A stretch of DNA of 64,000 bases from Heterotrichella gracilis (lineage: Eukaryota > Sar > Xanthophyceae > Tribonematales > Xanthonemataceae). The notes beneath the pieces are model-generated. The model made no database searches. It saw nothing but the letters and a program-made list of their open reading frames with translations, and had not been told where the DNA came from. This document shows, piece after piece, positions 1-64,000 of this stretch. The stretch covers positions 62,001 to 126,000 of the forward strand of contig JAULBX010026163.1 in the NCBI GenBank assembly GCA_032358255.1, written 5' to 3'. The first letter of the stretch is position 1; each line of letters starts with the position of its first letter. The translations under genes and the position numbers were made by a program.

Positions 1-147
1 ATCAGCGCCGCCACCTGGGCCGGCAAGGAGTGCAAGATCAAGGTCAACGTGGGCTTCTCTGAGAGGAGCAAGCTGGGCGGGGGCTCCATGCTGGTGCCAC
101 TGGCCAACATCTTCCACAAGGGAGACCCAGCGCCCTCCGAGGCATAA
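1..147 (+). CDS. 3' end of an unrecognised protein gene (partial)
   Basis: Frame 1 is open from the first base to a TAA at 145-147 and encodes 48 residues. The segment contains an SERSKLGGGSMLVPLANIF stretch and ends in a short acidic/Pro tail (DPAPSEA). GC content and codon use match the exons further on, which supports a real terminal exon. I do not recognise the family from this piece and the upstream part lies outside the window. No telomere-like filler follows it directly. Confidence 0.55.
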   Translation: MSAATWAGKECKIKVNVGFSERSKLGGGSMLVPLANIFHKGDPAPSEA

Positions 148-2773
148 ACCCTAACCTAGGGTCTGAGTAGGGCCTTCCATGGTGGCCCTAGTGGCATGCC
201 TGGGTCCCTGCTTGTTGAGGTTGCTTGATGGTGGGGAGCCTGGCTAGCCCTGGCTTTCAAGAGGCGCTCAATGGGGAGCAAGCTTGCTGGGAGTCAATAC
301 CGGCTGCTGGGTGTTGGTGGTGGATTGACGATGTGGTTGATTTCAGTGTGACATCAATATTGGGAATGCAGTCTTATCATGCGCATTGGCGCTTAGCAGT
401 GGATTGGCTGGGTGATCCCCTTACTGTACGGCATTTGTTGCTGGGATGTGTTTTGCGCAAGGTGGAAAGGCCAGGCTTCGGTCAACAAATGAACAAAAAA
501 ATAGTCTTCCCTACGTGCCGGGTTTTGCAGAGCCCCATTTCAAGTGCACCTGCATTGGATGTGTTGTGTTTGTGTGTCGTCAAGTACCGAGCTGCCTAGT
601 GTTGTGTCTGGTGATTTCTTCCTTTTTGCCATTGGCCCGTTTGGCCTTGACGCAGGGATGAGGTGTCCTTGCGACAACGCATTGTGCGCTGTTCCATTCT
701 AGCGGCAAGCCTTAGGCTAGTAGCTGTGCCCGCGCCTGAGTAAATTTGGTCTGTTTTTGGGTACCACTGGGTGCCCCTGATAGTGTTTTGCGGGCCTTGT
801 CCAAGAAGTGATTTCATGCAAAGTCCACCACATATTTCATGTCGGTACTACCTAGCCTATAGTGCATTTGATGTAGATGGGCCACAGCAAGTTTCCTTGC
901 ATTTCCTGCGCGGGACATGAATGTTTGCTGTGCTGAGGAGGGTTTTCTTGTCTCGCTAGGGTTTTGCCAAGGGTTCACTAGGGAGTTGTGCTGCGTTCCT
1001 GCCAGGTGGCAGTTAAAACAGGGATTTGTGCAGCTACCTAGTGATTGCGCCGCAGCGCTGTGGCCAATAAACGCTGCCAGGTTAATGTTTTTGGTGTAGA
1101 GCGCCTGCTGCGCAGTGTTGCCATGTCCTGGCAAACATGTCAGCATTGTGCGGTTGAGGCACACAACACCAGGAGTCCATACCAGTTGACTCACTGCCAG
1201 GGAGTCCTATGTGTAGGTCCTAGGATTTGACTAGTCCAGTGGGAGGAGGTCAGAATGGCGCCCTGCCCAAGGCGGTTGTGTGCAACGTTGGGATGGCAGG
1301 TTGTGGACGGTGTAACCAAGACATTACCTGGCAAATCATTGCAAGCCTTGAGTTTGAGACATTGCCGCCTGACTGAGATTGCGCCGCGCAGGCTTTGCAC
1401 GTGCACATATGAGGCCTATGAAGGTGTAGGGCGTACCAAAAACCCATTATCTAATATGGTGTGAGGCACTGCAATGCATGGGCCAAACCAGTTGCAACCA
1501 TGGGCGCCATGGGTTCGGAACTATTACGCTGTGCTCTGTCAGCAGTTGCGGCAACACACAAAGTGTTACTAATCACCCAGTGGGTGAACTGGCCTCAAAT
1601 GCCATGCCGTATGCCAATATTGACAGCCACCAGTGCATCACTGATAGTATGGGCCTGGAGCTGTGGCTGTAAGTCAAGAGAGCCGATTATTTCAACAGCG
1701 CTGCACAGAGGTCTATCAGCCTAATCAACGGTTGTCAACTGGAGCCTCAGCGGCTGTTGCTATGCCGTGTGGTACCATAAGGTTGATGCATGACGTCAGA
1801 CTCTTTGGCAGCTGTTCTTTCTTCCAATCTGTTAAGCCGTTTCGAATATTCCATTTCATTCTGACACGGTGTGTAATTTAATTGAAAATTGCCCGCGGCT
1901 TGCCCTTTACATGTATGGCACAACTTTTACCGCCAAATGTCACAGACAGATCCTGATGCCTCATAAACGGCAGCCACCCAATGCAATACTTTTTGTTCTC
2001 AAACAAAACAGGTAAAATTACCCCGTAGTTGCTATGCCGCATTATTTACGCCTTTGGCGTCTGTTTTCTTTTCTTTCTTTTTCTTACCCCGGGGTAACAA
2101 AGGCATTCCAGCAGTCATTGGCTCAATGCCTTTGATACACCATGTGATCTGAAATGCCATTGGCGCCATTCACACTAACATTTCATCAAATGCATCACAC
2201 TCAAAACAAATCAACAAACAAAAGGCATATTTTCCAGCTGTTATCGGCGTATTGCCTTGCTGTGCAAGTAATGCTACCCATCATTGTCATGCCAAGCTCC
2301 AACTACTGCCCTAAGGGTACCCATATTAGTGACTTCCAGTGCAAATTCCAGTTCAACAGGCTACAATACAGGGATTCTCAACAAGTGACAAAGTATTTTT
2401 CGCCGAGCAATACAGAATGCTTCGGCACCGATGTGGAATAGGCCACATAAAATAATTGCAATACATCTGCTGTCCTAACGTAGTGATAGCGAGACCATCA
2501 TATTTATGTGTGTGCATCGCGATCTGCAAAATTTATCACCAGTACCACACCCCGTTGAACCACCTGCTGGCGCTCCCCCTGCCCCCATTTCCCTTCCTCC
2601 AGAGGATGCCATTGGCTGCTAGCGCGGCTGTCCTTTGCTGCCTTTTGCTGCAAATGATGCTGAACACCCCTGAAGAGCCTACGCGCGGTCCTATTGCCCC
2701 CTTTGCATGCCAGTACACTCGTCAGCCAATAGAAAGCCACGGCTGCGTCGCCAGCTGGCACTGAGTACGCTGC
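148..2773. other. 2.6 kb spacer, no gene recognised
   Basis: No open frame here shows recognisable protein similarity or a consistent exon pattern. The base composition is more AT-rich than the exons. Close to 2710-2785 the motif TCAGCCAATAG occurs twice; the second copy is the reverse complement of the last codons of cyclase gene A, so the first (about 2713-2724) is probably a degraded copy of the end of that gene's terminal exon. Nothing else was identified. Confidence 0.4.
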
Positions 2774-5700
2774 TCAGCCAATAGGCAGCCTGAGGTATGT
2801 GGCCAGCAAGTAAAGCGTCACCCGCTGAGTCAGCAGGTGTCTTATCACCTGCACATTGGTCCCGGGGCGCGCCACCATCCCAAACAAAAACCCAAATCCC
2901 AGCAGCTGCGCCGAGTTCAATCCCCAGGAGAGGTACCCGCGCCACAGGGGGGCCGGCAGCGAAAAGAACGTCTTCTGGAAATCGTTAAGCTGGCCCAGGG
3001 ACAGCCGCGCCATGAGCTCCGACCCAAAAATCTGGAAGGCCGCCTGGCGCCGCTTCTCCTGGGGCCAAATAGCTGCCCACCCGGCGCGGGAAACGTCCCC
3101 ACATGTGGCGTCGGGGTCTGCCAGGGCTGCGGCCAGTGCTGACGCGACACCTGGCGCCTCTGCGATGCTGCGTGCGATGCCATAGCCTGCGCAAAGCGGA
3201 AATGGGTTAAGGGCGAGGTATCCCTATGGATAGGGTCCTGAGTGTACAGGTGGTTTTGTCATTTGTGAGTGCATGATACCTGCGCTGCTTAACGCTCCAC
3301 GCGGGGGTCCATGGTCGTTTTTGTATTTTGTGTAAAGATAGGACATAGCACTTACAATGATTTTTAAGGGTTTCACACCCGACACTGGGTGTGAAAACCC
3401 CGCCGCCGCCACCCTACACCCCAGTGGCGCCTGCCCCCGCTGCGTGCATACTTATGGTCAAGGATATTGAACTTGTGGTCTAGGTTTAGGGTTTCACCTG
3501 TTGCTGGGTGCGTGAACCCTGCTGCTGCCCCATACCCCAGCAGCGCCTGGCCCCGCAGGGGTCGGGGCCCCCCTATGGGTGTCAAAGCCCATTCCTCCTC
3601 GTGAATTGCATGTACCGTCACCCCCATGCCTGCCAACCGAGCCTGTAACCTCTCCTTGAGGAGGGCAAAGGGCACCGACTGCTTGGCCACAAGGCAGGTC
3701 TCCTGCAAGGGGTTAGAAATTAGAGATAAGACTTCCTAGATGAATACAGGTTCTGCTGTGGTAGAATTTTCTGTTTACATTCAGGTTTGTACAGGCAAGG
3801 TGGTCATCTTCCAAGATGCAGTGAGCAGCAAGGGAGGCATCCAATGTGGATGCTGCCATGTTGGACACCATGTCGATGTCTTACATGGATGATGGATCCG
3901 CAGATGCAAGGAATCTGGTGCAGGGTGTCCAGGTGTGGGAGGTTTGGCATCGTCTACACCTACAACCCACGGGCAGAGGTCATGCATGTACCAGTACGAG
4001 TTGGATTTAAATATGTATTTGTAAGCCATTTCTTTATTTAGAATTGGCCCCCAGGATAAATGTGGTGCATTTGTGGTTGGCTGTGACAAGGGGTAATATC
4101 ATACCTGTAGGAACACCCTGCCATCCTCAAGGGGCATGGCATACAGGAAGGAGGGGAGGGACTGGAATTTGGAGGCGTCCATCCCTGGAGGGAATCCCAG
4201 GGGCCTCGTGTCCTCCCGCCACACATCCCTGAAAAGGAAGAAACACAATAATGATAGGGACGGGTATGGCTACCTGGCTGGGGCACCAGTGGGCAACCAG
4301 TAATGATAGAAGCAGTGATGCGAGTAGTGACGCCTCCTCCTCCTCCGGCTGCCGCATGGGGAGGGTAACATGTAACGATGCATGCAGTAATGATGCAAGC
4401 GATGATGGAGTAGTGATGCAAGTAATGATGCTCACATGCCTGGCGCACACATGACAAAACAATCAGCAATGATGAAAGTAATGATGCAAGCAACGATGCC
4501 TACCTGGCTGGCGCACGCGCGGGGAAGGCAACCAATACTGATGCAAATGATGATGCAAGAAAATGTTTTTATTTTACCCACCTGGCTGCAGCACGTGAGG
4601 GGAAGGCAACCACGTTCCCCTCCACACCCGCAAGCTCTCCCCCCCTTGGACCAGGCAAATGCAAAAGAGATCCGGGGTTCAAACCACCACTGTTTGAGGC
4701 GACCCGGGGATTCAATCCAGGCTGCTGCGAAGCAATGGCAGGACCATCCCCATCCCGAAACTGGCGCATGTCCATGAAAGCCATGCATTCGGGGTCGCTG
4801 GATGTGCTGTAGCCTGTGGCTTCAGCGTAGATGCCGTAGGCGTGCTGGGCAGCGGTGGAGGGGGCCACCCCGCTCTCAAATTTCATGAATTTGCCCCCTG
4901 CGGCCCCCGCTGCAATAATGACCACCCTGCGTGTACGGGAGGGGAGGGGGGTAATAAAGAAACCCCAACAAAGGCCTTTGCTTGGATATTGGCGCCGGGG
5001 ATTACGGGAAGGGTTTTGCGTTGCCACGCCAGTGCGGCGCCACATAAACAATCACTTGCAAATCGATTCAAGGGAAAAATACATCATATGATCACCTTGT
5101 TGAGGACGGAACAAACTTTTCCACAATTGAGGACAAATCTACAAGCTATTTGGGTTCCTGCCTAACCACTTCCACTCCCTCGCCTCTCCTCCCCTCCCCA
5201 CCACACAACCCACCTTGCCTCCACCGCCGACCCCCCATGCAGCCACACGCGCGCCACCCTTTGCCCCCCCTCCGCATCCACCCGCTGCACCTCCCCTGGG
5301 GCAAACGCCACACCCCCTTCCCTGCACCCCTCCAGCAGGTGGTGCCTGAGCTTGGAACGAGACACTCGGGCGTAGCTGCGGCCCAGTTTTGTCTGCAATG
5401 GGGAGGGGGTTGGGGGTACTGAGACACGTGATGATAGGGGGCCAGAATGTTACGTGACCAAGACTTGAAACAAATGCTGTAGATCCGCTTCCAGGCCGTT
5501 GGAAAAGTGCACCCCTGTATCGTTCCACCCCCATTCAAGCTGTGGCCCAACCCTAGGCAAGGGTTCAGAGGGTTGAAGGCACAGGGCTTCATGTCACCAC
5601 CATGTGTTCCCAAGCTGTGCTAGCCTGCAACCCTAGCTAAGGGCTTTTGGTAAGGCACACACCTGCTCCCCATCTGTGAAGTGCACCGCTGTGTCTTGCC

Positions 5701-7240
5701 ACACGCGGTCAAAGGTGTGTCCCAACCCCATGGCCTCAAACTCATCGGTCCACACACCATAGGTGTTAGTGAAGCCCACGTCACGACCTGCAACACGTAC
5801 GCATGGTCAGATAAAAGAGTCATGCAGGAGATCAGACCCGCAGGCCCCTCCCACGAGTTCCCTAGGCAGTTTAGGGTTCTGGAGTTTCTCCTGGAAATTT
5901 AATAGGGTCACCTCCCCGCATGTCAGCACCAGCCTTGCAGCAATGAAGGGTCCATCTAGGGTTTCATGAGGGTATTACCCCCACCTGCCAGCACCACCTT
6001 CACCCCCAGCCTCCCCAGCTGCCCCGCAATGGCCAGACCCGCAGGCCCCGCCCCCACCACAATCACACCTTACAATATTTTGCCTAGGGTAACCCCTCCG
6101 CACCAAACCACCTTCGCAACCTCCTCTGTTTGAGCACATGGCATTTTGCGCAATTAGGGTTTCATCAGGGAGCAATCAGGGTTTCATGAGGGTACTACCC
6201 CCACCTGTCAGCACCACCTTCACCCCCAGCTTCCCCAGCTCCCCCGCAATGGCCAGACCCGCAGGCCCCGCCCCCACCACACACACATCCGCTACCTGCA
6301 CCCCAGGTAGGTGTGGGGGCAGGACTGATGCCAGGCTGGGCTGTCGCTGCTGCTGCTTCACAGCCTGACACGTGGCACATGAAAAAACCAGGATTAAAAA
6401 AAGGTATCACTTCTGAGATAACAAATATAGTTGTTTTTGCGGCAGACTGATGCTAGGCTCGGCTGCTGTTGCTGCTGCTTCACAGCCTGACACGTGGCAC
6501 ATGGAAATAATCAGTGTCGAAAAAGAAAGAAGGAAACAAAAGGGCCTCGCACACCGCGGCGCTCCACTTCGTTCAGGCGCTGGTTGGCTGCACGTGCAAT
6601 TGGCTGCGCACACAATGTAACGGGGTTTCGAATGTAAGCTGCCAAGTTGTGACTCTGCATACAAATTGGGTGGGTGGGTGTGCTGGGGCTGGTAGGGCCC
6701 AGTCAAATGCACTGTGCTGTTGCAGGCAAATTCTCCAAGCCCATTACCTACTCCACATGGTTGGAGAAAATCTAAGCCATTTCTAGAACTCACCTGCTCC
6801 ATCACAATTTGTGACTGGTGCCCCCCTTCCTTGATGCTCTGGTTGGCTGCGCATGTGGGTGGCGTAGCTGGCTGCGGAGGCGCTATACGGGTGGGTACTA
6901 GGACCTCCAGCGGTGGGTGTGGGGGTGGCGGTTGGGGGCGGGTGGGTGGTGGTGATTGTGGCGAGGGCGGCGGTGGTAGAGGCCTGGTGGGGTGCGCTGT
7001 CTCAGTTTGCACAGCCTGCGCCACCACCTTGGACCCTAGCGTAGGGTTTGTGTGCTTCCGGTGGGCTTTAACCCCCAAAGCTGGGTGCGCACGCCCTGAT
7101 GACTTATGGTTGGTCTGTGGCGCCGCTTTGTACCCTAAGGTAGGGTTTAGGGACCTCCAACTTGTGGAGCGTTGTGCCGTGCTGGTGAGGCAACTCGGCT
7201 GGCCAGACAGACTGGTGGGTAGTGCACGCATACTGTCCAT
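2774..7240 (-). CDS. Lycopene cyclase-like protein A (epsilon-cyclase type), about 8 exons
   Basis: Plant-type lycopene cyclases are FAD-dependent plastid enzymes that form the end rings of alpha/beta-carotene. Exons (approximate, 5' to 3'): 7240-6794, 6364-6205, 5787-5663, 5392-5214, 4926-4582, about 4229-4105, 3702-3511, 3189-2774; all junction phases agree, giving about 660 residues. Visible motifs are the FAD-binding GAGPAGLA, a GVWTDEFEAMGLG segment, GRSYARVSR, AYGIYAEATGY, FLYAMPLEDG, EEEW..PIGG and AAAGFTHPATGYGIARS; the last two resemble plant epsilon-cyclase more than beta-cyclase. The FLEET motif, usually needed for catalysis, reads FLQ|ET across an intron. Exon 1 is a 149-residue Pro/Ser/Thr-rich leader, plausibly a plastid transit peptide. 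Exon 5 carries an extra Pro/Gly-rich insertion of about 60 residues. The family call is firm; which ring it makes, or whether it is a cyclase at all, is open. Confidence 0.85.
3370..3422 (-). repeat. Donor-side echo of cyclase A exon 7
   Basis: A copy of the exon end that encodes GYGAAAGFTHPATG (real one at about 3511-3555) lies in the downstream intron with a changed residue (THPVSG-like reading) and an intact GTG donor. A GGGTTTCACAC block accompanies both copies. Confidence 0.75.
4262..4535 (-). repeat. Donor-side echoes of cyclase A exon 5 in an ATGATGCAA-rich intron
   Basis: The real exon 5 donor lies at about 4581 (reverse strand CAG^GTGGGT). Intron copies of the same edge appear near 4270-4300, 4436-4450 and 4500-4532, recognisable as ACCTGGCTGG..GCAC..GGGGAAGGCAACCA-like blocks. 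Between them the intron is built of short ATGATGCAAG/TAATGATG repeats. Confidence 0.65.
5981..6064 (-). repeat. Exon-edge echo of cyclase A exon 2 (FAD motif copy)
   Basis: The 3' part of exon 2, encoding GPAGLAIAG and the following beta-strand plus the donor site, is repeated in the downstream intron. The copy still reads GAGPAGLAIAGQLGRLGVK-like on the minus strand. The stretch between the two copies also contains GGTTTCATGAGGGTA on both sides, so the duplicated unit includes intron flank. Confidence 0.8.
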
Positions 7241-8805
7241 GATGTACCCCTGTGGATGCAGAAACAGATATTACTGGGTGCTTAGGAATGGAGGAAAGAC
7301 ACATCCGTACCGTGTTGTGCAAGATTCAGGCAATAATCCTTTGAGATTAGTTTGGCAAATAAGCAATGCCATGCCGCTTCAACATCTATATGACAGACAA
7401 CCAGTAATGTTGAACCCTCCCACCAGGGCCGACGTACTTCGTTTCGACTTTGTTTTTACTGGGCAAGGTGTGATATAACCAGCTGAAAATTGACATCGCC
7501 CCTCCAAGGTCTTTTGGACCACTGAGCGTAGTCAGGGCCCAGGGTGGAAGCTACTCGGAGCTGAAGCTACGACCCAACCCTTTCCGACAAGGTTGCAATG
7601 CACCACGCAAGCACGAATACTCTGAGGAAACAACAACCCTGTTCCAGATACCATCTGAAATAGCCCTCTCCAATAAGCAGGCAGCTGACCCTTCTGCGTA
7701 CCCTTGCGCTGAGATCGCCAGGTGTTGAAAACTCACCAACCCCAGTGATTGCAAGCCGCTGCGCCGCAAGGCCGGGATGCTGCTCTGTCAAGGCAATCGG
7801 CTGTTGGTTTCTATCAAAGGAACAATACCCAGTTGCTGAAAGTGAGCTCAGGCGCGCTGCGAGGGAGCCAAAAGCTATCCTGTGCGCCGTGTCAACATGT
7901 GTACCGTACCGTACTACGGTAGCCCCACGGTCGCACGCCAGCTGTTGGTTTTCCCCTATTTTTGAAAACTGAGGAAAACCTGCCACTGCTATTGGTATCA
8001 GTTGCACGAGAAACGTGTGGCTCAACCAACCTTGCGCCCGTCTATAACCCAAGTGCCCCCCGCCACACAACCTCCTGCTGTACACATGTGCTGTGCCCAC
8101 AGCAGCCGACCGGCAGATGCCGAGTAAGGTGGCGCAAGCAGCAATGACGTGGGCAAACAGTCTTGGAATGTGACCCATCAACTCACATCAACGCAGTCTA
8201 AGCAGCCTCCAGCGTGTCAGCGCATGTTGTCCAAGACTATTCACAGGCGCTGGGCTTCCAGCCTGTCGAACGGGCCAAATTTTTAATGCGGCTGGTATGA
8301 AAACCCTTGTGTAGGGTTTTGCCACAGTTTTCCCGCCCTTGTGTTAGGGTTTTGCTGGTGTAGTGCCATTTGGGAAATATTGCCAAGTTAATGGATTTGT
8401 CGCCATGTTCCTTGCAAGGTTATTATGAAAGGGCAGGCTGGTTTAATTCGTGGTGAAATGCATGCGCTGCCGTCATGCTCAACCCTTACAAGCCCGAGTG
8501 TACGTCTTCTGAGACAAAAGAAACCATATCCTGCAGATAGGCAATGTATTCATTAGCATTTGGAGACAGAAAAAGAACAGAATTGTATAGTAAGCGCAGA
8601 AGCCAACTAGGTCACAATAGGTGTTGCACAACTCCTGGCCAAAATCAACCACGTTGTGGATCTTCACAGTCCGTTGGTCACAAAGTAAAAGGTTCAATGC
8701 TTGGAAACATTCTTGCAACACAAAGGGTGTAAGCACAAAGGCAGGGCAAGAATTTAAGCAAGAGTCGTGGCAACACCCTGTGACATCCCTGAATCCCCAC
8801 CACCC
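7241..8805. other. Spacer between cyclase A and the UGT gene
   Basis: This stretch holds the 5' flank of cyclase A and the 3' flank of the glycosyltransferase, which are transcribed in the same direction. I see no coding exon. Telomere-like TAGGGTTTT pieces occur at about 8308-8352. Confidence 0.4.
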
Positions 8806-11800
8806 TCAGTCCGCTGACTTCCCCTTTCTGCCTCCCCCCCCGGTCCCTCCATTGCCCACCACCCTCCCCCGCCCCCTCACCCTCCCCACTACCCACCACA
8901 GCCCCCACCCCACCCCCACCAGCAGCACCCACACATCCAGGTTGTGGCGCTGGTGCCACATCAGCGTGTGATCCGGGGTCATGAGGTAAGGCTCGCCAGG
9001 TGTCGCAATCACATGCTCCACCCAATCTGCATGCCACACATGTAGGAGTTTCAGTTTGGCATTAAGGGCTTTCAATTTTGGGGGATGAGGTTTGATTAGC
9101 GTCGCAACCAAGTGCGCAACCCAGTCTGCGTAAGCACCATGTTTAGGGTTTGTGTTTGGCAAGTAGGGTACTTTCATCGTGTGATCAGGAGTCATGAGGT
9201 TCTGTGATAGGTGGCGAGCCTCAGAAACCCCATCTTAGGGTTTCTCCCTCCCGCCCGCACCTGCTGCCTGCTGCAACCCCACGCGCCTGTCTGCCTTCAT
9301 GCCAGACGATACCTTGCAGGTTTCGTTCGAATTTACGCCACAACAGGCCCAAAAAACCCTTCAGGTGTGCGATCTAGCGTTACTCCCATGCACACCGTAG
9401 TAGGGTAGTCAGGGTAAGCCCAAACCCTAAGGGTTTCCCCAGCCGCACCTGCTGCCTGCTGGACCCCTGTGCGCCTGTCCGCCTTCATGCGAGACGAAAC
9501 CATGAGCGCCGCAGCCCTGAACTGGGGCTCCCCCATTACCCTAAGGAGGGCTTTGGCAACAGACTCTGCACCAGAGGCAATTGGGTGAGAAAGGGGTTTG
9601 GATGCCAAGGCGACCACTTAGGGTTGGCTTGATAGAATGCAAGTCCAAGCAATGGCATCCAAAAGCCATCGTGGCCTGCTGTTCGCAACACCCAACACCA
9701 TGGTGGCACCAATTTTCCCCCATTTTCTGACTCAGTTTCCTAACTTTCTGACTCCACTTCCCAACAAGGGTGTCACAAGGGTTTGGTGCCGGCCTCACCT
9801 GACGTGATGCGGCTGGTATCCAGGGCCAGGCCACACACCCCTGTGCCAGCCTTCATGAATTTGTCATGACTTGATTATTTGTGACGCTCTCCATATGGGA
9901 TACAAGGGTTTCACGTGATTTTGCACTTGCACGAGGGTACCACACAGGTTTTTGCCCTGGCCCTCACCTGGCGTGATGCGGCTGGTATCCAGGGCCAGGC
10001 CAAACCCCCTGTGCACCGCCTTCATGATGTTGTCATAGTGATCGCCCACCAATGGCAGGCCGACAAGTGGCACACCGTGGTAGGCCGACTGCAATAGGGG
10101 GAGTAATCAGTTGTCGGTAATTATGTAGGTATACTAACTTGGAGAAAAGTACTATCGATACATGTTCAGAGGATTTAGATTAAATGCATGATTTGACCCA
10201 AGAGGGTTAAAATGTATGTATGTAGCCTTGATACAGGCATGCCACTCAATAGAGTCGAGTAGCAGTCAGCCTTGCGCATGCGGCATGTGGGATGCACAGC
10301 GGTTTGGTCCCTGCAATATCCATGCAACTCACAATCAATTCTCGGCCTACTCCCTACAAACAAGCATCCACCAAGCGGTCAGCTGAACAACCCTGTTCAT
10401 GAACATGATGCATCCCTCACCTCGTGCACTCCCCCTGTGCCCCCATGCGCCAGAAATGCCCTCACATTTGGCTGCGCCAGGATGTCATTTTGGGGGGCGC
10501 TGCTCACCACCTGGCAGGGCACATATAAATCTCACAACTACGATCCCACTCTTTGTCAACTACAATCAAGTGTGGATTGAAGGGCGCTGCTCGAAGCATT
10601 TTGCAGAAGCACAAGCACAAGCAAATGCACAACCATACCCACGGGGGTTTTTAAGGCAACGACCAGTGAAACGACCCAAGTTGCCCAAACCATAGAATGT
10701 GAACCCCAGAATGTGAATGCATCTTGCATGAAGTAGACAGGCACGCACAGCTTGACGCAAGTGCGTTTTCCTCTCCGCTACCACAAGGGTGCAATTCCTG
10801 CCCTCCCTCACCTTGATGTTCCCTCCCAGGGACAGCTCGCCCATGGTGAGGCCAGCTGGCAGGTCCAGGGGGTTTATCTTCCACAAAACCCTAATGGGGA
10901 GGGAAGACAGGCCCTGCGCAATGGCCTGCAGCTCTGAAGCACCTGGGGGCAGGTATCAAGGGGGGTACTAATTTGAGAAAAAGGTGAGTAACATAAGGGA
11001 TGAAGATGTTGGTATTCTCAGATAAACATGACACGCAGAGTGTCACGTGTGTTTGGAACAAAACAGATGTGTCCAAACTTCTGTCCTGCCAGCTCTGTAG
11101 GTATGCTGCTCATTTTGCTGGGTCCTTCATCATCCTTGCTGCTGCAGCCCTTGTGATGGCTTGCCCCCTTAGGGGCAGCAGAAACAAGGACGACAATGGC
11201 CCCAGCCAAATGAGCTAAATACTTACAGAGCTGGCAGGATATGGAGTTTCATGACACAGTCACACCCACACCCACAGCAGATATCTGGTCACTGGCATGG
11301 CAGGGTATAGGGTATAGGGTTTAGGGTTTTAGGGTTTATGGTTTAGGGTTTAGGGTTTAGGGTTAGGGTTCACAGCAGATATCTGGTCACTGGCAAGGCT
11401 TCCGACCCTCACCCACAGTGCAGATGGTCCCAAGGGGGACTGTTTAGGGTTTAGGGTACATGGATTAGGGTTTATGGTTCATGGCCCCTGATCCACACTG
11501 TGAATGGTCCAGAAGAGGACTGTTCAGGGGTTAGGGGTTAGGGTTTAGTGCCCCTTACCCACACTGCAGATGGTCCCGAAGGATACATACACAAAGCCCT
11601 CCTTGCCACAGCCGTCCACAAATTCCTGCACCACACATCAGCAATACCACCTCTCACTTTTTCAGGAACTTTGGTCTCTTAACAAATGGGACATATGAAT
11701 CACCAAGTTCGAATGCGTATGACGGATTTGGCATGCCACAGCCCACAAGCGCATGCATGTAACCCCCATCTACAACCCTGTCTACGATCAAATCTGCACC

Positions 11801-13818
11801 TCAAGTCCAGGTGGCGGTGGCTGCAGGGCTAAAAACGTAGGGGCCCAATCGCTTATACGTAGCGGGAAGCGTGCAGGCTCAACCACATGTCAATCTATAC
11901 ACAACGATAGCCAAAACAGTCCACACCTCTAATAACCCTCTATCCACCGCCCTGGGCACATTTACTATAATATCCGCACCTTTAGTTGAGGCGGCAGCGG
12001 TCGCACCGGCTCCACCAGTAGGGGCCCAATTGCCTTCATGTTGGGGGGTAGCGGGCGGGGCCAATCAAATGCGAAATGTGTGTTGTACAGCATGAAACGT
12101 ATCAATTTCCGACATTCGAAGAAATTCACGAGGTAAGGGGTCCCAAGATTGTACCATAGGCTGGGGACCATAATGAACCCCTCGATGGCCATGGCTTTAC
12201 CCCACACAAGGGTGTTGTACAGACGCTGCAGGAAACCCTGCCCAGAGGTGAAAATGAGTGTGGGAGGCTTGGCATAATCTCAGTAAGGGGAAGACAATGG
12301 TTCTGGATGCAGGACTATGCGCGTGCAAGTTCAAGTGATGCACACTGACGCAATCAATGAGCGATTAAAGGTGCGATTGGCAAGCCAGGCTGGGATACAG
12401 GCCATACGCCATTAAAGTGTGTTGTGCACATTCGGGTTGCAGCACCATTGGCTAGGGTTTGCTATTGTCAGGACCTTGCCACCTCTCATTCACGTGTGGT
12501 TGTATACAATAGGGTGTAAGGCAAAAGTCATACAGCTAGGTTAACCTAAAGGGTATTTACCCCCCTTACCATGTGGGTAGGCAATCCCGAGCCAAACTGG
12601 GGATTGTACGTTAGGGGGTTGGGCACATTTCCCAGGCGGGTGGGCCCTGTGGGGTCCAAAATGGGGGTGGCAGAGAGGGTCACCATTGGGATCAGGAGGT
12701 GGTGCCCCATGGCAAATGTGCACATGTAGACGGTGTCCCCCAGAAACACATCTGGCTGGAATTCCTGGGGGGTAGCAAGGGGGCACAAAGCAGCATGTCA
12801 GTTGGAAATCATGAGAATTCTGAAATTTCCGAAACCCGATCGCAGGGACTCAAACCCTATTTACTATACCCTGGCCCTAACACCCTCACACATGCACAAG
12901 TACCATTTTCTGACAAGAAGTGGTTGAGATGTGACGCACTAAAAACTTTACCCTATCCTCACGCACCTCTATCTGCTTCAGTAAATCCCCATCCTCCATC
13001 GTATCAAGGCACATGCGGTTGAACTCCCCCAACCCCGCTAGCAGTGATTCAAATCCTCCCCTGAACCTATTACGCTCCCAGATTGCTTTGAAGTGCGCCC
13101 TGGTGTAGGCTGTGCTGTAGGGTAGCAGCTGGAGACCCTCTAGGGTAACGTCAAACCTGGCTAGGGTCTGCTGGTCTTCCGAGGGGAGCACAATCTGTGG
13201 ATGGAGAGGGGAGGTGTGGGTGGGTAGTGGATATGGGAGGTGGAATGAGTGGGGGGCTGCTGCGTGGTATTGCATGGTTTTGATGGAAATAAACAACCTA
13301 TTCTGGGGTTCCAACAAGAACACGTGCTGCAACGGAAGGCAGCGCCAGGGTGTCGACCTGGAAAACCCTACCAAAACCCTAGCCACCCCCCGATTCAACC
13401 CTAAAGTCCCGTTGGTTCAGAGATCGCATGTATCAGGCGTACCGTGAACTTGTGCCCCCTTGCCACCAGCTCCTTGCCCACTTTTTCTAGCGCCACTACG
13501 TTTGCACCCCTAGAAACCCTATCAACACCCTAAATAAACCCTACTAAACCCCTCTCAAAGCCTGAGGCCACGTACCATGAACTTGTGCCCCCTCGCCACC
13601 AGCTCCTTGCCCACCTTCACCTGTAGGAAGGCGTGCGTGGGCTGCAGGGGCAGCGGCAGCGCAAGTATGTTTGCTCCCCGGCACAGCTGCGGTATGCTGC
13701 TTGCGAGCATGAGTAGGGCGAGGCTGACCAAGGCGGGCAATGGAGTGGAGTGGGGGGTGTGGGAGAGGAGGCGGCGGGTGGCTGGTGACCTGGCGGTGGT
13801 GGTGGTGGTGGTGGCCAT
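8806..13818 (-). CDS. Membrane-anchored UDP-glycosyltransferase (GT1 family), about 10 exons
   Basis: GT1 enzymes move a sugar from a UDP-sugar to small lipophilic acceptors. Exons (approximate): 13818-13576, 13194-12967, 12764-12570, 12237-11980, 11625-11559, 10942-10812, 10510-10421, 10088-9968, 9565-9449, 9026-8806. Exon 1 gives a Thr/Arg-rich N-terminus, a hydrophobic stretch (ALVSLALLMLASS, signal peptide) and the PTHAFLQVKVGKELVARGH segment, where the His is in the place of the catalytic His. Later exons show GFVYVSFGTI, the donor-binding block FLAHGGTGGVHE with GVPLVGLPLVGDHYDN, and a C-terminal ADWVEHVI followed by a membrane span (VWVLLVGVGWGLWWVV) and a basic tail. That plan is the ER-anchored one known from animal-type UGTs rather than soluble plant UGTs. 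The donor loop has DH where DQ is usual. It lies between two cyclase-like genes; the substrate is unknown. Confidence 0.85.
9795..9865 (-). repeat. Donor-side echo of UGT exon 8
   Basis: The exon 8 end that encodes the LALDTSRITPG segment and its donor (real copy 9968-10020) is repeated in the next intron with CACCTG.CGTGATGCGGCTG kept almost intact. Similar echoes of exon 9 (9228-9310) and of the last exon (9080-9195) are present in the same gene. Confidence 0.8.
11307..11372 (+). repeat. Interstitial telomere-type (TTTAGGG)n cluster
   Basis: Roughly eight to nine imperfect TTTAGGG units lie head to tail within a UGT intron, with variants TATAGGG, TTTATGG and TTAGGG. This is the longest uninterrupted run seen in the window; shorter runs of one to three units are scattered through most introns up to about 57 kb. 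It sits between two exon-edge echoes. Confidence 0.85.
11395..11515 (-). repeat. Donor-side echoes of UGT exon 5
   Basis: Two degraded copies of the FGTICSVG-coding exon end (real copy at 11559-11585) lie downstream in the intron, at about 11405-11440 and 11490-11520. They are separated by telomere-like TTTAGGG filler. Confidence 0.7.
13441..13491 (-). repeat. Donor-side echo of UGT exon 1
   Basis: Copy of the KVGKELVARGHKF coding end with its GTAC/GTAG-type donor, about 125 bp downstream of the real exon end at 13576. The space between the copies is CCCTAAA-rich. Confidence 0.75.
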
Positions 13819-15200
13819 GGCTGGTGCAGTGGTGTGGGGTGCCGTTGCCGGCGGCAGTGGGGATGAGGTGGATGAGGTATGTGCTATGTTCTGCTCCGGA
13901 GTGTAGTAGTGTGGCTGTGGTGCTATCTGTGCCTGAGTGGGTGGTGGTGTGGCTGGGGGATGGAGGTGGGTGGGGAGAGCAGGGTCCTCACTCCAGTGCA
14001 GCCTTCCCCTCACTGCACCGCTGACAACCCCTGCGCCATGCACTGGCACGCATGCTGCTGATCCCCATTGCTGTATCTGTGCGGGAGCAAGTTGTGTGGC
14101 TAGCTGTGCGTTGCCTCGGCACAGCCCTCTGAGCACTTGCAAAACTTGCACACACAGTGGGTTCTGGAGAGTTGGTTCTGTCTAAGCACAGTGGTCACGC
14201 TCTAGGGTTCGAGGGTTCTAGGAACATTGAGTCACAACAGGTGCCAGGAGATATGGGCGAGCTAGAGGCAAATGAAAGGAGCAAAGCCGGTTGTTTTAGG
14301 ACAAGCCTCCACATGGTATCCAGCCACACACTTCGCCCCAACCCTTATCTATTTAGAAACAGCTGTGGTCCGGGAGGGCTTAACCCTACAACCCTACAAA
14401 CCTGGGAACTCCTGAGCCTGTGGCGTAAGTTGCCCTTTGCACTGACCTTGGTTTTGGCTATGCATGCGTGCTAAACGTCAGCGCATCTAGTTAGAGCAAG
14501 CCTTTGTCCCTTGCGATGCAACCCGGGAGCCTGGCGTATAGCTAGTGGAAAGGTGGGAGGAAAGTGAGGGTGGCGCAGCTGACGTGGACCGCTGTGAGAC
14601 GCAGGGTTTATGCTTTTGTGCACCCACAAAGCAGAGTGCCTATCCAGTTGGAAGGTCAAAAAAGGGAAGGAAAAAACAGGAAAAAACGCAGGTCACGACG
14701 GTACAAGCTTAATCACGAGTGATTATCGGTGATACACATCTCTTAAGAGGTTAGTGTTCGCGACGTATGTTTTATTACTAAGCTTTGGGTGGTCAGTGGG
14801 GAGGTCAGTGCAGTCTGGGTAACTCGTGTCGTCCGAGGAATCCATGTGGCGGGGTTTGTTCCCTCAACATGCTATTTGCGCTGTGTAGCAAGTACCCCCG
14901 CTGTTGTATGCTGGACGTCTGCTTCGTTTCCGAGTAATACGCCTGCTGTTGGATAGTATTTTGACTTTGGTCGCTCCTCTTCGTAAGTCACACGCATGCA
15001 TGCATGTGGGTGAATGCATGCATATGCCCAAAGGAATCTCACCTCACGTCCGTTGCCAGTGACAGCTCGCGCTTCTAGGTTAGGGTTTAGGGTCTAGGCA
15101 AACACCGTGGCAAGCCGCAACGCCTAGTTAGCAACACACGCTTTGCACACTTTGGAGTTCTTACGCAACGTGTGGATCGGCTGCAAGAGCCCCAATCGCA
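13819..15200. other. Divergent spacer between the UGT gene and cyclase B
   Basis: The two genes point away from each other, so this about 1.4 kb stretch should hold both promoters. The frame upstream of the chosen UGT start stays open to about 14151, so a longer N-terminus is possible but would bury the signal peptide. A GCATGCATGCATG run lies at 14993-15025. No gene was recognised. Confidence 0.4.
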
Positions 15201-18200
15201 ATGGGGTGTACTGCACTAGCCAGGCAAATCCAGCCTGCAGCCCAGGGTTGGCAGCCAAGCCACACAAAAACCTTAACCAGACCCTCCCCAAGGCATTTCA
15301 CACGCTCCAAGCGCACCCATGGCACCACCCACCGGCATCACCTATGTTTGGCTCCCTGTGCGATGCTGGCAGGCATGGAGCCAGACCTCCTCACGAAACA
15401 GGTATGCCATATTGCCACTGGGGCAGCACTGTGTCTAGGGTTTTGGTTCCAGGCTCTAGGGTTTTGGGTGCGGTGTTGGCAGGCATGGTGCGCAGCACTA
15501 CAAGGTGCAGGCCTTAGGGTTTTGGTGCAGGCTTTAGGGCGGAGGCCTTAGGGTTTTGGAGGGAAAACGTCCTAAACTGGTCATTCCACAAGCACGGTCA
15601 TGACCCCTGCAGGGGTTGGTGCTGGTTAGGGTTTAGGGTTTGGGATCTAGGGCCTGTCTAGTAGCAACTCACAAGCTGATCTGAAACACCCTTGCTCACT
15701 ACCACCTAGGTTGCGCCTAAGGCCCCAAACCCTTGCGTAGGGTTCCATGCTGACCACCCAATACCCTTGCGCAGGGTCGCAAGTCCTACACCAACCAGCC
15801 GCCACTGACCAGCCTCCTCCCCTCCCCGCCCAAGGGGGGCACGACAGCGGATGTGTGTGTGGTGGGGGCAGGGCCCGCGGGTTTGGCCATCGCGGGGGAG
15901 CTTGCAGCACTGGGGCTCAAGGTGGTCCTGGCAGGTGGGGGGGAATACCCTAACGGAAGCCTAGATGCACCCTTTATTGCCGGGGAGGCTGGGGATGACA
16001 GTGTTGCTGGCAGGTTGGGGCATGGAACCCTATGTAAAATGATAAATGTAAAGAGGCACGTGTGTGGTAGGGCCAGGGCCTGCGGGGCTGGCTATTGGGA
16101 GGCGGGTGCGGGTTTCAGGCGAAACCCTAAACCCTAGCGCATTGGTCATACCCTTGTTGAGCGGCAACATGACCTATGCCATGTGGACCAATAAAATCCT
16201 CTTGCAAACCCAAAACCCTACCCGACACCCTACCCAAAACCCCGAACTGAAATCCAATATTGCAGCTCGCGACCTCCCCTTCATCAACACCTACGCCATG
16301 TGGACCGATGAGATTGCTGGGCTGGAGTTGGAACACACACACAACACCACATGGGAGGACACGGTAGGGCAACACAATACCCTACTCATAAGCACATGGC
16401 GTAAACCCTGAGCCCTGAACACTAAACCACAACACCACATGGGAGGACACGGTCGGGCATAGCCGCACCCTATTTATAAGCACATGGCGTAAACACAAAG
16501 CCCTGAACCCTAGACCGCAACACCACATGGTAGGACATGGTAAGGCACCGCATTGCTCATGATTACACCTGATCGCATCTGATTAGGGGTGAGGAGGACT
16601 GGGAAACCACATCTTTGAGTTTTCAAAGGCTTTGGGGCAATCGAATGCATGTCACATCGTTGAAGATTGCATCCCTATGCCAGGCACTGCATGAGAATAC
16701 TGTGGTGAGGGGCAAATTTCGAATAAAGATGGTGGAGTAGGAAACAAATCGTAATCCCTTTTCCATCATAACACTTAAAACGCAACAATATATTGTGTGC
16801 AGGTGTGCTATTTTGAGGAGGGCAAGGAGGTGCGCACGGGTAGGAGCTACACCAGGCTGTCGCGGCACAAGCTGAGGCAACACCTGGCGGAAAAGTGCGC
16901 TGCAGGTGGGGATTGCATTTCCTTTGTGCTGGGATGAGGAAATCCTTCACATGTGCAAGAATGTGATGGAACATTCTTGGTTATGTTCCTTCACATATGC
17001 AAGAAGGTGAAGGAGCATTCTTGGTCATGCTCCTTCGCGTATGCAATATGACCAAGAATGTGCCTGAGTTCGTTCTTAACCTGAATGGTAAGGAAATGTG
17101 TGCGGCAGGTGGGAGTAATATATAGGAGAGGTCACCTCAATTGTAGCAGGGGAGATCGTATCTGACAAATAGCAACGTATGCCTTGTTAGACCTAAATCT
17201 TTAGCCCCAAACCCTAAACTGTATACATGGCATCGTCGCAATGTGGTGAGACAGTGGCCGACTTTGAATGTTTGTGCCGCAGGGGGTGTGGCATTTGTGC
17301 CAGGGGACGTTACCTCAGTAAGCCAAGAGGAGCCAAAATCTCAATGGGAAACTCATGAAAGTACTTCCGATGTGCCGGTGGGAGGGTGGGGCTCCCTGGT
17401 GGAAGTGGAAGGGGGAGTAACCATCCGCACAAGGTGGGGAGGTGAACCCTAAACCCTACATCCTAAACAGTTGGGGCAAGGTCGGCATTGGAGTTTGCCA
17501 TCGATTGTTGCCCATATGATGGTGTACACTGCTGTCATGTTATGGTGGGCCCTAAACCCTAAGCCTTGAACACCGCTGTAGTGGTAAACCCTGAACTCGT
17601 AATCTGCAACACTGCTGTCCAGTGTGCATGCAGTTTGCAAGCGCAGCACATGCGATTGCAGGTGATTGCACCGGGGGAAAAGTGCCCTGCAACATGAACA
17701 ACAATGCGCACACATTCCAGTTCTTGCCCGCTATCCCACTCCAACCATGCACCCTCCTGCAGGGCGGTGGTGGTGGCGGCAGGGGGCGCGGCCGCCTCCA
17801 AATTCCTCAGATTCGAGCCACACGCTCCCCCAGCCCCCCTCCAAACCGCCTATGGCATCTACGCCAGGGTGGAAGGCTATGACAAGTGGTGCGACCCAAA
17901 TGCCATGAATTTCCAAGATTTCCGGATGGCCTACAGCGGGACAGGGGCCAAGGGGCCCATCTTCGACCCCCGCCGCGACACCCCCAGTTTCCTGTACGCC
18001 ATGCCCCTTGCCAATGGGAGCGTGTTACTCGAGGAAACATGCCTGGGGGCCCATAAACCGATCACATTCAGGGAGCACAAGGCGCGCCTGGAGAGGCGCC
18101 TGGCAGCGATGGAGATTAAGGTGTGGGGATGGGGGATGGAGGGGGGGAGGAGTGGGGGGGGGGAGAGCGAGCGCCAGGACTGTGGATGCACCTTAACCGT

Positions 18201-20585
18201 ACGTCACTAAGGCACGTGGTGCGGAGATGATGGTAGTGTTGCAAAGGGCCTTTGTAGGGTGAACCCGAGAGAAGCTGCTCCAGCCAACAGATTGTGTTAA
18301 ATTAGGGTTTAGGGTTTAGGGTGCAAGCAAGGAACAGCACCACCCAGATGTCTGCCCAGGTGGAGCACACAGAAGGTGAGTCAGCTGGCTAGGCATCAAA
18401 AGCAGCAGATTTGAATTTCGAATTCGAATCAGTACTGAGGGCACCATACACCGATACCGTACAGCCAATAGCAAAGCTGTGAGCGTGCACCCCGCTTGAC
18501 CATATGGAATGGAATGGTAGACTGTGTTGCTACTGTTGTACATTGATTGAGCTGATCAGTCGTGCTGCTGAGACTGTGCGTCCTCGTCGTCAGTGATGCC
18601 TGCAATGTCAGCAAACGCTGTCGTCAGTCACAGCCCTGATGATGACTTTGCAGTCAAAACCGATGCCGATGACGCACATTCTCAGCAGCAGGACAGCGCA
18701 GCTAGACATATAGGACAATAGGAACCCACAACCAACCATGCAATAAGGTCAAGCGTGGCACAATCACAGGCGTGGTATAGGCTGTACGAGATGGTTGCCC
18801 TTAACTAGGATCTCACTAGGGTTTTTCCCGCAGGTGGTTGAGGTTATCGAGGAGGAGTGGCTTTCCATCCCCATGGGGGGTCCCCTCCCCTTGACACCAC
18901 AACCCTACATGGGGTTTGGGGCAGCCGCTCGCCTCATCCACCCAGCTACAGGCTACTCGGTTGCCCGCAGGTAGGGTGCTCTCGTTTTGCGTAAACCCTG
19001 GGGTAGGGTTCTGATGCGCACACGCGGGATCAAATATTTAAAAGATTAAAATTGTGGTTTCACCAAACAGCTGCCCTTGGGATTATCCTATCAAATCTGA
19101 CCTGCCTGCCTTACGAATTTACTTATTTAAATAACAAATATTAAACTGTTTTGCCCTCTCTACAGCCTGCGGGAGGCCCCTCGGGTTGCAGCCGCCATTT
19201 TGGTGTAAACCCTAACCCGTAAATCCCGAGCCCTAAACGGGTTTGATTTTCGTACCCTGATTGCAGCCTGCGGGAGGCCCCTCGAGTGGCAGCCGCCATC
19301 GCCGCAGGGTTGGAGTCAAGCGATGGGCAGGCGGCGGTGGGTGGGGCGTGGCGTGTGCTGTGGCCCCATGATGCGTACCGCCAGGTGGGTGGGGATACCC
19401 TAACCTAGGGTTTGCAGGAGTTTAGACGGGGTTTACCCTTGTGTAGGGCTTGGGGTGTGGCACGTGCTGTGGCCCCATGATGCGTCACAGGTGGGTGATA
19501 CCCATGTGCAGGGTTTTAATGCTTTGTCGTAGGGTTCTCACGCGTTTGGGTTTTGAGCATTGTCGTGGGGTTTGTAGTCCTTGCTTGGGGTTTGGTCACG
19601 CTGGTGAGGCTGAACCCTACCAAAACCCTATCAAAACCCATGGAACCCCTTTCTACACCTTAAGGTCAACCCACCCATGCCCATGTCGCAGGCCTCCTTC
19701 CAGGTGTTTGGCATGCAGCTGCTAGCGGGGCTGAACCTTTCTGAAACCCATACAAAACCCTGCCATGCCCTACACCAGGGTCCACCCGCTCCATTGCCAA
19801 CGAGGGTGATACCTAAAAACAGTATTGCTTTCCAGGACCTTGTATCAACACTTGAATGCGCCCCCCAACCCCCCCACCCCCAATCCCGTGCAGGCCTCCT
19901 TCCAGGTGTTTGGCATGCAGCTGCTTGCAGAACTGCATCCACAGAAAGCTTGCCGACGCCTTATTAAAACCCTGCCCAAGGGTTTCGGGTCAAGACCATG
20001 CCCACACCCTACTTCAATTCTCGCCCTCCCATGCCCCCCGCAGGCCTCCTTCCAGGTGTTTGGCATGCAGCTGCTTGCGGGTCTGAAGCATGGCCACATG
20101 GTCAGCTTCTTCAAGGCCTTCTACAAGCTGCCACCTAGCTTCTGGAAGGTACGCCAGCCCTGAAGTTACAGGAACCCTGGTTTGCATTTTGACATGTTTT
20201 CTAGCTCGAGTACACATGCTGCATGTGACATGGGCAATATTTTGAAGCCATTCGGTGTGTGCATCGGAAACCCCTGACAGGGTATGCGGAGCAGGGCTAC
20301 GCCCCGCATCCTTGAGGGACCAGCTGGGGTAATAGCCCTACAAGAATACCCCTTTAGGTTAGGACCAAGGATTTTCCACACCACCTGCAGGGCTACGTCT
20401 CCCACGACCTCTCCGGTGCCCAGCTGCTCCTGTTTGCGCTGATGATGAGCGTGTTTCTCCCCCCTTTGACCAACCTGGCGCTGGCGCGCCACGTGGTGAC
20501 CCACCCCTCCACGCTGTACCTGCTCAGGACCTATATTGTGGCGGGAAGGAATACACAGAAATCTGTGACAGAGGATTTGCCCTAG
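15201..20585 (+). CDS. Lycopene cyclase-like protein B, about 9 exons; 5' exon uncertain
   Basis: Second member of the FAD-dependent plant lycopene cyclase family. Exons from the FAD domain on (approximate): 15775-15934, about 16266-16367, 16803-16905, 17281-17430, 17762-18120, 18834-18971, 19266-19384, 20044-20151, 20391-20585. Motifs: GAGPAGLAIAGEL, NTYAMWTDEI, GRSYTRLSRHKL, TAYGIYARVEGY, FLYAMPLANGSVLLEET (the catalytic LEET is intact here), EEEWLSIPMGG, GFGAAARLIHPATGYSVAR, and a hydrophobic C-terminus. EEEW and HPATGYSVAR favour an epsilon-cyclase-like origin, PMGGPLPL also recalls beta-cyclases, so ring specificity is open. An ATG at 15201 starts a basic, Ser/Thr-rich stretch ending at a donor near 15402 that could be a transit peptide, but its phase does not fit the 15775 exon, so the N-terminus is unresolved. 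Confidence 0.82.
16368..16545 (+). repeat. Donor-side echoes of cyclase B exon 3
   Basis: The exon end AACACCACATGGGAGGACAC plus its GT donor (real copy about 16348-16367) recurs at about 16430-16452 and 16518-16540. Each unit also carries a CATAAGCACATGGCGTAAA intron block, so the repeat period is about 80 bp. The last copy is the most degraded. Confidence 0.85.
18561..18693. repeat. Imperfect hairpin 1 (arms about 50 bp) in a cyclase B intron
   Basis: Left arm about 18561-18610 and right arm about 18644-18693 are reverse complements at roughly 80% identity by eye, sharing the block TGCTGCTGAGA.TGTGCGTC. The loop is about 33 nt. It could be a small-RNA precursor, an inverted-duplication remnant or a MITE core; no terminal target duplication was recognised. 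Confidence 0.7.
19163..19200 (+). repeat. Acceptor-side echo of cyclase B exon 8
   Basis: A copy of CAG^CCTGCGGGAGGCCCCTCG, the start of the SLREAPRVAAAI-coding exon, lies about 100 bp upstream of the real one at 19266. It reads into an in-frame stop and CCCTAA filler. Confidence 0.8.
19688..19932 (+). repeat. Two acceptor-side echoes of cyclase B exon 9
   Basis: The acceptor and exon start encoding ASFQVFGMQLLA occur three times: at about 19691, 19893 and 20044. Only the third continues into LKHGHMVSFFKAFYKLPPSFW and a donor, so the first two are echoes. The copies are nearly identical over about 40 bp, suggesting recent origin or conversion. Confidence 0.88.
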
Positions 20586-21482
20586 TCTAGGATTTTGCCC
20601 TACTCTAAGAGAACGCTGGCTGCTGGGAATTTCAAATCCAGCTGGTTCCAGCTGGATACCATGTGGCAAAGCAGAGCCTTGTCTTTTCTTCGACGATGAG
20701 CAATGATGCCATCCTTTTGCGGGCATTGCATGCAAGGCATTGGCTACTACCTTGAAGCCCTGCCTGTGCCGTTCTGGCTGGCGGTGATGTCTCGGTGCAA
20801 GCCAGTGGCCCATACCTCCCGGCATTGTGCGTCCCTTTTATTTTTTCTTTCTAGCAAGCTTACTTTAGGGGGCAAATATATTCACAGACGCATGTGAGTA
20901 ATTCAAAACTTTGCCCTTGACATATTGTGCACTGCTGGCATCTGATATTGTAGCCATGTGGCAATGCTATTGTATATATTGTCAATCCAAGTCCCAAGTC
21001 ATTCAAGTGCTAACTGAACGCACAGCTGCATCCGCAGGCGCAACTGTCCAGTAACTGGCAAGCCTTGAAGTACTGGCAAATTGCAATGCAGCAGCTGTAC
21101 ATGCCGACAGTCTGCGTGTACCTGATTCTATGACTTCTTGAATTTACTCGATCACCGAATGGTACAGTAGATTCTGCCACTGGTAAAAGTAAATGTACTG
21201 ACTATCCAATAGTTCACTGGGTGGGGTGCTCGCTACTAGTTCATGATGCATGTGCTCCTTTTGTCTCCTCCTCGTCTGCCTTGGCGGGTGCCAGGGTGGC
21301 TAGCTCAGTCATGCGCTCTGCTCGACTGATGACTCGCCTCTTGCCCACACATTCCCCGTAGGCCCAAACCGTCCAACACTCCCAGTGTGGTGATCGCTAC
21401 GCAAAGCTGCTACAGCCGACCCTCTGCCCAGGTACGACAACTGATCATCCAATAGCACACTGGGTTGGGTGCTGGCTATGCA
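20586..21482. other. Convergent spacer with an echo of the START gene's last exon
   Basis: This spacer lies between the 3' ends of cyclase B and the START-domain gene. At about 21250-21345 a degraded copy of the latter's terminal coding exon is visible (GTCTCCTCCTCGTCTGCCTT followed by GGCGGGTGCCAG.GTGG), placed in the 3' flank. The rest holds no recognised gene. Confidence 0.55.
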
Positions 21483-24400
21483 CTAGTTCATGATGCATGG
21501 TGATCCCTTAGTCTCCTCCTCGTCTGCCTTGGCGGGTGCCAGAGTGGCCAGCTCAGTCATGCTCTGCTCCACAGACGACCGCACGTTGCCTGTAGGCGCA
21601 AGGAAAGATAAGATACAAAGGGAAATGAGAAACATGATGGCACCACAATGTATGCCACTCATCCACTTCCTCACATACTGCCGTCATGCATACACGTCAT
21701 GTGATGACACCTCCCGTCCCCTCACCACCACATCGCCAATATCCTCTAGGGCATTCAACGTGGGACTGCAGATACCCTAAACACTAAACCCTAGAAACCT
21801 AACCCCTCACTGCCACATCGCCAATACCCCCTAGGGAACGTGACATGGCCCTGCCGATACCCAAAACCCAAAACGCTACACGTTCATCCCCTCATCCCCA
21901 CATCGCCAATACCCTCTAGGGCATTGAATGAGACCCCGCAGACACCCATTTATCCTATCGGGGGTTTCCTCACCTTTGAGCAGGAACCTGAACCCCGGTG
22001 GCGGCAGCAGCTTGGGCGCAATCTTGAGGTCAAAGTCGACGCGCGTGGAGGCAGGTTGGCCAAATCCTGCACAAGGGTACAGCAGGCTGGCTAAACCCTA
22101 CGGTGGGGTAACAACGCTGGCCAATACCTACAAAATGGCGAAGGCAGGCTGGGCAATTACACTGGTTGATCATCAACGCTGGGGTGACGGTTGGCTCCTG
22201 TGTGCCCAAATGCGCCTCCAATGGACCGTGCCTCAGCATCCAGGTTCAATACTGGAAACTAGACCCTAGATAAGGGTACCCACCTGCTGGTTTCTCCGGT
22301 GTAAGCTGGAAGGTGGTTTCATAGCCAGAGTAGAAGCCAGGCTCGGACAGCTTGGATACCAGCTGCACGCAACACGACGTTAGCTACCCTAATTAGGGTC
22401 TGCGCAAATGGTTTAGGGTTTGCAAGGGCCTGAGTAGAAGCCAGGCTCAGACAGCTTGGACACAGGCGACAATTAGGGTTTGAGCCAGGGTAAGGGAATG
22501 GCAAAGCAGGCGCAGGGGTGCATGGTGTTGGTTTTGTAGGGTTCTGCATGTGATGGCTTTATTGTCATTATCAATAATTCATGCTTGTCTATATATATGA
22601 TACGGCATTATCATTGCTGGGTTTTCCCGGGCCTGAACAAAAACCCCATCTCTTAATTGCTTAATTTGAGACAGCCGGACATGGTATGGCGGGGCTGCTG
22701 ATGACAATTGCAGGCTTGCCAGTGAACGATCACACCCTTGCAAGGGTTATACCACGTTATACCCCGTCATACCCCGTTATACCCCGTTCAACATCTGGGT
22801 TCCAGGCCTCCAACTTGGCGCCAGATCCCTATCCCACCACCTAATGATGTGTCATGCTGGAGGTGCTGTTTGCCATTCCATCTGCGTGCTCAGCTGGCGC
22901 CAAGGGTAATACGATAATAAACGGCAGTCCAGTTATTATCTTATTACCCTTGCTGGCGCGTGGGCAGCTGAGAACAGGCCTGAAGGAAGACAAGGCACAT
23001 GGGAAATGCTCAGCGTTGAGGGCGCGCTCCCATGTTTGAGCTCAACGTAGAAGCCCGCTCTCAACGCTGGAACATCCACCATTGACTGTGCCTTCTCCCA
23101 GGTCTATTCTCACTACATGCGTACCAGTTGAGCACCCAGGTCCAATCATGCCGGGTGATTTGGCTGTGCAGCCCATATAATACCCGGTCAGCGCCCCCCT
23201 AGCCAGTGCCCTTACCATCACTAACGGCGTCAGGTCCCTATTGTCCTGCTCCACCCTCACCACAAACAACCCCAACCCCAACCCTCCAAACTACATCCAA
23301 AACCCTAGCCAGTGCCCTCACCGTCATGTCCTTTTTGTCCTGCTCCACCCGCACCACCACCCGTTGCAGGCCCCCCAGGAAGGCAAGCTTCCAGGGTATG
23401 TTGAACTCGCGCCGCACCACCTTGTGCTCCTCACTGCCCTCAAGGGGACTATCCTGCACGTTCTGCAGGGGAGGGAAAGGGTCAGTTAGCTGTAGAGTTT
23501 TCCGTTTACAGCTTATTTTTGTAGGGTGGCAAAGGGAGGAAAGGAGGCGGTGGTGGGAAGGGTTGGTGCACCCCTGGCGATGGTATACCCAGCCTCACTC
23601 CCTTGAAACAAATAGGCATGACTTTGTCTAGGTCCCAAACCCTAGTGGGGTATACGGGGATATAACCCTAAACCCTAAACCCTAAACAGGTTTGCGTTGA
23701 TGAGGCACGGCCTGCTCTGGGTGTACCAGGTGGTCATATATCAAGCCTCAAAACCTTGAGGATATCACACATACCCTGCTCTGGGCCCACCCACAAGCAG
23801 GACAGCTCTAATAACATCAAGGGTTCGACGCTGGATGTCTGGCCACCTGGTTGGTACACCCATAGCAGGTCTTGTCTTGCACCATCGCCATGGCGTGAAG
23901 TGTATCTGGCGGTGGTACAAGCAGGCAAACCTCATACCTTGATATTATTGGGCATGATGTGCTCTGGGCACGTAGCTAGGAGGGCATATATCCAGCCCCA
24001 TACCCGTGATGATGCTAAGCAAGACCTGCCCTGGGTGTATCTGGTGGTGTAAAACCATGCAACCCTCATACCTTGATGCTGTTGGGCATGATCTGCTCTG
24101 GGCAGGTTGCCAGGAGGGCATACAGCTTCTCAGCTGGCACTGGGATGGAGACAGACGCCTTGGCTCCCAGAAAAAAGCCCTTTACGTCGTACAGCTCCAC
24201 CGAAATTGGCCCGATGGTTGAAGGGAGGGTTACTGAGGAGCCAGGTTCGGTGGTTGGCTCTTCCTCGTGCTTCATGGTGTCATCGGTGGTGGCCATCGGG
24301 GCGAGTGATGCGGGTTCTGAGTCGCTAGCACGGCAGGATGTGGACCGTTTTGGGTGAAGGATTGGATAGGGAGGCCTAGGCAGCGAGGAACGGACAGAGA

Positions 24401-24500
24401 GAGAATGTACGGCTGGTGGGTGCTTGCACGAAGGTCTGTTGAGAACTGTTGAGCTGGCAGCTGCTGAAACGCAGGTGGGACTGGCGACCAGGCCCGTCAT
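21483..24500 (-). CDS. Plastid-type START/SRPBCC (polyketide cyclase/COQ10-like) lipid-binding protein
   Basis: SRPBCC proteins bind lipophilic ligands in a helix-grip fold. Exons (approximate): 24500-24072, 23462-23322, 22362-22284, 22066-21974, 21589-21483; the last two join in phase. The first exon begins at ATG 24500 with about 60 residues rich in Ser, Ala, Pro and Arg and poor in acids, ending in a TSCRAS cleavage-like site, so chloroplast import is likely. Then come PISVELYDVKGFFLGA, SVSIPVPAEKLYALLATCPEQIMPN, REFNIPWKLAFLGGLQRVVV, LSEPGFYSGYETTFQLTP, RVDFDLKIAPKLLPPPGFRFLLKG and an acidic tail (ADEEETKG). This matches the layout of plant plastid proteins annotated as polyketide cyclase/dehydrase and lipid transport. 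One or two short exons between 23.3 and 22.4 kb may be missing from my model. The ligand is unknown. Confidence 0.7.
21724..21942 (-). repeat. Tandem about 85-bp repeat, three copies, in a START-gene intron
   Basis: The block CACATCGCCAATA.CCTCTAGGG occurs near 21729, 21815 and 21899, each followed by CCCTAAACCC-type filler. The first copy could be translated as NALEDIGDVV, but the phase does not fit the flanking exons, so I treat these as intronic echoes, possibly of a lost exon. Confidence 0.65.
22745..22796 (+). repeat. 10-bp tandem repeat ATACCCCGTT
   Basis: Four to five units of ATACC(A/C)CGTT/CGTC lie head to tail in a START-gene intron. No coding role is visible. Confidence 0.75.
23690..24010 (-). 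repeat. Donor-side echoes of START-gene exon 1
   Basis: The exon end coding LLATCPEQIMPNSIK (real copy 24072-24118) recurs at about 23930-23995 and, more degraded, at about 23700-23760 and 23770-23850. Recognition blocks are CTGCTCTGGG, AGGAGGGCATA and ACCTTGAT. Confidence 0.75.
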
Positions 24501-25675
24501 GCGTCACATAAGAGCCACGTAACGCACACGGTAGGATAACTAGCCGCTCAACTCGCGTTGTAGAAGACTTAGCAGGAAGAGTAGGTACGCCCACAACACC
24601 CACTAGGCCGTGTGGCAAACCTCGCACCCACTACAAGCCAATACCAGGTTTCGGAGGCACGCGGGGTCACAAACTACGCATACGGCAAGGTTTGGCTCGG
24701 AACAAGGGTGATGAATAGGATAGTCCCGAGCAATGAAGGGGTTTGGGGTGCACACACGAGTTGTGTTTCTGTACCCTCCAGAAGTTTGCTCCCCTTGACC
24801 ACTTTTGTATCAATACCTTGTGAGTATCCTCAGGGTCAGAAGGACAGCGTGGGTGTGACAGCAATCCTGGGTTGAAAGAGCTCGATACGAAGGGCTGAGC
24901 CGCTGTTCAACGCCAAAGGTAGTTGTACATGCAATCTGCGGCATGCATGCGCCAGGAGACATGCCAGGGAAGACATGCCACCATACTGCAAACCAGCCGT
25001 TCCAATGGTATATCCGTTTGTTCGTTGGTATAACTCTATGTCACTGCAACGACTTTTATCTTGTACGAGTTGCGTGCATGCATGCATAAGCCAGCCAAAC
25101 CACATGCATGCACACACCCTACCACAAGGTGACCCCAACAGATACCATGCAAAGATGCCCTTGATCCACTGAGCAAACGCACGACTAACCTTGCAAAGTC
25201 ACCGACAAAAATCAATTCTTTTGAGATTGGTTCTACCAGAATATACCCGAGAAGCAAACCGTATTCAAACCTCTGCATGCTAATCAGTTCAGGGTCTGTA
25301 AAAGTGCCTGACGGCATTGCGTTTTCCCCCTGTAACATACCACACATTACAACAGTTCCTGAATCATCCCAAATGCATACGTTAGCAGTGCTATTAGGCT
25401 GCTATATATTTACTAGCAATAGCAACACCCATACCCCAACCCAGATTCTGCAATATACCTAGAACACAAGTGCACAAATTCCTGGTAGCGTCTAAAAGGG
25501 GTTCCAATCACTAAGGTCACCAGCTGGGGGACAATACTCCACGAAAACCTAAAATCCCAGCCCCAAGCTCCCCAAAACCCTTCCCTAGGGTCCCATCCCA
25601 CTGGCCCCTCACCCTCACCCATAAACCCAAACAATCACACACGCTGGGCCTCGCCACGCCCCCCAAAACCCTTCC
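24501..25675 (-). other. Spacer with two AT-richer exon-like blocks
   Basis: Between the START gene's start codon and the P450 stop codon the minus strand has two open blocks with splice-like ends: about 25551-25460 (SIVPQLVTLVIGTPFRRYQE) and about 25335-25191 (MQRFEYGLLLGYILVEPISK). Their phases do not join and their base use is more AT-rich than the neighbouring exons. They may be remnants of a small gene or chance frames. I do not recognise a family. Confidence 0.25.
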
Positions 25676-28600
25676 TTAGGGCACATCGCCCCCCCAAACC
25701 CCAAACCTCGCCAGCAGGCCCCGCTCCGGGCGGGCCCTATTCGCCTGCCACAACTCCTCGGGATCCGCCAGCTGCCATTCGTAATCCCGGGAAAGCAGCG
25801 CCAGCACCACCAGGGCCTCGGTCATGGCCAGGGACACCCCGATGCACATGCGCTGCCCCGCGCCAAAGGGCAGGTACCCGCTGGGGTGCTTTCGGAGGGC
25901 GGTGTTGCCAGGGGAGAGCCAGCGATCGGGGAGGAACTCGGCGGAGCTTCCCTGCCATTCCTCAATCTGCAGGGCCAAAGGGGCGGGAGGAGGGTCAGGA
26001 CACGCATACTAGGTGATACATATGAGTGTGGGTGTGACAGGGTAGTGAAAGTGCCTGTGATGTGCCATAATGCACCTAGACCATAAAATCCCAAGCAGGG
26101 GGATGTTTTTCACGCTTCCTCACCTGCGACATCCCCTGCCCCACCATCAGCTGCAGCATGGCCCCCATAGCAGACCTAAACCCTTCCCCCCTACCACACC
26201 CCTCCCTAGGGTCATTCGAACCCACCTGCGACATGCCCTGCCCCACCATCACCTGCAGCATGGCCATATTAGGAACCCTTAACCCCTACCCCCTACCACA
26301 ACCCTGGCCAGATTACTTAAATAATAAAATGTTTTACCTGCGACATCCCCTGCCCCACCATCAGCTGCAGCATGGCCCCCTCAGGCACCAGGTAACCCCC
26401 GAGCTGGAAGGGTTTTAGGGTTTTCCTCCACACCCCAGGCACCGTGGGCCTGAGCCGCATCATCTCCAGCACCACTGCCTCGCCATATACCATCTCAGCA
26501 AGCGCCTCTGGGGTGATGGTAGGGCCGTGCCGGGACTGGATTTGCGCCTGCTCATCCCTGGAAGAAATTGGGATGAGTTTGTCAGGCTGCAGGAAGTCAT
26601 AGTCCTTGGGAAGAGGGCAAATCAGGGTCTCGAGTCACATCATCGCCAGCAACCCCGTGCACCAGTCCAGAAAGCGCTGCAGGGGTGATGGCAGCGCTGT
26701 GTCCGCAATAATTTTGCACCTGCTTGCCCCTCAACAAAAGGCCGCGTTTCTTTGAGTGGTAGACACTGTTCAGCTTTGGTGCAAGAAGTCCCTGCTATCC
26801 CAAGGACAGGATTGTCAGGTTCTGTTTTAAAACTTTAGGGTTTCCCTCCCAACCTGAGCGCCTGCATCACCCTCTTGTCCCTCCCCAGGTAGTGGATCAG
26901 CAGCGTCACCAGGGCAGCTGTTGTTTCCTGGCCAGCGAAGTACAGGTTGACGCACAGATCACCCAAGCCAGGCACGCCAACCTGCAGCACAAGGAAGATA
27001 AAACCTAAGCTAGGGTTCGTGCCGGCATTAAAAAATATAAATCGCCCAGACCAGGCACGCCAACCTGCCAAACAGGAAAAGAGAAACCTAAGTTAGGGTT
27101 GGAGCTGACAGAAAAAAATATTACATTAGGGTCCTGGTTGGGAGATTGGGGATTGGTGCACGTTCCTCCCTTGTGAGGCACACTAAGCTGGAGTACGTGA
27201 CACATACTACCAAAATGCAGGTTCTGACTGGTAGAGAAAACCCAACAAGGCTTCTGGCCGCCAATATACAACAGAAAATGTGAGGTGCTAGCCGGAAATC
27301 GTTGTCATAATCCGATACCCCAAAACCCTAAACCCTCACCTTAGGGTCTGCCGCCGTCACCCTATGCACCGCTGGGATGGCCTCCCCAGGGGCCACCGCC
27401 AATTTCCCTCCCCTTGCCCTGGTTTCTTGCACCACCCCTTGCAGGTAGGGGGCCAGGGTGTCCACGATGTCGTTGCGCCCCCGCATTGCGCGCCCATAGC
27501 GGGTCCAGGGGAGGTTGATGCCCAAGGCAAATAGGCCCTCCGAAATCTGCAATAGACACCACATTTGTCAGGAGACAGACTGAGCGAATAAATAGTAAGT
27601 TTGTTGTTTACATGCAGTCCAGCAATACAGCAAGATTAGCAATCAGCCTTGCACATGCTGTGCCATGCAGCTCTTTCCTGGCACTGTTTGAACCACCTAT
27701 TGATCCCACGCGACTTGAGGTCCTTACACCCCAGTCACCCTCCCTCTAAACCCTTCCAGCCCCAGTTCCCTCCCCTCCTCACCTGTTCCATGTCCCCATG
27801 ATGCGCCCCTGCTCCCCCCCTTCCAGCTCGCATCCAACCACCCCCGGCCAGGAACAGTAATTACGTATTCAAAACCAATTCCCAATCCCACTTCCCTCCC
27901 CTCCTCACCTGTTCCATATCCCCCATAATGCGCGCCTGCTCCCCCCCCTCCAGCTCGGCCCCAACCACCGCCAAGCTCACTGAAAGCATACTCCCGTGCC
28001 ACCTCACAAAGTGACACCTAACCCCCACCGCCCAGGGCAGTATCTTCAGCTTTTCTACACCAGTTCCTAGGCCCAGTTCCCTCCCCTCTCACCTGTTCCA
28101 TATCCCCCATGATGCGCGCCTGCTCCCCCCCCTCCAGCTCGCACCCAATCACCGCCAAGCTCACCGCCCTGAAGGCATACTCCCGTGCCATCTCATAGGA
28201 TGACGTCATGCCCCCGCTGGCCACGGCCCGCGACAGTATTCCCCGGAAAATGGACACAAACTGGGGTACATATGCGGCCACTGATTCGGGGCTGAATGCA
28301 TCCACCAGCATGCGCCTGGCCCTCTTGTGTTGGGCCCCCCTGATGCAAGGGGTGCGGGTTATGTTAGCATACATGAGCAGCGCACTTATGGGTCACTGGG
28401 TGGCTGCATGCACAGCAGTTATACAGGAATTGGTGTAACGTTTAAAATATGTACTGCACACGCAGGCAACTGGTTAGGGACTACCGGCGTCTACCAGCAT
28501 GCGCCTGACACACTTGTGCTGGCATCCCCTGTCCCGTGCGTGTAAGCGGGCTGTTACCTTGGTGGCTCCACGCCTGCAAATGCAAGATATTGGCACAGGC

Positions 28601-31490
28601 GCATGTGCACTCATGCATGCAAGCATGCACATCTGCATAATGTACAGTCGGGCATGCTGTCGACATGCTTGACCGACTCTAAAAGTCATTGACCTAATGA
28701 CTAGGGCTGTGACATCGCAGACAGCTGCTCAAACTATGCTGGATGCGTTGCCGAGCGATGGCTGCATCAGGTAGCATACAGAAAGTGGGATCAGCGAGGT
28801 GCTGGGTCCATTGTTGACTCCACGTTCCATGCACTACTCGATACAGCAACCAATCAGCATGCATCCAGCAGAGTTTCAGCAGCTGGTGTCGACGTTCGCA
28901 GCCGATGTGTTGAGTGCCAGTGACACCCAGCATATTGACAGAAGGTTTAAATATTTTGACCCCGATATCAACCCTGCAAGCTTTCCATACACGCCTGCAA
29001 GCGTTCCATACACGCCTAGCAGAAACTGCACTTGCATACGTGTGTGCACGCATGCATATACATGCACACACATGATCCGCACCATGATACACATATATAT
29101 GCGCGCGCCTATTAGTCATGAGCGAATGAGTCCCAGCAAGTCCAGGATGCGTTTGGGGCATGCAGCTTAACCGCACCCTCCCGTCACCCTGTGAGCACTT
29201 GCGTGCATGAATGCATACCATGGATGCACAGGCAGGAACCCTGTAGACAAGCACAAGTGCACAGGTGCAAAATGCTTGTGCATTGCTTTAATGTAACTAC
29301 CCTTAGCCCTAACCCTAAACCCTAAACCCACCTGAGGGTCATGAGCGAGTGGGGACCCAGCAGGTCCAGTATGGGTTTGGGCCAAGCAGATTCCACCAGC
29401 GCGCCTTCTGTCATCAACAGTGCCCGCATGTTGTCCCCCCCATGCACGAAGAACACGTCCCTCCCCAGGATGGGAATGTTGACTCGGTAGACCTGACCAT
29501 ACTGCTGGTACCTGCAAGCGGGAAGTTTTGATTCAGGACCCAAGATAAAATGACAGGGGTTTCTAATATTGTCGGTGATGTTTCTTATGCATCTCCCCTT
29601 GCACGAACAACACGTCCCTGCCCAGGATGGGGATATTGACCCGGTACACCTGACCAAACTGCTGGTACCTGCATCAAGGAATGAGACAAGCCAAAGGCAT
29701 ATTTCAGTCCTCGGTTTTCCCGTATGGCAGTCCTCGGTTTCCCCGTATTGCAGCGCATTAAAAGCCTACAGATGCCACACTCGAAAGACCGCGATCTTCC
29801 AATGCAGGGCATATGCAGACCCCCAAACTGTGCTGTGGCATCTACAGGCAAGCTCAGTGAACCATGATACAAATCCACTACATTTACAATTAGGAGTAGA
29901 AGCACAACTACACACATAATTACAGGGCACCCTGGCGAATGCAGCATGATGCTGCAAAGGTACAATATCGTGATCACATGTTAATGGATCTCAATGTTAG
30001 GGTTGCAAATTGCATTGCCAGCTCACCTTGCTTCATGCAGCTGCACAGCGGCTGTCAAGGAAACACCCTACTAAGTTCCCATGCTGCACCACACCTTAAA
30101 ACCCTAAACCCTACAACCTCCTCACCTTGTTTCCTGCAGCTGCAAGGGGGCGGTGAGGAAGTCGAGGGTGTGGCCTAGCAGGGGAGCGCCATAATCACCT
30201 GGGGAGGGAAGTACAAGCCCTCAGCACACTGTCAGTACTCCTCGTTGCTCAAGGGCAAGTGATTGAGAGTGATTAAGAGTGGCTGAGAGTGATCAAGAGT
30301 GATTAAGAGTGATAAAGAGTGATTGAGAGTGATCAAGAGTGACTGACAGTGATCGAGGACTACACAAGTCTGACATGGCTTCAAACTCCACATACAGCAT
30401 TTGCATGGCTGCTACTCAGGCCAGCAGCTCAGCTCGATCCGATTGAACCAATGAGCAGCTCCAATCAGCTGCTGGACTGCTATTAGCAGCCTGCTGTGCA
30501 TCTTTACACCTTACTTACCCTTATTTACACCTTATTTACACCTTGCAGCTGACCTTCTGTCAGGCCATGGCACAGGTTCCAAGCCATGAACTGCTGACTG
30601 CACAATGACACCTCATCCCCTCCCCACAACAGCACAACCGGTGCACATTGGAGGCACAGACCCCCAAAACACCAAACCCTAGAACCCCCCTGGCTGCTCC
30701 CAAAACCCTACACCCTAGATCCACTGCCCTCGACCCTACCTGGCGGCGGCTCCAGCGACTCCCTGCCACCCCCCCTTTCGCCCACATAGCCCTCCTCCCC
30801 CTCCCCCAACCCAGCACCACCACCACCACCACCACTGCTGCTGACCCCGCCGCTGGCATCTGCTGAGGGGCGTGTGGGTGGTTGGGTGCCAACACCACCA
30901 CCAAGTATTTGCTCCTCTTGCGAGTGGAACGGGCAGCCGGAAGGCGCGGGTTCACTTCTTTCCCCACCGCTCAGTCCTGTAGAAGTGGTTTCAGAGCCAA
31001 TTTCTGAGCCCAACCCAAGACCTCCCACTGCCCTGCTGGACGCCTCTGCCTTGCTTGAGCTGCTTTCGATCGCGAATCCTTCTGCGCCCTCCCTAGCAGT
31101 GGTGGTGGTACTGCCAGCATCACCGCTGCCGTACCCTGCATTCGGCGGGCTGTCGCTGCGGGAGGCGGTGTTGCCATTGGCGATGCCATTGCTGCCGCGG
31201 GTGCCATTACCATAGCTGGTGCTGGTGTCACCACTGCTGTTGCTGGTGGTGTTGCTGGCGCTTTTACTGGTGCTGGTGTTGGTACTGGTGCAATCGAAAC
31301 TTGTTTGGCCTTTGATGCTGCTGCTGGTGCTGCTGCTGGTGGTAGGTTCTGTAGGCGCATCGAGGGGAGGATGGGAAACTGCTTGTGGAGGGAAGGGGAG
31401 GCACTTCCCGCTGGGGGTGCGGTTGCCTGCAGGGCGGGGAGGAACGCCTGAGGTGTGCGCAAAACCCTCAGGGGTTCTTGATAGGTATAC
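25676..31490 (-). CDS. Cytochrome P450, CYP120/CYP26-like, with a long Ser/Thr/Asn-rich leader
   Basis: P450s are heme monooxygenases; cyanobacterial CYP120 and animal CYP26 oxidise retinoids and related terpenoids. Exons (approximate): about 31450-30740 (open upstream to 31490), 30198-30126, 29511-29332, 28339-28093, 27546-27340, 26981-26854, 26557-26338, 25966-25676; phases checked at the first three junctions agree. Motifs: PPG|DYGAPLLGHTLDFL at the N-terminal hinge, SAWPKPILDLLGPHSLMT and HKRARRMLVDAFSP (C-helix) which resemble CYP120, the I-helix FAGQETT, the K-helix EMMR, PDRW, and the heme loop FGAGQRMCIG with its Cys ligand. Ahead of the hinge lie about 240 residues of low-complexity Ser/Thr/Asn/Gly instead of the usual membrane anchor. 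No ATG was found in that frame, so a 5' exon is missing, perhaps near 32.1-32.3 kb. Substrate unknown. Confidence 0.82.
26105..26270 (-). repeat. Two donor-side echoes of P450 exon 7
   Basis: The exon end coding MLQLMVGQGMSQ with its donor (real copy 26338-26385) recurs at about 26120-26165 and 26224-26268, nearly identical over 40 bp (CACCTGCGACAT.CCCTGCCC). The downstream copies keep an open frame, so they could act as alternative donors. Confidence 0.88.
27606..27700 (+). repeat. Dispersed about 85-bp repeat, copy 1
   Basis: The segment containing CAGCCTTGCACATGCTG, CATGCAGCTCT and TCCTGGCACTGT is shared in the same orientation with 45887-45972. Weaker partial matches occur near 10210-10300 and 35529-35570. 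It lies in a P450 intron. It resembles a SINE or MITE fragment, but no ends were recognised. Confidence 0.7.
27779..28012 (-). repeat. Two donor-side echoes of P450 exon 4
   Basis: The exon end coding AVIGCELEGGEQARIMGDMEQ-like residues (real copy 28093-28200) recurs at 27779-27842 and 27905-28012. The second echo is about 100 bp long, extends back to an AREYAF-coding segment, and is close to identical. Each copy keeps a CACCTGTTCCAT donor edge. Confidence 0.88.
29595..29672 (-). repeat. Upstream echo of P450 exon 3
   Basis: A second copy of the acceptor plus RYQQ(F/Y)GQVYRVNIPILGRD coding start lies 150 bp before the real exon at 29511. Both copies have a good acceptor. A degraded copy of the same exon's end (GLLGTHSLMT-like) is at about 29110-29165. 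Confidence 0.82.
30258..30355 (+). repeat. 10-bp periodic array AGAGTGAT(T/C)(A/G)
   Basis: About ten units of exactly 10 bp (GAGTGATTAA, GAGTGATCAA and close variants) lie in the first resolved P450 intron. The strict 10-bp period makes GAGTGAT recur once per helical turn. No coding frame was recognised. Confidence 0.85.
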
Positions 31491-33530
31491 AAGTTATGTG
31501 AAACACGGGAAGGTTGCCTGGGACAACCCCAACCACACAAAACCCTTTAGGTTTGTGGTAGGGTTTGGTTGGCCACTGCTGGCTTGCAAGCCATGTGCAC
31601 ATGCAGTTGGTGCTGGGATGTGGCAGTGCGCGCCTGCAGCAGTGGAACAGCAGTGGCCACAAGTGCCCCCCTCCTTGTCAAGTACACCCAGACTGGAAAC
31701 ACCTTGCTGAGGTGCAGAAGTACAGAGAGCGCTTCACTGCAACGTTGCAGCCTACACCTCAGCAAGCTTGCCTCCAGTCTGGGTATGCTTGACTATGCGG
31801 GTGGCAACTGCAGCCACTGCTGTTCCCCAGTACAAGTTAACAAAGGACTCCCTGGTGTGTGTATTTGGTGGGTTCAGGCAGCATGGGTGCCACCCTGTCA
31901 GGGGCTTGCTGATACTGACAGAAATGACAGGAATAGTGCCAACCAGTACACATGAGAGAGAGCATACCCCACCAGGGCAGCATCCAGCCCAACGCAGATC
32001 CAAAGACACCCAACCACGCACGCAATTCACACATGCGTGTGTAACGCGTCACAGCCACTCAAGTTGTTCAAATGCACAGCTGCACGAGGCGTTGGTGGAT
32101 CACCTCCACAACACACCCAAGAGGCAGTTGGGTACCCATACCTGTACGAGGCTTCGAGGAGCATGAAGGCAGCAGGCGGTGTCTTGTGTGCAGTGCCTTG
32201 AGTTGGGCAGGTGGCACCCATTTCACCTTGGAGGGAAAGCCATGCTGAGGGTGAACCACAGCCATACGGGGCATGTGTATTGGGAGACGCTTGCCGGGAG
32301 CACTTGCACGCGCGCTTAGGCCGTGGCTATGGAGACCCGCCTGGGCGTGTGGCATGCATATGACGGAGTCGGTGTTGGGACGGGCTGTGGTGGCGGTGGT
32401 TGTGGGGGGTGGGGCGCGCGCTTGCAAACTTTTACTAAAGGTTGTAGTGGGTACCTGATTAGGCAACCAGTTGGAGGGTTTTTGCGCGCGCGGCAAGGAC
32501 AACGTCGTATGGGGCTGTGGGCAAAAAAGACAGATCACCCCAGTAGGAACCTGGCATACCTCGCCACCATTGGGTGATTGCCTGTTTTGCCAGATGGCGA
32601 ACTGAGTTGCAAAAGGGCCAGTACACGGGTCAGTACGCACTACCCAGGGCACACGGAGTACTCGGAGAGCTATGCGGCAGCCAAGCTGTCGTTGCGTGTG
32701 GCGGAACCACTCACTCTCACCCACGGCGGCATGCTTTCAAGGCCACAGGCACCACAAAGAGCCTCCTTCAAGGGGAGCTTTGGTTCGTCCCAGGGTCGAG
32801 GTTTTGGGTCCTTAGGAGGAAGCTGCGGCAAGGTACACCAAGTAGGACAGAGGTCGTCTTGAGGACACGTGGACGCCATGTGAACCGGTACATGACGTCA
32901 TCCACCCTTGCAGTATAGGCGCTTGGGCCCCAAATTGCCAACCGGGGTGCCCATGGCCTGACACTTCCCAGAATTGCGTAAATTTAGCCAAGTCTGGGAA
33001 CCCTGGTTGCAAACCCTGTTGTCACACCTTCTAAAGTGCAAGCGTGCGTGGTTTGCAAGTTGCACGGCACGTCTGACGCCATGTGAGTGCATGCCAGAGC
33101 CTCTGGCAGTTGATGTGGCTCACCAACTGACACAGCCCAGGCTGCAGGTAGAAATTTTTTAAATTTAAAGCAGCCTGCCGGCCTGAGACGCCTGGCCTGA
33201 CGAAGAAAGCAGGGTCAAATGAAACAATCTGGGTCAACGCATGTGGCGCTGATTAGACAATTCATGTCTAGCTAAACAATCTGGGTTGACACGTGTGGCG
33301 CTGATTAGAATGTCATGTCCATTCTCCCAGTTCAAACCAACAGGGTCGGGGGTTCTCTCGCAGGCCTGTGCACCTCTAAACCCTAGGTAGGGTATCCTGG
33401 CCGCCGCGTGGGCACACACTGGCATGCTATCTGGACCCCACGCAAGGGTTTCGCTGGGGATGTGCGCACAGCATAAACCCTACAACAGGGTTTCTAGCAC
33501 ACCCGCGGTATAAACCCTCGCCAGGGTTCT
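31491..33530. other. Spacer with hairpin 2 and a possible P450 5' exon
   Basis: This 2 kb stretch separates the P450 leader exon from the MenB stop codon. On the minus strand a small ATG-led, basic, Ser/Pro-rich frame ends at a donor near 32141 (SCSSKPRT^GT or SYR^GT depending on frame) and could be the missing P450 first exon; this is a guess. Apart from the hairpin at 31644-31825, nothing else is recognised. Confidence 0.3.
31644..31825. repeat. Imperfect hairpin 2 (arms about 69 bp)
   Basis: Left arm 31644-31712 and right arm 31757-31825 are reverse complements at about 80% by eye, with shared blocks GGAACAGCAGTGG, TCAAG.A.ACCCAGACTGG and TTGCTGAGG. The loop is about 44 nt. Mismatches are spread along the stem, as in plant and algal small-RNA precursors. 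Confidence 0.8.
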
Positions 33531-36500
33531 TCACGGCAGGCGGGGAAACTTTGAAAAGTCTGGCGCCCTCTTCTCCAGATACGCTTGGCGGCCCTATGCA
33601 GCAAAACAATAAATAAGTATTATTTGAACAATGGACTGCGCAGCCCGGCGCCCCCTTCCCCAGAATTTTAACGCAGGGTTTAGTATTATGCCTATTTCTC
33701 CTCACCTCATTCCCCTCCTCTGAAGTGTAAAACATGAGGGTGGCATTGCCCCCCATGTCCTGGATCCCAGCTTGCCCATCCTGCGCCGCGTGGATGGCAG
33801 CTTTGATGAGGCGGAGGGCGGTGGGCGAGTTGCGGGCCATCTCGCGGCACCTGCAAACAGGCATCAATGGATTTGGCACCCATTCCCGCCAGTTGCACCC
33901 GACAGCTTTGTGCAGCACATTCCTTTTATTTACTAATGCACAATTTTTGGTTTTGAATGGCGGCTTTGAAGAGGCGCAGGGCGGTGGGGGGAAGTTGCGC
34001 GCCATCTCGCGGCACCTGCAAATGGGCATCACTGGTTTTCGCATCTGATTTTTAATGCTTGCAGTTACCAACTTGAGGTCCAATTTGGTTCCTTTCTTGT
34101 CCAACAAGAAGTAAACTCAGGTTATGCAACCCCTTAAAGCAAACATTATGCATACCGCTTCAACTAAACATTATGCATACCCCTTTACCCCTTCCCTCAC
34201 CATTGTATCGTCTCGCTCTCCAGCTGTGCCAGGGGCACCACTTTATTGACAAGCCCCATACGCTCAGCATCCTGGGCGTCGTACAGGCGGCACATGAACC
34301 ACAGCTCCTTGGCTTTCTTGGGACCTGCGGGAGCAGAAAGCACACTTTCGAGCAGTCCAGTACAGGTGAGTGGGGTGCGAGCAACCAAGAAAGCCCTTTT
34401 GTGGACCCAAACAACTTCTGACAGGGAGACCCTAATGCATCCTGTGCATTGCCCAGTCGGCACATATACCAAACCTCCTTGAATCCTGGGACAACGGGGG
34501 ACATGAAACCCTTGATGGATCCCTCAAACCTGCACTATAGCTCAGTGCAAGTGGCAGGCGTTATCGTGGCTTGTTGCAGACCCTAAATCCCAAGAGGGAG
34601 ACCCTAATGCACACTGGGCGTTGCACAGGCTGGGCATGAACCAAACCCCAGGCAACTGAGCTCTGGTGTTATGCAATCCAGGGTCCCACACCCACCTATC
34701 AAATCCACCATCTGAGTGGACCCATAGCCCGCATCAAAGCTGCCAACTTTAGGCCCCGTCTGCCCAAACACCGCATTGTCCGCTGCAATCTGCACCCCGA
34801 CACACAAAGGGCCTAAATATTGGATATTGAGCAGGATTTCTCCCATAGCGGTGATGGCATTGGTGGTAGTCTGCGTGTGGGGTGTGTGGCAGTGTGGGGT
34901 ACGGCAAAGCGCATCTTCCTCCTCTCCCAGCCCCCCCAACACGCGCACGGCACAGGCAAAAGCAAGCCAAGCTCCTCTCCTGCAATCAAAACCCTAAACT
35001 CTAATCCTCCTTCCATCACAACCCACCGTTATGTCGCACACCATGTGCAGTATGTGGCCCCCGCCCACAGCATACCCAGCCACCATGGCTATCACTGGCT
35101 TGGGCAGGCGCCGGATCTGGACCTGGAAAGTATGGGAAAAGCTAGGTTTTAGGGTGCATTGTAGGGTTTTGGAGCAAAGGCTATAGGGTTTCAATCACAG
35201 GCTGGGGCAGGTGCCGGATCTGGACCTGAAAGGCAAGGGACGTGCTGGGTTCATAGTCTGTATTTAGGGTCTGGGTTTGGAAACCAAGGGTTCTAATCAC
35301 AGGCGCCGGTACCAGTGGTACCGGGAGAAGCAAAAATAGGATTCAAGAGGATTCAGGGCCTGTTGCTAGGGTTTGGGAGCCAGGGTTTTCACGAGCGCTG
35401 ACAAAGCGACAGCAGATGGTGAGATTGCTGTGCACTCAAGATGATGCTGCCATAGCTGCTGGTAGTGGTGCTGCCCGGCACCCAATCGGGCTGAGTTACA
35501 ATCACAGCTACCAGTCACAACTACTTACTTACATGCGTTCCAGCCAAACAGCCAGATTGGCAGTCTGTCCTACAACCACAATCACAACTACAGATCAAAC
35601 GAGCGGCTACGTTGTCCTCCTCCACAACCGAAAAGGACTTTGCAGCTCTCATTACAAGTATAATTGTACATCCAGGGCATCTGATTGTTGTTCCGGGATG
35701 CCATTTTACTGATTCCATACACCCCCCACCCCCACGCTGCACCCACCTGCAAGTCAAGCACATTCAGGCGGGGGATGCCGTCTGCGCCCACGTATCCCCC
35801 CTTGCCCCGGACACCCTGGTCGCCACCGCTGCAAAATGCAAGGTCTCCCTCCCCTGCACACGATATCATGTCAAGTCAAACCTAGGGTATCCTAGCCCAT
35901 GCCTAAGCCTGTTTGCAGTAGTTCAGCGGGTTACAATGACAGCCACAATCAGAACCACAACGATCACAACGACCACGATCACAACTACAATTACCTGTCA
36001 GCCAACTGCAAGATCAACCCCCGCATCGACTACAACTACAATTCAAGATTACAATTGCAGATACAATAACAATCAGATTGCAATTTCCTGTAAGTAAGGC
36101 GGCAGCCACTGAAGGGTCTCCCCCCCCCACCAACAACACGCACAGTGGAATCACAAATGAATAATTAACCTAATCAATTGATTACTTACCTGTGAGTATG
36201 ACGGCAGCCACTGAGGGGTCATCCCGAGCATCCGAGAAGCACAGAGACATCTCCTGCACTGAATTGTGGGAACAATACCCTAGGTCAGGGTTTCCGATGT
36301 CGACCTGATAAGGGTTTCAAGAGGGATTTCTGATAGCGCCAGCAGGGTTCAGAGCAAGGTTTCGAGTAGGGTTGTTGATGGCTGCCGTAGGGTTGCCAAT
36401 AGGATTTCAGGGTGGTTGCAGTATGGCTGTGGTTATGGTGCCTTTGTGTAAGTGAAGGCACACATGCTGCCACTGACTACTCAAGTGCACTGTCGAGAAA

Positions 36501-37941
36501 GCTTGACAAGACATTGTAAGCCACTGGGAAGACATGCCTTTTTCAATTTCTCAGACTTTCCAGTTGTATGGAAATCGTGACGATGTGCGCCTAGCTTCTA
36601 GGGTTTTCAGGGTTTTTCAAGGGTATTTTGATATGGTTTTTGCGCACGTGTTCTCAACTGAATGCGTTGCGCTTGGGGGCCGGTGAGCATAGGGTTCCAG
36701 ACACCCTTCAGGGTTTTGATTAGGTTTTAGGATAAGGTTTTGCACGCACCTGTTCTCGGCGTGAATGCGTTGCGCTTGTGGGGCCGGTTGATGGTGATCT
36801 GCAAGGGGGAAAGGGTTTTGGTTAGGGTACCTGTCAGCTGCATGCCTGGCGGCTGGGGTTGGGTCATTCACAAGTGGAGTTGAGATTGGCGTTGGGGAGC
36901 TAGCCAGGGTTTTGGCTAGGGTCATGCACAAGAATAGCATAGAAGGAGGTGGGTACGGCGATACCATGTCGGCACAAGGCTACCCAACAGCATATCCTCT
37001 GATGCTTAAAGCCCTACATATGTACCATGTAAACATATATATATTCTAGTTCTGCTCAACCCTTGTGTGCATAACAGAAAGAACAGAAATCGAAAAAAAT
37101 CTTTTTGACCATAGGCAACTCTCGGGTGTGGCATATACCCACCTTTGCGATTCCCTCCCCTACAGTCTTGTGGTACTTTACTTCCCTCAGCTCCTCCCGT
37201 TGGACGCTGGTGATGGCGCGCCACACAGGGGGGGCGCTAGAAACCTGGCCGTGCATCTAAAGGGGAGGAAAGCCTTCATTTCAAAAGGGTGCACAAGCCT
37301 GTTCAGGGCTAGGTTTTAGGGTTTAGGGTTTTTGCTGCACGCTGGCGATGGCGCGCCATACAGGGGGGTGCTGGATACCTGACAGTGCACCTAAAGGGGA
37401 GGGCAACATCCAGTTGAAAAAGGTGCACAACCCTGGATTTGGGGTTAGTGTTCAGGAGGGGTTAGGGTTCCAAAGGGAGGGAAAGGGCATGCCAGCTGTC
37501 GGTAGGTAGGGTAGGGTGATCAGCTGAGAGCATGGGAATGTCGATATGGGGATGGTAGATCTAACAGCGTTGGAACGGTTGCGCTTGCGTGCACTGGCCT
37601 GTTAAGGGTTAAAATATAAGTTGCAGAGTGTAGGGTTTTCATACCTGTGCATAGCTGGTCGGTTTCCCGGTTGCACTCGCATGCACTGACCCCCCTTCAC
37701 CCTCCCCACCCCCCACCAGCCCAGCGGTGGGGTGGGTACTCACACCCCCTGTGGCAGAACCAAGGGGGAAAGCACCCAGATGGTGGTGCTGGGGAGGAAA
37801 TCCTCCGCTGCTGCTGGTGGGGCTGAGGGCGTTGGGGTGGGAGGCGATGATGGCTGTGGAGGGTGGTGGGGTGGTGTTGCCGGTGTTGAGGTGTCTGGTG
37901 AGCACCGCCACCCTCCTTTGGGAGGGGGGTGGGGACTCCAT
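33531..37941 (-). CDS. menB: 1,4-dihydroxy-2-naphthoyl-CoA synthase (MenB/NS) with PTS2 leader
   Basis: MenB closes the naphthoate ring in phylloquinone synthesis, supplying the quinone of photosystem I. Exons (approximate): 37941-37645, 37256-37143, 36798-36750, 36258-36190, 35853-35747, 35122-35027, 34789-34696, about 34324-34205, 33850-33706, 33593-33531. Motifs in order: [127 protein letters not shown], and a C-terminal [10 protein letters not shown]. These match the plant/cyanobacterial MenB pattern throughout, including the AGYAVGGGH oxyanion-hole loop and the GSFDAGYG loop. Exon 1 encodes a Ser/Pro/Gly-rich leader with the nonapeptide RVAVLTRHL at residues 10-18, a PTS2 match, so peroxisomal import is predicted, as in plants. 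Confidence 0.92.
37888..37914 (-). other. PTS2-type peroxisomal targeting nonapeptide of MenB
   Basis: Residues 10-18 of the predicted MenB read RVAVLTRHL, which fits the PTS2 pattern (R/K)(L/V/I)x5(H/Q)(L/A). It sits close to the N-terminus, as PTS2 signals do. Plant MenB homologues are known to use PTS2. Confidence 0.7.
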
Positions 37942-38796
37942 CTCTGGGGTGCTCTTGAAATGAATGGGGGGCAGAATAGAATATGGTGTTTATAAGAGCT
38001 AGGAGTTAGGCTAGCTGACAATTGAGGCTCGCTAGTGCCTAATCCCTGCAATAGGGGGGTGGCAGTAAGGGGTTATGGTACAGAACCACCCACCTAGGCC
38101 CGCTATTAGTGGCATGCCAAGTGAAAATGCTTGTCCGGGGCTTATGCTACGCAACCCTCCTTGCGATACCACAAATTAGCAACGTTACCTTGGTTCAGTA
38201 TCTGTCTATGTCACTGCTATTCGGTTTGAGTTGGAAGCAAACAGGGTCGTAGAGCTTGCGGCTTGTCACTGTACATGCGTGCATACGGTTCTGCGGTAGT
38301 GCGCCCGTACTAGACCACACCGATATTGGCAGGTCGAAAGGAGCCAAAGTAGGCGTTCCGCAGCTATAAAAAGCACAGTGCAAGGGTATACAAGGTGCCC
38401 ACGGCACTTCGCAAGTGCCCATCTGTCCCAATGCATTGGGTCCACACTTCCCTCTTGTGAGCAAACCCTTGTGATTGGCTAAAGGCTAGTGGTTATACAC
38501 GTGGCGTGCTCTCACCCTCCCTATCTTGAGAAGCGAGCAAGAGCGTTGCTTTCACGTCTTCTTTAGTTTATTTGTGCTGCAAACCTTTCCAGAAGACTGC
38601 ATTCAATACATTTTTTAGCCAAGCTGCATATCGGAAGGACAGGTTTTATAGTGTCGCTATTCCCAAAGTTTTGCATGCATGCCATTTGCCCGCATCTAGA
38701 ACCATCCTAGCCTCAAACCGCCACTCCCCTTCCCCACTCCATACCCCACCGCCCATACAGCAAAACACCCTGCTACTGGTTGAGGGCTCCTGTACG
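37942..38796. other. Divergent promoter spacer between MenB and the CS-cyclophilin gene
   Basis: The two genes are transcribed away from each other across 855 bp. No exon or echo was recognised. The motif TATAAAA at 38365-38371 is a possible TATA-like element for the plus-strand gene. Confidence 0.4.
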
Positions 38797-41596
38797 ATGG
38801 CAGCCCGCCCACCCACCACCGCCACCGCCAGCACCAGCACCTCCACCAGGGCTGTGCACCACCACCTGGGCCGGCACCCACGGGCGGCGGAGGGGTTCGC
38901 ACGGCAGCAGCGGCAGCCAAGGAGGGGCCGGCGGTGCCAACTGCGGACCGTTGCACTATTGAAGCAGGTGTGTAGTGGGCAAGGCACGGGTGCATGCATG
39001 CGTTTGGCGTAACGCACATTAGCATGCTAGCATATGAGCATGCTAGCATATAGGGGGCCATAGCAGAGGTATACACATGTATGGACAGGCATGGATATCC
39101 CCCCTGAGGATATAAAATGCAGGCCGCGCGCTCTACTGAGGCAGGTGAGTGTGCAATGCGCATAGGCCACCACCCACCACCCACCCACCGCAGAGGCTTG
39201 GGGTTCGATTCACCTGGGGGCAAGGGGTGGACAAGATGTGAGGCCTGATGCCGCACTGCATCCCAATCTCACACATGACCCCTCTCCCCTATTGTCGTTT
39301 TGCACCCACCCACCCACCCACCCACCACCTTTCATCAATGCAGAGGCCCGGGGTTCGATCCACCAAAGGGGCAAGGGGTTGGAGAGACCCTAAATCCTAA
39401 ATCCCAAACCCTAAACCCTCCCGATGCAGGCGCCTGGGGTTCACTTACTTGGGAGCAAGGGGTGAAAACACCTAAACCCCAAACCTCAATCTCTTACACC
39501 TAAACCCTAAACACACCCACTGCAGGCGCCGTGGGTTCGTTCAACCTGGGAGCAAGGGGTTGATGAGATCACCATAAACGTGCCGGTGGATCCCGCACTG
39601 GGTCGAAAGGACTTTTCAGTCGAGCTGCACCCCACCCGGCTGGTGGTGAAGGAACAAGGGGAGGCGATACTGGAGGGCGACTTTGAGGGGCAGCGCATAC
39701 ACATAGACGGTGCGGGGGCATGATTGGATGGGACGGTTGTGTTTGCCGGGTTTTTTGGGTTTGTTTTGGGTATTTTCTGGGGATTACAGCATCGAGCTGC
39801 ACCCCACCCAACTGGTGGGGAAAGCACAGAAGGAGGTGAAGTGGGATTGCAAATTTGAAACGCAGCGCATAAACGTATGCGGTGCGTGGGCTTGGTTGCA
39901 TGGGAATATTGTGTTTTGCCATTTTTGCCCCCCAAATTGTGGCAGGGTCTTAAATCTGCCCCATGCGCACCCCCCCGCAGACAGCTACCACATCTTCGAG
40001 GACAACCCCCTGGGAAGCCGGGTCCTAAAGCTGGTCCTGGACAAGGCAGTGAGTGGGTGGGACAGCTGGAACATCCTCCTTGACAGTGACATAGCCCCCC
40101 CTGACCTCACCATCACCCACCGGGTGTATTTCAAAATCAGCATAGGAGGGGAGGTGGCGGGCAACGTGGTGTTTGGCCTGTTTGGGGCGGCGGTGCCCAA
40201 GACGGTCGAGAACTTCCGGGCGCTGTCGACGGGCGAGAAGGTGCGTGGGGGTGGCGGTGGGTGGAGGTGGTATGTGTTGATGAACGGCGGCGTGGGGTTG
40301 ATGGTGGGGAGTTGGTTTCACTACTGCGCTTCCTTTCAAACCCCATGCAAGGGTCTTGCTACCACTTATAGGGTGCGTATGACTCCAAATGGATGCGGCA
40401 TGCGGCATTCCAAACACATTCAAAATCTCCAAACCCCAGCGAAGGGTTTTCAAGAGCTTCCTTGCTTGCCTTGTAGGGTATGGCGGCATCTGGCAAGCCC
40501 CTGCACTATCTGGGGACCACTTTCCACAGAATTATCCCAGAGTTTATGGCGCAAGGGGGAGATTTTGACCGAGGGGATGGAACAGGTGAGGGCGCCTGGC
40601 CATGGACACCGTATACCCCAACTCCAACCCTACCAGGCCTTGCTTGATCCTTGCCCCATTTGTATACTCTAATGAGGCCTGCACCCACCTTTACCCATAA
40701 AACAACTCTATCCCTACCAAGTAACCGACCAAGAATTCTACAAGGAAACCTAAACCGTCGTGCCTTCTTGCGAGGGGAAAATTATGCCGGCAACTTACCC
40801 CGCTGCTCTAACCAAAACCCTGCCAAGCCCATCGCTGGGTTTCAGACAATGCCCTGTCTGAACCCTGCTCAAATTCAACCCAAACCTATGCCCAGGCAGC
40901 CTGCACCCTAGACCTAGTCCCACCCAAACCCTAATCTCCAACCCTACCAAAACCCTTGTGCAGGCGACCCTAACCCCGCCCAAAACCCCACTCTCAATCC
41001 CTAACCGAAATCCTTCCCTGCAGGCGGCGCCTCCATCTACGGCCGCGCATTCCCGGATGAGAATTTGCGCATCAAGCACGATGCCCCGGGGCTGCTGTCT
41101 ATGGCCAATGCGGGACCCAACAGCAATGGCAGCCAGTTCTTCATCACATTCGACAAGCTCCCTCACCTGGATGACAACCACGTGGTCTTTGGCAAGGTGG
41201 GTGCACAACAAACCCTGATTTGAAACCATGGTGTACATCCCAACCTTTGCCATACAAACCCTGGCGCAAACCCTAAACCCAAGCGCAAGGAACCCTATTG
41301 TAGCAACGGCAGCCAGTTCTCTATCACCTCGTCCCTTTCCCCCACCAAGCTTCGTTGCATGGGCACCTGAAAAGGGGGTGCAATTCATGCAGGTGCTGGA
41401 GGGTATGGAAATCGTGCGCCGCATGGAATCGGTGGGCACCGAGGACGGCACCCCCCGCCAGCTCGTGGTGGTGGAGGCATGTGGCGAGATTTCTGAGGAC
41501 ACCTGGCAGCAGTGGCGGGTGGATAACAAGGCCTCACGGGTGGAAGCAGTGGCTTCGGAGCTGGATGAGCCTGCTGCCGAGGAAACAAAGGAGTAG
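38797..41596 (+). CDS. CS (p23/NudC-like) domain fused to a cyclophilin peptidyl-prolyl isomerase
   Basis: Cyclophilins isomerise Xaa-Pro bonds; CS domains bind Hsp90-type partners. Exons (approximate): 38797-38969, 39526-39710, 39980-40231, 40477-40586, 41024-41196, 41392-41596. The first exon encodes an Ala/Thr/Arg-rich leader (possible transit peptide). Exon 2 opens a CS domain ([38 protein letters not shown]). Exon 3 finishes it ([20 protein letters not shown]) and starts the cyclophilin ([19 protein letters not shown]). Catalytic residues are visible: Arg and Phe in [15 protein letters not shown], the Gln of the same motif, and NGSQFFITF. The position of Trp121 in human CypA is His ([12 protein letters not shown]), which in other cyclophilins weakens cyclosporin binding. 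The C-terminus ends in an acidic tail. The role is unknown; a co-chaperone is plausible. Confidence 0.85.
39193..39480 (+). repeat. Three acceptor-side echoes of the CS-cyclophilin exon 2
   Basis: The acceptor plus the first 40 bp of exon 2 (GGGTTCG.TC.ACCTGGGAGC) recurs at about 39193, 39343 and 39428, before the real exon at 39526. All copies keep a CAG acceptor, and all run into stops or CCCTAAACCC filler. A donor-side echo of the same exon lies at 39790-39890. Confidence 0.88.
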
Positions 41597-41864
41597 GCAA
41601 AGCAGTGAAGATGCATGGTGGGGAATAGCAGCGATGGGTCGCTGGGGGCAGCAGCTGTCCAGAGTAGTGAGGCACCAGCCAGCCAGCAAAGCCAGGCGAC
41701 GCCAGCATCTAGCGGCAGTACGTACTTGCACATGGCAAGCAAAATTGCAGGGGGGACTGGGCAGGCAGCAGGCAGCGATGAGCCGCGGCGGCAGCAACCT
41801 GTGAGCAATGCCAGGGGTACGCCGCAGCGGGGCCCTACCTGTGCGCAGCGCTGGCAGTGCGCGG

Positions 41865-42010
41865 CCACGTGAGCAGTGTAGGGTTGAACCCTTAAACCCA
41901 AAGCAGCCGCATGAGCAATTTAGGGTGTAATCCCTTAATTAACCCAAAACAGCCGCATGAGCAATTTAGGGTTTAACCCCTTAACCCTAAACAGCCGCGT
42001 GAGCAGCTGG
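41865..42010 (+). repeat. Tandem about 60-bp repeat with telomere-like core, three copies
   Basis: Blocks of AGCCGC(A/G)TGAGCA(A/G)TTTAGGGT with TTAACCCTAAA filler repeat at about 41867, 41906 and 41951, and a partial at 41991. It follows the cyclophilin stop codon. Confidence 0.7.
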
Positions 42011-42951
42011 CAAGCAGTGCCACTTATCCGTGCCACTCATTAGTGTCATTAAGCAGCAGAATGGGCATCAACCAGGGGGCAATCCTGGTGACGGTCAGCA
42101 GCAAACGGGAGTAAGCCATCAGGCGCGGGTGGCGGGCTGGCGCCTCTGTTGCAAGGGGCAAGCAACGCCAGCAGTCAGTGGCAAGGGGATAAATCAGCAG
42201 CAAGGGGAAGCTATAAGCAGCAAGGGGAGCAAGCAGTATCAGCTGCAGCTGTGGTGGGGTTGCTGGCAGTGCCTTGTGTGCAGAGTGCTACAATGTTGGT
42301 CCTATGGGGTGAGGACAGAGGTACATACAACGGGGCAGTGGAGGGATGGAGCAGTTGCTTTGCCTTGAGGTTACCGCGAAATCCCTTATTAAAATTGTGC
42401 CGTTGGACTTGGGCGTGTTGGGTGTGTGGTTTGGTGAACGCTCTTCTTGGGTTTATGCATGCATGCATTTGCATGCAGGTGTGCATGACCTTTGCACTGT
42501 GACACACATGTAAAAGGATCTGACATGCAAGGAGTAGGTACCAAGCCCCGATTCAACAACGCCGACCCGCCGCAAGTGTCTAGGGTTTTGTTGTCCATGA
42601 GGGTTCCGCTAGGAAGGGTTACCGTCAACAGCATGACTCAACTTGAGGCATGGGGAAGATTAACAGCCCGCTACCCACTCTCAGCCCTAACGGGGGACTG
42701 TATATGGCAGCGCGCGATGAACGTCACTGCAGCCTTGCAACGCAGTGTGTCATAAGTGGTGTGGCGGCGTTCATCTTGTGCCATGCAAGGGTTCCCGCCA
42801 CGAGCCCTCCGGGCTAGCGCGCGCGCAGGTTTGTCAAGTTTGCAAGCACCCTTGTGGTACTTGTCCTATTCAGCGCGTCGTCACCAGTCCTTTCGCACAC
42901 CGTCCATCAATACTATTCTTTGCACAGATGCCCCAGAGGCACCCCTTGCCT
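42011..42951. other. Spacer upstream of the F-box gene
   Basis: Short GCAAGGGG and CAGCAG runs occur at 42090-42240. No gene was recognised. Confidence 0.35.
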
Positions 42952-45298
42952 CCATGGCTGACCAGGTGCAGAGGCGTAGAGGAGACGATGGGGCCAGCAC
43001 CTCGGGCGAGCAGCGTGGCGAGGTAAACCAAAGTGGTATATGCTTACGGGCCCGGAACCACGCCCAAACCCCCGCGTCTTGGGATACAATAACCCATTTC
43101 CCCGTTTTGCGCATATGCAGTGGGACGAGCTGCCCGATTACCTGCTGGAGAAGGTGCTGAGTCACCTGTGCATCACCGACCGCATGGCACATGGCGAGCT
43201 TGTATGCAAGCGGTGGATGAAGGCGGCGCGCGGGATCGACAGCCGCCTGTTGCGCAAAGAGTGCTTTGGAGAGGACCCCATCCTGAGCCCTAAGGTACCA
43301 GATCCACAGCGCTGCGGGACGGAATGCGCCCAACCCCCATTGTGCTGGTACAGCCATATGCATGCATGTGCACAGCACTTTACATGTACTTGCGGGGCGC
43401 GCACGACGCACTTCAGAGCATACAGTGTTTGTTTCTTCATGCTTGACCCGTCCCATTTGCGCCACAGCTTGCAAATATCTTAATATGCACCCCTGCACCC
43501 CCGCACGTTTGCCACCCACCCATACCCGCCCCCGCCCCTTCACCCCCCCCCCCCACCCCCGCCCCCGCAGCTCAGCCGCCGGGTGTTCTCCGCCTTCTGC
43601 CGGTGGACGCTGGGCCCCAAGGCGCTCCGCATATGGCCCCGACCCTCCCCGCTTGTCTCCCTCGACCTCTCCGGATGCACGTGGCGAGACCACGAACGCT
43701 TCCACCCCGTGGAGGCCCTACGCGACTTTCCAAAACTGCAGCGCCTCGTGCTCACCGACATCACGCACCGGGAGCGGCCCCTAACCTACCACGCGGACGA
43801 CCTGCTGTACTGGCTGACCCTAAAGGGTTTGTACAAGTCGCCCGTGGCCGCAGTCCACGTGGATGCGAAGCTGTGGAGCGTGTGGGGGTCGAGCCAGCGA
43901 CAGGTGACGGCGGCCCAGTGGCGGCAGTATACGGATCTGCTGCTGCCCGCATCGCCCATCAAGATACGGCACCTGGCGTTGCTGGAGCATGAAGCAGGTA
44001 GGGGTGGGACGGGTCATCACGCTATATGGGTTTGCGCCAGGCCACACACAACGCTGGATAGTTGTTTGGTTAGGTATATGATCCCAGGAGTAAATGCAGG
44101 TCGGCACTTAGCCTTGCGCCCACGCAGCTCTGTCCTGGCATTGCATGATGTTGATGCATTGGCATCAGCATCGCAGCACGCCCAGGGTACTTTGACACAG
44201 TGGTAAGGGTTTTGCTAGGGTTTTCGCACAGGGTTTCAATCCAACCCTTGCACCGTGTGCACCCTGGACCCTCGGGCACGCTCCCCTTCTCCTGATATAT
44301 CCCCAGGTCCCTTGTTAGGGTTAATGCACCATGCAACCCCTTGTCCCCGCAGGCTCGTTCCAGGGTCTGCTGGGGAGCAACCCCGAGGCCTGCGACAAAT
44401 TTGAGCTGTTGTGCCAATCCCTGGGATGCAACGCCAGCGTGAGCCGGCTGGTGGTGGTGGGCAATGCGCTGGGGGCCAGGGGGGGGGAGCTGCTGGCGGG
44501 CGTGGTGCAGGTAGGGGGGGAAAGGCTCTCATTTTGGGTGGTGTTGGTGCTGGTGTGGTGGTGGTGGTGGTAATGGTGGTGGTGGTGGTGGTGGGCAATG
44601 CACTGGGGGTCAGGAGGGGAGAGCTCCTGACGAGCGTGCTGCAGGTAGGGGGAAAGGGGTCTCAGATGGGGTGGCGTTAAGTGGTGTTGGTCGGGTGATG
44701 GAAAATGCGCTGAGGGGTATTGATTTTTAATGAATTTCCAATGAATTTCCAAGGTGACACAATTCAATCTGCATCCAGTTTCCCGCAGCTCATGCAACCG
44801 CCATCCCCATCCTCATCCTCATCCTCATCCTCATCCTCATCCACACACCCACCACCATCCCTTCCCCCACCGCTCCTGCAGCCCGGCACCCCCCTGCAGC
44901 ACCTCAACCCCCCAGGCTGCTTACCCCACCAGTATCCCTTCCCCCACTCTAAACCCTAAACCCCTACCCATAAATCCTAACCCCCTGCAGCACCTCATAC
45001 TCCGAGGCTGCTTATCCCACCCTAAACCCTAAGCCTGAACCCTAAACCCTTCTGCAGGCCGACACCCCCCTGCAGCACCTGATCCTCCAAGGCTGCCAGG
45101 TAGGGGAGGGGGGAGCAATAGCACTGGCGCGCTCCCTTCCCACCAACACCCACCTCCAGTCCCTGCGCATCATTGGAGAGGCGCTGCCCGATGCAGCCTG
45201 GCTGGCCCTCCTTTCCTCCTCTCTGACCAGAGTAGATGCGCCCCCCTTGGAGCTGTGGGCTGGGGATCAGAGGGTGCTTGCAGGGATTGAGCAGTAGC
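42952..45298 (+). CDS. F-box protein with leucine-rich-repeat-like C-terminus, 5 exons
   Basis: F-box proteins link substrates to SCF ubiquitin ligases. Exons (approximate): 42952-43021, 43120-43294, 43570-43998, 44351-44510, 45057-45298. Exon 1 is a short hydrophilic start. Exon 2 holds the F-box: WDELPDYLLEKVLSHL followed by LVCKRWMKAARG. Exon 3 has LRR-like strands (LVSLDLSGCTW, LPASPIKIRHLALLEHEA) and a basic/aromatic stretch. Exons 4 and 5 add LRR-type units (VSRLVVVGNALGARGGELL, PLQHLILQGCQVGEGGAIAL, THLQSLRIIGEALPDAAW). It ends at TAG after AGIEQ. Protein length is about 355 residues. The target is unknown. The 44590-44650 copy of exon 4's end stays open and could be an extra repeat unit in some transcripts. 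Confidence 0.75.
44560..44651 (+). repeat. Donor-side echo of F-box exon 4
   Basis: A copy of the VVVGNALG..RGELL..VLQ-coding end with its CAG^GTAGGG donor follows the real exon by about 140 bp. It is preceded by a TGG/GTGGTG run at 44555-44590. Confidence 0.8.
44802..44843 (+). repeat. Hexanucleotide microsatellite (ATCCTC)n
   Basis: About six units of ATCCTC/ATCCCC lie in the last F-box intron. Confidence 0.85.
44870..45010 (+). repeat. Two acceptor-side echoes of F-box exon 5
   Basis: CTGCAGCACCTCA.(A/T)C and GGCTGCTTA mark copies of the PLQHLILQGC-coding start at about 44878 and 44985, upstream of the real exon at 45057. CCCTAAACCC filler lies between. Confidence 0.8.
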
Positions 45299-45482
45299 AG
45301 GTGGCCGGGATTGCAAATTAGCAACTGGAGTCCCTGCGCATTCATGGGGAGGCGCTGCCAGATGACGCCTGGTTGGCGCTCCTCTCTGCGTCTTTGACAA
45401 GGGTGGGTGCGCCGCCTTTGGAGCTGTGGGCTGGGGACCAGAGGGTGCGTGCGGGGATTGAGCAGTAGCAAGTGGCGGGGAT
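45299..45482 (+). repeat. Copy of the F-box terminal exon end, stop codon included, in the 3' flank
   Basis: The last about 150 bp of the coding region (LRIIGEALPDAAWLALL through AGIEQ and TAG, plus AGCAGGTGGC flank) is repeated directly after the gene at 45317-45469. Identity by eye is about 90%, and the copy is still open, with conservative changes. Confidence 0.88.
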
Positions 45483-47247
45483 TGAAAATTAGCAAGCGCA
45501 TCCGAAGTGTACAATGCCGAGATTTTTTTGTGTAAAACACGTTTAGAGTTGGGGTGATATTGGGGGTCTGGTATAGGTCAAGGTTGGGGCAGTGGTTTTC
45601 CAGAGAGAAGCATCAAAGTGTATGCGGGGATGATAATCATTGTGTGCCGGGATGGTACTCAGGCAGGATGTAGATGCACATTCCACCATGGGATTGCTGG
45701 GATGATGCTAGGGTGCTGCGTAAACTATGATAATGTTTGCAGGAGTACAGGTGTTTGTTCTTTGCAAGGATCCTCGAGTCGCACGGTGGCTGCCAGAACT
45801 CGCTCAAGCAGGGTTTTCAGAAACGCACGCAACGTCCACGCAACCCCTGCTGGGATGGTGCTAGGGTTAGTTAATGGGTTAGTTACATGCATTCCAGCAT
45901 ACAGCCAAATTGGCAGCCAACCTTGCACATGCTGCGCCGCACAGCTCTATCCTGGCACTGTGTTGAATCATTCATGCTAGGGTACAGTGGGCTATCACCA
46001 TGTATGCAGGCTGGTGCTGGAGTTTTGTCTCGAGAGGCATCATGGTACTGGCAGGGGTTCAAGCGCAGGATGCATGACTGTTTTAAACAGGTTTTTTGAT
46101 GGCATAGAGTTGATGTGGTCATTATTGGGGGGTTTGGGTGGTGCAGTTAATCAAGGCAACTTTCAAAATGCGTGGAATTGTTTGCAACTTCCCCCTCGTA
46201 GCGTTGTGGGGTCAAACTTTGCAAATCAAATGGCGTAAACTGGGAGGCTCAGCCTTCCAGTGGACTTCAAAGTTCAAGCCATCATGGTAACTGTTACAGC
46301 TCCTTTTTGCATGGAGTTATAACATCCCTGGAGGGACGGGGGTTGCAAAAGCACTTTGCTCCCAAGGGTGGACCACCTTACCAGGTACAATCCATCCAAT
46401 CATTGTGGTAAAATTGGATGCCTGGCCCCTGCGGGCCATCTGACCTTTGAACCTTCATTCAGGAAGCTAATTGTTCAAGGCTGGCCCTCAGATCGATGCT
46501 GCGCAGTGCACACCATGGCGGCCACTGGCAGGGCCAATTTAGTTCTGCCACAGTAACTGTTACTGTATTGACTAGTGGCCCAAATACTGGCACCACGGGG
46601 CGTCTAACTTAGTCTAGCACCAAAACTCCAACGGCTGGCAGCCTGAGCGCCTATTCAACATATCAGCAACGAGCACCTACTGGGTTTGATACCACAATGC
46701 AGCTGCGTATGGTGTCACCAATTCACTGAATATCAGCTCGAGGTTGGTGAGCGCATATGCTATCAAAAATTGCAACATCAATTTGATGGTACCATACTGT
46801 AACGTTACCGTAGCCGCTGGGTTGAAGGGCGGGCCACGGCGCAGTTCTGGGTGCACCAATCAAAGAGGAGAAACGCACGCATGCGATCACACGCCACCAA
46901 ATATTGCGTTTAATGCATGGGAACGTCAGCAAGACGCCACGATTACCCTGGCGCTTGCCAGCTCACTTTAGCCCTTTGATTAGCCCTTTGATTAGCAGGA
47001 AAAACGTAGTAAGTAGCCTGCTGCCAAGCCGTTGTCATCATTGCCTAGTAGGTATCTAGGAACGGCCAGTCTACGAGTAAATGCCAAGCATCATCCTACC
47101 CAGCACCCCGGCCTGCCCACTCCGGCCCTTTACCCTTTAACCCTACTAGGTAACCCTCCAGGGCTGCCACCCAGCAGTGTCCAGTTCGAACCTTGACCCT
47201 TCACCCCAAACCCCAAACCCCTAACCCCGGTGACCCTCCAAGGGTGC
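45483..47247. other. Convergent spacer, no gene recognised
   Basis: This lies between the 3' ends of the F-box gene and the FAD-Rieske gene. It holds copy 2 of the dispersed 85-bp repeat and some AT-richer sequence; a CTTTGATTAGCCCTTTGATTAGC direct repeat is at 46973-46997. At 47150-47170 a GGTGACCCTCCA.GG block repeats the end of the FAD-Rieske terminal region. Confidence 0.4.
45887..45972 (+). repeat. Dispersed about 85-bp repeat, copy 2
   Basis: Second clear copy of the element at 27606-27700, here in an intergenic spacer: ATTCCAGCATACAGC, CAACCTTGCACATGCTG and CTCTATCCTGGCACTGTGTTGAA are the shared blocks. Confidence 0.7.
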
Positions 47248-50200
47248 TCAATCTGGGCCCGAGATCTTCTTCATGTCGATGGTCGCAGGGCCTTGCAGGT
47301 TTTCCCCCTTGCAGTCGAAGCAGGAGCCGTGGCAGGGGCAGTTCCACTCACCCTCGATAGGGTTCCACTCCAGCAGGCACCCAAGGTAGGGGCACAGGGC
47401 GGAGTAGCGGCTCACCCTCCCCTCCTCATCCTTGTACACCGCCACCTGGAAGCAATATAATACCCATTTAATGAAGATGGCATTATTGGATGTGTTTATA
47501 ATTTATCTCTTGCGTGTCACGTCTCCACAATTCAAGTACTGTCAGGTATATTTCACATTCAAAGCAATACCCCTGACGAGTTCCGCCTGCGAGCCAACAG
47601 GAGTGCCCATTCCATCCCCGTCATGCATTACCATGCATGGCCGCATCCCTGGCTCTCAACATCAATGCATTGTGCAGTGCACCGATGCACATTAGCCCTG
47701 GCCAAAGGCTTTCTCTACATAAGAAACCTTACATTTCTGAGCTTCAAAAAGCCGATGTTGACCACCGCGCCGCAGGCCTACCAGGCGCCAGCTGTCCTCC
47801 ACATTTACCCCGAAGAACCTTGCCCAGGGTACCCGCCAGTACCCTCCCATGCCGCTTTCAATTCTCCTATTGGTATCCCCATGCACAATGCTTAAACCCT
47901 AGCCAAGGTCCCAGCCTTACCTTTCTCAGCTTGAGGAAGCCGCTGTTGACCACCGCGCCGCTGCCGGGCGCCATGTCCTCCACATCAACCCCGAAGAACC
48001 TCGGCAGGGGAAGCAGCATACTGAGGGCGGACAGGATGGTGTTTTTGTAGTAGGTGGCGGACTGGGAGCCAGGGAACAAGGGGGGGCCGCGCAGCTTGCG
48101 CCTGGGGAGGGAGTTTTGGGTTCAAGATAAGGCGTTAAAATGCAATGGTCCCTTTGTAGTAGGTGGCGGTGGCAAATTGGAAACCACAGTGGCGGTGGCG
48201 GTGGCGGAACTGGGCCATAGTGGGGGGCCACGCAGCTTGCGCATGGGGAGGGGGTTAGGGTTATTAGGGTTTCAGACCGGAGTTCGAGGGTTCTTGTAGC
48301 AGGTGGCGGATTGTTATTATGGGACTATTATTATCTTACTACCCTTTGGGAGGGGCACGCAGCTTGCGCCTGGGGAGGGGTTTAGAATGATTAAGATTCA
48401 TACTGGGTTAGGGTTTTGTGGGGTCCTAGTACAATAAACCGTGGCAGAATGGGATTCAAGCCACGAGGGGGGCCCACGTAGCTTGCGCCTGGGGAGAGGA
48501 TGAGGGCTTTTAAAGTCCAAGGTTTAGGGTTCAAAGTTCAACTTTGAACCCTAGTAGGGGCAGGGTGCTACTTTTGTAGTAGGTGGCGGACTAGGAGCCG
48601 GGGAACAAGGGGGGGGCACGCAGCTTGCGCATGGGGAAGGGGTTAGGGTTTTCAGGGTTTGTGACTAGGGCTTGATGCTAGGATTTAGGGAGTTGTGGAT
48701 TTTATTGTATTAGGTGGCCAACTGAGAGCCGGGCCACAAGGGAAGCCCACGCAGCCTGGGGAGGGAAACGTGGATGTTTAGGGTTCAGGGTTGAGTGTTC
48801 AAGTCTAGGGGTCATGATGCAACGGTCTTCTTAAAATAGGTGGCGGACGGGGAACCAAGAATTCGTAACTTGGTGCTGTAGGGGTGCCCATCTCCAAGAA
48901 TTTCAGCACCGTGGCTGGTGATTGCACAGCAGGAACAGTCCAGCCAGCAGCGGTGCAGACACTCCCCGAGATGGGGACCCCTACACCACTAAATTATGAT
49001 CGGTTGTCCCTTCTGCTCAACCCAGGCCACAAGGGGGAGCATGCATCTAAGGGTTTAGGGTTCCAAGTTAGAGCTCAGGGTGCTGCTTTTGCAGTAGGTT
49101 GCGGACCGGGAGCTTATGCCTGGGCAGGGGGTTATGGTTTTCAGGTTTCAGAGTGGGGTTGAGGGTGTTGTGGGGTTATTGTGATAGGTGACGGACTGGG
49201 AGCCATATCACAATGAGGGGCCTTGCAGCCTGCGCCTGGGGAGGGAATTAGGGTTTCAGGATTCTGGGTTAAGAGTTTTTAAGATTAGGGTGTTGTGGTG
49301 TTTTGTAGTATGTAGCGGACTGGGAGCCGGGCCACAAGGGGGGGCGAAGCAGCTTGCGCCTGGGCGGTAAGGGAAAACGATCAGTAAGTGGAGTGAATTA
49401 ACTTGCCGGTCATCCTTGTCCAGGCGGATTAGTTTTAAGTAAATGTAAATAACATAAATCAACCCGACTAAGAAAGCACGACTGGCAAATTAATTACTCC
49501 GTATACTTGTCACTCTCCCCCCTCCACCCAGGCGCAAGCAGGCTGCCTGGGATCCTCTTGAATGCCATATGAAAGTCGTAATCATACTTTTGAAAGACGT
49601 ACAATTAATCATCAACCTCAATAAGCATTTTTGCATTTATGTGGGCAGAGTGATCAGTACACGGAGTGATTGATTTGCTAATTATCCTTGACCAGGTGGG
49701 TTGGTTCTAAACTACAGTACGTAAACCAACCCAACTGGGCAGAAACAAGCAGCACATTTACTGCAATCATGATCGCTCCTTCCCCCTCCCCCCCCCCAGG
49801 CGCAAGCTGGGTTGGACCCTCTTGAAAGTCGAAACCCTACTCTTAAAAATCGTAATCGTTCTCTTGAAAATCGTACGAATGTCTGGAGTAGGGTTAGCAT
49901 TATGAGGGCATCATACTAATTATAAGAAGCCTGCAGCATACAATTCTACTACGCTATGCCGATAAACCCTGGGCATCTCCCTTTAAGGGGGTGCTTCCGG
50001 CTTCCTAGGAGTCGTGCAAATCCATCTCCCATGTTTTTAATAAACTGCAGGGCAAAAGGATAAAAACCAACTCACTTTGTGCTGTAGATGCAGGATCAAA
50101 CCCTAATCCCTTATCCCTAACCATACTCACTTTGGGCTGTAGATGTCGGCTGCAGGGTTTTCCCTCCCCAGTATGAGGTCTGCTATCACTTCCCCCCCTA

Positions 50201-53200
50201 TGGTGCCCCCAGTAGCAACCCTGCCGCAATCCCCAGTGGCCACAAAAACCCCGCTGTGGAGAGGGTCGGGCCCGTAAAACCCTAGGCCCTCCCCAGTCTG
50301 GAACACCTGCAACGATTGGTAGCACTGCATTAGACAGAACACTGGTGGGCAGTGGGGAAGGGGGCGGCATCAATGCCCTAAACTCTAAACCCTCCCCAGC
50401 CTGGAACACCTGCAGCATTACCATGGGCACTACATCAAACACAGATGCAATTTTCACCAGTCAAACTAGCCAAACAATTATAGTCCAGTCCTAAGCATTG
50501 CATCCCCAAGCGTATGTCACGTATTCTAAACGGTTTAGAATAATAGTTGGCATTTGATCTGGGAAGACCATATGGGCTGCCCTCGACGTAACAAAAATTC
50601 AAGACAGAAATGGGATTTGCAATACCAGGACTAAGCTGACTTGTGCTCTGCTTAGTATTCAGTAGCAGTGCTGAAGTTATTGTAACAAATGGTTGGTCAT
50701 CGTTGCACTATGGCATGTTTCTATCCACCGAGTGTACTTACACTCAATGCAGAGACACATGCCAAGTGCAGTGATGACAAAGACATTTGTTACATGCCAT
50801 GAGGCACTTCAGCATTACAGAGCAGAGCAGAAGTTGGCTTTGTCTCGGTATTGCAGATCCAAGCTGGTGTCAATGTCATTGGTCATTGGCATGTAGAATG
50901 GAGAACCTGAACTATGCATGACTCTAAGCACCACCCACAATGAATGCAGTGGGCGACTCCCCACCGTTTCCACAACATTGCAAAGTATATTATGCAATAC
51001 CATATAGATGTTACTTTCTGCCAATCTATCACATTTGCCTTGCGTATGTATTTAATACTTGTAACCCCTACTCACCATGCAGCAAACAGCCTCCCCCCCA
51101 CCCCTCCCCGCCACCCTTGCACCCTTGCCTCGGACACCACTCCCCCACCTCCACCCCCACCCCCCCACCACCCACCGACCGTATAGCTCCAGGCAAACAG
51201 CCTCTCCCCTGCCGCCCCCCATTGCCCCCTGGCCCACTCCTCTAGCGCCCCGTATCTGTCTCCATACTCGTTTGGCTTCGTCCCCTGATCGTGTTCCTCC
51301 CCTGACAAGAGCAGCATGTCATCCTCCCCTTGGCGCCTCACCAGGCGGGCGGAGTGGTAAGGGTTTTCTGTGTCCCAGTACACACCCTCGCTGAACCCTT
51401 CGCCCCCAGGCATACGCAGGGCAACCACGTACCTGAGTGTGTGGGGGAAGCCGATTGGCATTGGCAAAACTAAATGTACTGGAGCTGGTTACAAATTGGC
51501 AGTGTCAACATGGAGGGGCAGGGGGCTGCAATTTTCTGTAAGGCTACAGAAGCTGTTTTGTTTTAAGACATATTGCCTCTTGATCTAAGTGGTCAGGGTT
51601 TTCTGCAGAGTCCGACAAGGCCGGGGTGCATATACTCACAGCCATTGGGCAATAACTGCCAACGCAGAAATAACATATTTCTTAACACGCTCCCGGGGCT
51701 GGCAACAAAGTCACCAAGCTTTTAATTTCTTGTTTATCATTACATAGCCCATGGGTGCACTTGCGCCTGGGGAACTGCCTCTCGTGCAGGGCCACCATAT
51801 GCTTAGCAGGGTGCAACAGACCTAGGATGTAGAGATTCACAGCCCATTGGGTAATTACTGCTGTAAAATGCTCTACAGGGAATGACCCAGGACTATCTCC
51901 TTATCCACAGCCCATGCAAAGTTGACAGCTTCGACTTCTGCTTCTAGGGTGCCCTTTAGGGTTTTTCAGAGCCCACCTGCGCCTGGGGAACTGCTTCCCG
52001 TGCAGGGCCACCACGTGCGCAGCCGAGTCCACCAATCCCGAGGTGATCGGCGTGGTTGTGGCCACCACAACCGCCTCCCGAGCCCTCGCCCTGTGCCCAT
52101 CCATGGTCAGCGCCGCATGCCCATCGTAGCGCCGCACGCGGGTGGCTTCGTAGATGCGCACGCCATGCTTGGTGGCGAGGGTGTGGGCCAGGCCAGTGAG
52201 GTAGGCCAGGGGGTCGAGGGTGGCGGTGAGGGAGAAATGCGCGGCGTTTGCGGCGCCCTCGGCCTATGGGGCCAAATCCAGAGTGACCTGCAGCTCAGAG
52301 GACACAAGGAGCACCTCATCTTAAGCTTGTGTCGGCAGGTAAGCAGCATGCAGCAGGATCAAGAGTAAAGCATGTTTTTACTTGAATATGCTTTACACTT
52401 ATAATATTCAAATTAAACGATGCTAAGAGTAAAGCATATTAATAAGTAATGCTTTACTTGAATATGCTCGAATAAGCTTCAGCCTTGTGTCCACAGTGTC
52501 TCCAGTGTCAAGTTGAACGCTGTGCCCTTGCACAGGAGCAGCTTCATGTCTGATTAAAGGGATAAAACCAAGAAGCCCAGTGCTTTTCAGGTTTTTTTTA
52601 ATTTGTTTTCTTTCTTAGCACTAACCACCCTAGGTGCGGTGCATACAGCAATCACCTGGGTCTTGTGTGGTGACAAGGGCAGCGGATGGAGCGGTGCAGG
52701 TGGTCTCAGGGCATGGGCGCACTTCAACGCCACTGGAACGTGTATGAGGAATATGAGTATTTACTCATATACAAGATATATTACTACTTATCGTAATACC
52801 AATCATGAGGAAGACAATCATGAAGGGGACTAAGCATGCGTTATAACCAGTAGACCTAGGCGACCAGCAACGAGCCCTTGATGGTCACAACCATCGCAAT
52901 TTCTCACCATCCTGCGATTGTGAAAACCGTGATGTTTGTGAATAATCATCAGCTTGTTGCTGGACACCCTGGGTCTACTGGCCAAACCGCATCCTCATTA
53001 TCCTCCTCATGTCCTAGCTGATCCTGACCATGCCCCAACCCACACTGCCAACCCCAATCCCTCTCACCAAAACAGAGGAGGCTGGAGAAGTACACGCAGT
53101 GCTCAACCTCTGTTGCATTCCCTCACAGCGGTGTTACAAGCGAGGTGCCCACACACCAACGTGGATTGCAAGAAACACAGCCTGAACTTTGCGCTGGGGA

Positions 53201-55883
53201 GGTCCCTGCTGGCACCTCCACCAACAAAAACATCTGGCTGTGGCTTTCCGAATCTACCTCTGTGTGTGAACAGCTCACTTGCAAACACCGCTGTGGGCGA
53301 TACAGCAGTGGCTGACGGCCGCCATTGAGGCATCCATTGCGGACTATTGTGCATACACGTGCATTCCGATCACGTTCCCATTTTGTGCATCTTGCTGATC
53401 CCAGGGATAGCTCCCAGGGATTAGAGGTTGCCCACCTGGTCACATACCACCCACCGCACCACTCCTACCCTCCCCCTATTGTGCAGTACCAGAGCAACTC
53501 CCTGTCACACAGTCATGCACAACTTCTGACATGGCACCCCTCCCAGCTTGGCAGCGCCCAGCTCCTCCTGACATAAAAAGATGTCAACACCACAGCTTCT
53601 TGTTTGCATAAATGTTTTGCATCAAGATATTGTGCATGACAGTGTCAAGAAGATTTCCCCCCAGAATGACAAAATGCCCCACCTGGTCGCATGGCACCCC
53701 CGCCAGCATGGCAGCACCCTGCTCCTCCTGCACCACCTGGCTGCCATCCTTGCCATCGTGCCGTCCGTGGGAGGAAGAGTCTTCCTCCCGGGGACCAGGA
53801 AGCCCCCCACCCTCTCGAAACCACAGTCGATGCCCTCCTCCCGCACCACCTGCTCCACAAACTCCAGTGCCAGCTGCTGACTGGACGCCACCTTCTGCGT
53901 CACCTGGGGACAATACAAGTACCATCACGATTACAATGACGATCATGATACAAATACCAATTACATACTCCGGTATTTGCTGCTGACTGGACGCCGCCTT
54001 CTGCGTCACCTGGACGCCACACGCATATTATTACGGTAGCAAATGATGTTTGTGATCTAAAATATGCTTATAAACTCCTCTGCCTGCTGCTACTGGAAGC
54101 AACCTTCTAATCACCAGGACGCCACAAAATTACCGTTACTAGTATACATTCAAATGATGCTTACTAAGGCTGATATACATTCAAACGATGCTTGGCAAGG
54201 CTAGTCATATGGATATGACGGACGTCCACTGCCACTGCAGAAAAGCCCTGCATTGACGGGGAAAACTTGGTAGCAATATAGGAGAACAGGCATGTATCGG
54301 CGAGAATGGCAGAGGTGTCGGATAGAGGAATACGTCGCCGACACAAAGCGCAGCATGATGATCAGGCCTCGATGCTTGAAGGCGTCATGCTGCACCTTGT
54401 CACCGCAACATAATCCCCCTGACATCTCGGGCTTTCCCCTCGCCAATACATGATTGTACATCCCATCATGGTGTTGCATAACAACCTGCTTTTCTTACTG
54501 TCAGGACAGGGTTGGTTGGCACAAGGTGCATACAGGATAGACTTGCCAATCTGCCTGTATTGGCGGTATACGTGCATGCAAGTAAGCATTTGTAGGCCTT
54601 CAGAGGTGTTCGCAGGATGAACAGGTTTACGACAGAAAAGCAAGGCATTTTTAGCATACCCTAAACCCTAAGCATCGTGCATCCCCACCTGCTTCTCCCA
54701 TAGCCTAAACCCTAAGTAAGGTGCATCCCTACCCGCTTTTCCCAAACCCCAAATCCTAAGCATGAGTCATCCCCACCTGCTTCCCATACCGTTCCTCCAA
54801 CCCCCTGTACAGGTCTCATGCCAGGTTGGTTGTATCACCTCCAATTTTGTGAAAACAGCAAGACGCTTTTCAGCATCATACCATAGTGATTGCACAACCC
54901 ACCTGCTTTCTATACTGCCCCTCCAGGACACTATACATGTCGTCATTCCAGGTGATGAGGATACCCTAAACCCTAAGCATACATGTCATCCCCACCTGCT
55001 TCCCATACTGCCCCTCCAGCACACTGTACAGGTCATCGTTCCGAGTGGTGAGGATACCCGTGTCACGGCCCGATTGGCCGGCGCCGCACACCCGCCCTTC
55101 AACCACAACAACATCCTTGCCTGCACAGGGTGAGTGTCGTATGTTCAGACCGGTGATGGGGGAAATCATGCACAAGGGTGGCGCGAGTTTAGAGTGTGAT
55201 AGGTGAAGAAGTGGACAGGAGTGTGTTGAGAGTGTGATGAAGGTAATTATTGACAGGAGTGTGGTGAGGCTGTGATAGGGGAAACAACGGACAGGGGAGT
55301 AACTCATCTCTGTTGGTTGACTCCTCATTGTCAGTGTGGACTCAATGCGCCTTTTTAAGCACCATAGCTGACCAGGGTTGAGGATTATGCAACAATGCTG
55401 CAGGTTTACTGGCGCCATGCCACCTGAATTATTAATTTATTTTTGTGTTTAGGCTGCACGGCGCCACCAAATTTACACATTGTAGCCAATAAGCATCACC
55501 ACTATTCAGCAAATCACAAAACCTACACCCTTACCCGTCTTGGCGAGGTGGTACGCCGTGGTCAGCTCAGCAATACCATCCCCAACGATACTAGCAACCC
55601 TAGCAACCGTAAACCCTAAACCCTAGAACCTTACCAGCCTTGGCAAGGTGGTACGCCGTGGTCAGCCCAGCAAAACCACCCCCAATGACCACCACATCTG
55701 CCACGCACTCCCCCTCAAGCTTGGGAAAATTTGGCGCCAGATCCTGCTGTCCCCACACATTCTTGGCCAGCCCTGGGACTCTCTTCCCTGATGCTGATGC
55801 GCTCCCCTTGAAGGACCGCGGTGGGGATGGGGCCGGGGATGCAGTTTTTGGTCTGTCATTGAGCTTGATTCGCTGGTGCTGCT
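47248..55883 (-). CDS. FAD-dependent oxidoreductase (DAO type) with C-terminal Rieske domain; first ligand His replaced by Tyr
   Basis: Bacterial proteins of this build join a DAO-fold flavin oxidase to a Rieske 2Fe-2S domain; the substrate is unknown. Exons (approximate): 55883-55630, 55122-54997, 53905 to about 53690, 52262-51974, 51434-51180, 50307-50133, 48105-47921, 47448-47248. Motifs: [20 protein letters not shown] (FAD), [94 protein letters not shown] and [15 protein letters not shown], then [13 protein letters not shown] and the Rieske part (ALCPYLGC and CPCHGSCF). The order and spacing match the bacterial family throughout. The 5' exon is uncertain: an ATG at 56024 starts a good transit-peptide-like frame, but it is out of phase. 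In exon 3 the frame seems to shift after GGFLVPG. Bacterial-like domain structure with algal introns suggests an old transfer. Confidence 0.82.
48150..49372 (-). repeat. Array of about nine acceptor-side echoes of the FAD-Rieske seventh exon
   Basis: The real acceptor and exon start (minus strand CAG^GCGCAAGCTGCGCGGCC..., at 48105) is followed upstream by degraded copies at about 48170-48250, 48300-48380, 48425-48496, 48572-48640, 48705-48765, 48840-49050, 49090-49135, 49185-49240 and 49305-49370. Plus-strand hallmarks are TAGTAGGTGGCGGACTGGGAGCC, here broken by variants, and GCAGCTTGCGCCTGGGGAGG. Spacers of 40-80 bp are TTAGGGTTT-rich. Weaker acceptor pieces occur at 49528-49550 and 49790-49815. 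Confidence 0.92.
52364..52470. repeat. Small AT-rich inverted/direct repeat
   Basis: AGAGTAAAGCAT occurs twice and its partner ACTTGAATATGCT twice, so each unit can fold (GTAAAGCAT with ATGCTTTAC). It lies in an FAD-Rieske intron. Confidence 0.6.
53430..53572 (-). repeat. Echoes of the FAD-Rieske third exon end
   Basis: Blocks CACCTGGTC.CAT..CACC and TGGCA.CACCC.(G/T)CCAGC.TGG.CAGC repeat the region at 53680-53735, downstream of the exon on the minus strand. Copies of this exon's start (GCTGACTGGACGCC.CCTTCTG) lie upstream at about 53975-54015 and 54090-54125. Confidence 0.75.
54670..54990 (-). repeat. Four donor-side echoes of the FAD-Rieske second exon
   Basis: The exon end coding [10 protein letters not shown] plus donor (plus strand CACCTGCTTCCCATACTGCC, at 54993) recurs at about 54687, 54731, 54774-54820 and 54900-54950 with falling similarity. 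CCCTAAACCCTAAGCAT filler separates the copies. Confidence 0.88.
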
Positions 55884-56387
55884 AGCAATGAAGTGGGGTG
55901 AAGAGGATCGGCCCTGGCTGTACGCGGGAGTGCCGCGAGAGTGGCGAAAGGCAGTGGGAAGGGAGTAGGGCTTGCCTGATGGGCAGCGTTGCTGCCTAAT
56001 GGCTGTGCCGCCTGCAAGGTACATATTGTCAGAGTAAGGATCTACATTTAATTTGCATCTGACTGGGCCCTAACATGAGCCTACATGCGCACATTGGTTG
56101 GCAACCATATTTTCAAAGGCATGTTGACATGCCACGTGAGAGGAAAGCAAGTGGTTTACTCAACCGCAAGCTTCCTCACATGCGGCAGATCTGCATGGAC
56201 TTGAAAATGGGTTGCCCACCAATAATTCTGTACAGGGTTAATTTATTGTATAAGGGTTCATTGCACTCCTGGACCACTGCGCGGCGGCAATGATGCGCCC
56301 TTCCAAAGTTCTGCACAAAACTTCCCACCAGAGGGCACTCTTAAGGTTTCCACCACAATTACACATCATGGCGCATGCATACATTGC

Positions 56388-57212
56388 ACGGCACTGTATC
56401 TGGCCATTCGCATGCGCACTTAACCCTAAACCCTAACCAGGCACTATATCTGGCCATGCGCATACGCACTAAACCCTAAATACCCTGAACAGGCCCTGTA
56501 TCTGGCCATGCGCATGCGCACTACACCCTAAACCCTAATCAGGCATTGTATTTGGCCATGTGCATGCACATTTAACCCTAAATACTTATCAGGCGCTGTA
56601 TCTGGCCATGCGCATGTGCCCGAAACCCTACACCCTGACCAGGCCCTGTCTCTGGATTTGCGCATGCGCCCTAAATCCTAAAGTCCCTTAACGAGCACTG
56701 TATCTGGCCATGCGCATGCGCACTAAACCCTAAACCCTAATTAGGCCATATATCTGGCCATGCGCGTGCGCCCGAAACCCTAAACCCTAACCAGGCCCTT
56801 TATCTAACCATGCGCATGCGCCCTAAAATCTGAAAACCCTTGACAGGCGCTGTATCTGGCCATGTGCCCTGCATGTGCCCTAAACCCTACACCCTAACAA
56901 GGTACTGTACCTGGTCATGCGCATGCGCCCTAAGCCCTAAACACTAATCAGGGCCATGCGCATGCGCATTAAACCCTAAACCCAAACCAGGCCATGTATC
57001 TGGCCATGCGCATGCGCCCGAAACCCTACACCCAAACCAGGCACTGTATCTGGCTATGCGCATGCGCCCTAGATCCTGAAAACCCTTGCCAGGCGCTGTA
57101 TCTGGCCATGCGCATGCGCCCTAAATCATAAAAACCTTGAAAGGCACTGCATCTGGCCATGCACATGTGACCCAAACACAAACCCTGACCAGGCCCTGTG
57201 GCTGGCCATGCA
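56388..57212 (+). repeat. Minisatellite: about 17 units of TATCTGGCCATGCGCATGCGC plus CCCTAAA filler
   Basis: A unit averaging about 49 bp is repeated about 17 times. Each unit holds (C/A)CTGTATCTGGCC, the palindrome TGCGCATGCGCA (or a one-base variant), and one or two CCCTAAA-type pieces. Unit 10 has a CCCTGCATG insertion and unit 12 lacks the TATCTGG part. It lies just upstream of the FAD-Rieske gene and marks the last telomere-like filler in the window. Confidence 0.93.
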
Positions 57213-57290
57213 CAATGGTTCTCAGACAGAGCTAGTTACACAGGCTCAATCTTGTCAGCAGCTGCATGCTAGCATTGAACACAGTGACAG

Positions 57291-57418
57291 TGCTATCAGC
57301 CAACTTCCACCAGGCTTCAGGCAGATTTGGGCAAGTTACATCCAGTGTGCACGCACACTCACACTGGGTGTAACTTGCCCCAAAGTGCTTGAAGCCTGGT
57401 GCAAGGTGACTGAGAGTG
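57291..57418. repeat. Imperfect hairpin 3 (arms about 58 bp, loop about 10 nt)
   Basis: The inner 42 bp of the arms (57308-57349 and 57360-57401) differ at about five positions: CACCAGGCTTCA, GGGCAAGTTACA and CCAGTGTG are shared. Similarity continues weakly outward for about 16 bp. The short loop and high pairing make this the best small-RNA precursor candidate of the window. Confidence 0.85.
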
Positions 57419-59299
57419 GGCACGTTATATCTACCTCTAGAGGACCAAGCTGTAGCACTCGTGGGTCCAGTCATATAGTGTATGGACAGTGCATATCCAT
57501 ATGGGCCATTCCGAGCGACATATGCCACACCTGCAGGCTCGAAGGGGTTCCTGGTGGATGGTTGTGCACGGCTCTGGCAGATGGCATGCACCCCTGCCCT
57601 TGTACAGAGATACTGGCGGACTTTGCTGATGCAACGCTGGGTCCCGGAACCGCAAGTAGGTGCAAACATAGGGCAGGGAGTGCCCCCAGTCCAGTCTAGA
57701 CCTGTGGCAGCATGCAACAAGTGCTGTCGAACAAGTCAGGGTGTTACTAACAGGCTTCCGGAACATGCTTTGAACCTCTGAAACAGGACAGTGTCTTCAC
57801 TTTCTGCCTGAAAGCTTGACTCTTTCTTCTCCGAGGTGTCCCTGAATGTGTGGCGGGAAGCATATCCTCCAATCGAGTCAGGCAGTCGCTTCGTGGAAGC
57901 AGACGTGCAGCACACCTCACGGGCATCATGCATGCAGGGGACCAATGCGTTGCCCTTACGTAGGGTATCGCTATGGTCAGCCTATTAGGGTCGAAAATTC
58001 ACTCAGCAAGCCCATAATAATTATTATACTTTTACAACCTCCTGGAGGCTGGCAGCAAATAATCCCTGATCATTGAATGTGGCAATGGCACTGGCTGGGT
58101 ATTGCTGTGTTGGTAAAGGGGACAGCCCTTGAAGGGGCTGCCCTTGAAGGGCCTGTGTGAGATATGCTCATCAACCCCGGGTGATTGCCACTGGCTTCAG
58201 TGAAAAGTATACATTCAGAAGATACTTAAAAAAGTAGCTTCATATTCCTTTAATGTATTGTCCTGGCCCTAGCGCTGCAGCACCAGTCCATATGATGTCA
58301 TGCATGCTGGCAGCTATAGCAACAGTGCTATCAAGTGCTAAACTTCAACATACATCGCGGAGCGCATGATGGGTGCACGTCATGTGGCAGCATGTTGGAG
58401 ACAATTACACACCCAGGCAGTGGCATGGGGTTTGTGACAGCCAGCATCATGCAAGTTGCGTTGGCACACTATGATTGGCATCTGGCGCATGTTGCCTCTA
58501 ATATGTGATTTACCCGTGGATGATGCACCCGCCGTCATGATGTGGCTTCCCGCCACCCATCAGGTCGCTCCCAGATTTGTCCTCCCGCCACCGCGGCCCC
58601 CACATGCATGACAAACTTGTCAAATTGAATTTCCCATGTGGGTGGTGGTGATGCTCACTGCACTGCTGAGCTTCACACCCCCTGTGCACGGCTGTGGCAT
58701 GCCGCGTGGGCCATTGGGTCCAGGGGACCGGTGAAGGTGCGTTGCCGCCAGGCCCTGAGAGAAGGTTGCAATACATACATGTGCATTTCGCATATGTACA
58801 CTGCATGCGCATCCAGTTAGCTAACATAACATTTATGTCAAGGAATGCTTGCTTATCAAAAAAAGGTACCTAAACGGCGTGACAACAAGATTTACAAGAT
58901 TTGACAGTCATTTTTCAGTGACGCTGGATGGCCCACTCATTTTCCAGACATTATTGCCTACTTTACAAAACAGCAGTGACACTAGTGCTGACCTTCTGCA
59001 TATCTCTGGTCGCCAACATTGCAAACAGCGTTACGGTACAATTGCTTTCATAACTGTGGCCATGCATGCTCAGTTTTCAGTTTCATTGCTCCCTTGACAT
59101 CGTTCAATTTGTATTGTAATGCATTTTTATTGGTCATTTTTGAAGCAAAAAGCACCCTGACATTAAACTGAGTACTTGTGGACAACAGCAGAGGAAACTA
59201 CGGGAATAAAAATCCAGCAGCTGCTGGTGCATTCTGGGTGCTGAATGCAGTGGGGTTTGCGACAAAATTTTGGGAAATTGGGGTTGATATCAAGGTATA

Positions 59300-59323
59300 T
59301 ATAGAAAGAGATCTCTTTCTATA
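59300..59323. repeat. Perfect 24-bp palindrome
   Basis: TATAGAAAGAGA and its exact reverse complement meet at a GATC centre. Flanking TATCAA blocks on the left (59287-59293) and TTGATA on the right (59333-59338) extend it imperfectly to about 55 bp. It may be the core of an inverted-repeat element or a protein-binding site. Confidence 0.85.
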
Positions 59324-59906
59324 CACCCCTTGTTGATACCACGCAGTATTCAACCATCGAGATTTCTTTACTTTCCCAGGGTGCTGGCACCGCCAGTGGC
59401 GGGGGTGTTGCGCCAGAATGTACAGAATGCCACTTTGTCTTTTGGCGGGCTGCGGTATAGCCAGATAGTTGTCACACTGGGCGCTTGGTGAACAGGCAGT
59501 ACCACTGGTATACGCTAGCAGCCCTGCGCTACAGTGAAGGTCCCAGTGCCTCATCTGCTCGCTTCGTTGCGCCTCTTGTAGTAAGTTACTACAAGACCTG
59601 TGGTTCTGCCTTGTATTATATTCTGTACTCGATCCGGTGTATATTGCCCTGGCCAGGGTATTGGAGGCAGCAGCAAACGCAGACACAAGAGATAAAGGCA
59701 AGGGGGGGCGGGGTGTAGTTGTGGCCAAGCCCAGCCCAGCTGCTGCAAACACCTTTCCGTGACAAAAAAATTAACTCACATGCTGCCCAATGTCTCAACA
59801 GCTGTTGTAACAAGTTCAACCTAACTCTCAAACGCATACTGAGCCACAGATGGTTGGTGGGATGTAGTGGTATTGTCAAGCCAGGCCTGTTGGTTTCCAG
59901 TTGTGG

Positions 59907-59924
59907 TGGTGTTAAAAAACACCA
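59907..59924 (-). terminator. Histone 3' stem-loop of H2B
   Basis: On the minus strand TGGTGTT-TTTT-AACACCA gives a 7-bp stem with a 4-nt U loop, 33 nt past the stop codon. Position and shape fit the replication-dependent histone mRNA processing signal. The same stem follows H2A and H3. Confidence 0.85.
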
Positions 59925-59956
59925 GTTTTGGTTTTGGGTGGAGCAAGGGAAGACGC

Positions 59957-60508
<552 letters not shown>

Positions 60509-60872
60509 TGCGAATAGGTTTGGGGGTGCGTGAGACTGGAAGTTATACGACGAAGATAGAGGGTGAATGCCTGGTCCTGGCAACACACTTTGACCTTTAT
60601 ACCTTGTGCTGCAGAGTCAAAGATGGCAGGGGCGATTTCAAATCAAGTCGCTCGAAAGTGGCGGGCCAATGAGATTGCAGCATTGACCAAGGCTCGGATT
60701 CACAGACCATCCTCCTGAGCCTGCTGCACGCTGATTGGCCCCCAACTTGATTTCAAAAGTTTGACTCACCTGGCCCACAGTTGAACTGGTATTTAAGCCC
60801 AGAATGGCTGCAGCGAAGCCTATCTTCCCTCCATCTCTCATCCCGTAACCCTCCTAACAAAACTCCTTCAAG
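60509..60872. promoter_or_regulatory. Divergent H2B/H2A promoter
   Basis: CCAAT boxes in both directions are at about 60665 (GGCCAATGAG) and 60732 (GATTGGCC). A TATTTAAG element lies at 60790 for H2A, and a reverse TATAAAGG at about 60594-60603 serves H2B. The layout matches paired histone promoters known from volvocine algae. Confidence 0.75.
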
Positions 60873-61651
60873 ATGTCTGGCAAGGGCAAGCGCGCACCCG
60901 CCAAGAAGTCGGTCTCCAAGTGCGTTGCCATGCCCACAGCTTGTTGACCCAAGCCACTGCGTTGTGCAAACCTCTGCGTTGTGCATACCATGACCGTTCG
61001 TCTGTCCTGTCTGTCTTGACATGTCAACCGTGGTGCCCACCTTTGCCCTGAAGGGTTGGAATTTGCTGCTTCATGAAGTGGATCTGGCAGACGACTGGCA
61101 TGCTGACCCACTTCCCCTCCTCTCCCTGCAGGTCCGCCAAGGCCGGGCTCCAGTTCCCAGTGGGGCGTGTGGCCCGCTACCTGAAGAAGGGCAAGTATGC
61201 CACCCGCATCGGCGCTGGCGCACCCGTGTACCTGGCAGCTGTGCTCGAGTACCTCGCAGCTGAGGTGCTGGAGCTCGCAGGCAACGCCGCCCGCGACAAC
61301 AAGAAGACCCGCATCATCCCACGCCACATCCAGGTAAATATGAGTGAAGCGATGCTGTGCCAAGCTGGTACTGTGCGTTGCCAAGTGTGCTGTTGCTGCT
61401 GCTTGTTGACCTGCCAGCTGTGTACTGCCTGGTGCACACTGCCCACCATACACTGAGTGCACCCGAAACCCCACCTCCAGCCCACTTCAGTCATCTCACC
61501 ACTTTTTTACCCCTCTGTGCAGCTGGCTGTGAGGAACGATGAGGAGCTGAGCAAGCTGCTGGGTGAGGTGACCATCGCCGCCGGTGGTGTGCTGCCCAAC
61601 ATCCACTCTGTGCTGCTGCCCAAGAGCTCCAAGAAGGACAAGGAGGCATAA
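60873..61651 (+). CDS. H2A: Histone H2A, 3 exons
   Basis: Exons 60873-60919, 61132-61333 and 61523-61651 give 125 residues. The tail is [16 protein letters not shown], followed by the core signature [20 protein letters not shown], the acidic patch [19 protein letters not shown] and [20 protein letters not shown], ending in SKKDKEA. No SQE motif is present, so it is not an H2A.X type. The first intron falls inside the tail. A 3' stem-loop follows 35 nt after the stop codon. Confidence 0.97.
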
Positions 61652-61685
61652 GCGCCCTGCCCATCACTGCAACCCAAACAAAAAC

Positions 61686-61703
61686 TGGTGTTTTTAAACA
61701 CCA
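61686..61703 (+). terminator. Histone 3' stem-loop of H2A
   Basis: TGGTGTT-TTTA-AACACCA: a 7-bp stem with a UUUA loop. AAAACTGG precedes it, a flank shared with the H2B and H3 copies. Confidence 0.88.
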
Positions 61704-62533
61704 CCATGACTGGAAACCCACACTGTGTCTTGGACACATCTGCACCACTGCCATGATAGTAGTCAACAGGGTTTTCAATATTCCTGCTTCTCCGCAGTCA
61801 CTGTTGTGGGGTTTCTGCCGCAACACTTCAGAATGGCACTAAATAACTATCTGCCTGTTGGCAGCGTTGCGCTGCATGCCTTACTTGAGGCGGTACTCTG
61901 CCCAACACTGAGCAACAGTTTTCAGGCACCCAAGTCTGCGGCTGCAAGTGCAACTACCAAGGCGGCTCTTCGATTCAAAACCCAAGCATCTTTGGTGCAT
62001 CCTTGTTACTTGGCAAAAGGAATGCTCTGTCTTTGGTCTCAGAGATCAGTGCCAAGCTGTATGCGCTGCAGGGTGCTCCTGCCCACAACATGGTTCATTT
62101 CCATTGTCAAGAGACCGTACACAGTAGGCAATACGGTGTCAAATTGTGCTGTCACTAGCACAGGCTGCTGTACCCATACCGTATGCGTGTCTTTGTCCTA
62201 TCACGTGGCTGGGATCACCAGGAGCACTTTATCCCTGCAAGCTTTCACAGCCACTGCATAGATTCGGCAGTTTGTCGCATCATATGCATGGATTTGGTGT
62301 GCAGGATTGGGGTATCAACAAAGGCGATCCTGCACTGGCTTGTCATAGCTAGTGCTTGCAAAGACATGGGCACTGCTCAAAAGTCTGGTGTCGTGATATA
62401 CTGTAATCTAGGGGTAAGGGAGGTGCAGCAAGAGCTGTGTGTACTGCGGAGAAGCAGGACAAAGGAAACAATTAGCTAGGGGGCAGCTGCAAGTGTGTCC
62501 AACGACACAGGTGGGTGGGTTTTCCAAGTATGG
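61704..62533. other. Convergent spacer between H2A and H3
   Basis: No gene was recognised in about 830 bp, and no echoes or telomere-like filler are seen. Confidence 0.45.
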
Positions 62534-62551
62534 TGGTGTTAAAAAACACCA
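62534..62551 (-). terminator. Histone 3' stem-loop of H3
   Basis: On the minus strand TGGTGTT-TTTT-AACACCA, identical to the H2B copy, 36 nt past the H3 stop codon. Confidence 0.87.
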
Positions 62552-62586
62552 GTTTTTGTTGCTTTGGACAAGCCTAAGCTGGGAGC

Positions 62587-64000
<1,414 letters not shown>

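Follow-up and report, generated by a model that had tools for sequence, protein, structure and literature searches.

The introns of Heterotrichella gracilis repeatedly contain degraded copies of the exon edge that adjoins them, and we favour, with a probability of roughly 55%, break repair at splice edges making duplications, often with filler, that lengthen introns. Observed directly are the copies, which we call echoes, their neutral drift, the arithmetic of net insertion, motif-rich spacers and an excess at exon edges over a random model.

Frequency of exon-edge echoes

Homology-based models gave 23 genes with 139 usable introns; two of these genes lie in the window, the stretch of 64,000 nucleotides analyzed here. 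In 28 of the 139 introns the edge of the neighbouring exon recurs as a copy within the intron, and one shuffle of each intron produced no families, which confirms what the initial annotation of the window had reported. Pairs were searched for by Waterman-Eggert alignment; BLAST self-comparison missed some repeats with short shifts (the 44-bp repeat in Table 1 was found by TRF). At scores of at least 36, 45 and 60 there were 30, 24 and 18 edge families among totals of 39, 29 and 21 duplication families, respectively. The 30 edge families comprise 21 at donors and nine at acceptors and are accompanied by nine families in intron interiors, all of them direct duplicates adjoining their own source, with or without filler. 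Most edge families are single pairs.

Echoes occur outside the window too, in the same 68.5-Mb assembly, on several contigs. The same annotation had placed them in every multi-exon gene, which proved too general: they were seen in nine of the 23 modelled genes, and HSC70 and beta-tubulin are among those in which none were found. Given this concentration the events are not independent of gene. Nor does each copy include the GT or AG, as had also been proposed. Among 41 edge-copy pairs the dinucleotide is kept in 27, changed in 6 and beyond the alignment in 8, so that the statement holds for most copies and fails for cyclase B intron 1, cyclase A intron 3, L029 intron 3 and L039 intron 4, where only exon-internal sequence matches. 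An assembly artefact is very improbable: in the best pairs the two copies diverge by up to 29%, the flanks differ from copy to copy, nine genes spread over several contigs show the pattern, and the window contains no N.

Poor models led us to exclude, before counting, L038 introns 1 and 4, the final intron of L037 and the final two of L040. Exon-exon pairs were also left out, as were, in the 139-intron count, shifts below 40 bp; L027 and L001-L018 lie outside the set of modelled genes. CCTdelta intron 2 and CCTtheta intron 1 run across gaps in the template, where an exon may be concealed. The family count and the length and spacer tests used the 139 introns, the probe test and early self-comparisons 45-51, the codon, inverted-repeat and palindrome tests 93, and the GGG/CCC test 141 (introns 1 and 4 of L038 retained). 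Most tests were exploratory, with thresholds chosen within this analysis.

Echoes in the genes of the window

Two lycopene cyclase genes were modelled in the window (Table 1). Echoes are present in introns 1, 2, 3 and 7 of the seven introns of cyclase A and in introns 1, 2, 6 and 7 of the eight introns of cyclase B. The best homologues of cyclase B, where named, are mostly lycopene epsilon cyclases; as 116 of the 120 homologues listed for cyclase B score higher with cyclase A than with B, the labels LCYB for A and LCYE for B were dropped and cyclase types are no longer assigned. A telomere-type motif is present in the spacer of cyclase B intron 6 (19199-19263). Intron 3 of cyclase B was at one point suspected to derive from a duplicated start of the next exon; direct comparison gave only 7-bp matches and this was abandoned.

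The echoes of the P450-like, cyclophilin and FAD-oxidoreductase genes were read by eye or by self-alignment rather than from gene models. The P450-like gene has a Pfam p450 match just under the cut-off, and a protein search with a single P450 exon gave no match. A fall of similarity with distance, claimed for the copies in general, is weak (rho -0.55, p=0.07 in the FAD array). An Rfam search of the window gave no match at gathering scores; the PF08083 (PRP8) profile gave none either, the controls likewise being without a match.

Table 1. Positions of cyclase genes, echoes and related duplications in the window
Feature	Position	Strand	Observation
Lycopene cyclase A	2786..6886	-	spliced alignment to P0001, score 980.5; Pfam Lycopene_cycl on last exon
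Cyclase A exons	6886-6794, 6364-6205, 5787-5663, 5392-5214, 4926-4688, 4184-4105, 3702-3498, 3186-2786	-	first exon least certain
Cyclase A intron 1, exon-2 acceptor-edge echo	6441..6507	-	functional copy 6318-6385, 90% identity; spacer 6386-6440
Cyclase A intron 2, exon-2 donor-edge echo	5958..6067	-	functional copy 6178-6287, 95% identity over 110 bp
Cyclase A intron 2, 110-bp spacer between donor copies	6068..6177	-	matches only itself in assembly; contains AAACCCTAA motif
Cyclase A intron 3, weak echo	5505..5553	-	source exon 3, 5679-5728, 78% identity; stops 16 nt before donor
Cyclase A intron 7, exon-7 donor-edge echo	3364..3440	-	functional copy 3485-3556, 73% identity
Cyclase A intron 5, intron-interior duplication	4398..4612	-	counter-example to edge rule
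Lycopene cyclase B	15757..20534	+	spliced alignment to P0001, score 807
Cyclase B exons	15757-15934, 16266-16363, 16803-16905, 17283-17385, 17763-18120, 18834-18970, 19267-19384, 20044-20148, 20391-20534	+	
Cyclase B intron 1, weak echo	16060..16095	+	source exon 1, 15855-15890, 83% identity; donor not reached
Cyclase B exon-2 donor edge, three tandem copies	16340..16547	+	period 88 bp = 24 bp exon + 64 bp intron
Cyclase B intron 3, interior 44-bp tandem repeat	16943..17046	+	counter-example to edge rule
Cyclase B intron 6, acceptor echo	19163..19198	+	begins at -3 of acceptor; functional copy 19264-19299, 94% identity
Cyclase B intron 7, exon-7 donor echo	19451..19503	+	functional copy 19342-19400, 81% identity
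Cyclase B intron 7, distant exon-8 acceptor echo	19670..19735	+	functional copy 20024-20087, 89% identity
Cyclase B intron 7, near exon-8 acceptor echo	19890..19928	+	functional copy 20040-20078, 39/39 bp identical
P450-like gene, two more copies of donor edge	27745..27972 (27745-27845, 27887-27972)	-	edge within about 28020-28195; self-alignment, read by eye
P450-like gene, acceptor-edge echo	29595..29673	-	functional copy 29438-29516, 90% identity; self-alignment, read by eye
FAD-oxidoreductase gene, about 8-9 degraded copies of one acceptor edge	48145..49364	-	CCCTAA-type motifs between several copies
FAD array, last copy	48031..48120	-	read as functional acceptor and exon start; DAO domain in exons of gene

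Neutral drift of the copies

The copies decay as neutral intron DNA. In 31 edge pairs, a count in which one exon edge may enter repeatedly, copy and exon differ at 46/478, 51/477 and 93/477 sites of codon positions 1, 2 and 3, that is, at about 10% of positions 1 and 2 taken together and 20% of position 3; the codon-position test on these pairs shows no sign of selection on the copies. It is hard to believe that echoes function as alternative exons or as decoy splice sites under selection. The splice site is intact in 27 of the 33 echoes in which it can be read, but this is about the remainder that neutral drift of 10% per site predicts, and the dinucleotide has been lost in the other six. Mismatches that are equal at positions 1 and 2 and double at position 3 are what a coding exon's neutral duplicate would show, an in-frame stop interrupts the echo of L029 intron 10, and only 28 of the 139 introns are involved.

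Apparent net insertion and telomere-type spacers

Each echo event looks like a net insertion into the intron. The median length of echo introns is 401 bp, and it becomes 245.5 bp when the shift (of the best pair alone in each family) is subtracted, compared with 252 bp for echo-free introns. Most copies extend over the exon/intron junction, which implies an unspliced template; a retrocopy of spliced mRNA was ruled out because intron sequence is retained beside the exon edge in most copies.

The CCCTAAA-type filler noted between copies was borne out by the spacers. Telomere-type motifs cover 9.2% of spacer sequence; the figure is 2.5% for the remaining sequence of those introns and 1.3% for introns that lack echoes (p=0.0004 for spacers against random placement within the same introns). 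They occur in 13 of the 24 spacers of at least 10 bp; the other 11 are without them and several of these are AT-rich. CCCTAAA appears to be the telomere repeat of this genome, as arrays of it stand at the start of two contigs (C70 and C140) and another lies 239 bp into a third (C126), and the spacer motif is the same repeat. Extension of both break ends by telomerase should leave G-rich motifs on the left and C-rich motifs on the right of a spacer, by a criterion of 3'-end extension set within this analysis. This orientation was not seen: the mean relative position was 0.58 for 14 C-rich and 0.53 for 7 G-rich motifs (p=0.37).

The 110-bp spacer of cyclase A intron 2, the sole spacer searched, had one match, itself, in 68.5 Mb (very common words were skipped) and is thus not seen as a multi-copy family. 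Introners and transposable elements leave a short target duplication of fixed length; such an element is not indicated here, since alignments of the best pairs in edge families range from 21 to 261 bp and the one spacer searched matched itself only. Inverted repeats flanking echoes were at chance level (1 of 29 above its 20 shuffles). As a separate matter, the window contains palindromes; the one searched matches itself only, and a strong palindrome was found in one of 93 introns.

The initial annotation had suggested break repair with telomere-type filler. The net-insertion arithmetic, the motif-enriched spacers, the unique spacer, and the presence of non-homologous spacers between copies that are still 95-98% identical all fit this suggestion.

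Edge bias and random tandem duplication

A simpler account is local tandem duplication at random, with or without filler, anywhere in introns. Edge cases would then be conspicuous because exon-internal events are purged and an exon copy, being conserved, stays detectable for longer. We regard this as a possible explanation, though a less probable one than repair at splice edges. Local duplications are frequent (in 8 of 8 chunks of the window and 12 of 17 other stretches), nine of the 39 families lie wholly within introns, which indicates that the process is not strictly edge-bound, and pure tandem duplications without filler are found in cyclase B intron 2, CCTdelta intron 4 and L029 intron 9. 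Random tandem duplication with constrained exons was simulated on subsets of the modelled introns, scored in the same way as the real ones, and gave edge fractions of 37-59%, against 77-86% observed; the excess has p values from 5e-7 to 0.012 depending on the assumption made about unit length. The simulation comes closest when units are equal to the shift (null edge fraction 0.58-0.59, p=0.006-0.012), and the observed fraction lies above it under all three unit-length assumptions. In young cases, furthermore, the spacer is not homologous to the sequence after the second copy, so units there are shorter than the shift. In 7 of 15 families the young copies (identity of at least 0.86) stop no more than 6 nt from the splice site, where 4-11% is expected from simulation.

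A cruder early test with edge and interior probes at score 45 gave 14/90 and 8/70 matches, proportions that do not clearly differ. Since echoes are matched by interior probes too, this is a weak test; as far as it goes, it counts against edge bias. Overall, the random-duplication model accounts for a large part of the pattern and not for the full edge excess, and a bias to edges beyond random duplication and purifying selection is supported statistically, at exploratory thresholds.

Minisatellite-type arrays, formed by slippage or unequal exchange and including a splice edge by chance, could explain the regular 88-bp period in cyclase B intron 2 and the many-copy FAD array. As a general explanation this is most unlikely, most families being single pairs, often with unrelated spacers.

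Proposed mechanism

According to splice-edge break repair, the reading that we prefer, introns would repeatedly gain about 70-350 bp, either as an exon-edge duplicate with a non-homologous spacer or as a pure tandem duplication across the edge. The source would be staggered breakage, at splice sites or close to them, followed by mutagenic repair: fill-in of the overhangs would duplicate the exon edge, and filler, often telomere-type, would be added before the ends join. Only events that leave one intact edge would survive, so that the outer copy would remain functional and the inner one would decay as neutral intron DNA. The breaks and the fill-in, like the enzymes, are what we infer; CST-Pol alpha-primase and telomerase are candidates for the last.

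More tentatively, and at rather long odds, splice edges themselves may be the targets. At donors and acceptors alike, the 3' end that stays with the exon is often G-rich (GTGGG at donors, the complement of CCCC-CAG at acceptors) and looks like a telomeric overhang. The telomere machinery might deal with breaks at these points, with fill-in by CST-Pol alpha-primase duplicating the edge and telomerase adding telomere-type filler, and this could be a leading source of intron growth. GGG is found in positions +1 to +8 of 15 of 21 echo donors and 38 of 120 others (p=0.001), in agreement with this proposal, and the corresponding CCC in 6 of 9 echo acceptors and 48 of 132 others (p=0.09). Its prediction of motif orientation failed.

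Relation to known systems

That no described element class has such properties, as had been stated, is too strong. In a potato RdRp gene a tandem genomic duplication across an intron-exon boundary created a new intron, and in some of the mammalian insertions discussed below telomere repeats come with target-site duplication. As far as the account in PMC4974935 extends, the potato duplication resembles echoes in covering an intron end and an exon start, so that the copy carries a splice site. It concerns one gene and a new intron, whereas the echoes lengthen introns that were already there, and do so repeatedly, at donors as well as acceptors and usually with a spacer. The Rogers model of intron gain by AGGT duplication, as outlined in the same source, similarly yields spare splice sites; an echo, however, is followed by more intron, and intron length minus shift is that of an ordinary intron. 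Intron gain by tandem duplication, with the intron lying between copies that supply donor and acceptor, was rejected since echoes sit inside the intron with more intron beyond.

CST-guided Pol alpha-primase produces small tandem duplications where double-strand breaks are staggered (PMC8355091), and natural insertions in rice form tandem duplications (Vaughn and Bennetzen 2014, as cited in PMC8355091). The likeness to echoes is in short direct duplications by overhang fill-in, which for echoes is our inference. The part of PMC8355091 that deals with that system describes neither splice-site bias nor telomere-type filler. Mammalian interstitial telomeric sequences are inserted at breaks, some with target-site duplication or added random sequence (PMC2246262), and like echoes place telomere-type repeats at what, here, would be repair sites. 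According to the portion of PMC2246262 on these insertions, duplication accompanies 6 of 130 in rodents and 4 of 25 in primates; here an event is defined by its duplication, and about half of the events contain the motif. Unlike in telomere-repeat insertion by end extension, the expected motif orientation was not found.

No description of echo-filled introns was found in the open-access literature among the matches listed. Tandem duplication through repair is known, as is the insertion of telomere repeats with duplication of the target; the abundance and the splice-edge bias look new.

Implications for intron growth

To our knowledge, intron lengthening is poorly documented at the level of single events. 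The events described here are legible singly, with a conserved exon copy as a built-in clock and a measurable net gain. One genome would allow intron growth, the creation of decoy splice sites and telomere-type filler to be studied jointly. The splice-edge bias would tie DNA repair to gene structure, and the pattern may show how introns get longer.

Abundance of exon-edge echoes

Self-alignment revealed many local direct duplications in the window, with shifts (offsets between copies) mainly of 80-350 bp. At least one duplicated pair was found in all eight window chunks and in 12 of 17 other stretches of the assembly (68.5 Mb, 903 contigs; the window spans 62001-126000 of contig C365), and none in 75 shuffles of 25 chunks. 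Two of the 17 sampled stretches had a GC content of about 35% and may come from bacterial companions.

Exon positions were obtained with a purpose-written protein-to-genome spliced aligner, which gave eight exons for lycopene cyclase gene A and nine for cyclase gene B. Chaperonin, HSP70-type, beta-tubulin, actin-related and Cpn60 genes were modelled on other contigs; the total set comprised 23 genes, whose 139 usable introns add up to 39.7 kb. At a score of at least 36 these contained 39 duplication families: 21 involved a donor edge, nine an acceptor edge, and nine were interior, with both copies wholly intronic. The corresponding counts were 16, eight and five at score 45, and 12, six and three at score 60. 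The same search at score at least 36 in shuffled introns gave no families. An echo, i.e. a degraded copy of the adjoining exon edge, was present in 28 of the 139 introns, spread over nine of the 23 genes; the last-added 46 introns contributed eight edge and two interior families. The FAD-oxidoreductase gene of the window carries about 8-9 degraded copies of one acceptor edge. No edge echoes were found in HSC70-type and beta-tubulin genes (L028, L030, L031, L033-L035). Introns are short in L031 and the tubulin genes. The echo load may differ by gene class or expression.

Structure and state of the copies

Median intron length was 401 bp with an echo (n=28) and 252 bp in the others (n=111; p=5e-9). 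With the shift subtracted, echo-bearing introns measured 245.5 bp, not significantly different from other introns (p=0.66); insertion into an otherwise ordinary intron is thus a good description of each echo. Where the copies are young (cyclase A intron 2 and intron 4 of the chaperonin gene CCTepsilon) they are 95-98% identical and the sequences following the first and the second are unrelated, so these are duplications with filler and not plain tandem ones. Plain tandem duplications were found in cyclase B intron 2, intron 4 of the chaperonin gene CCTdelta and L029 intron 9.

In 31 edge pairs, drawn from the 93 introns modelled at that stage, echo and exon differed at 46/478, 51/477 and 93/477 aligned sites of codon positions 1, 2 and 3. 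If echoes drift freely and exons change only silently, the first two positions should mismatch equally often and the third twice as often; the counts follow this pattern, by which the echoes look like unconstrained intron DNA rather than alternative exons. Echo splice sites are intact in 27 of 33 within reach of the alignments, about what would remain after 10% drift per site. Most copies retain the intron bases beside the exon edge; the template was therefore unspliced.

Apparent preference for exon edges

Random intronic duplication often crosses an edge; duplications inside exons are removed by selection, and copies of exon sequence can be recognised for longer. In a simulation of random duplication, exons drifted at silent sites, other sequence drifted neutrally and acquired indels, and scoring was as for the real introns. 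The simulated edge fraction was 0.37-0.46 when units had the size observed and 0.58-0.59 when the unit equalled the whole shift; the observed fractions were 30/39, 24/29 and 18/21 at scores 36, 45 and 60 (exploratory p 5e-7 to 2e-4 for the first two of three unit-length assumptions, 0.006-0.012 for the whole shift). A copy ended within 6 nt of the splice site in 8 of 30 families against 9-11% expected (exploratory p 0.003-0.016), and in 7 of 15 families with identity of at least 0.86 against 4-11% (exploratory p<0.001). The 6-nt class was fixed before the larger sample; the p-values are exploratory because the remaining thresholds were chosen in this analysis. In an earlier and less refined test with probes, edges showed no clear excess (14/90 edge vs 8/70 interior probes).

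Telomere-type filler

Arrays of CCCTAAA at contig starts indicate that this is the telomere repeat of the genome. Telomere-type heptamers cover 9.2% of spacer bases, against 5.0% in the intronic portion of the copies, 2.5% in the remainder of echo introns and 1.3% in echo-free introns; the spacer enrichment was significant against random placement inside the same introns (p=0.0004). The motif occurs in 13 of 24 spacers, and some spacers are AT-rich and motif-free. One spacer was compared with the assembly and matched only itself, so that spacer is not a repeat family. A further motif peak lies 20-40 nt upstream of acceptors on the sense strand, which would be the expected branch-site position. 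Short interstitial telomere-type arrays are common in the assembly: four-unit CCCTAAA arrays gave 209 matches, overlaps included, and many of those listed lie deep inside contigs.

Other features of the window

Thirteen centred imperfect palindromes, 68-97% identical to their own reverse complement, were found in the 64 kb. The one in cyclase B, the only one compared with the assembly, matched itself alone and so is not an abundant foldback element. The two cyclase genes are divergent and about 9 kb apart; with the nearby P450-like gene they form a possible carotenoid gene neighbourhood. Proteins resembling cyclase B place the window with green algae, the best named homologues (43-44% identity) including Myrmecia, Trebouxia and Coccomyxa; cyclase A outscores cyclase B against 116 of the 120 homologues listed for B. 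The presumed histone cluster, unlike the intron-rich part, showed no direct duplication with a shift below 2.6 kb in self-alignment. It contains two short tandem repeats (TRF), no CCCTAAA, TTTAGGG or AAACCCT, and one AGGGTTT.

Coordinates of features in the window
Feature	Position	Remark
Cyclase A	2786-6886	minus strand
Cyclase B	15757-20534	plus strand
P450-like gene	27600-31500	
Satellite	56390-57211	50-bp unit including CCCTAAACCCTAA; about 16 copies
Presumed histone cluster	57300-64000	H2B-, H2A- and H3-like reading frames, recognised by reading alone
Palindrome 1	11075-11249	
Palindrome 2	18458-18788	cyclase B intron 5
Palindrome 3	22901-22952	
Palindrome 4	22969-23112	
Palindrome 5	23703-23877	
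Palindrome 6	28722-28885	
Palindrome 7	31644-31826	
Palindrome 8	48525-48553	
Palindrome 9	48863-48999	
Palindrome 10	50613-50860	
Palindrome 11	52364-52458	
Palindrome 12	57293-57416	
Palindrome 13	59291-59332	

Discussion

The echoes most likely stem from the repair of staggered breaks close to splice edges. A staggered break would arise near the edge, fill-in of the overhang would duplicate the exon edge, filler would be added and the ends joined, and selection would retain only events in which the exon side keeps one good edge. The enzymes proposed here are putative. According to one report, CST-guided fill-in by Pol alpha-primase at breaks in mouse and human cells yields small tandem duplications (PMC8355091); another describes insertion of telomere repeats at break sites of rodents and primates, with target duplication in some cases (PMC2246262). 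GGG occurs within +1 to +8 in 15 of 21 echo donors vs 38 of 120 other donors (p=0.001), and CCC at acceptors shows a like, non-significant trend (6/9 with an echo vs 48/132). Both tendencies would be compatible with 3′ ends that resemble telomeres at donor and acceptor edges alike, but the motif orientation expected from simple telomerase extension was not found in the spacers (p=0.37).

In one potato gene, an intron arose by tandem duplication across an intron-exon boundary (PMC4974935). No description of repeated intron lengthening by exon-edge copies and telomere-type filler was found in searches of an open-access library, subscription journals and preprints being outside their scope.
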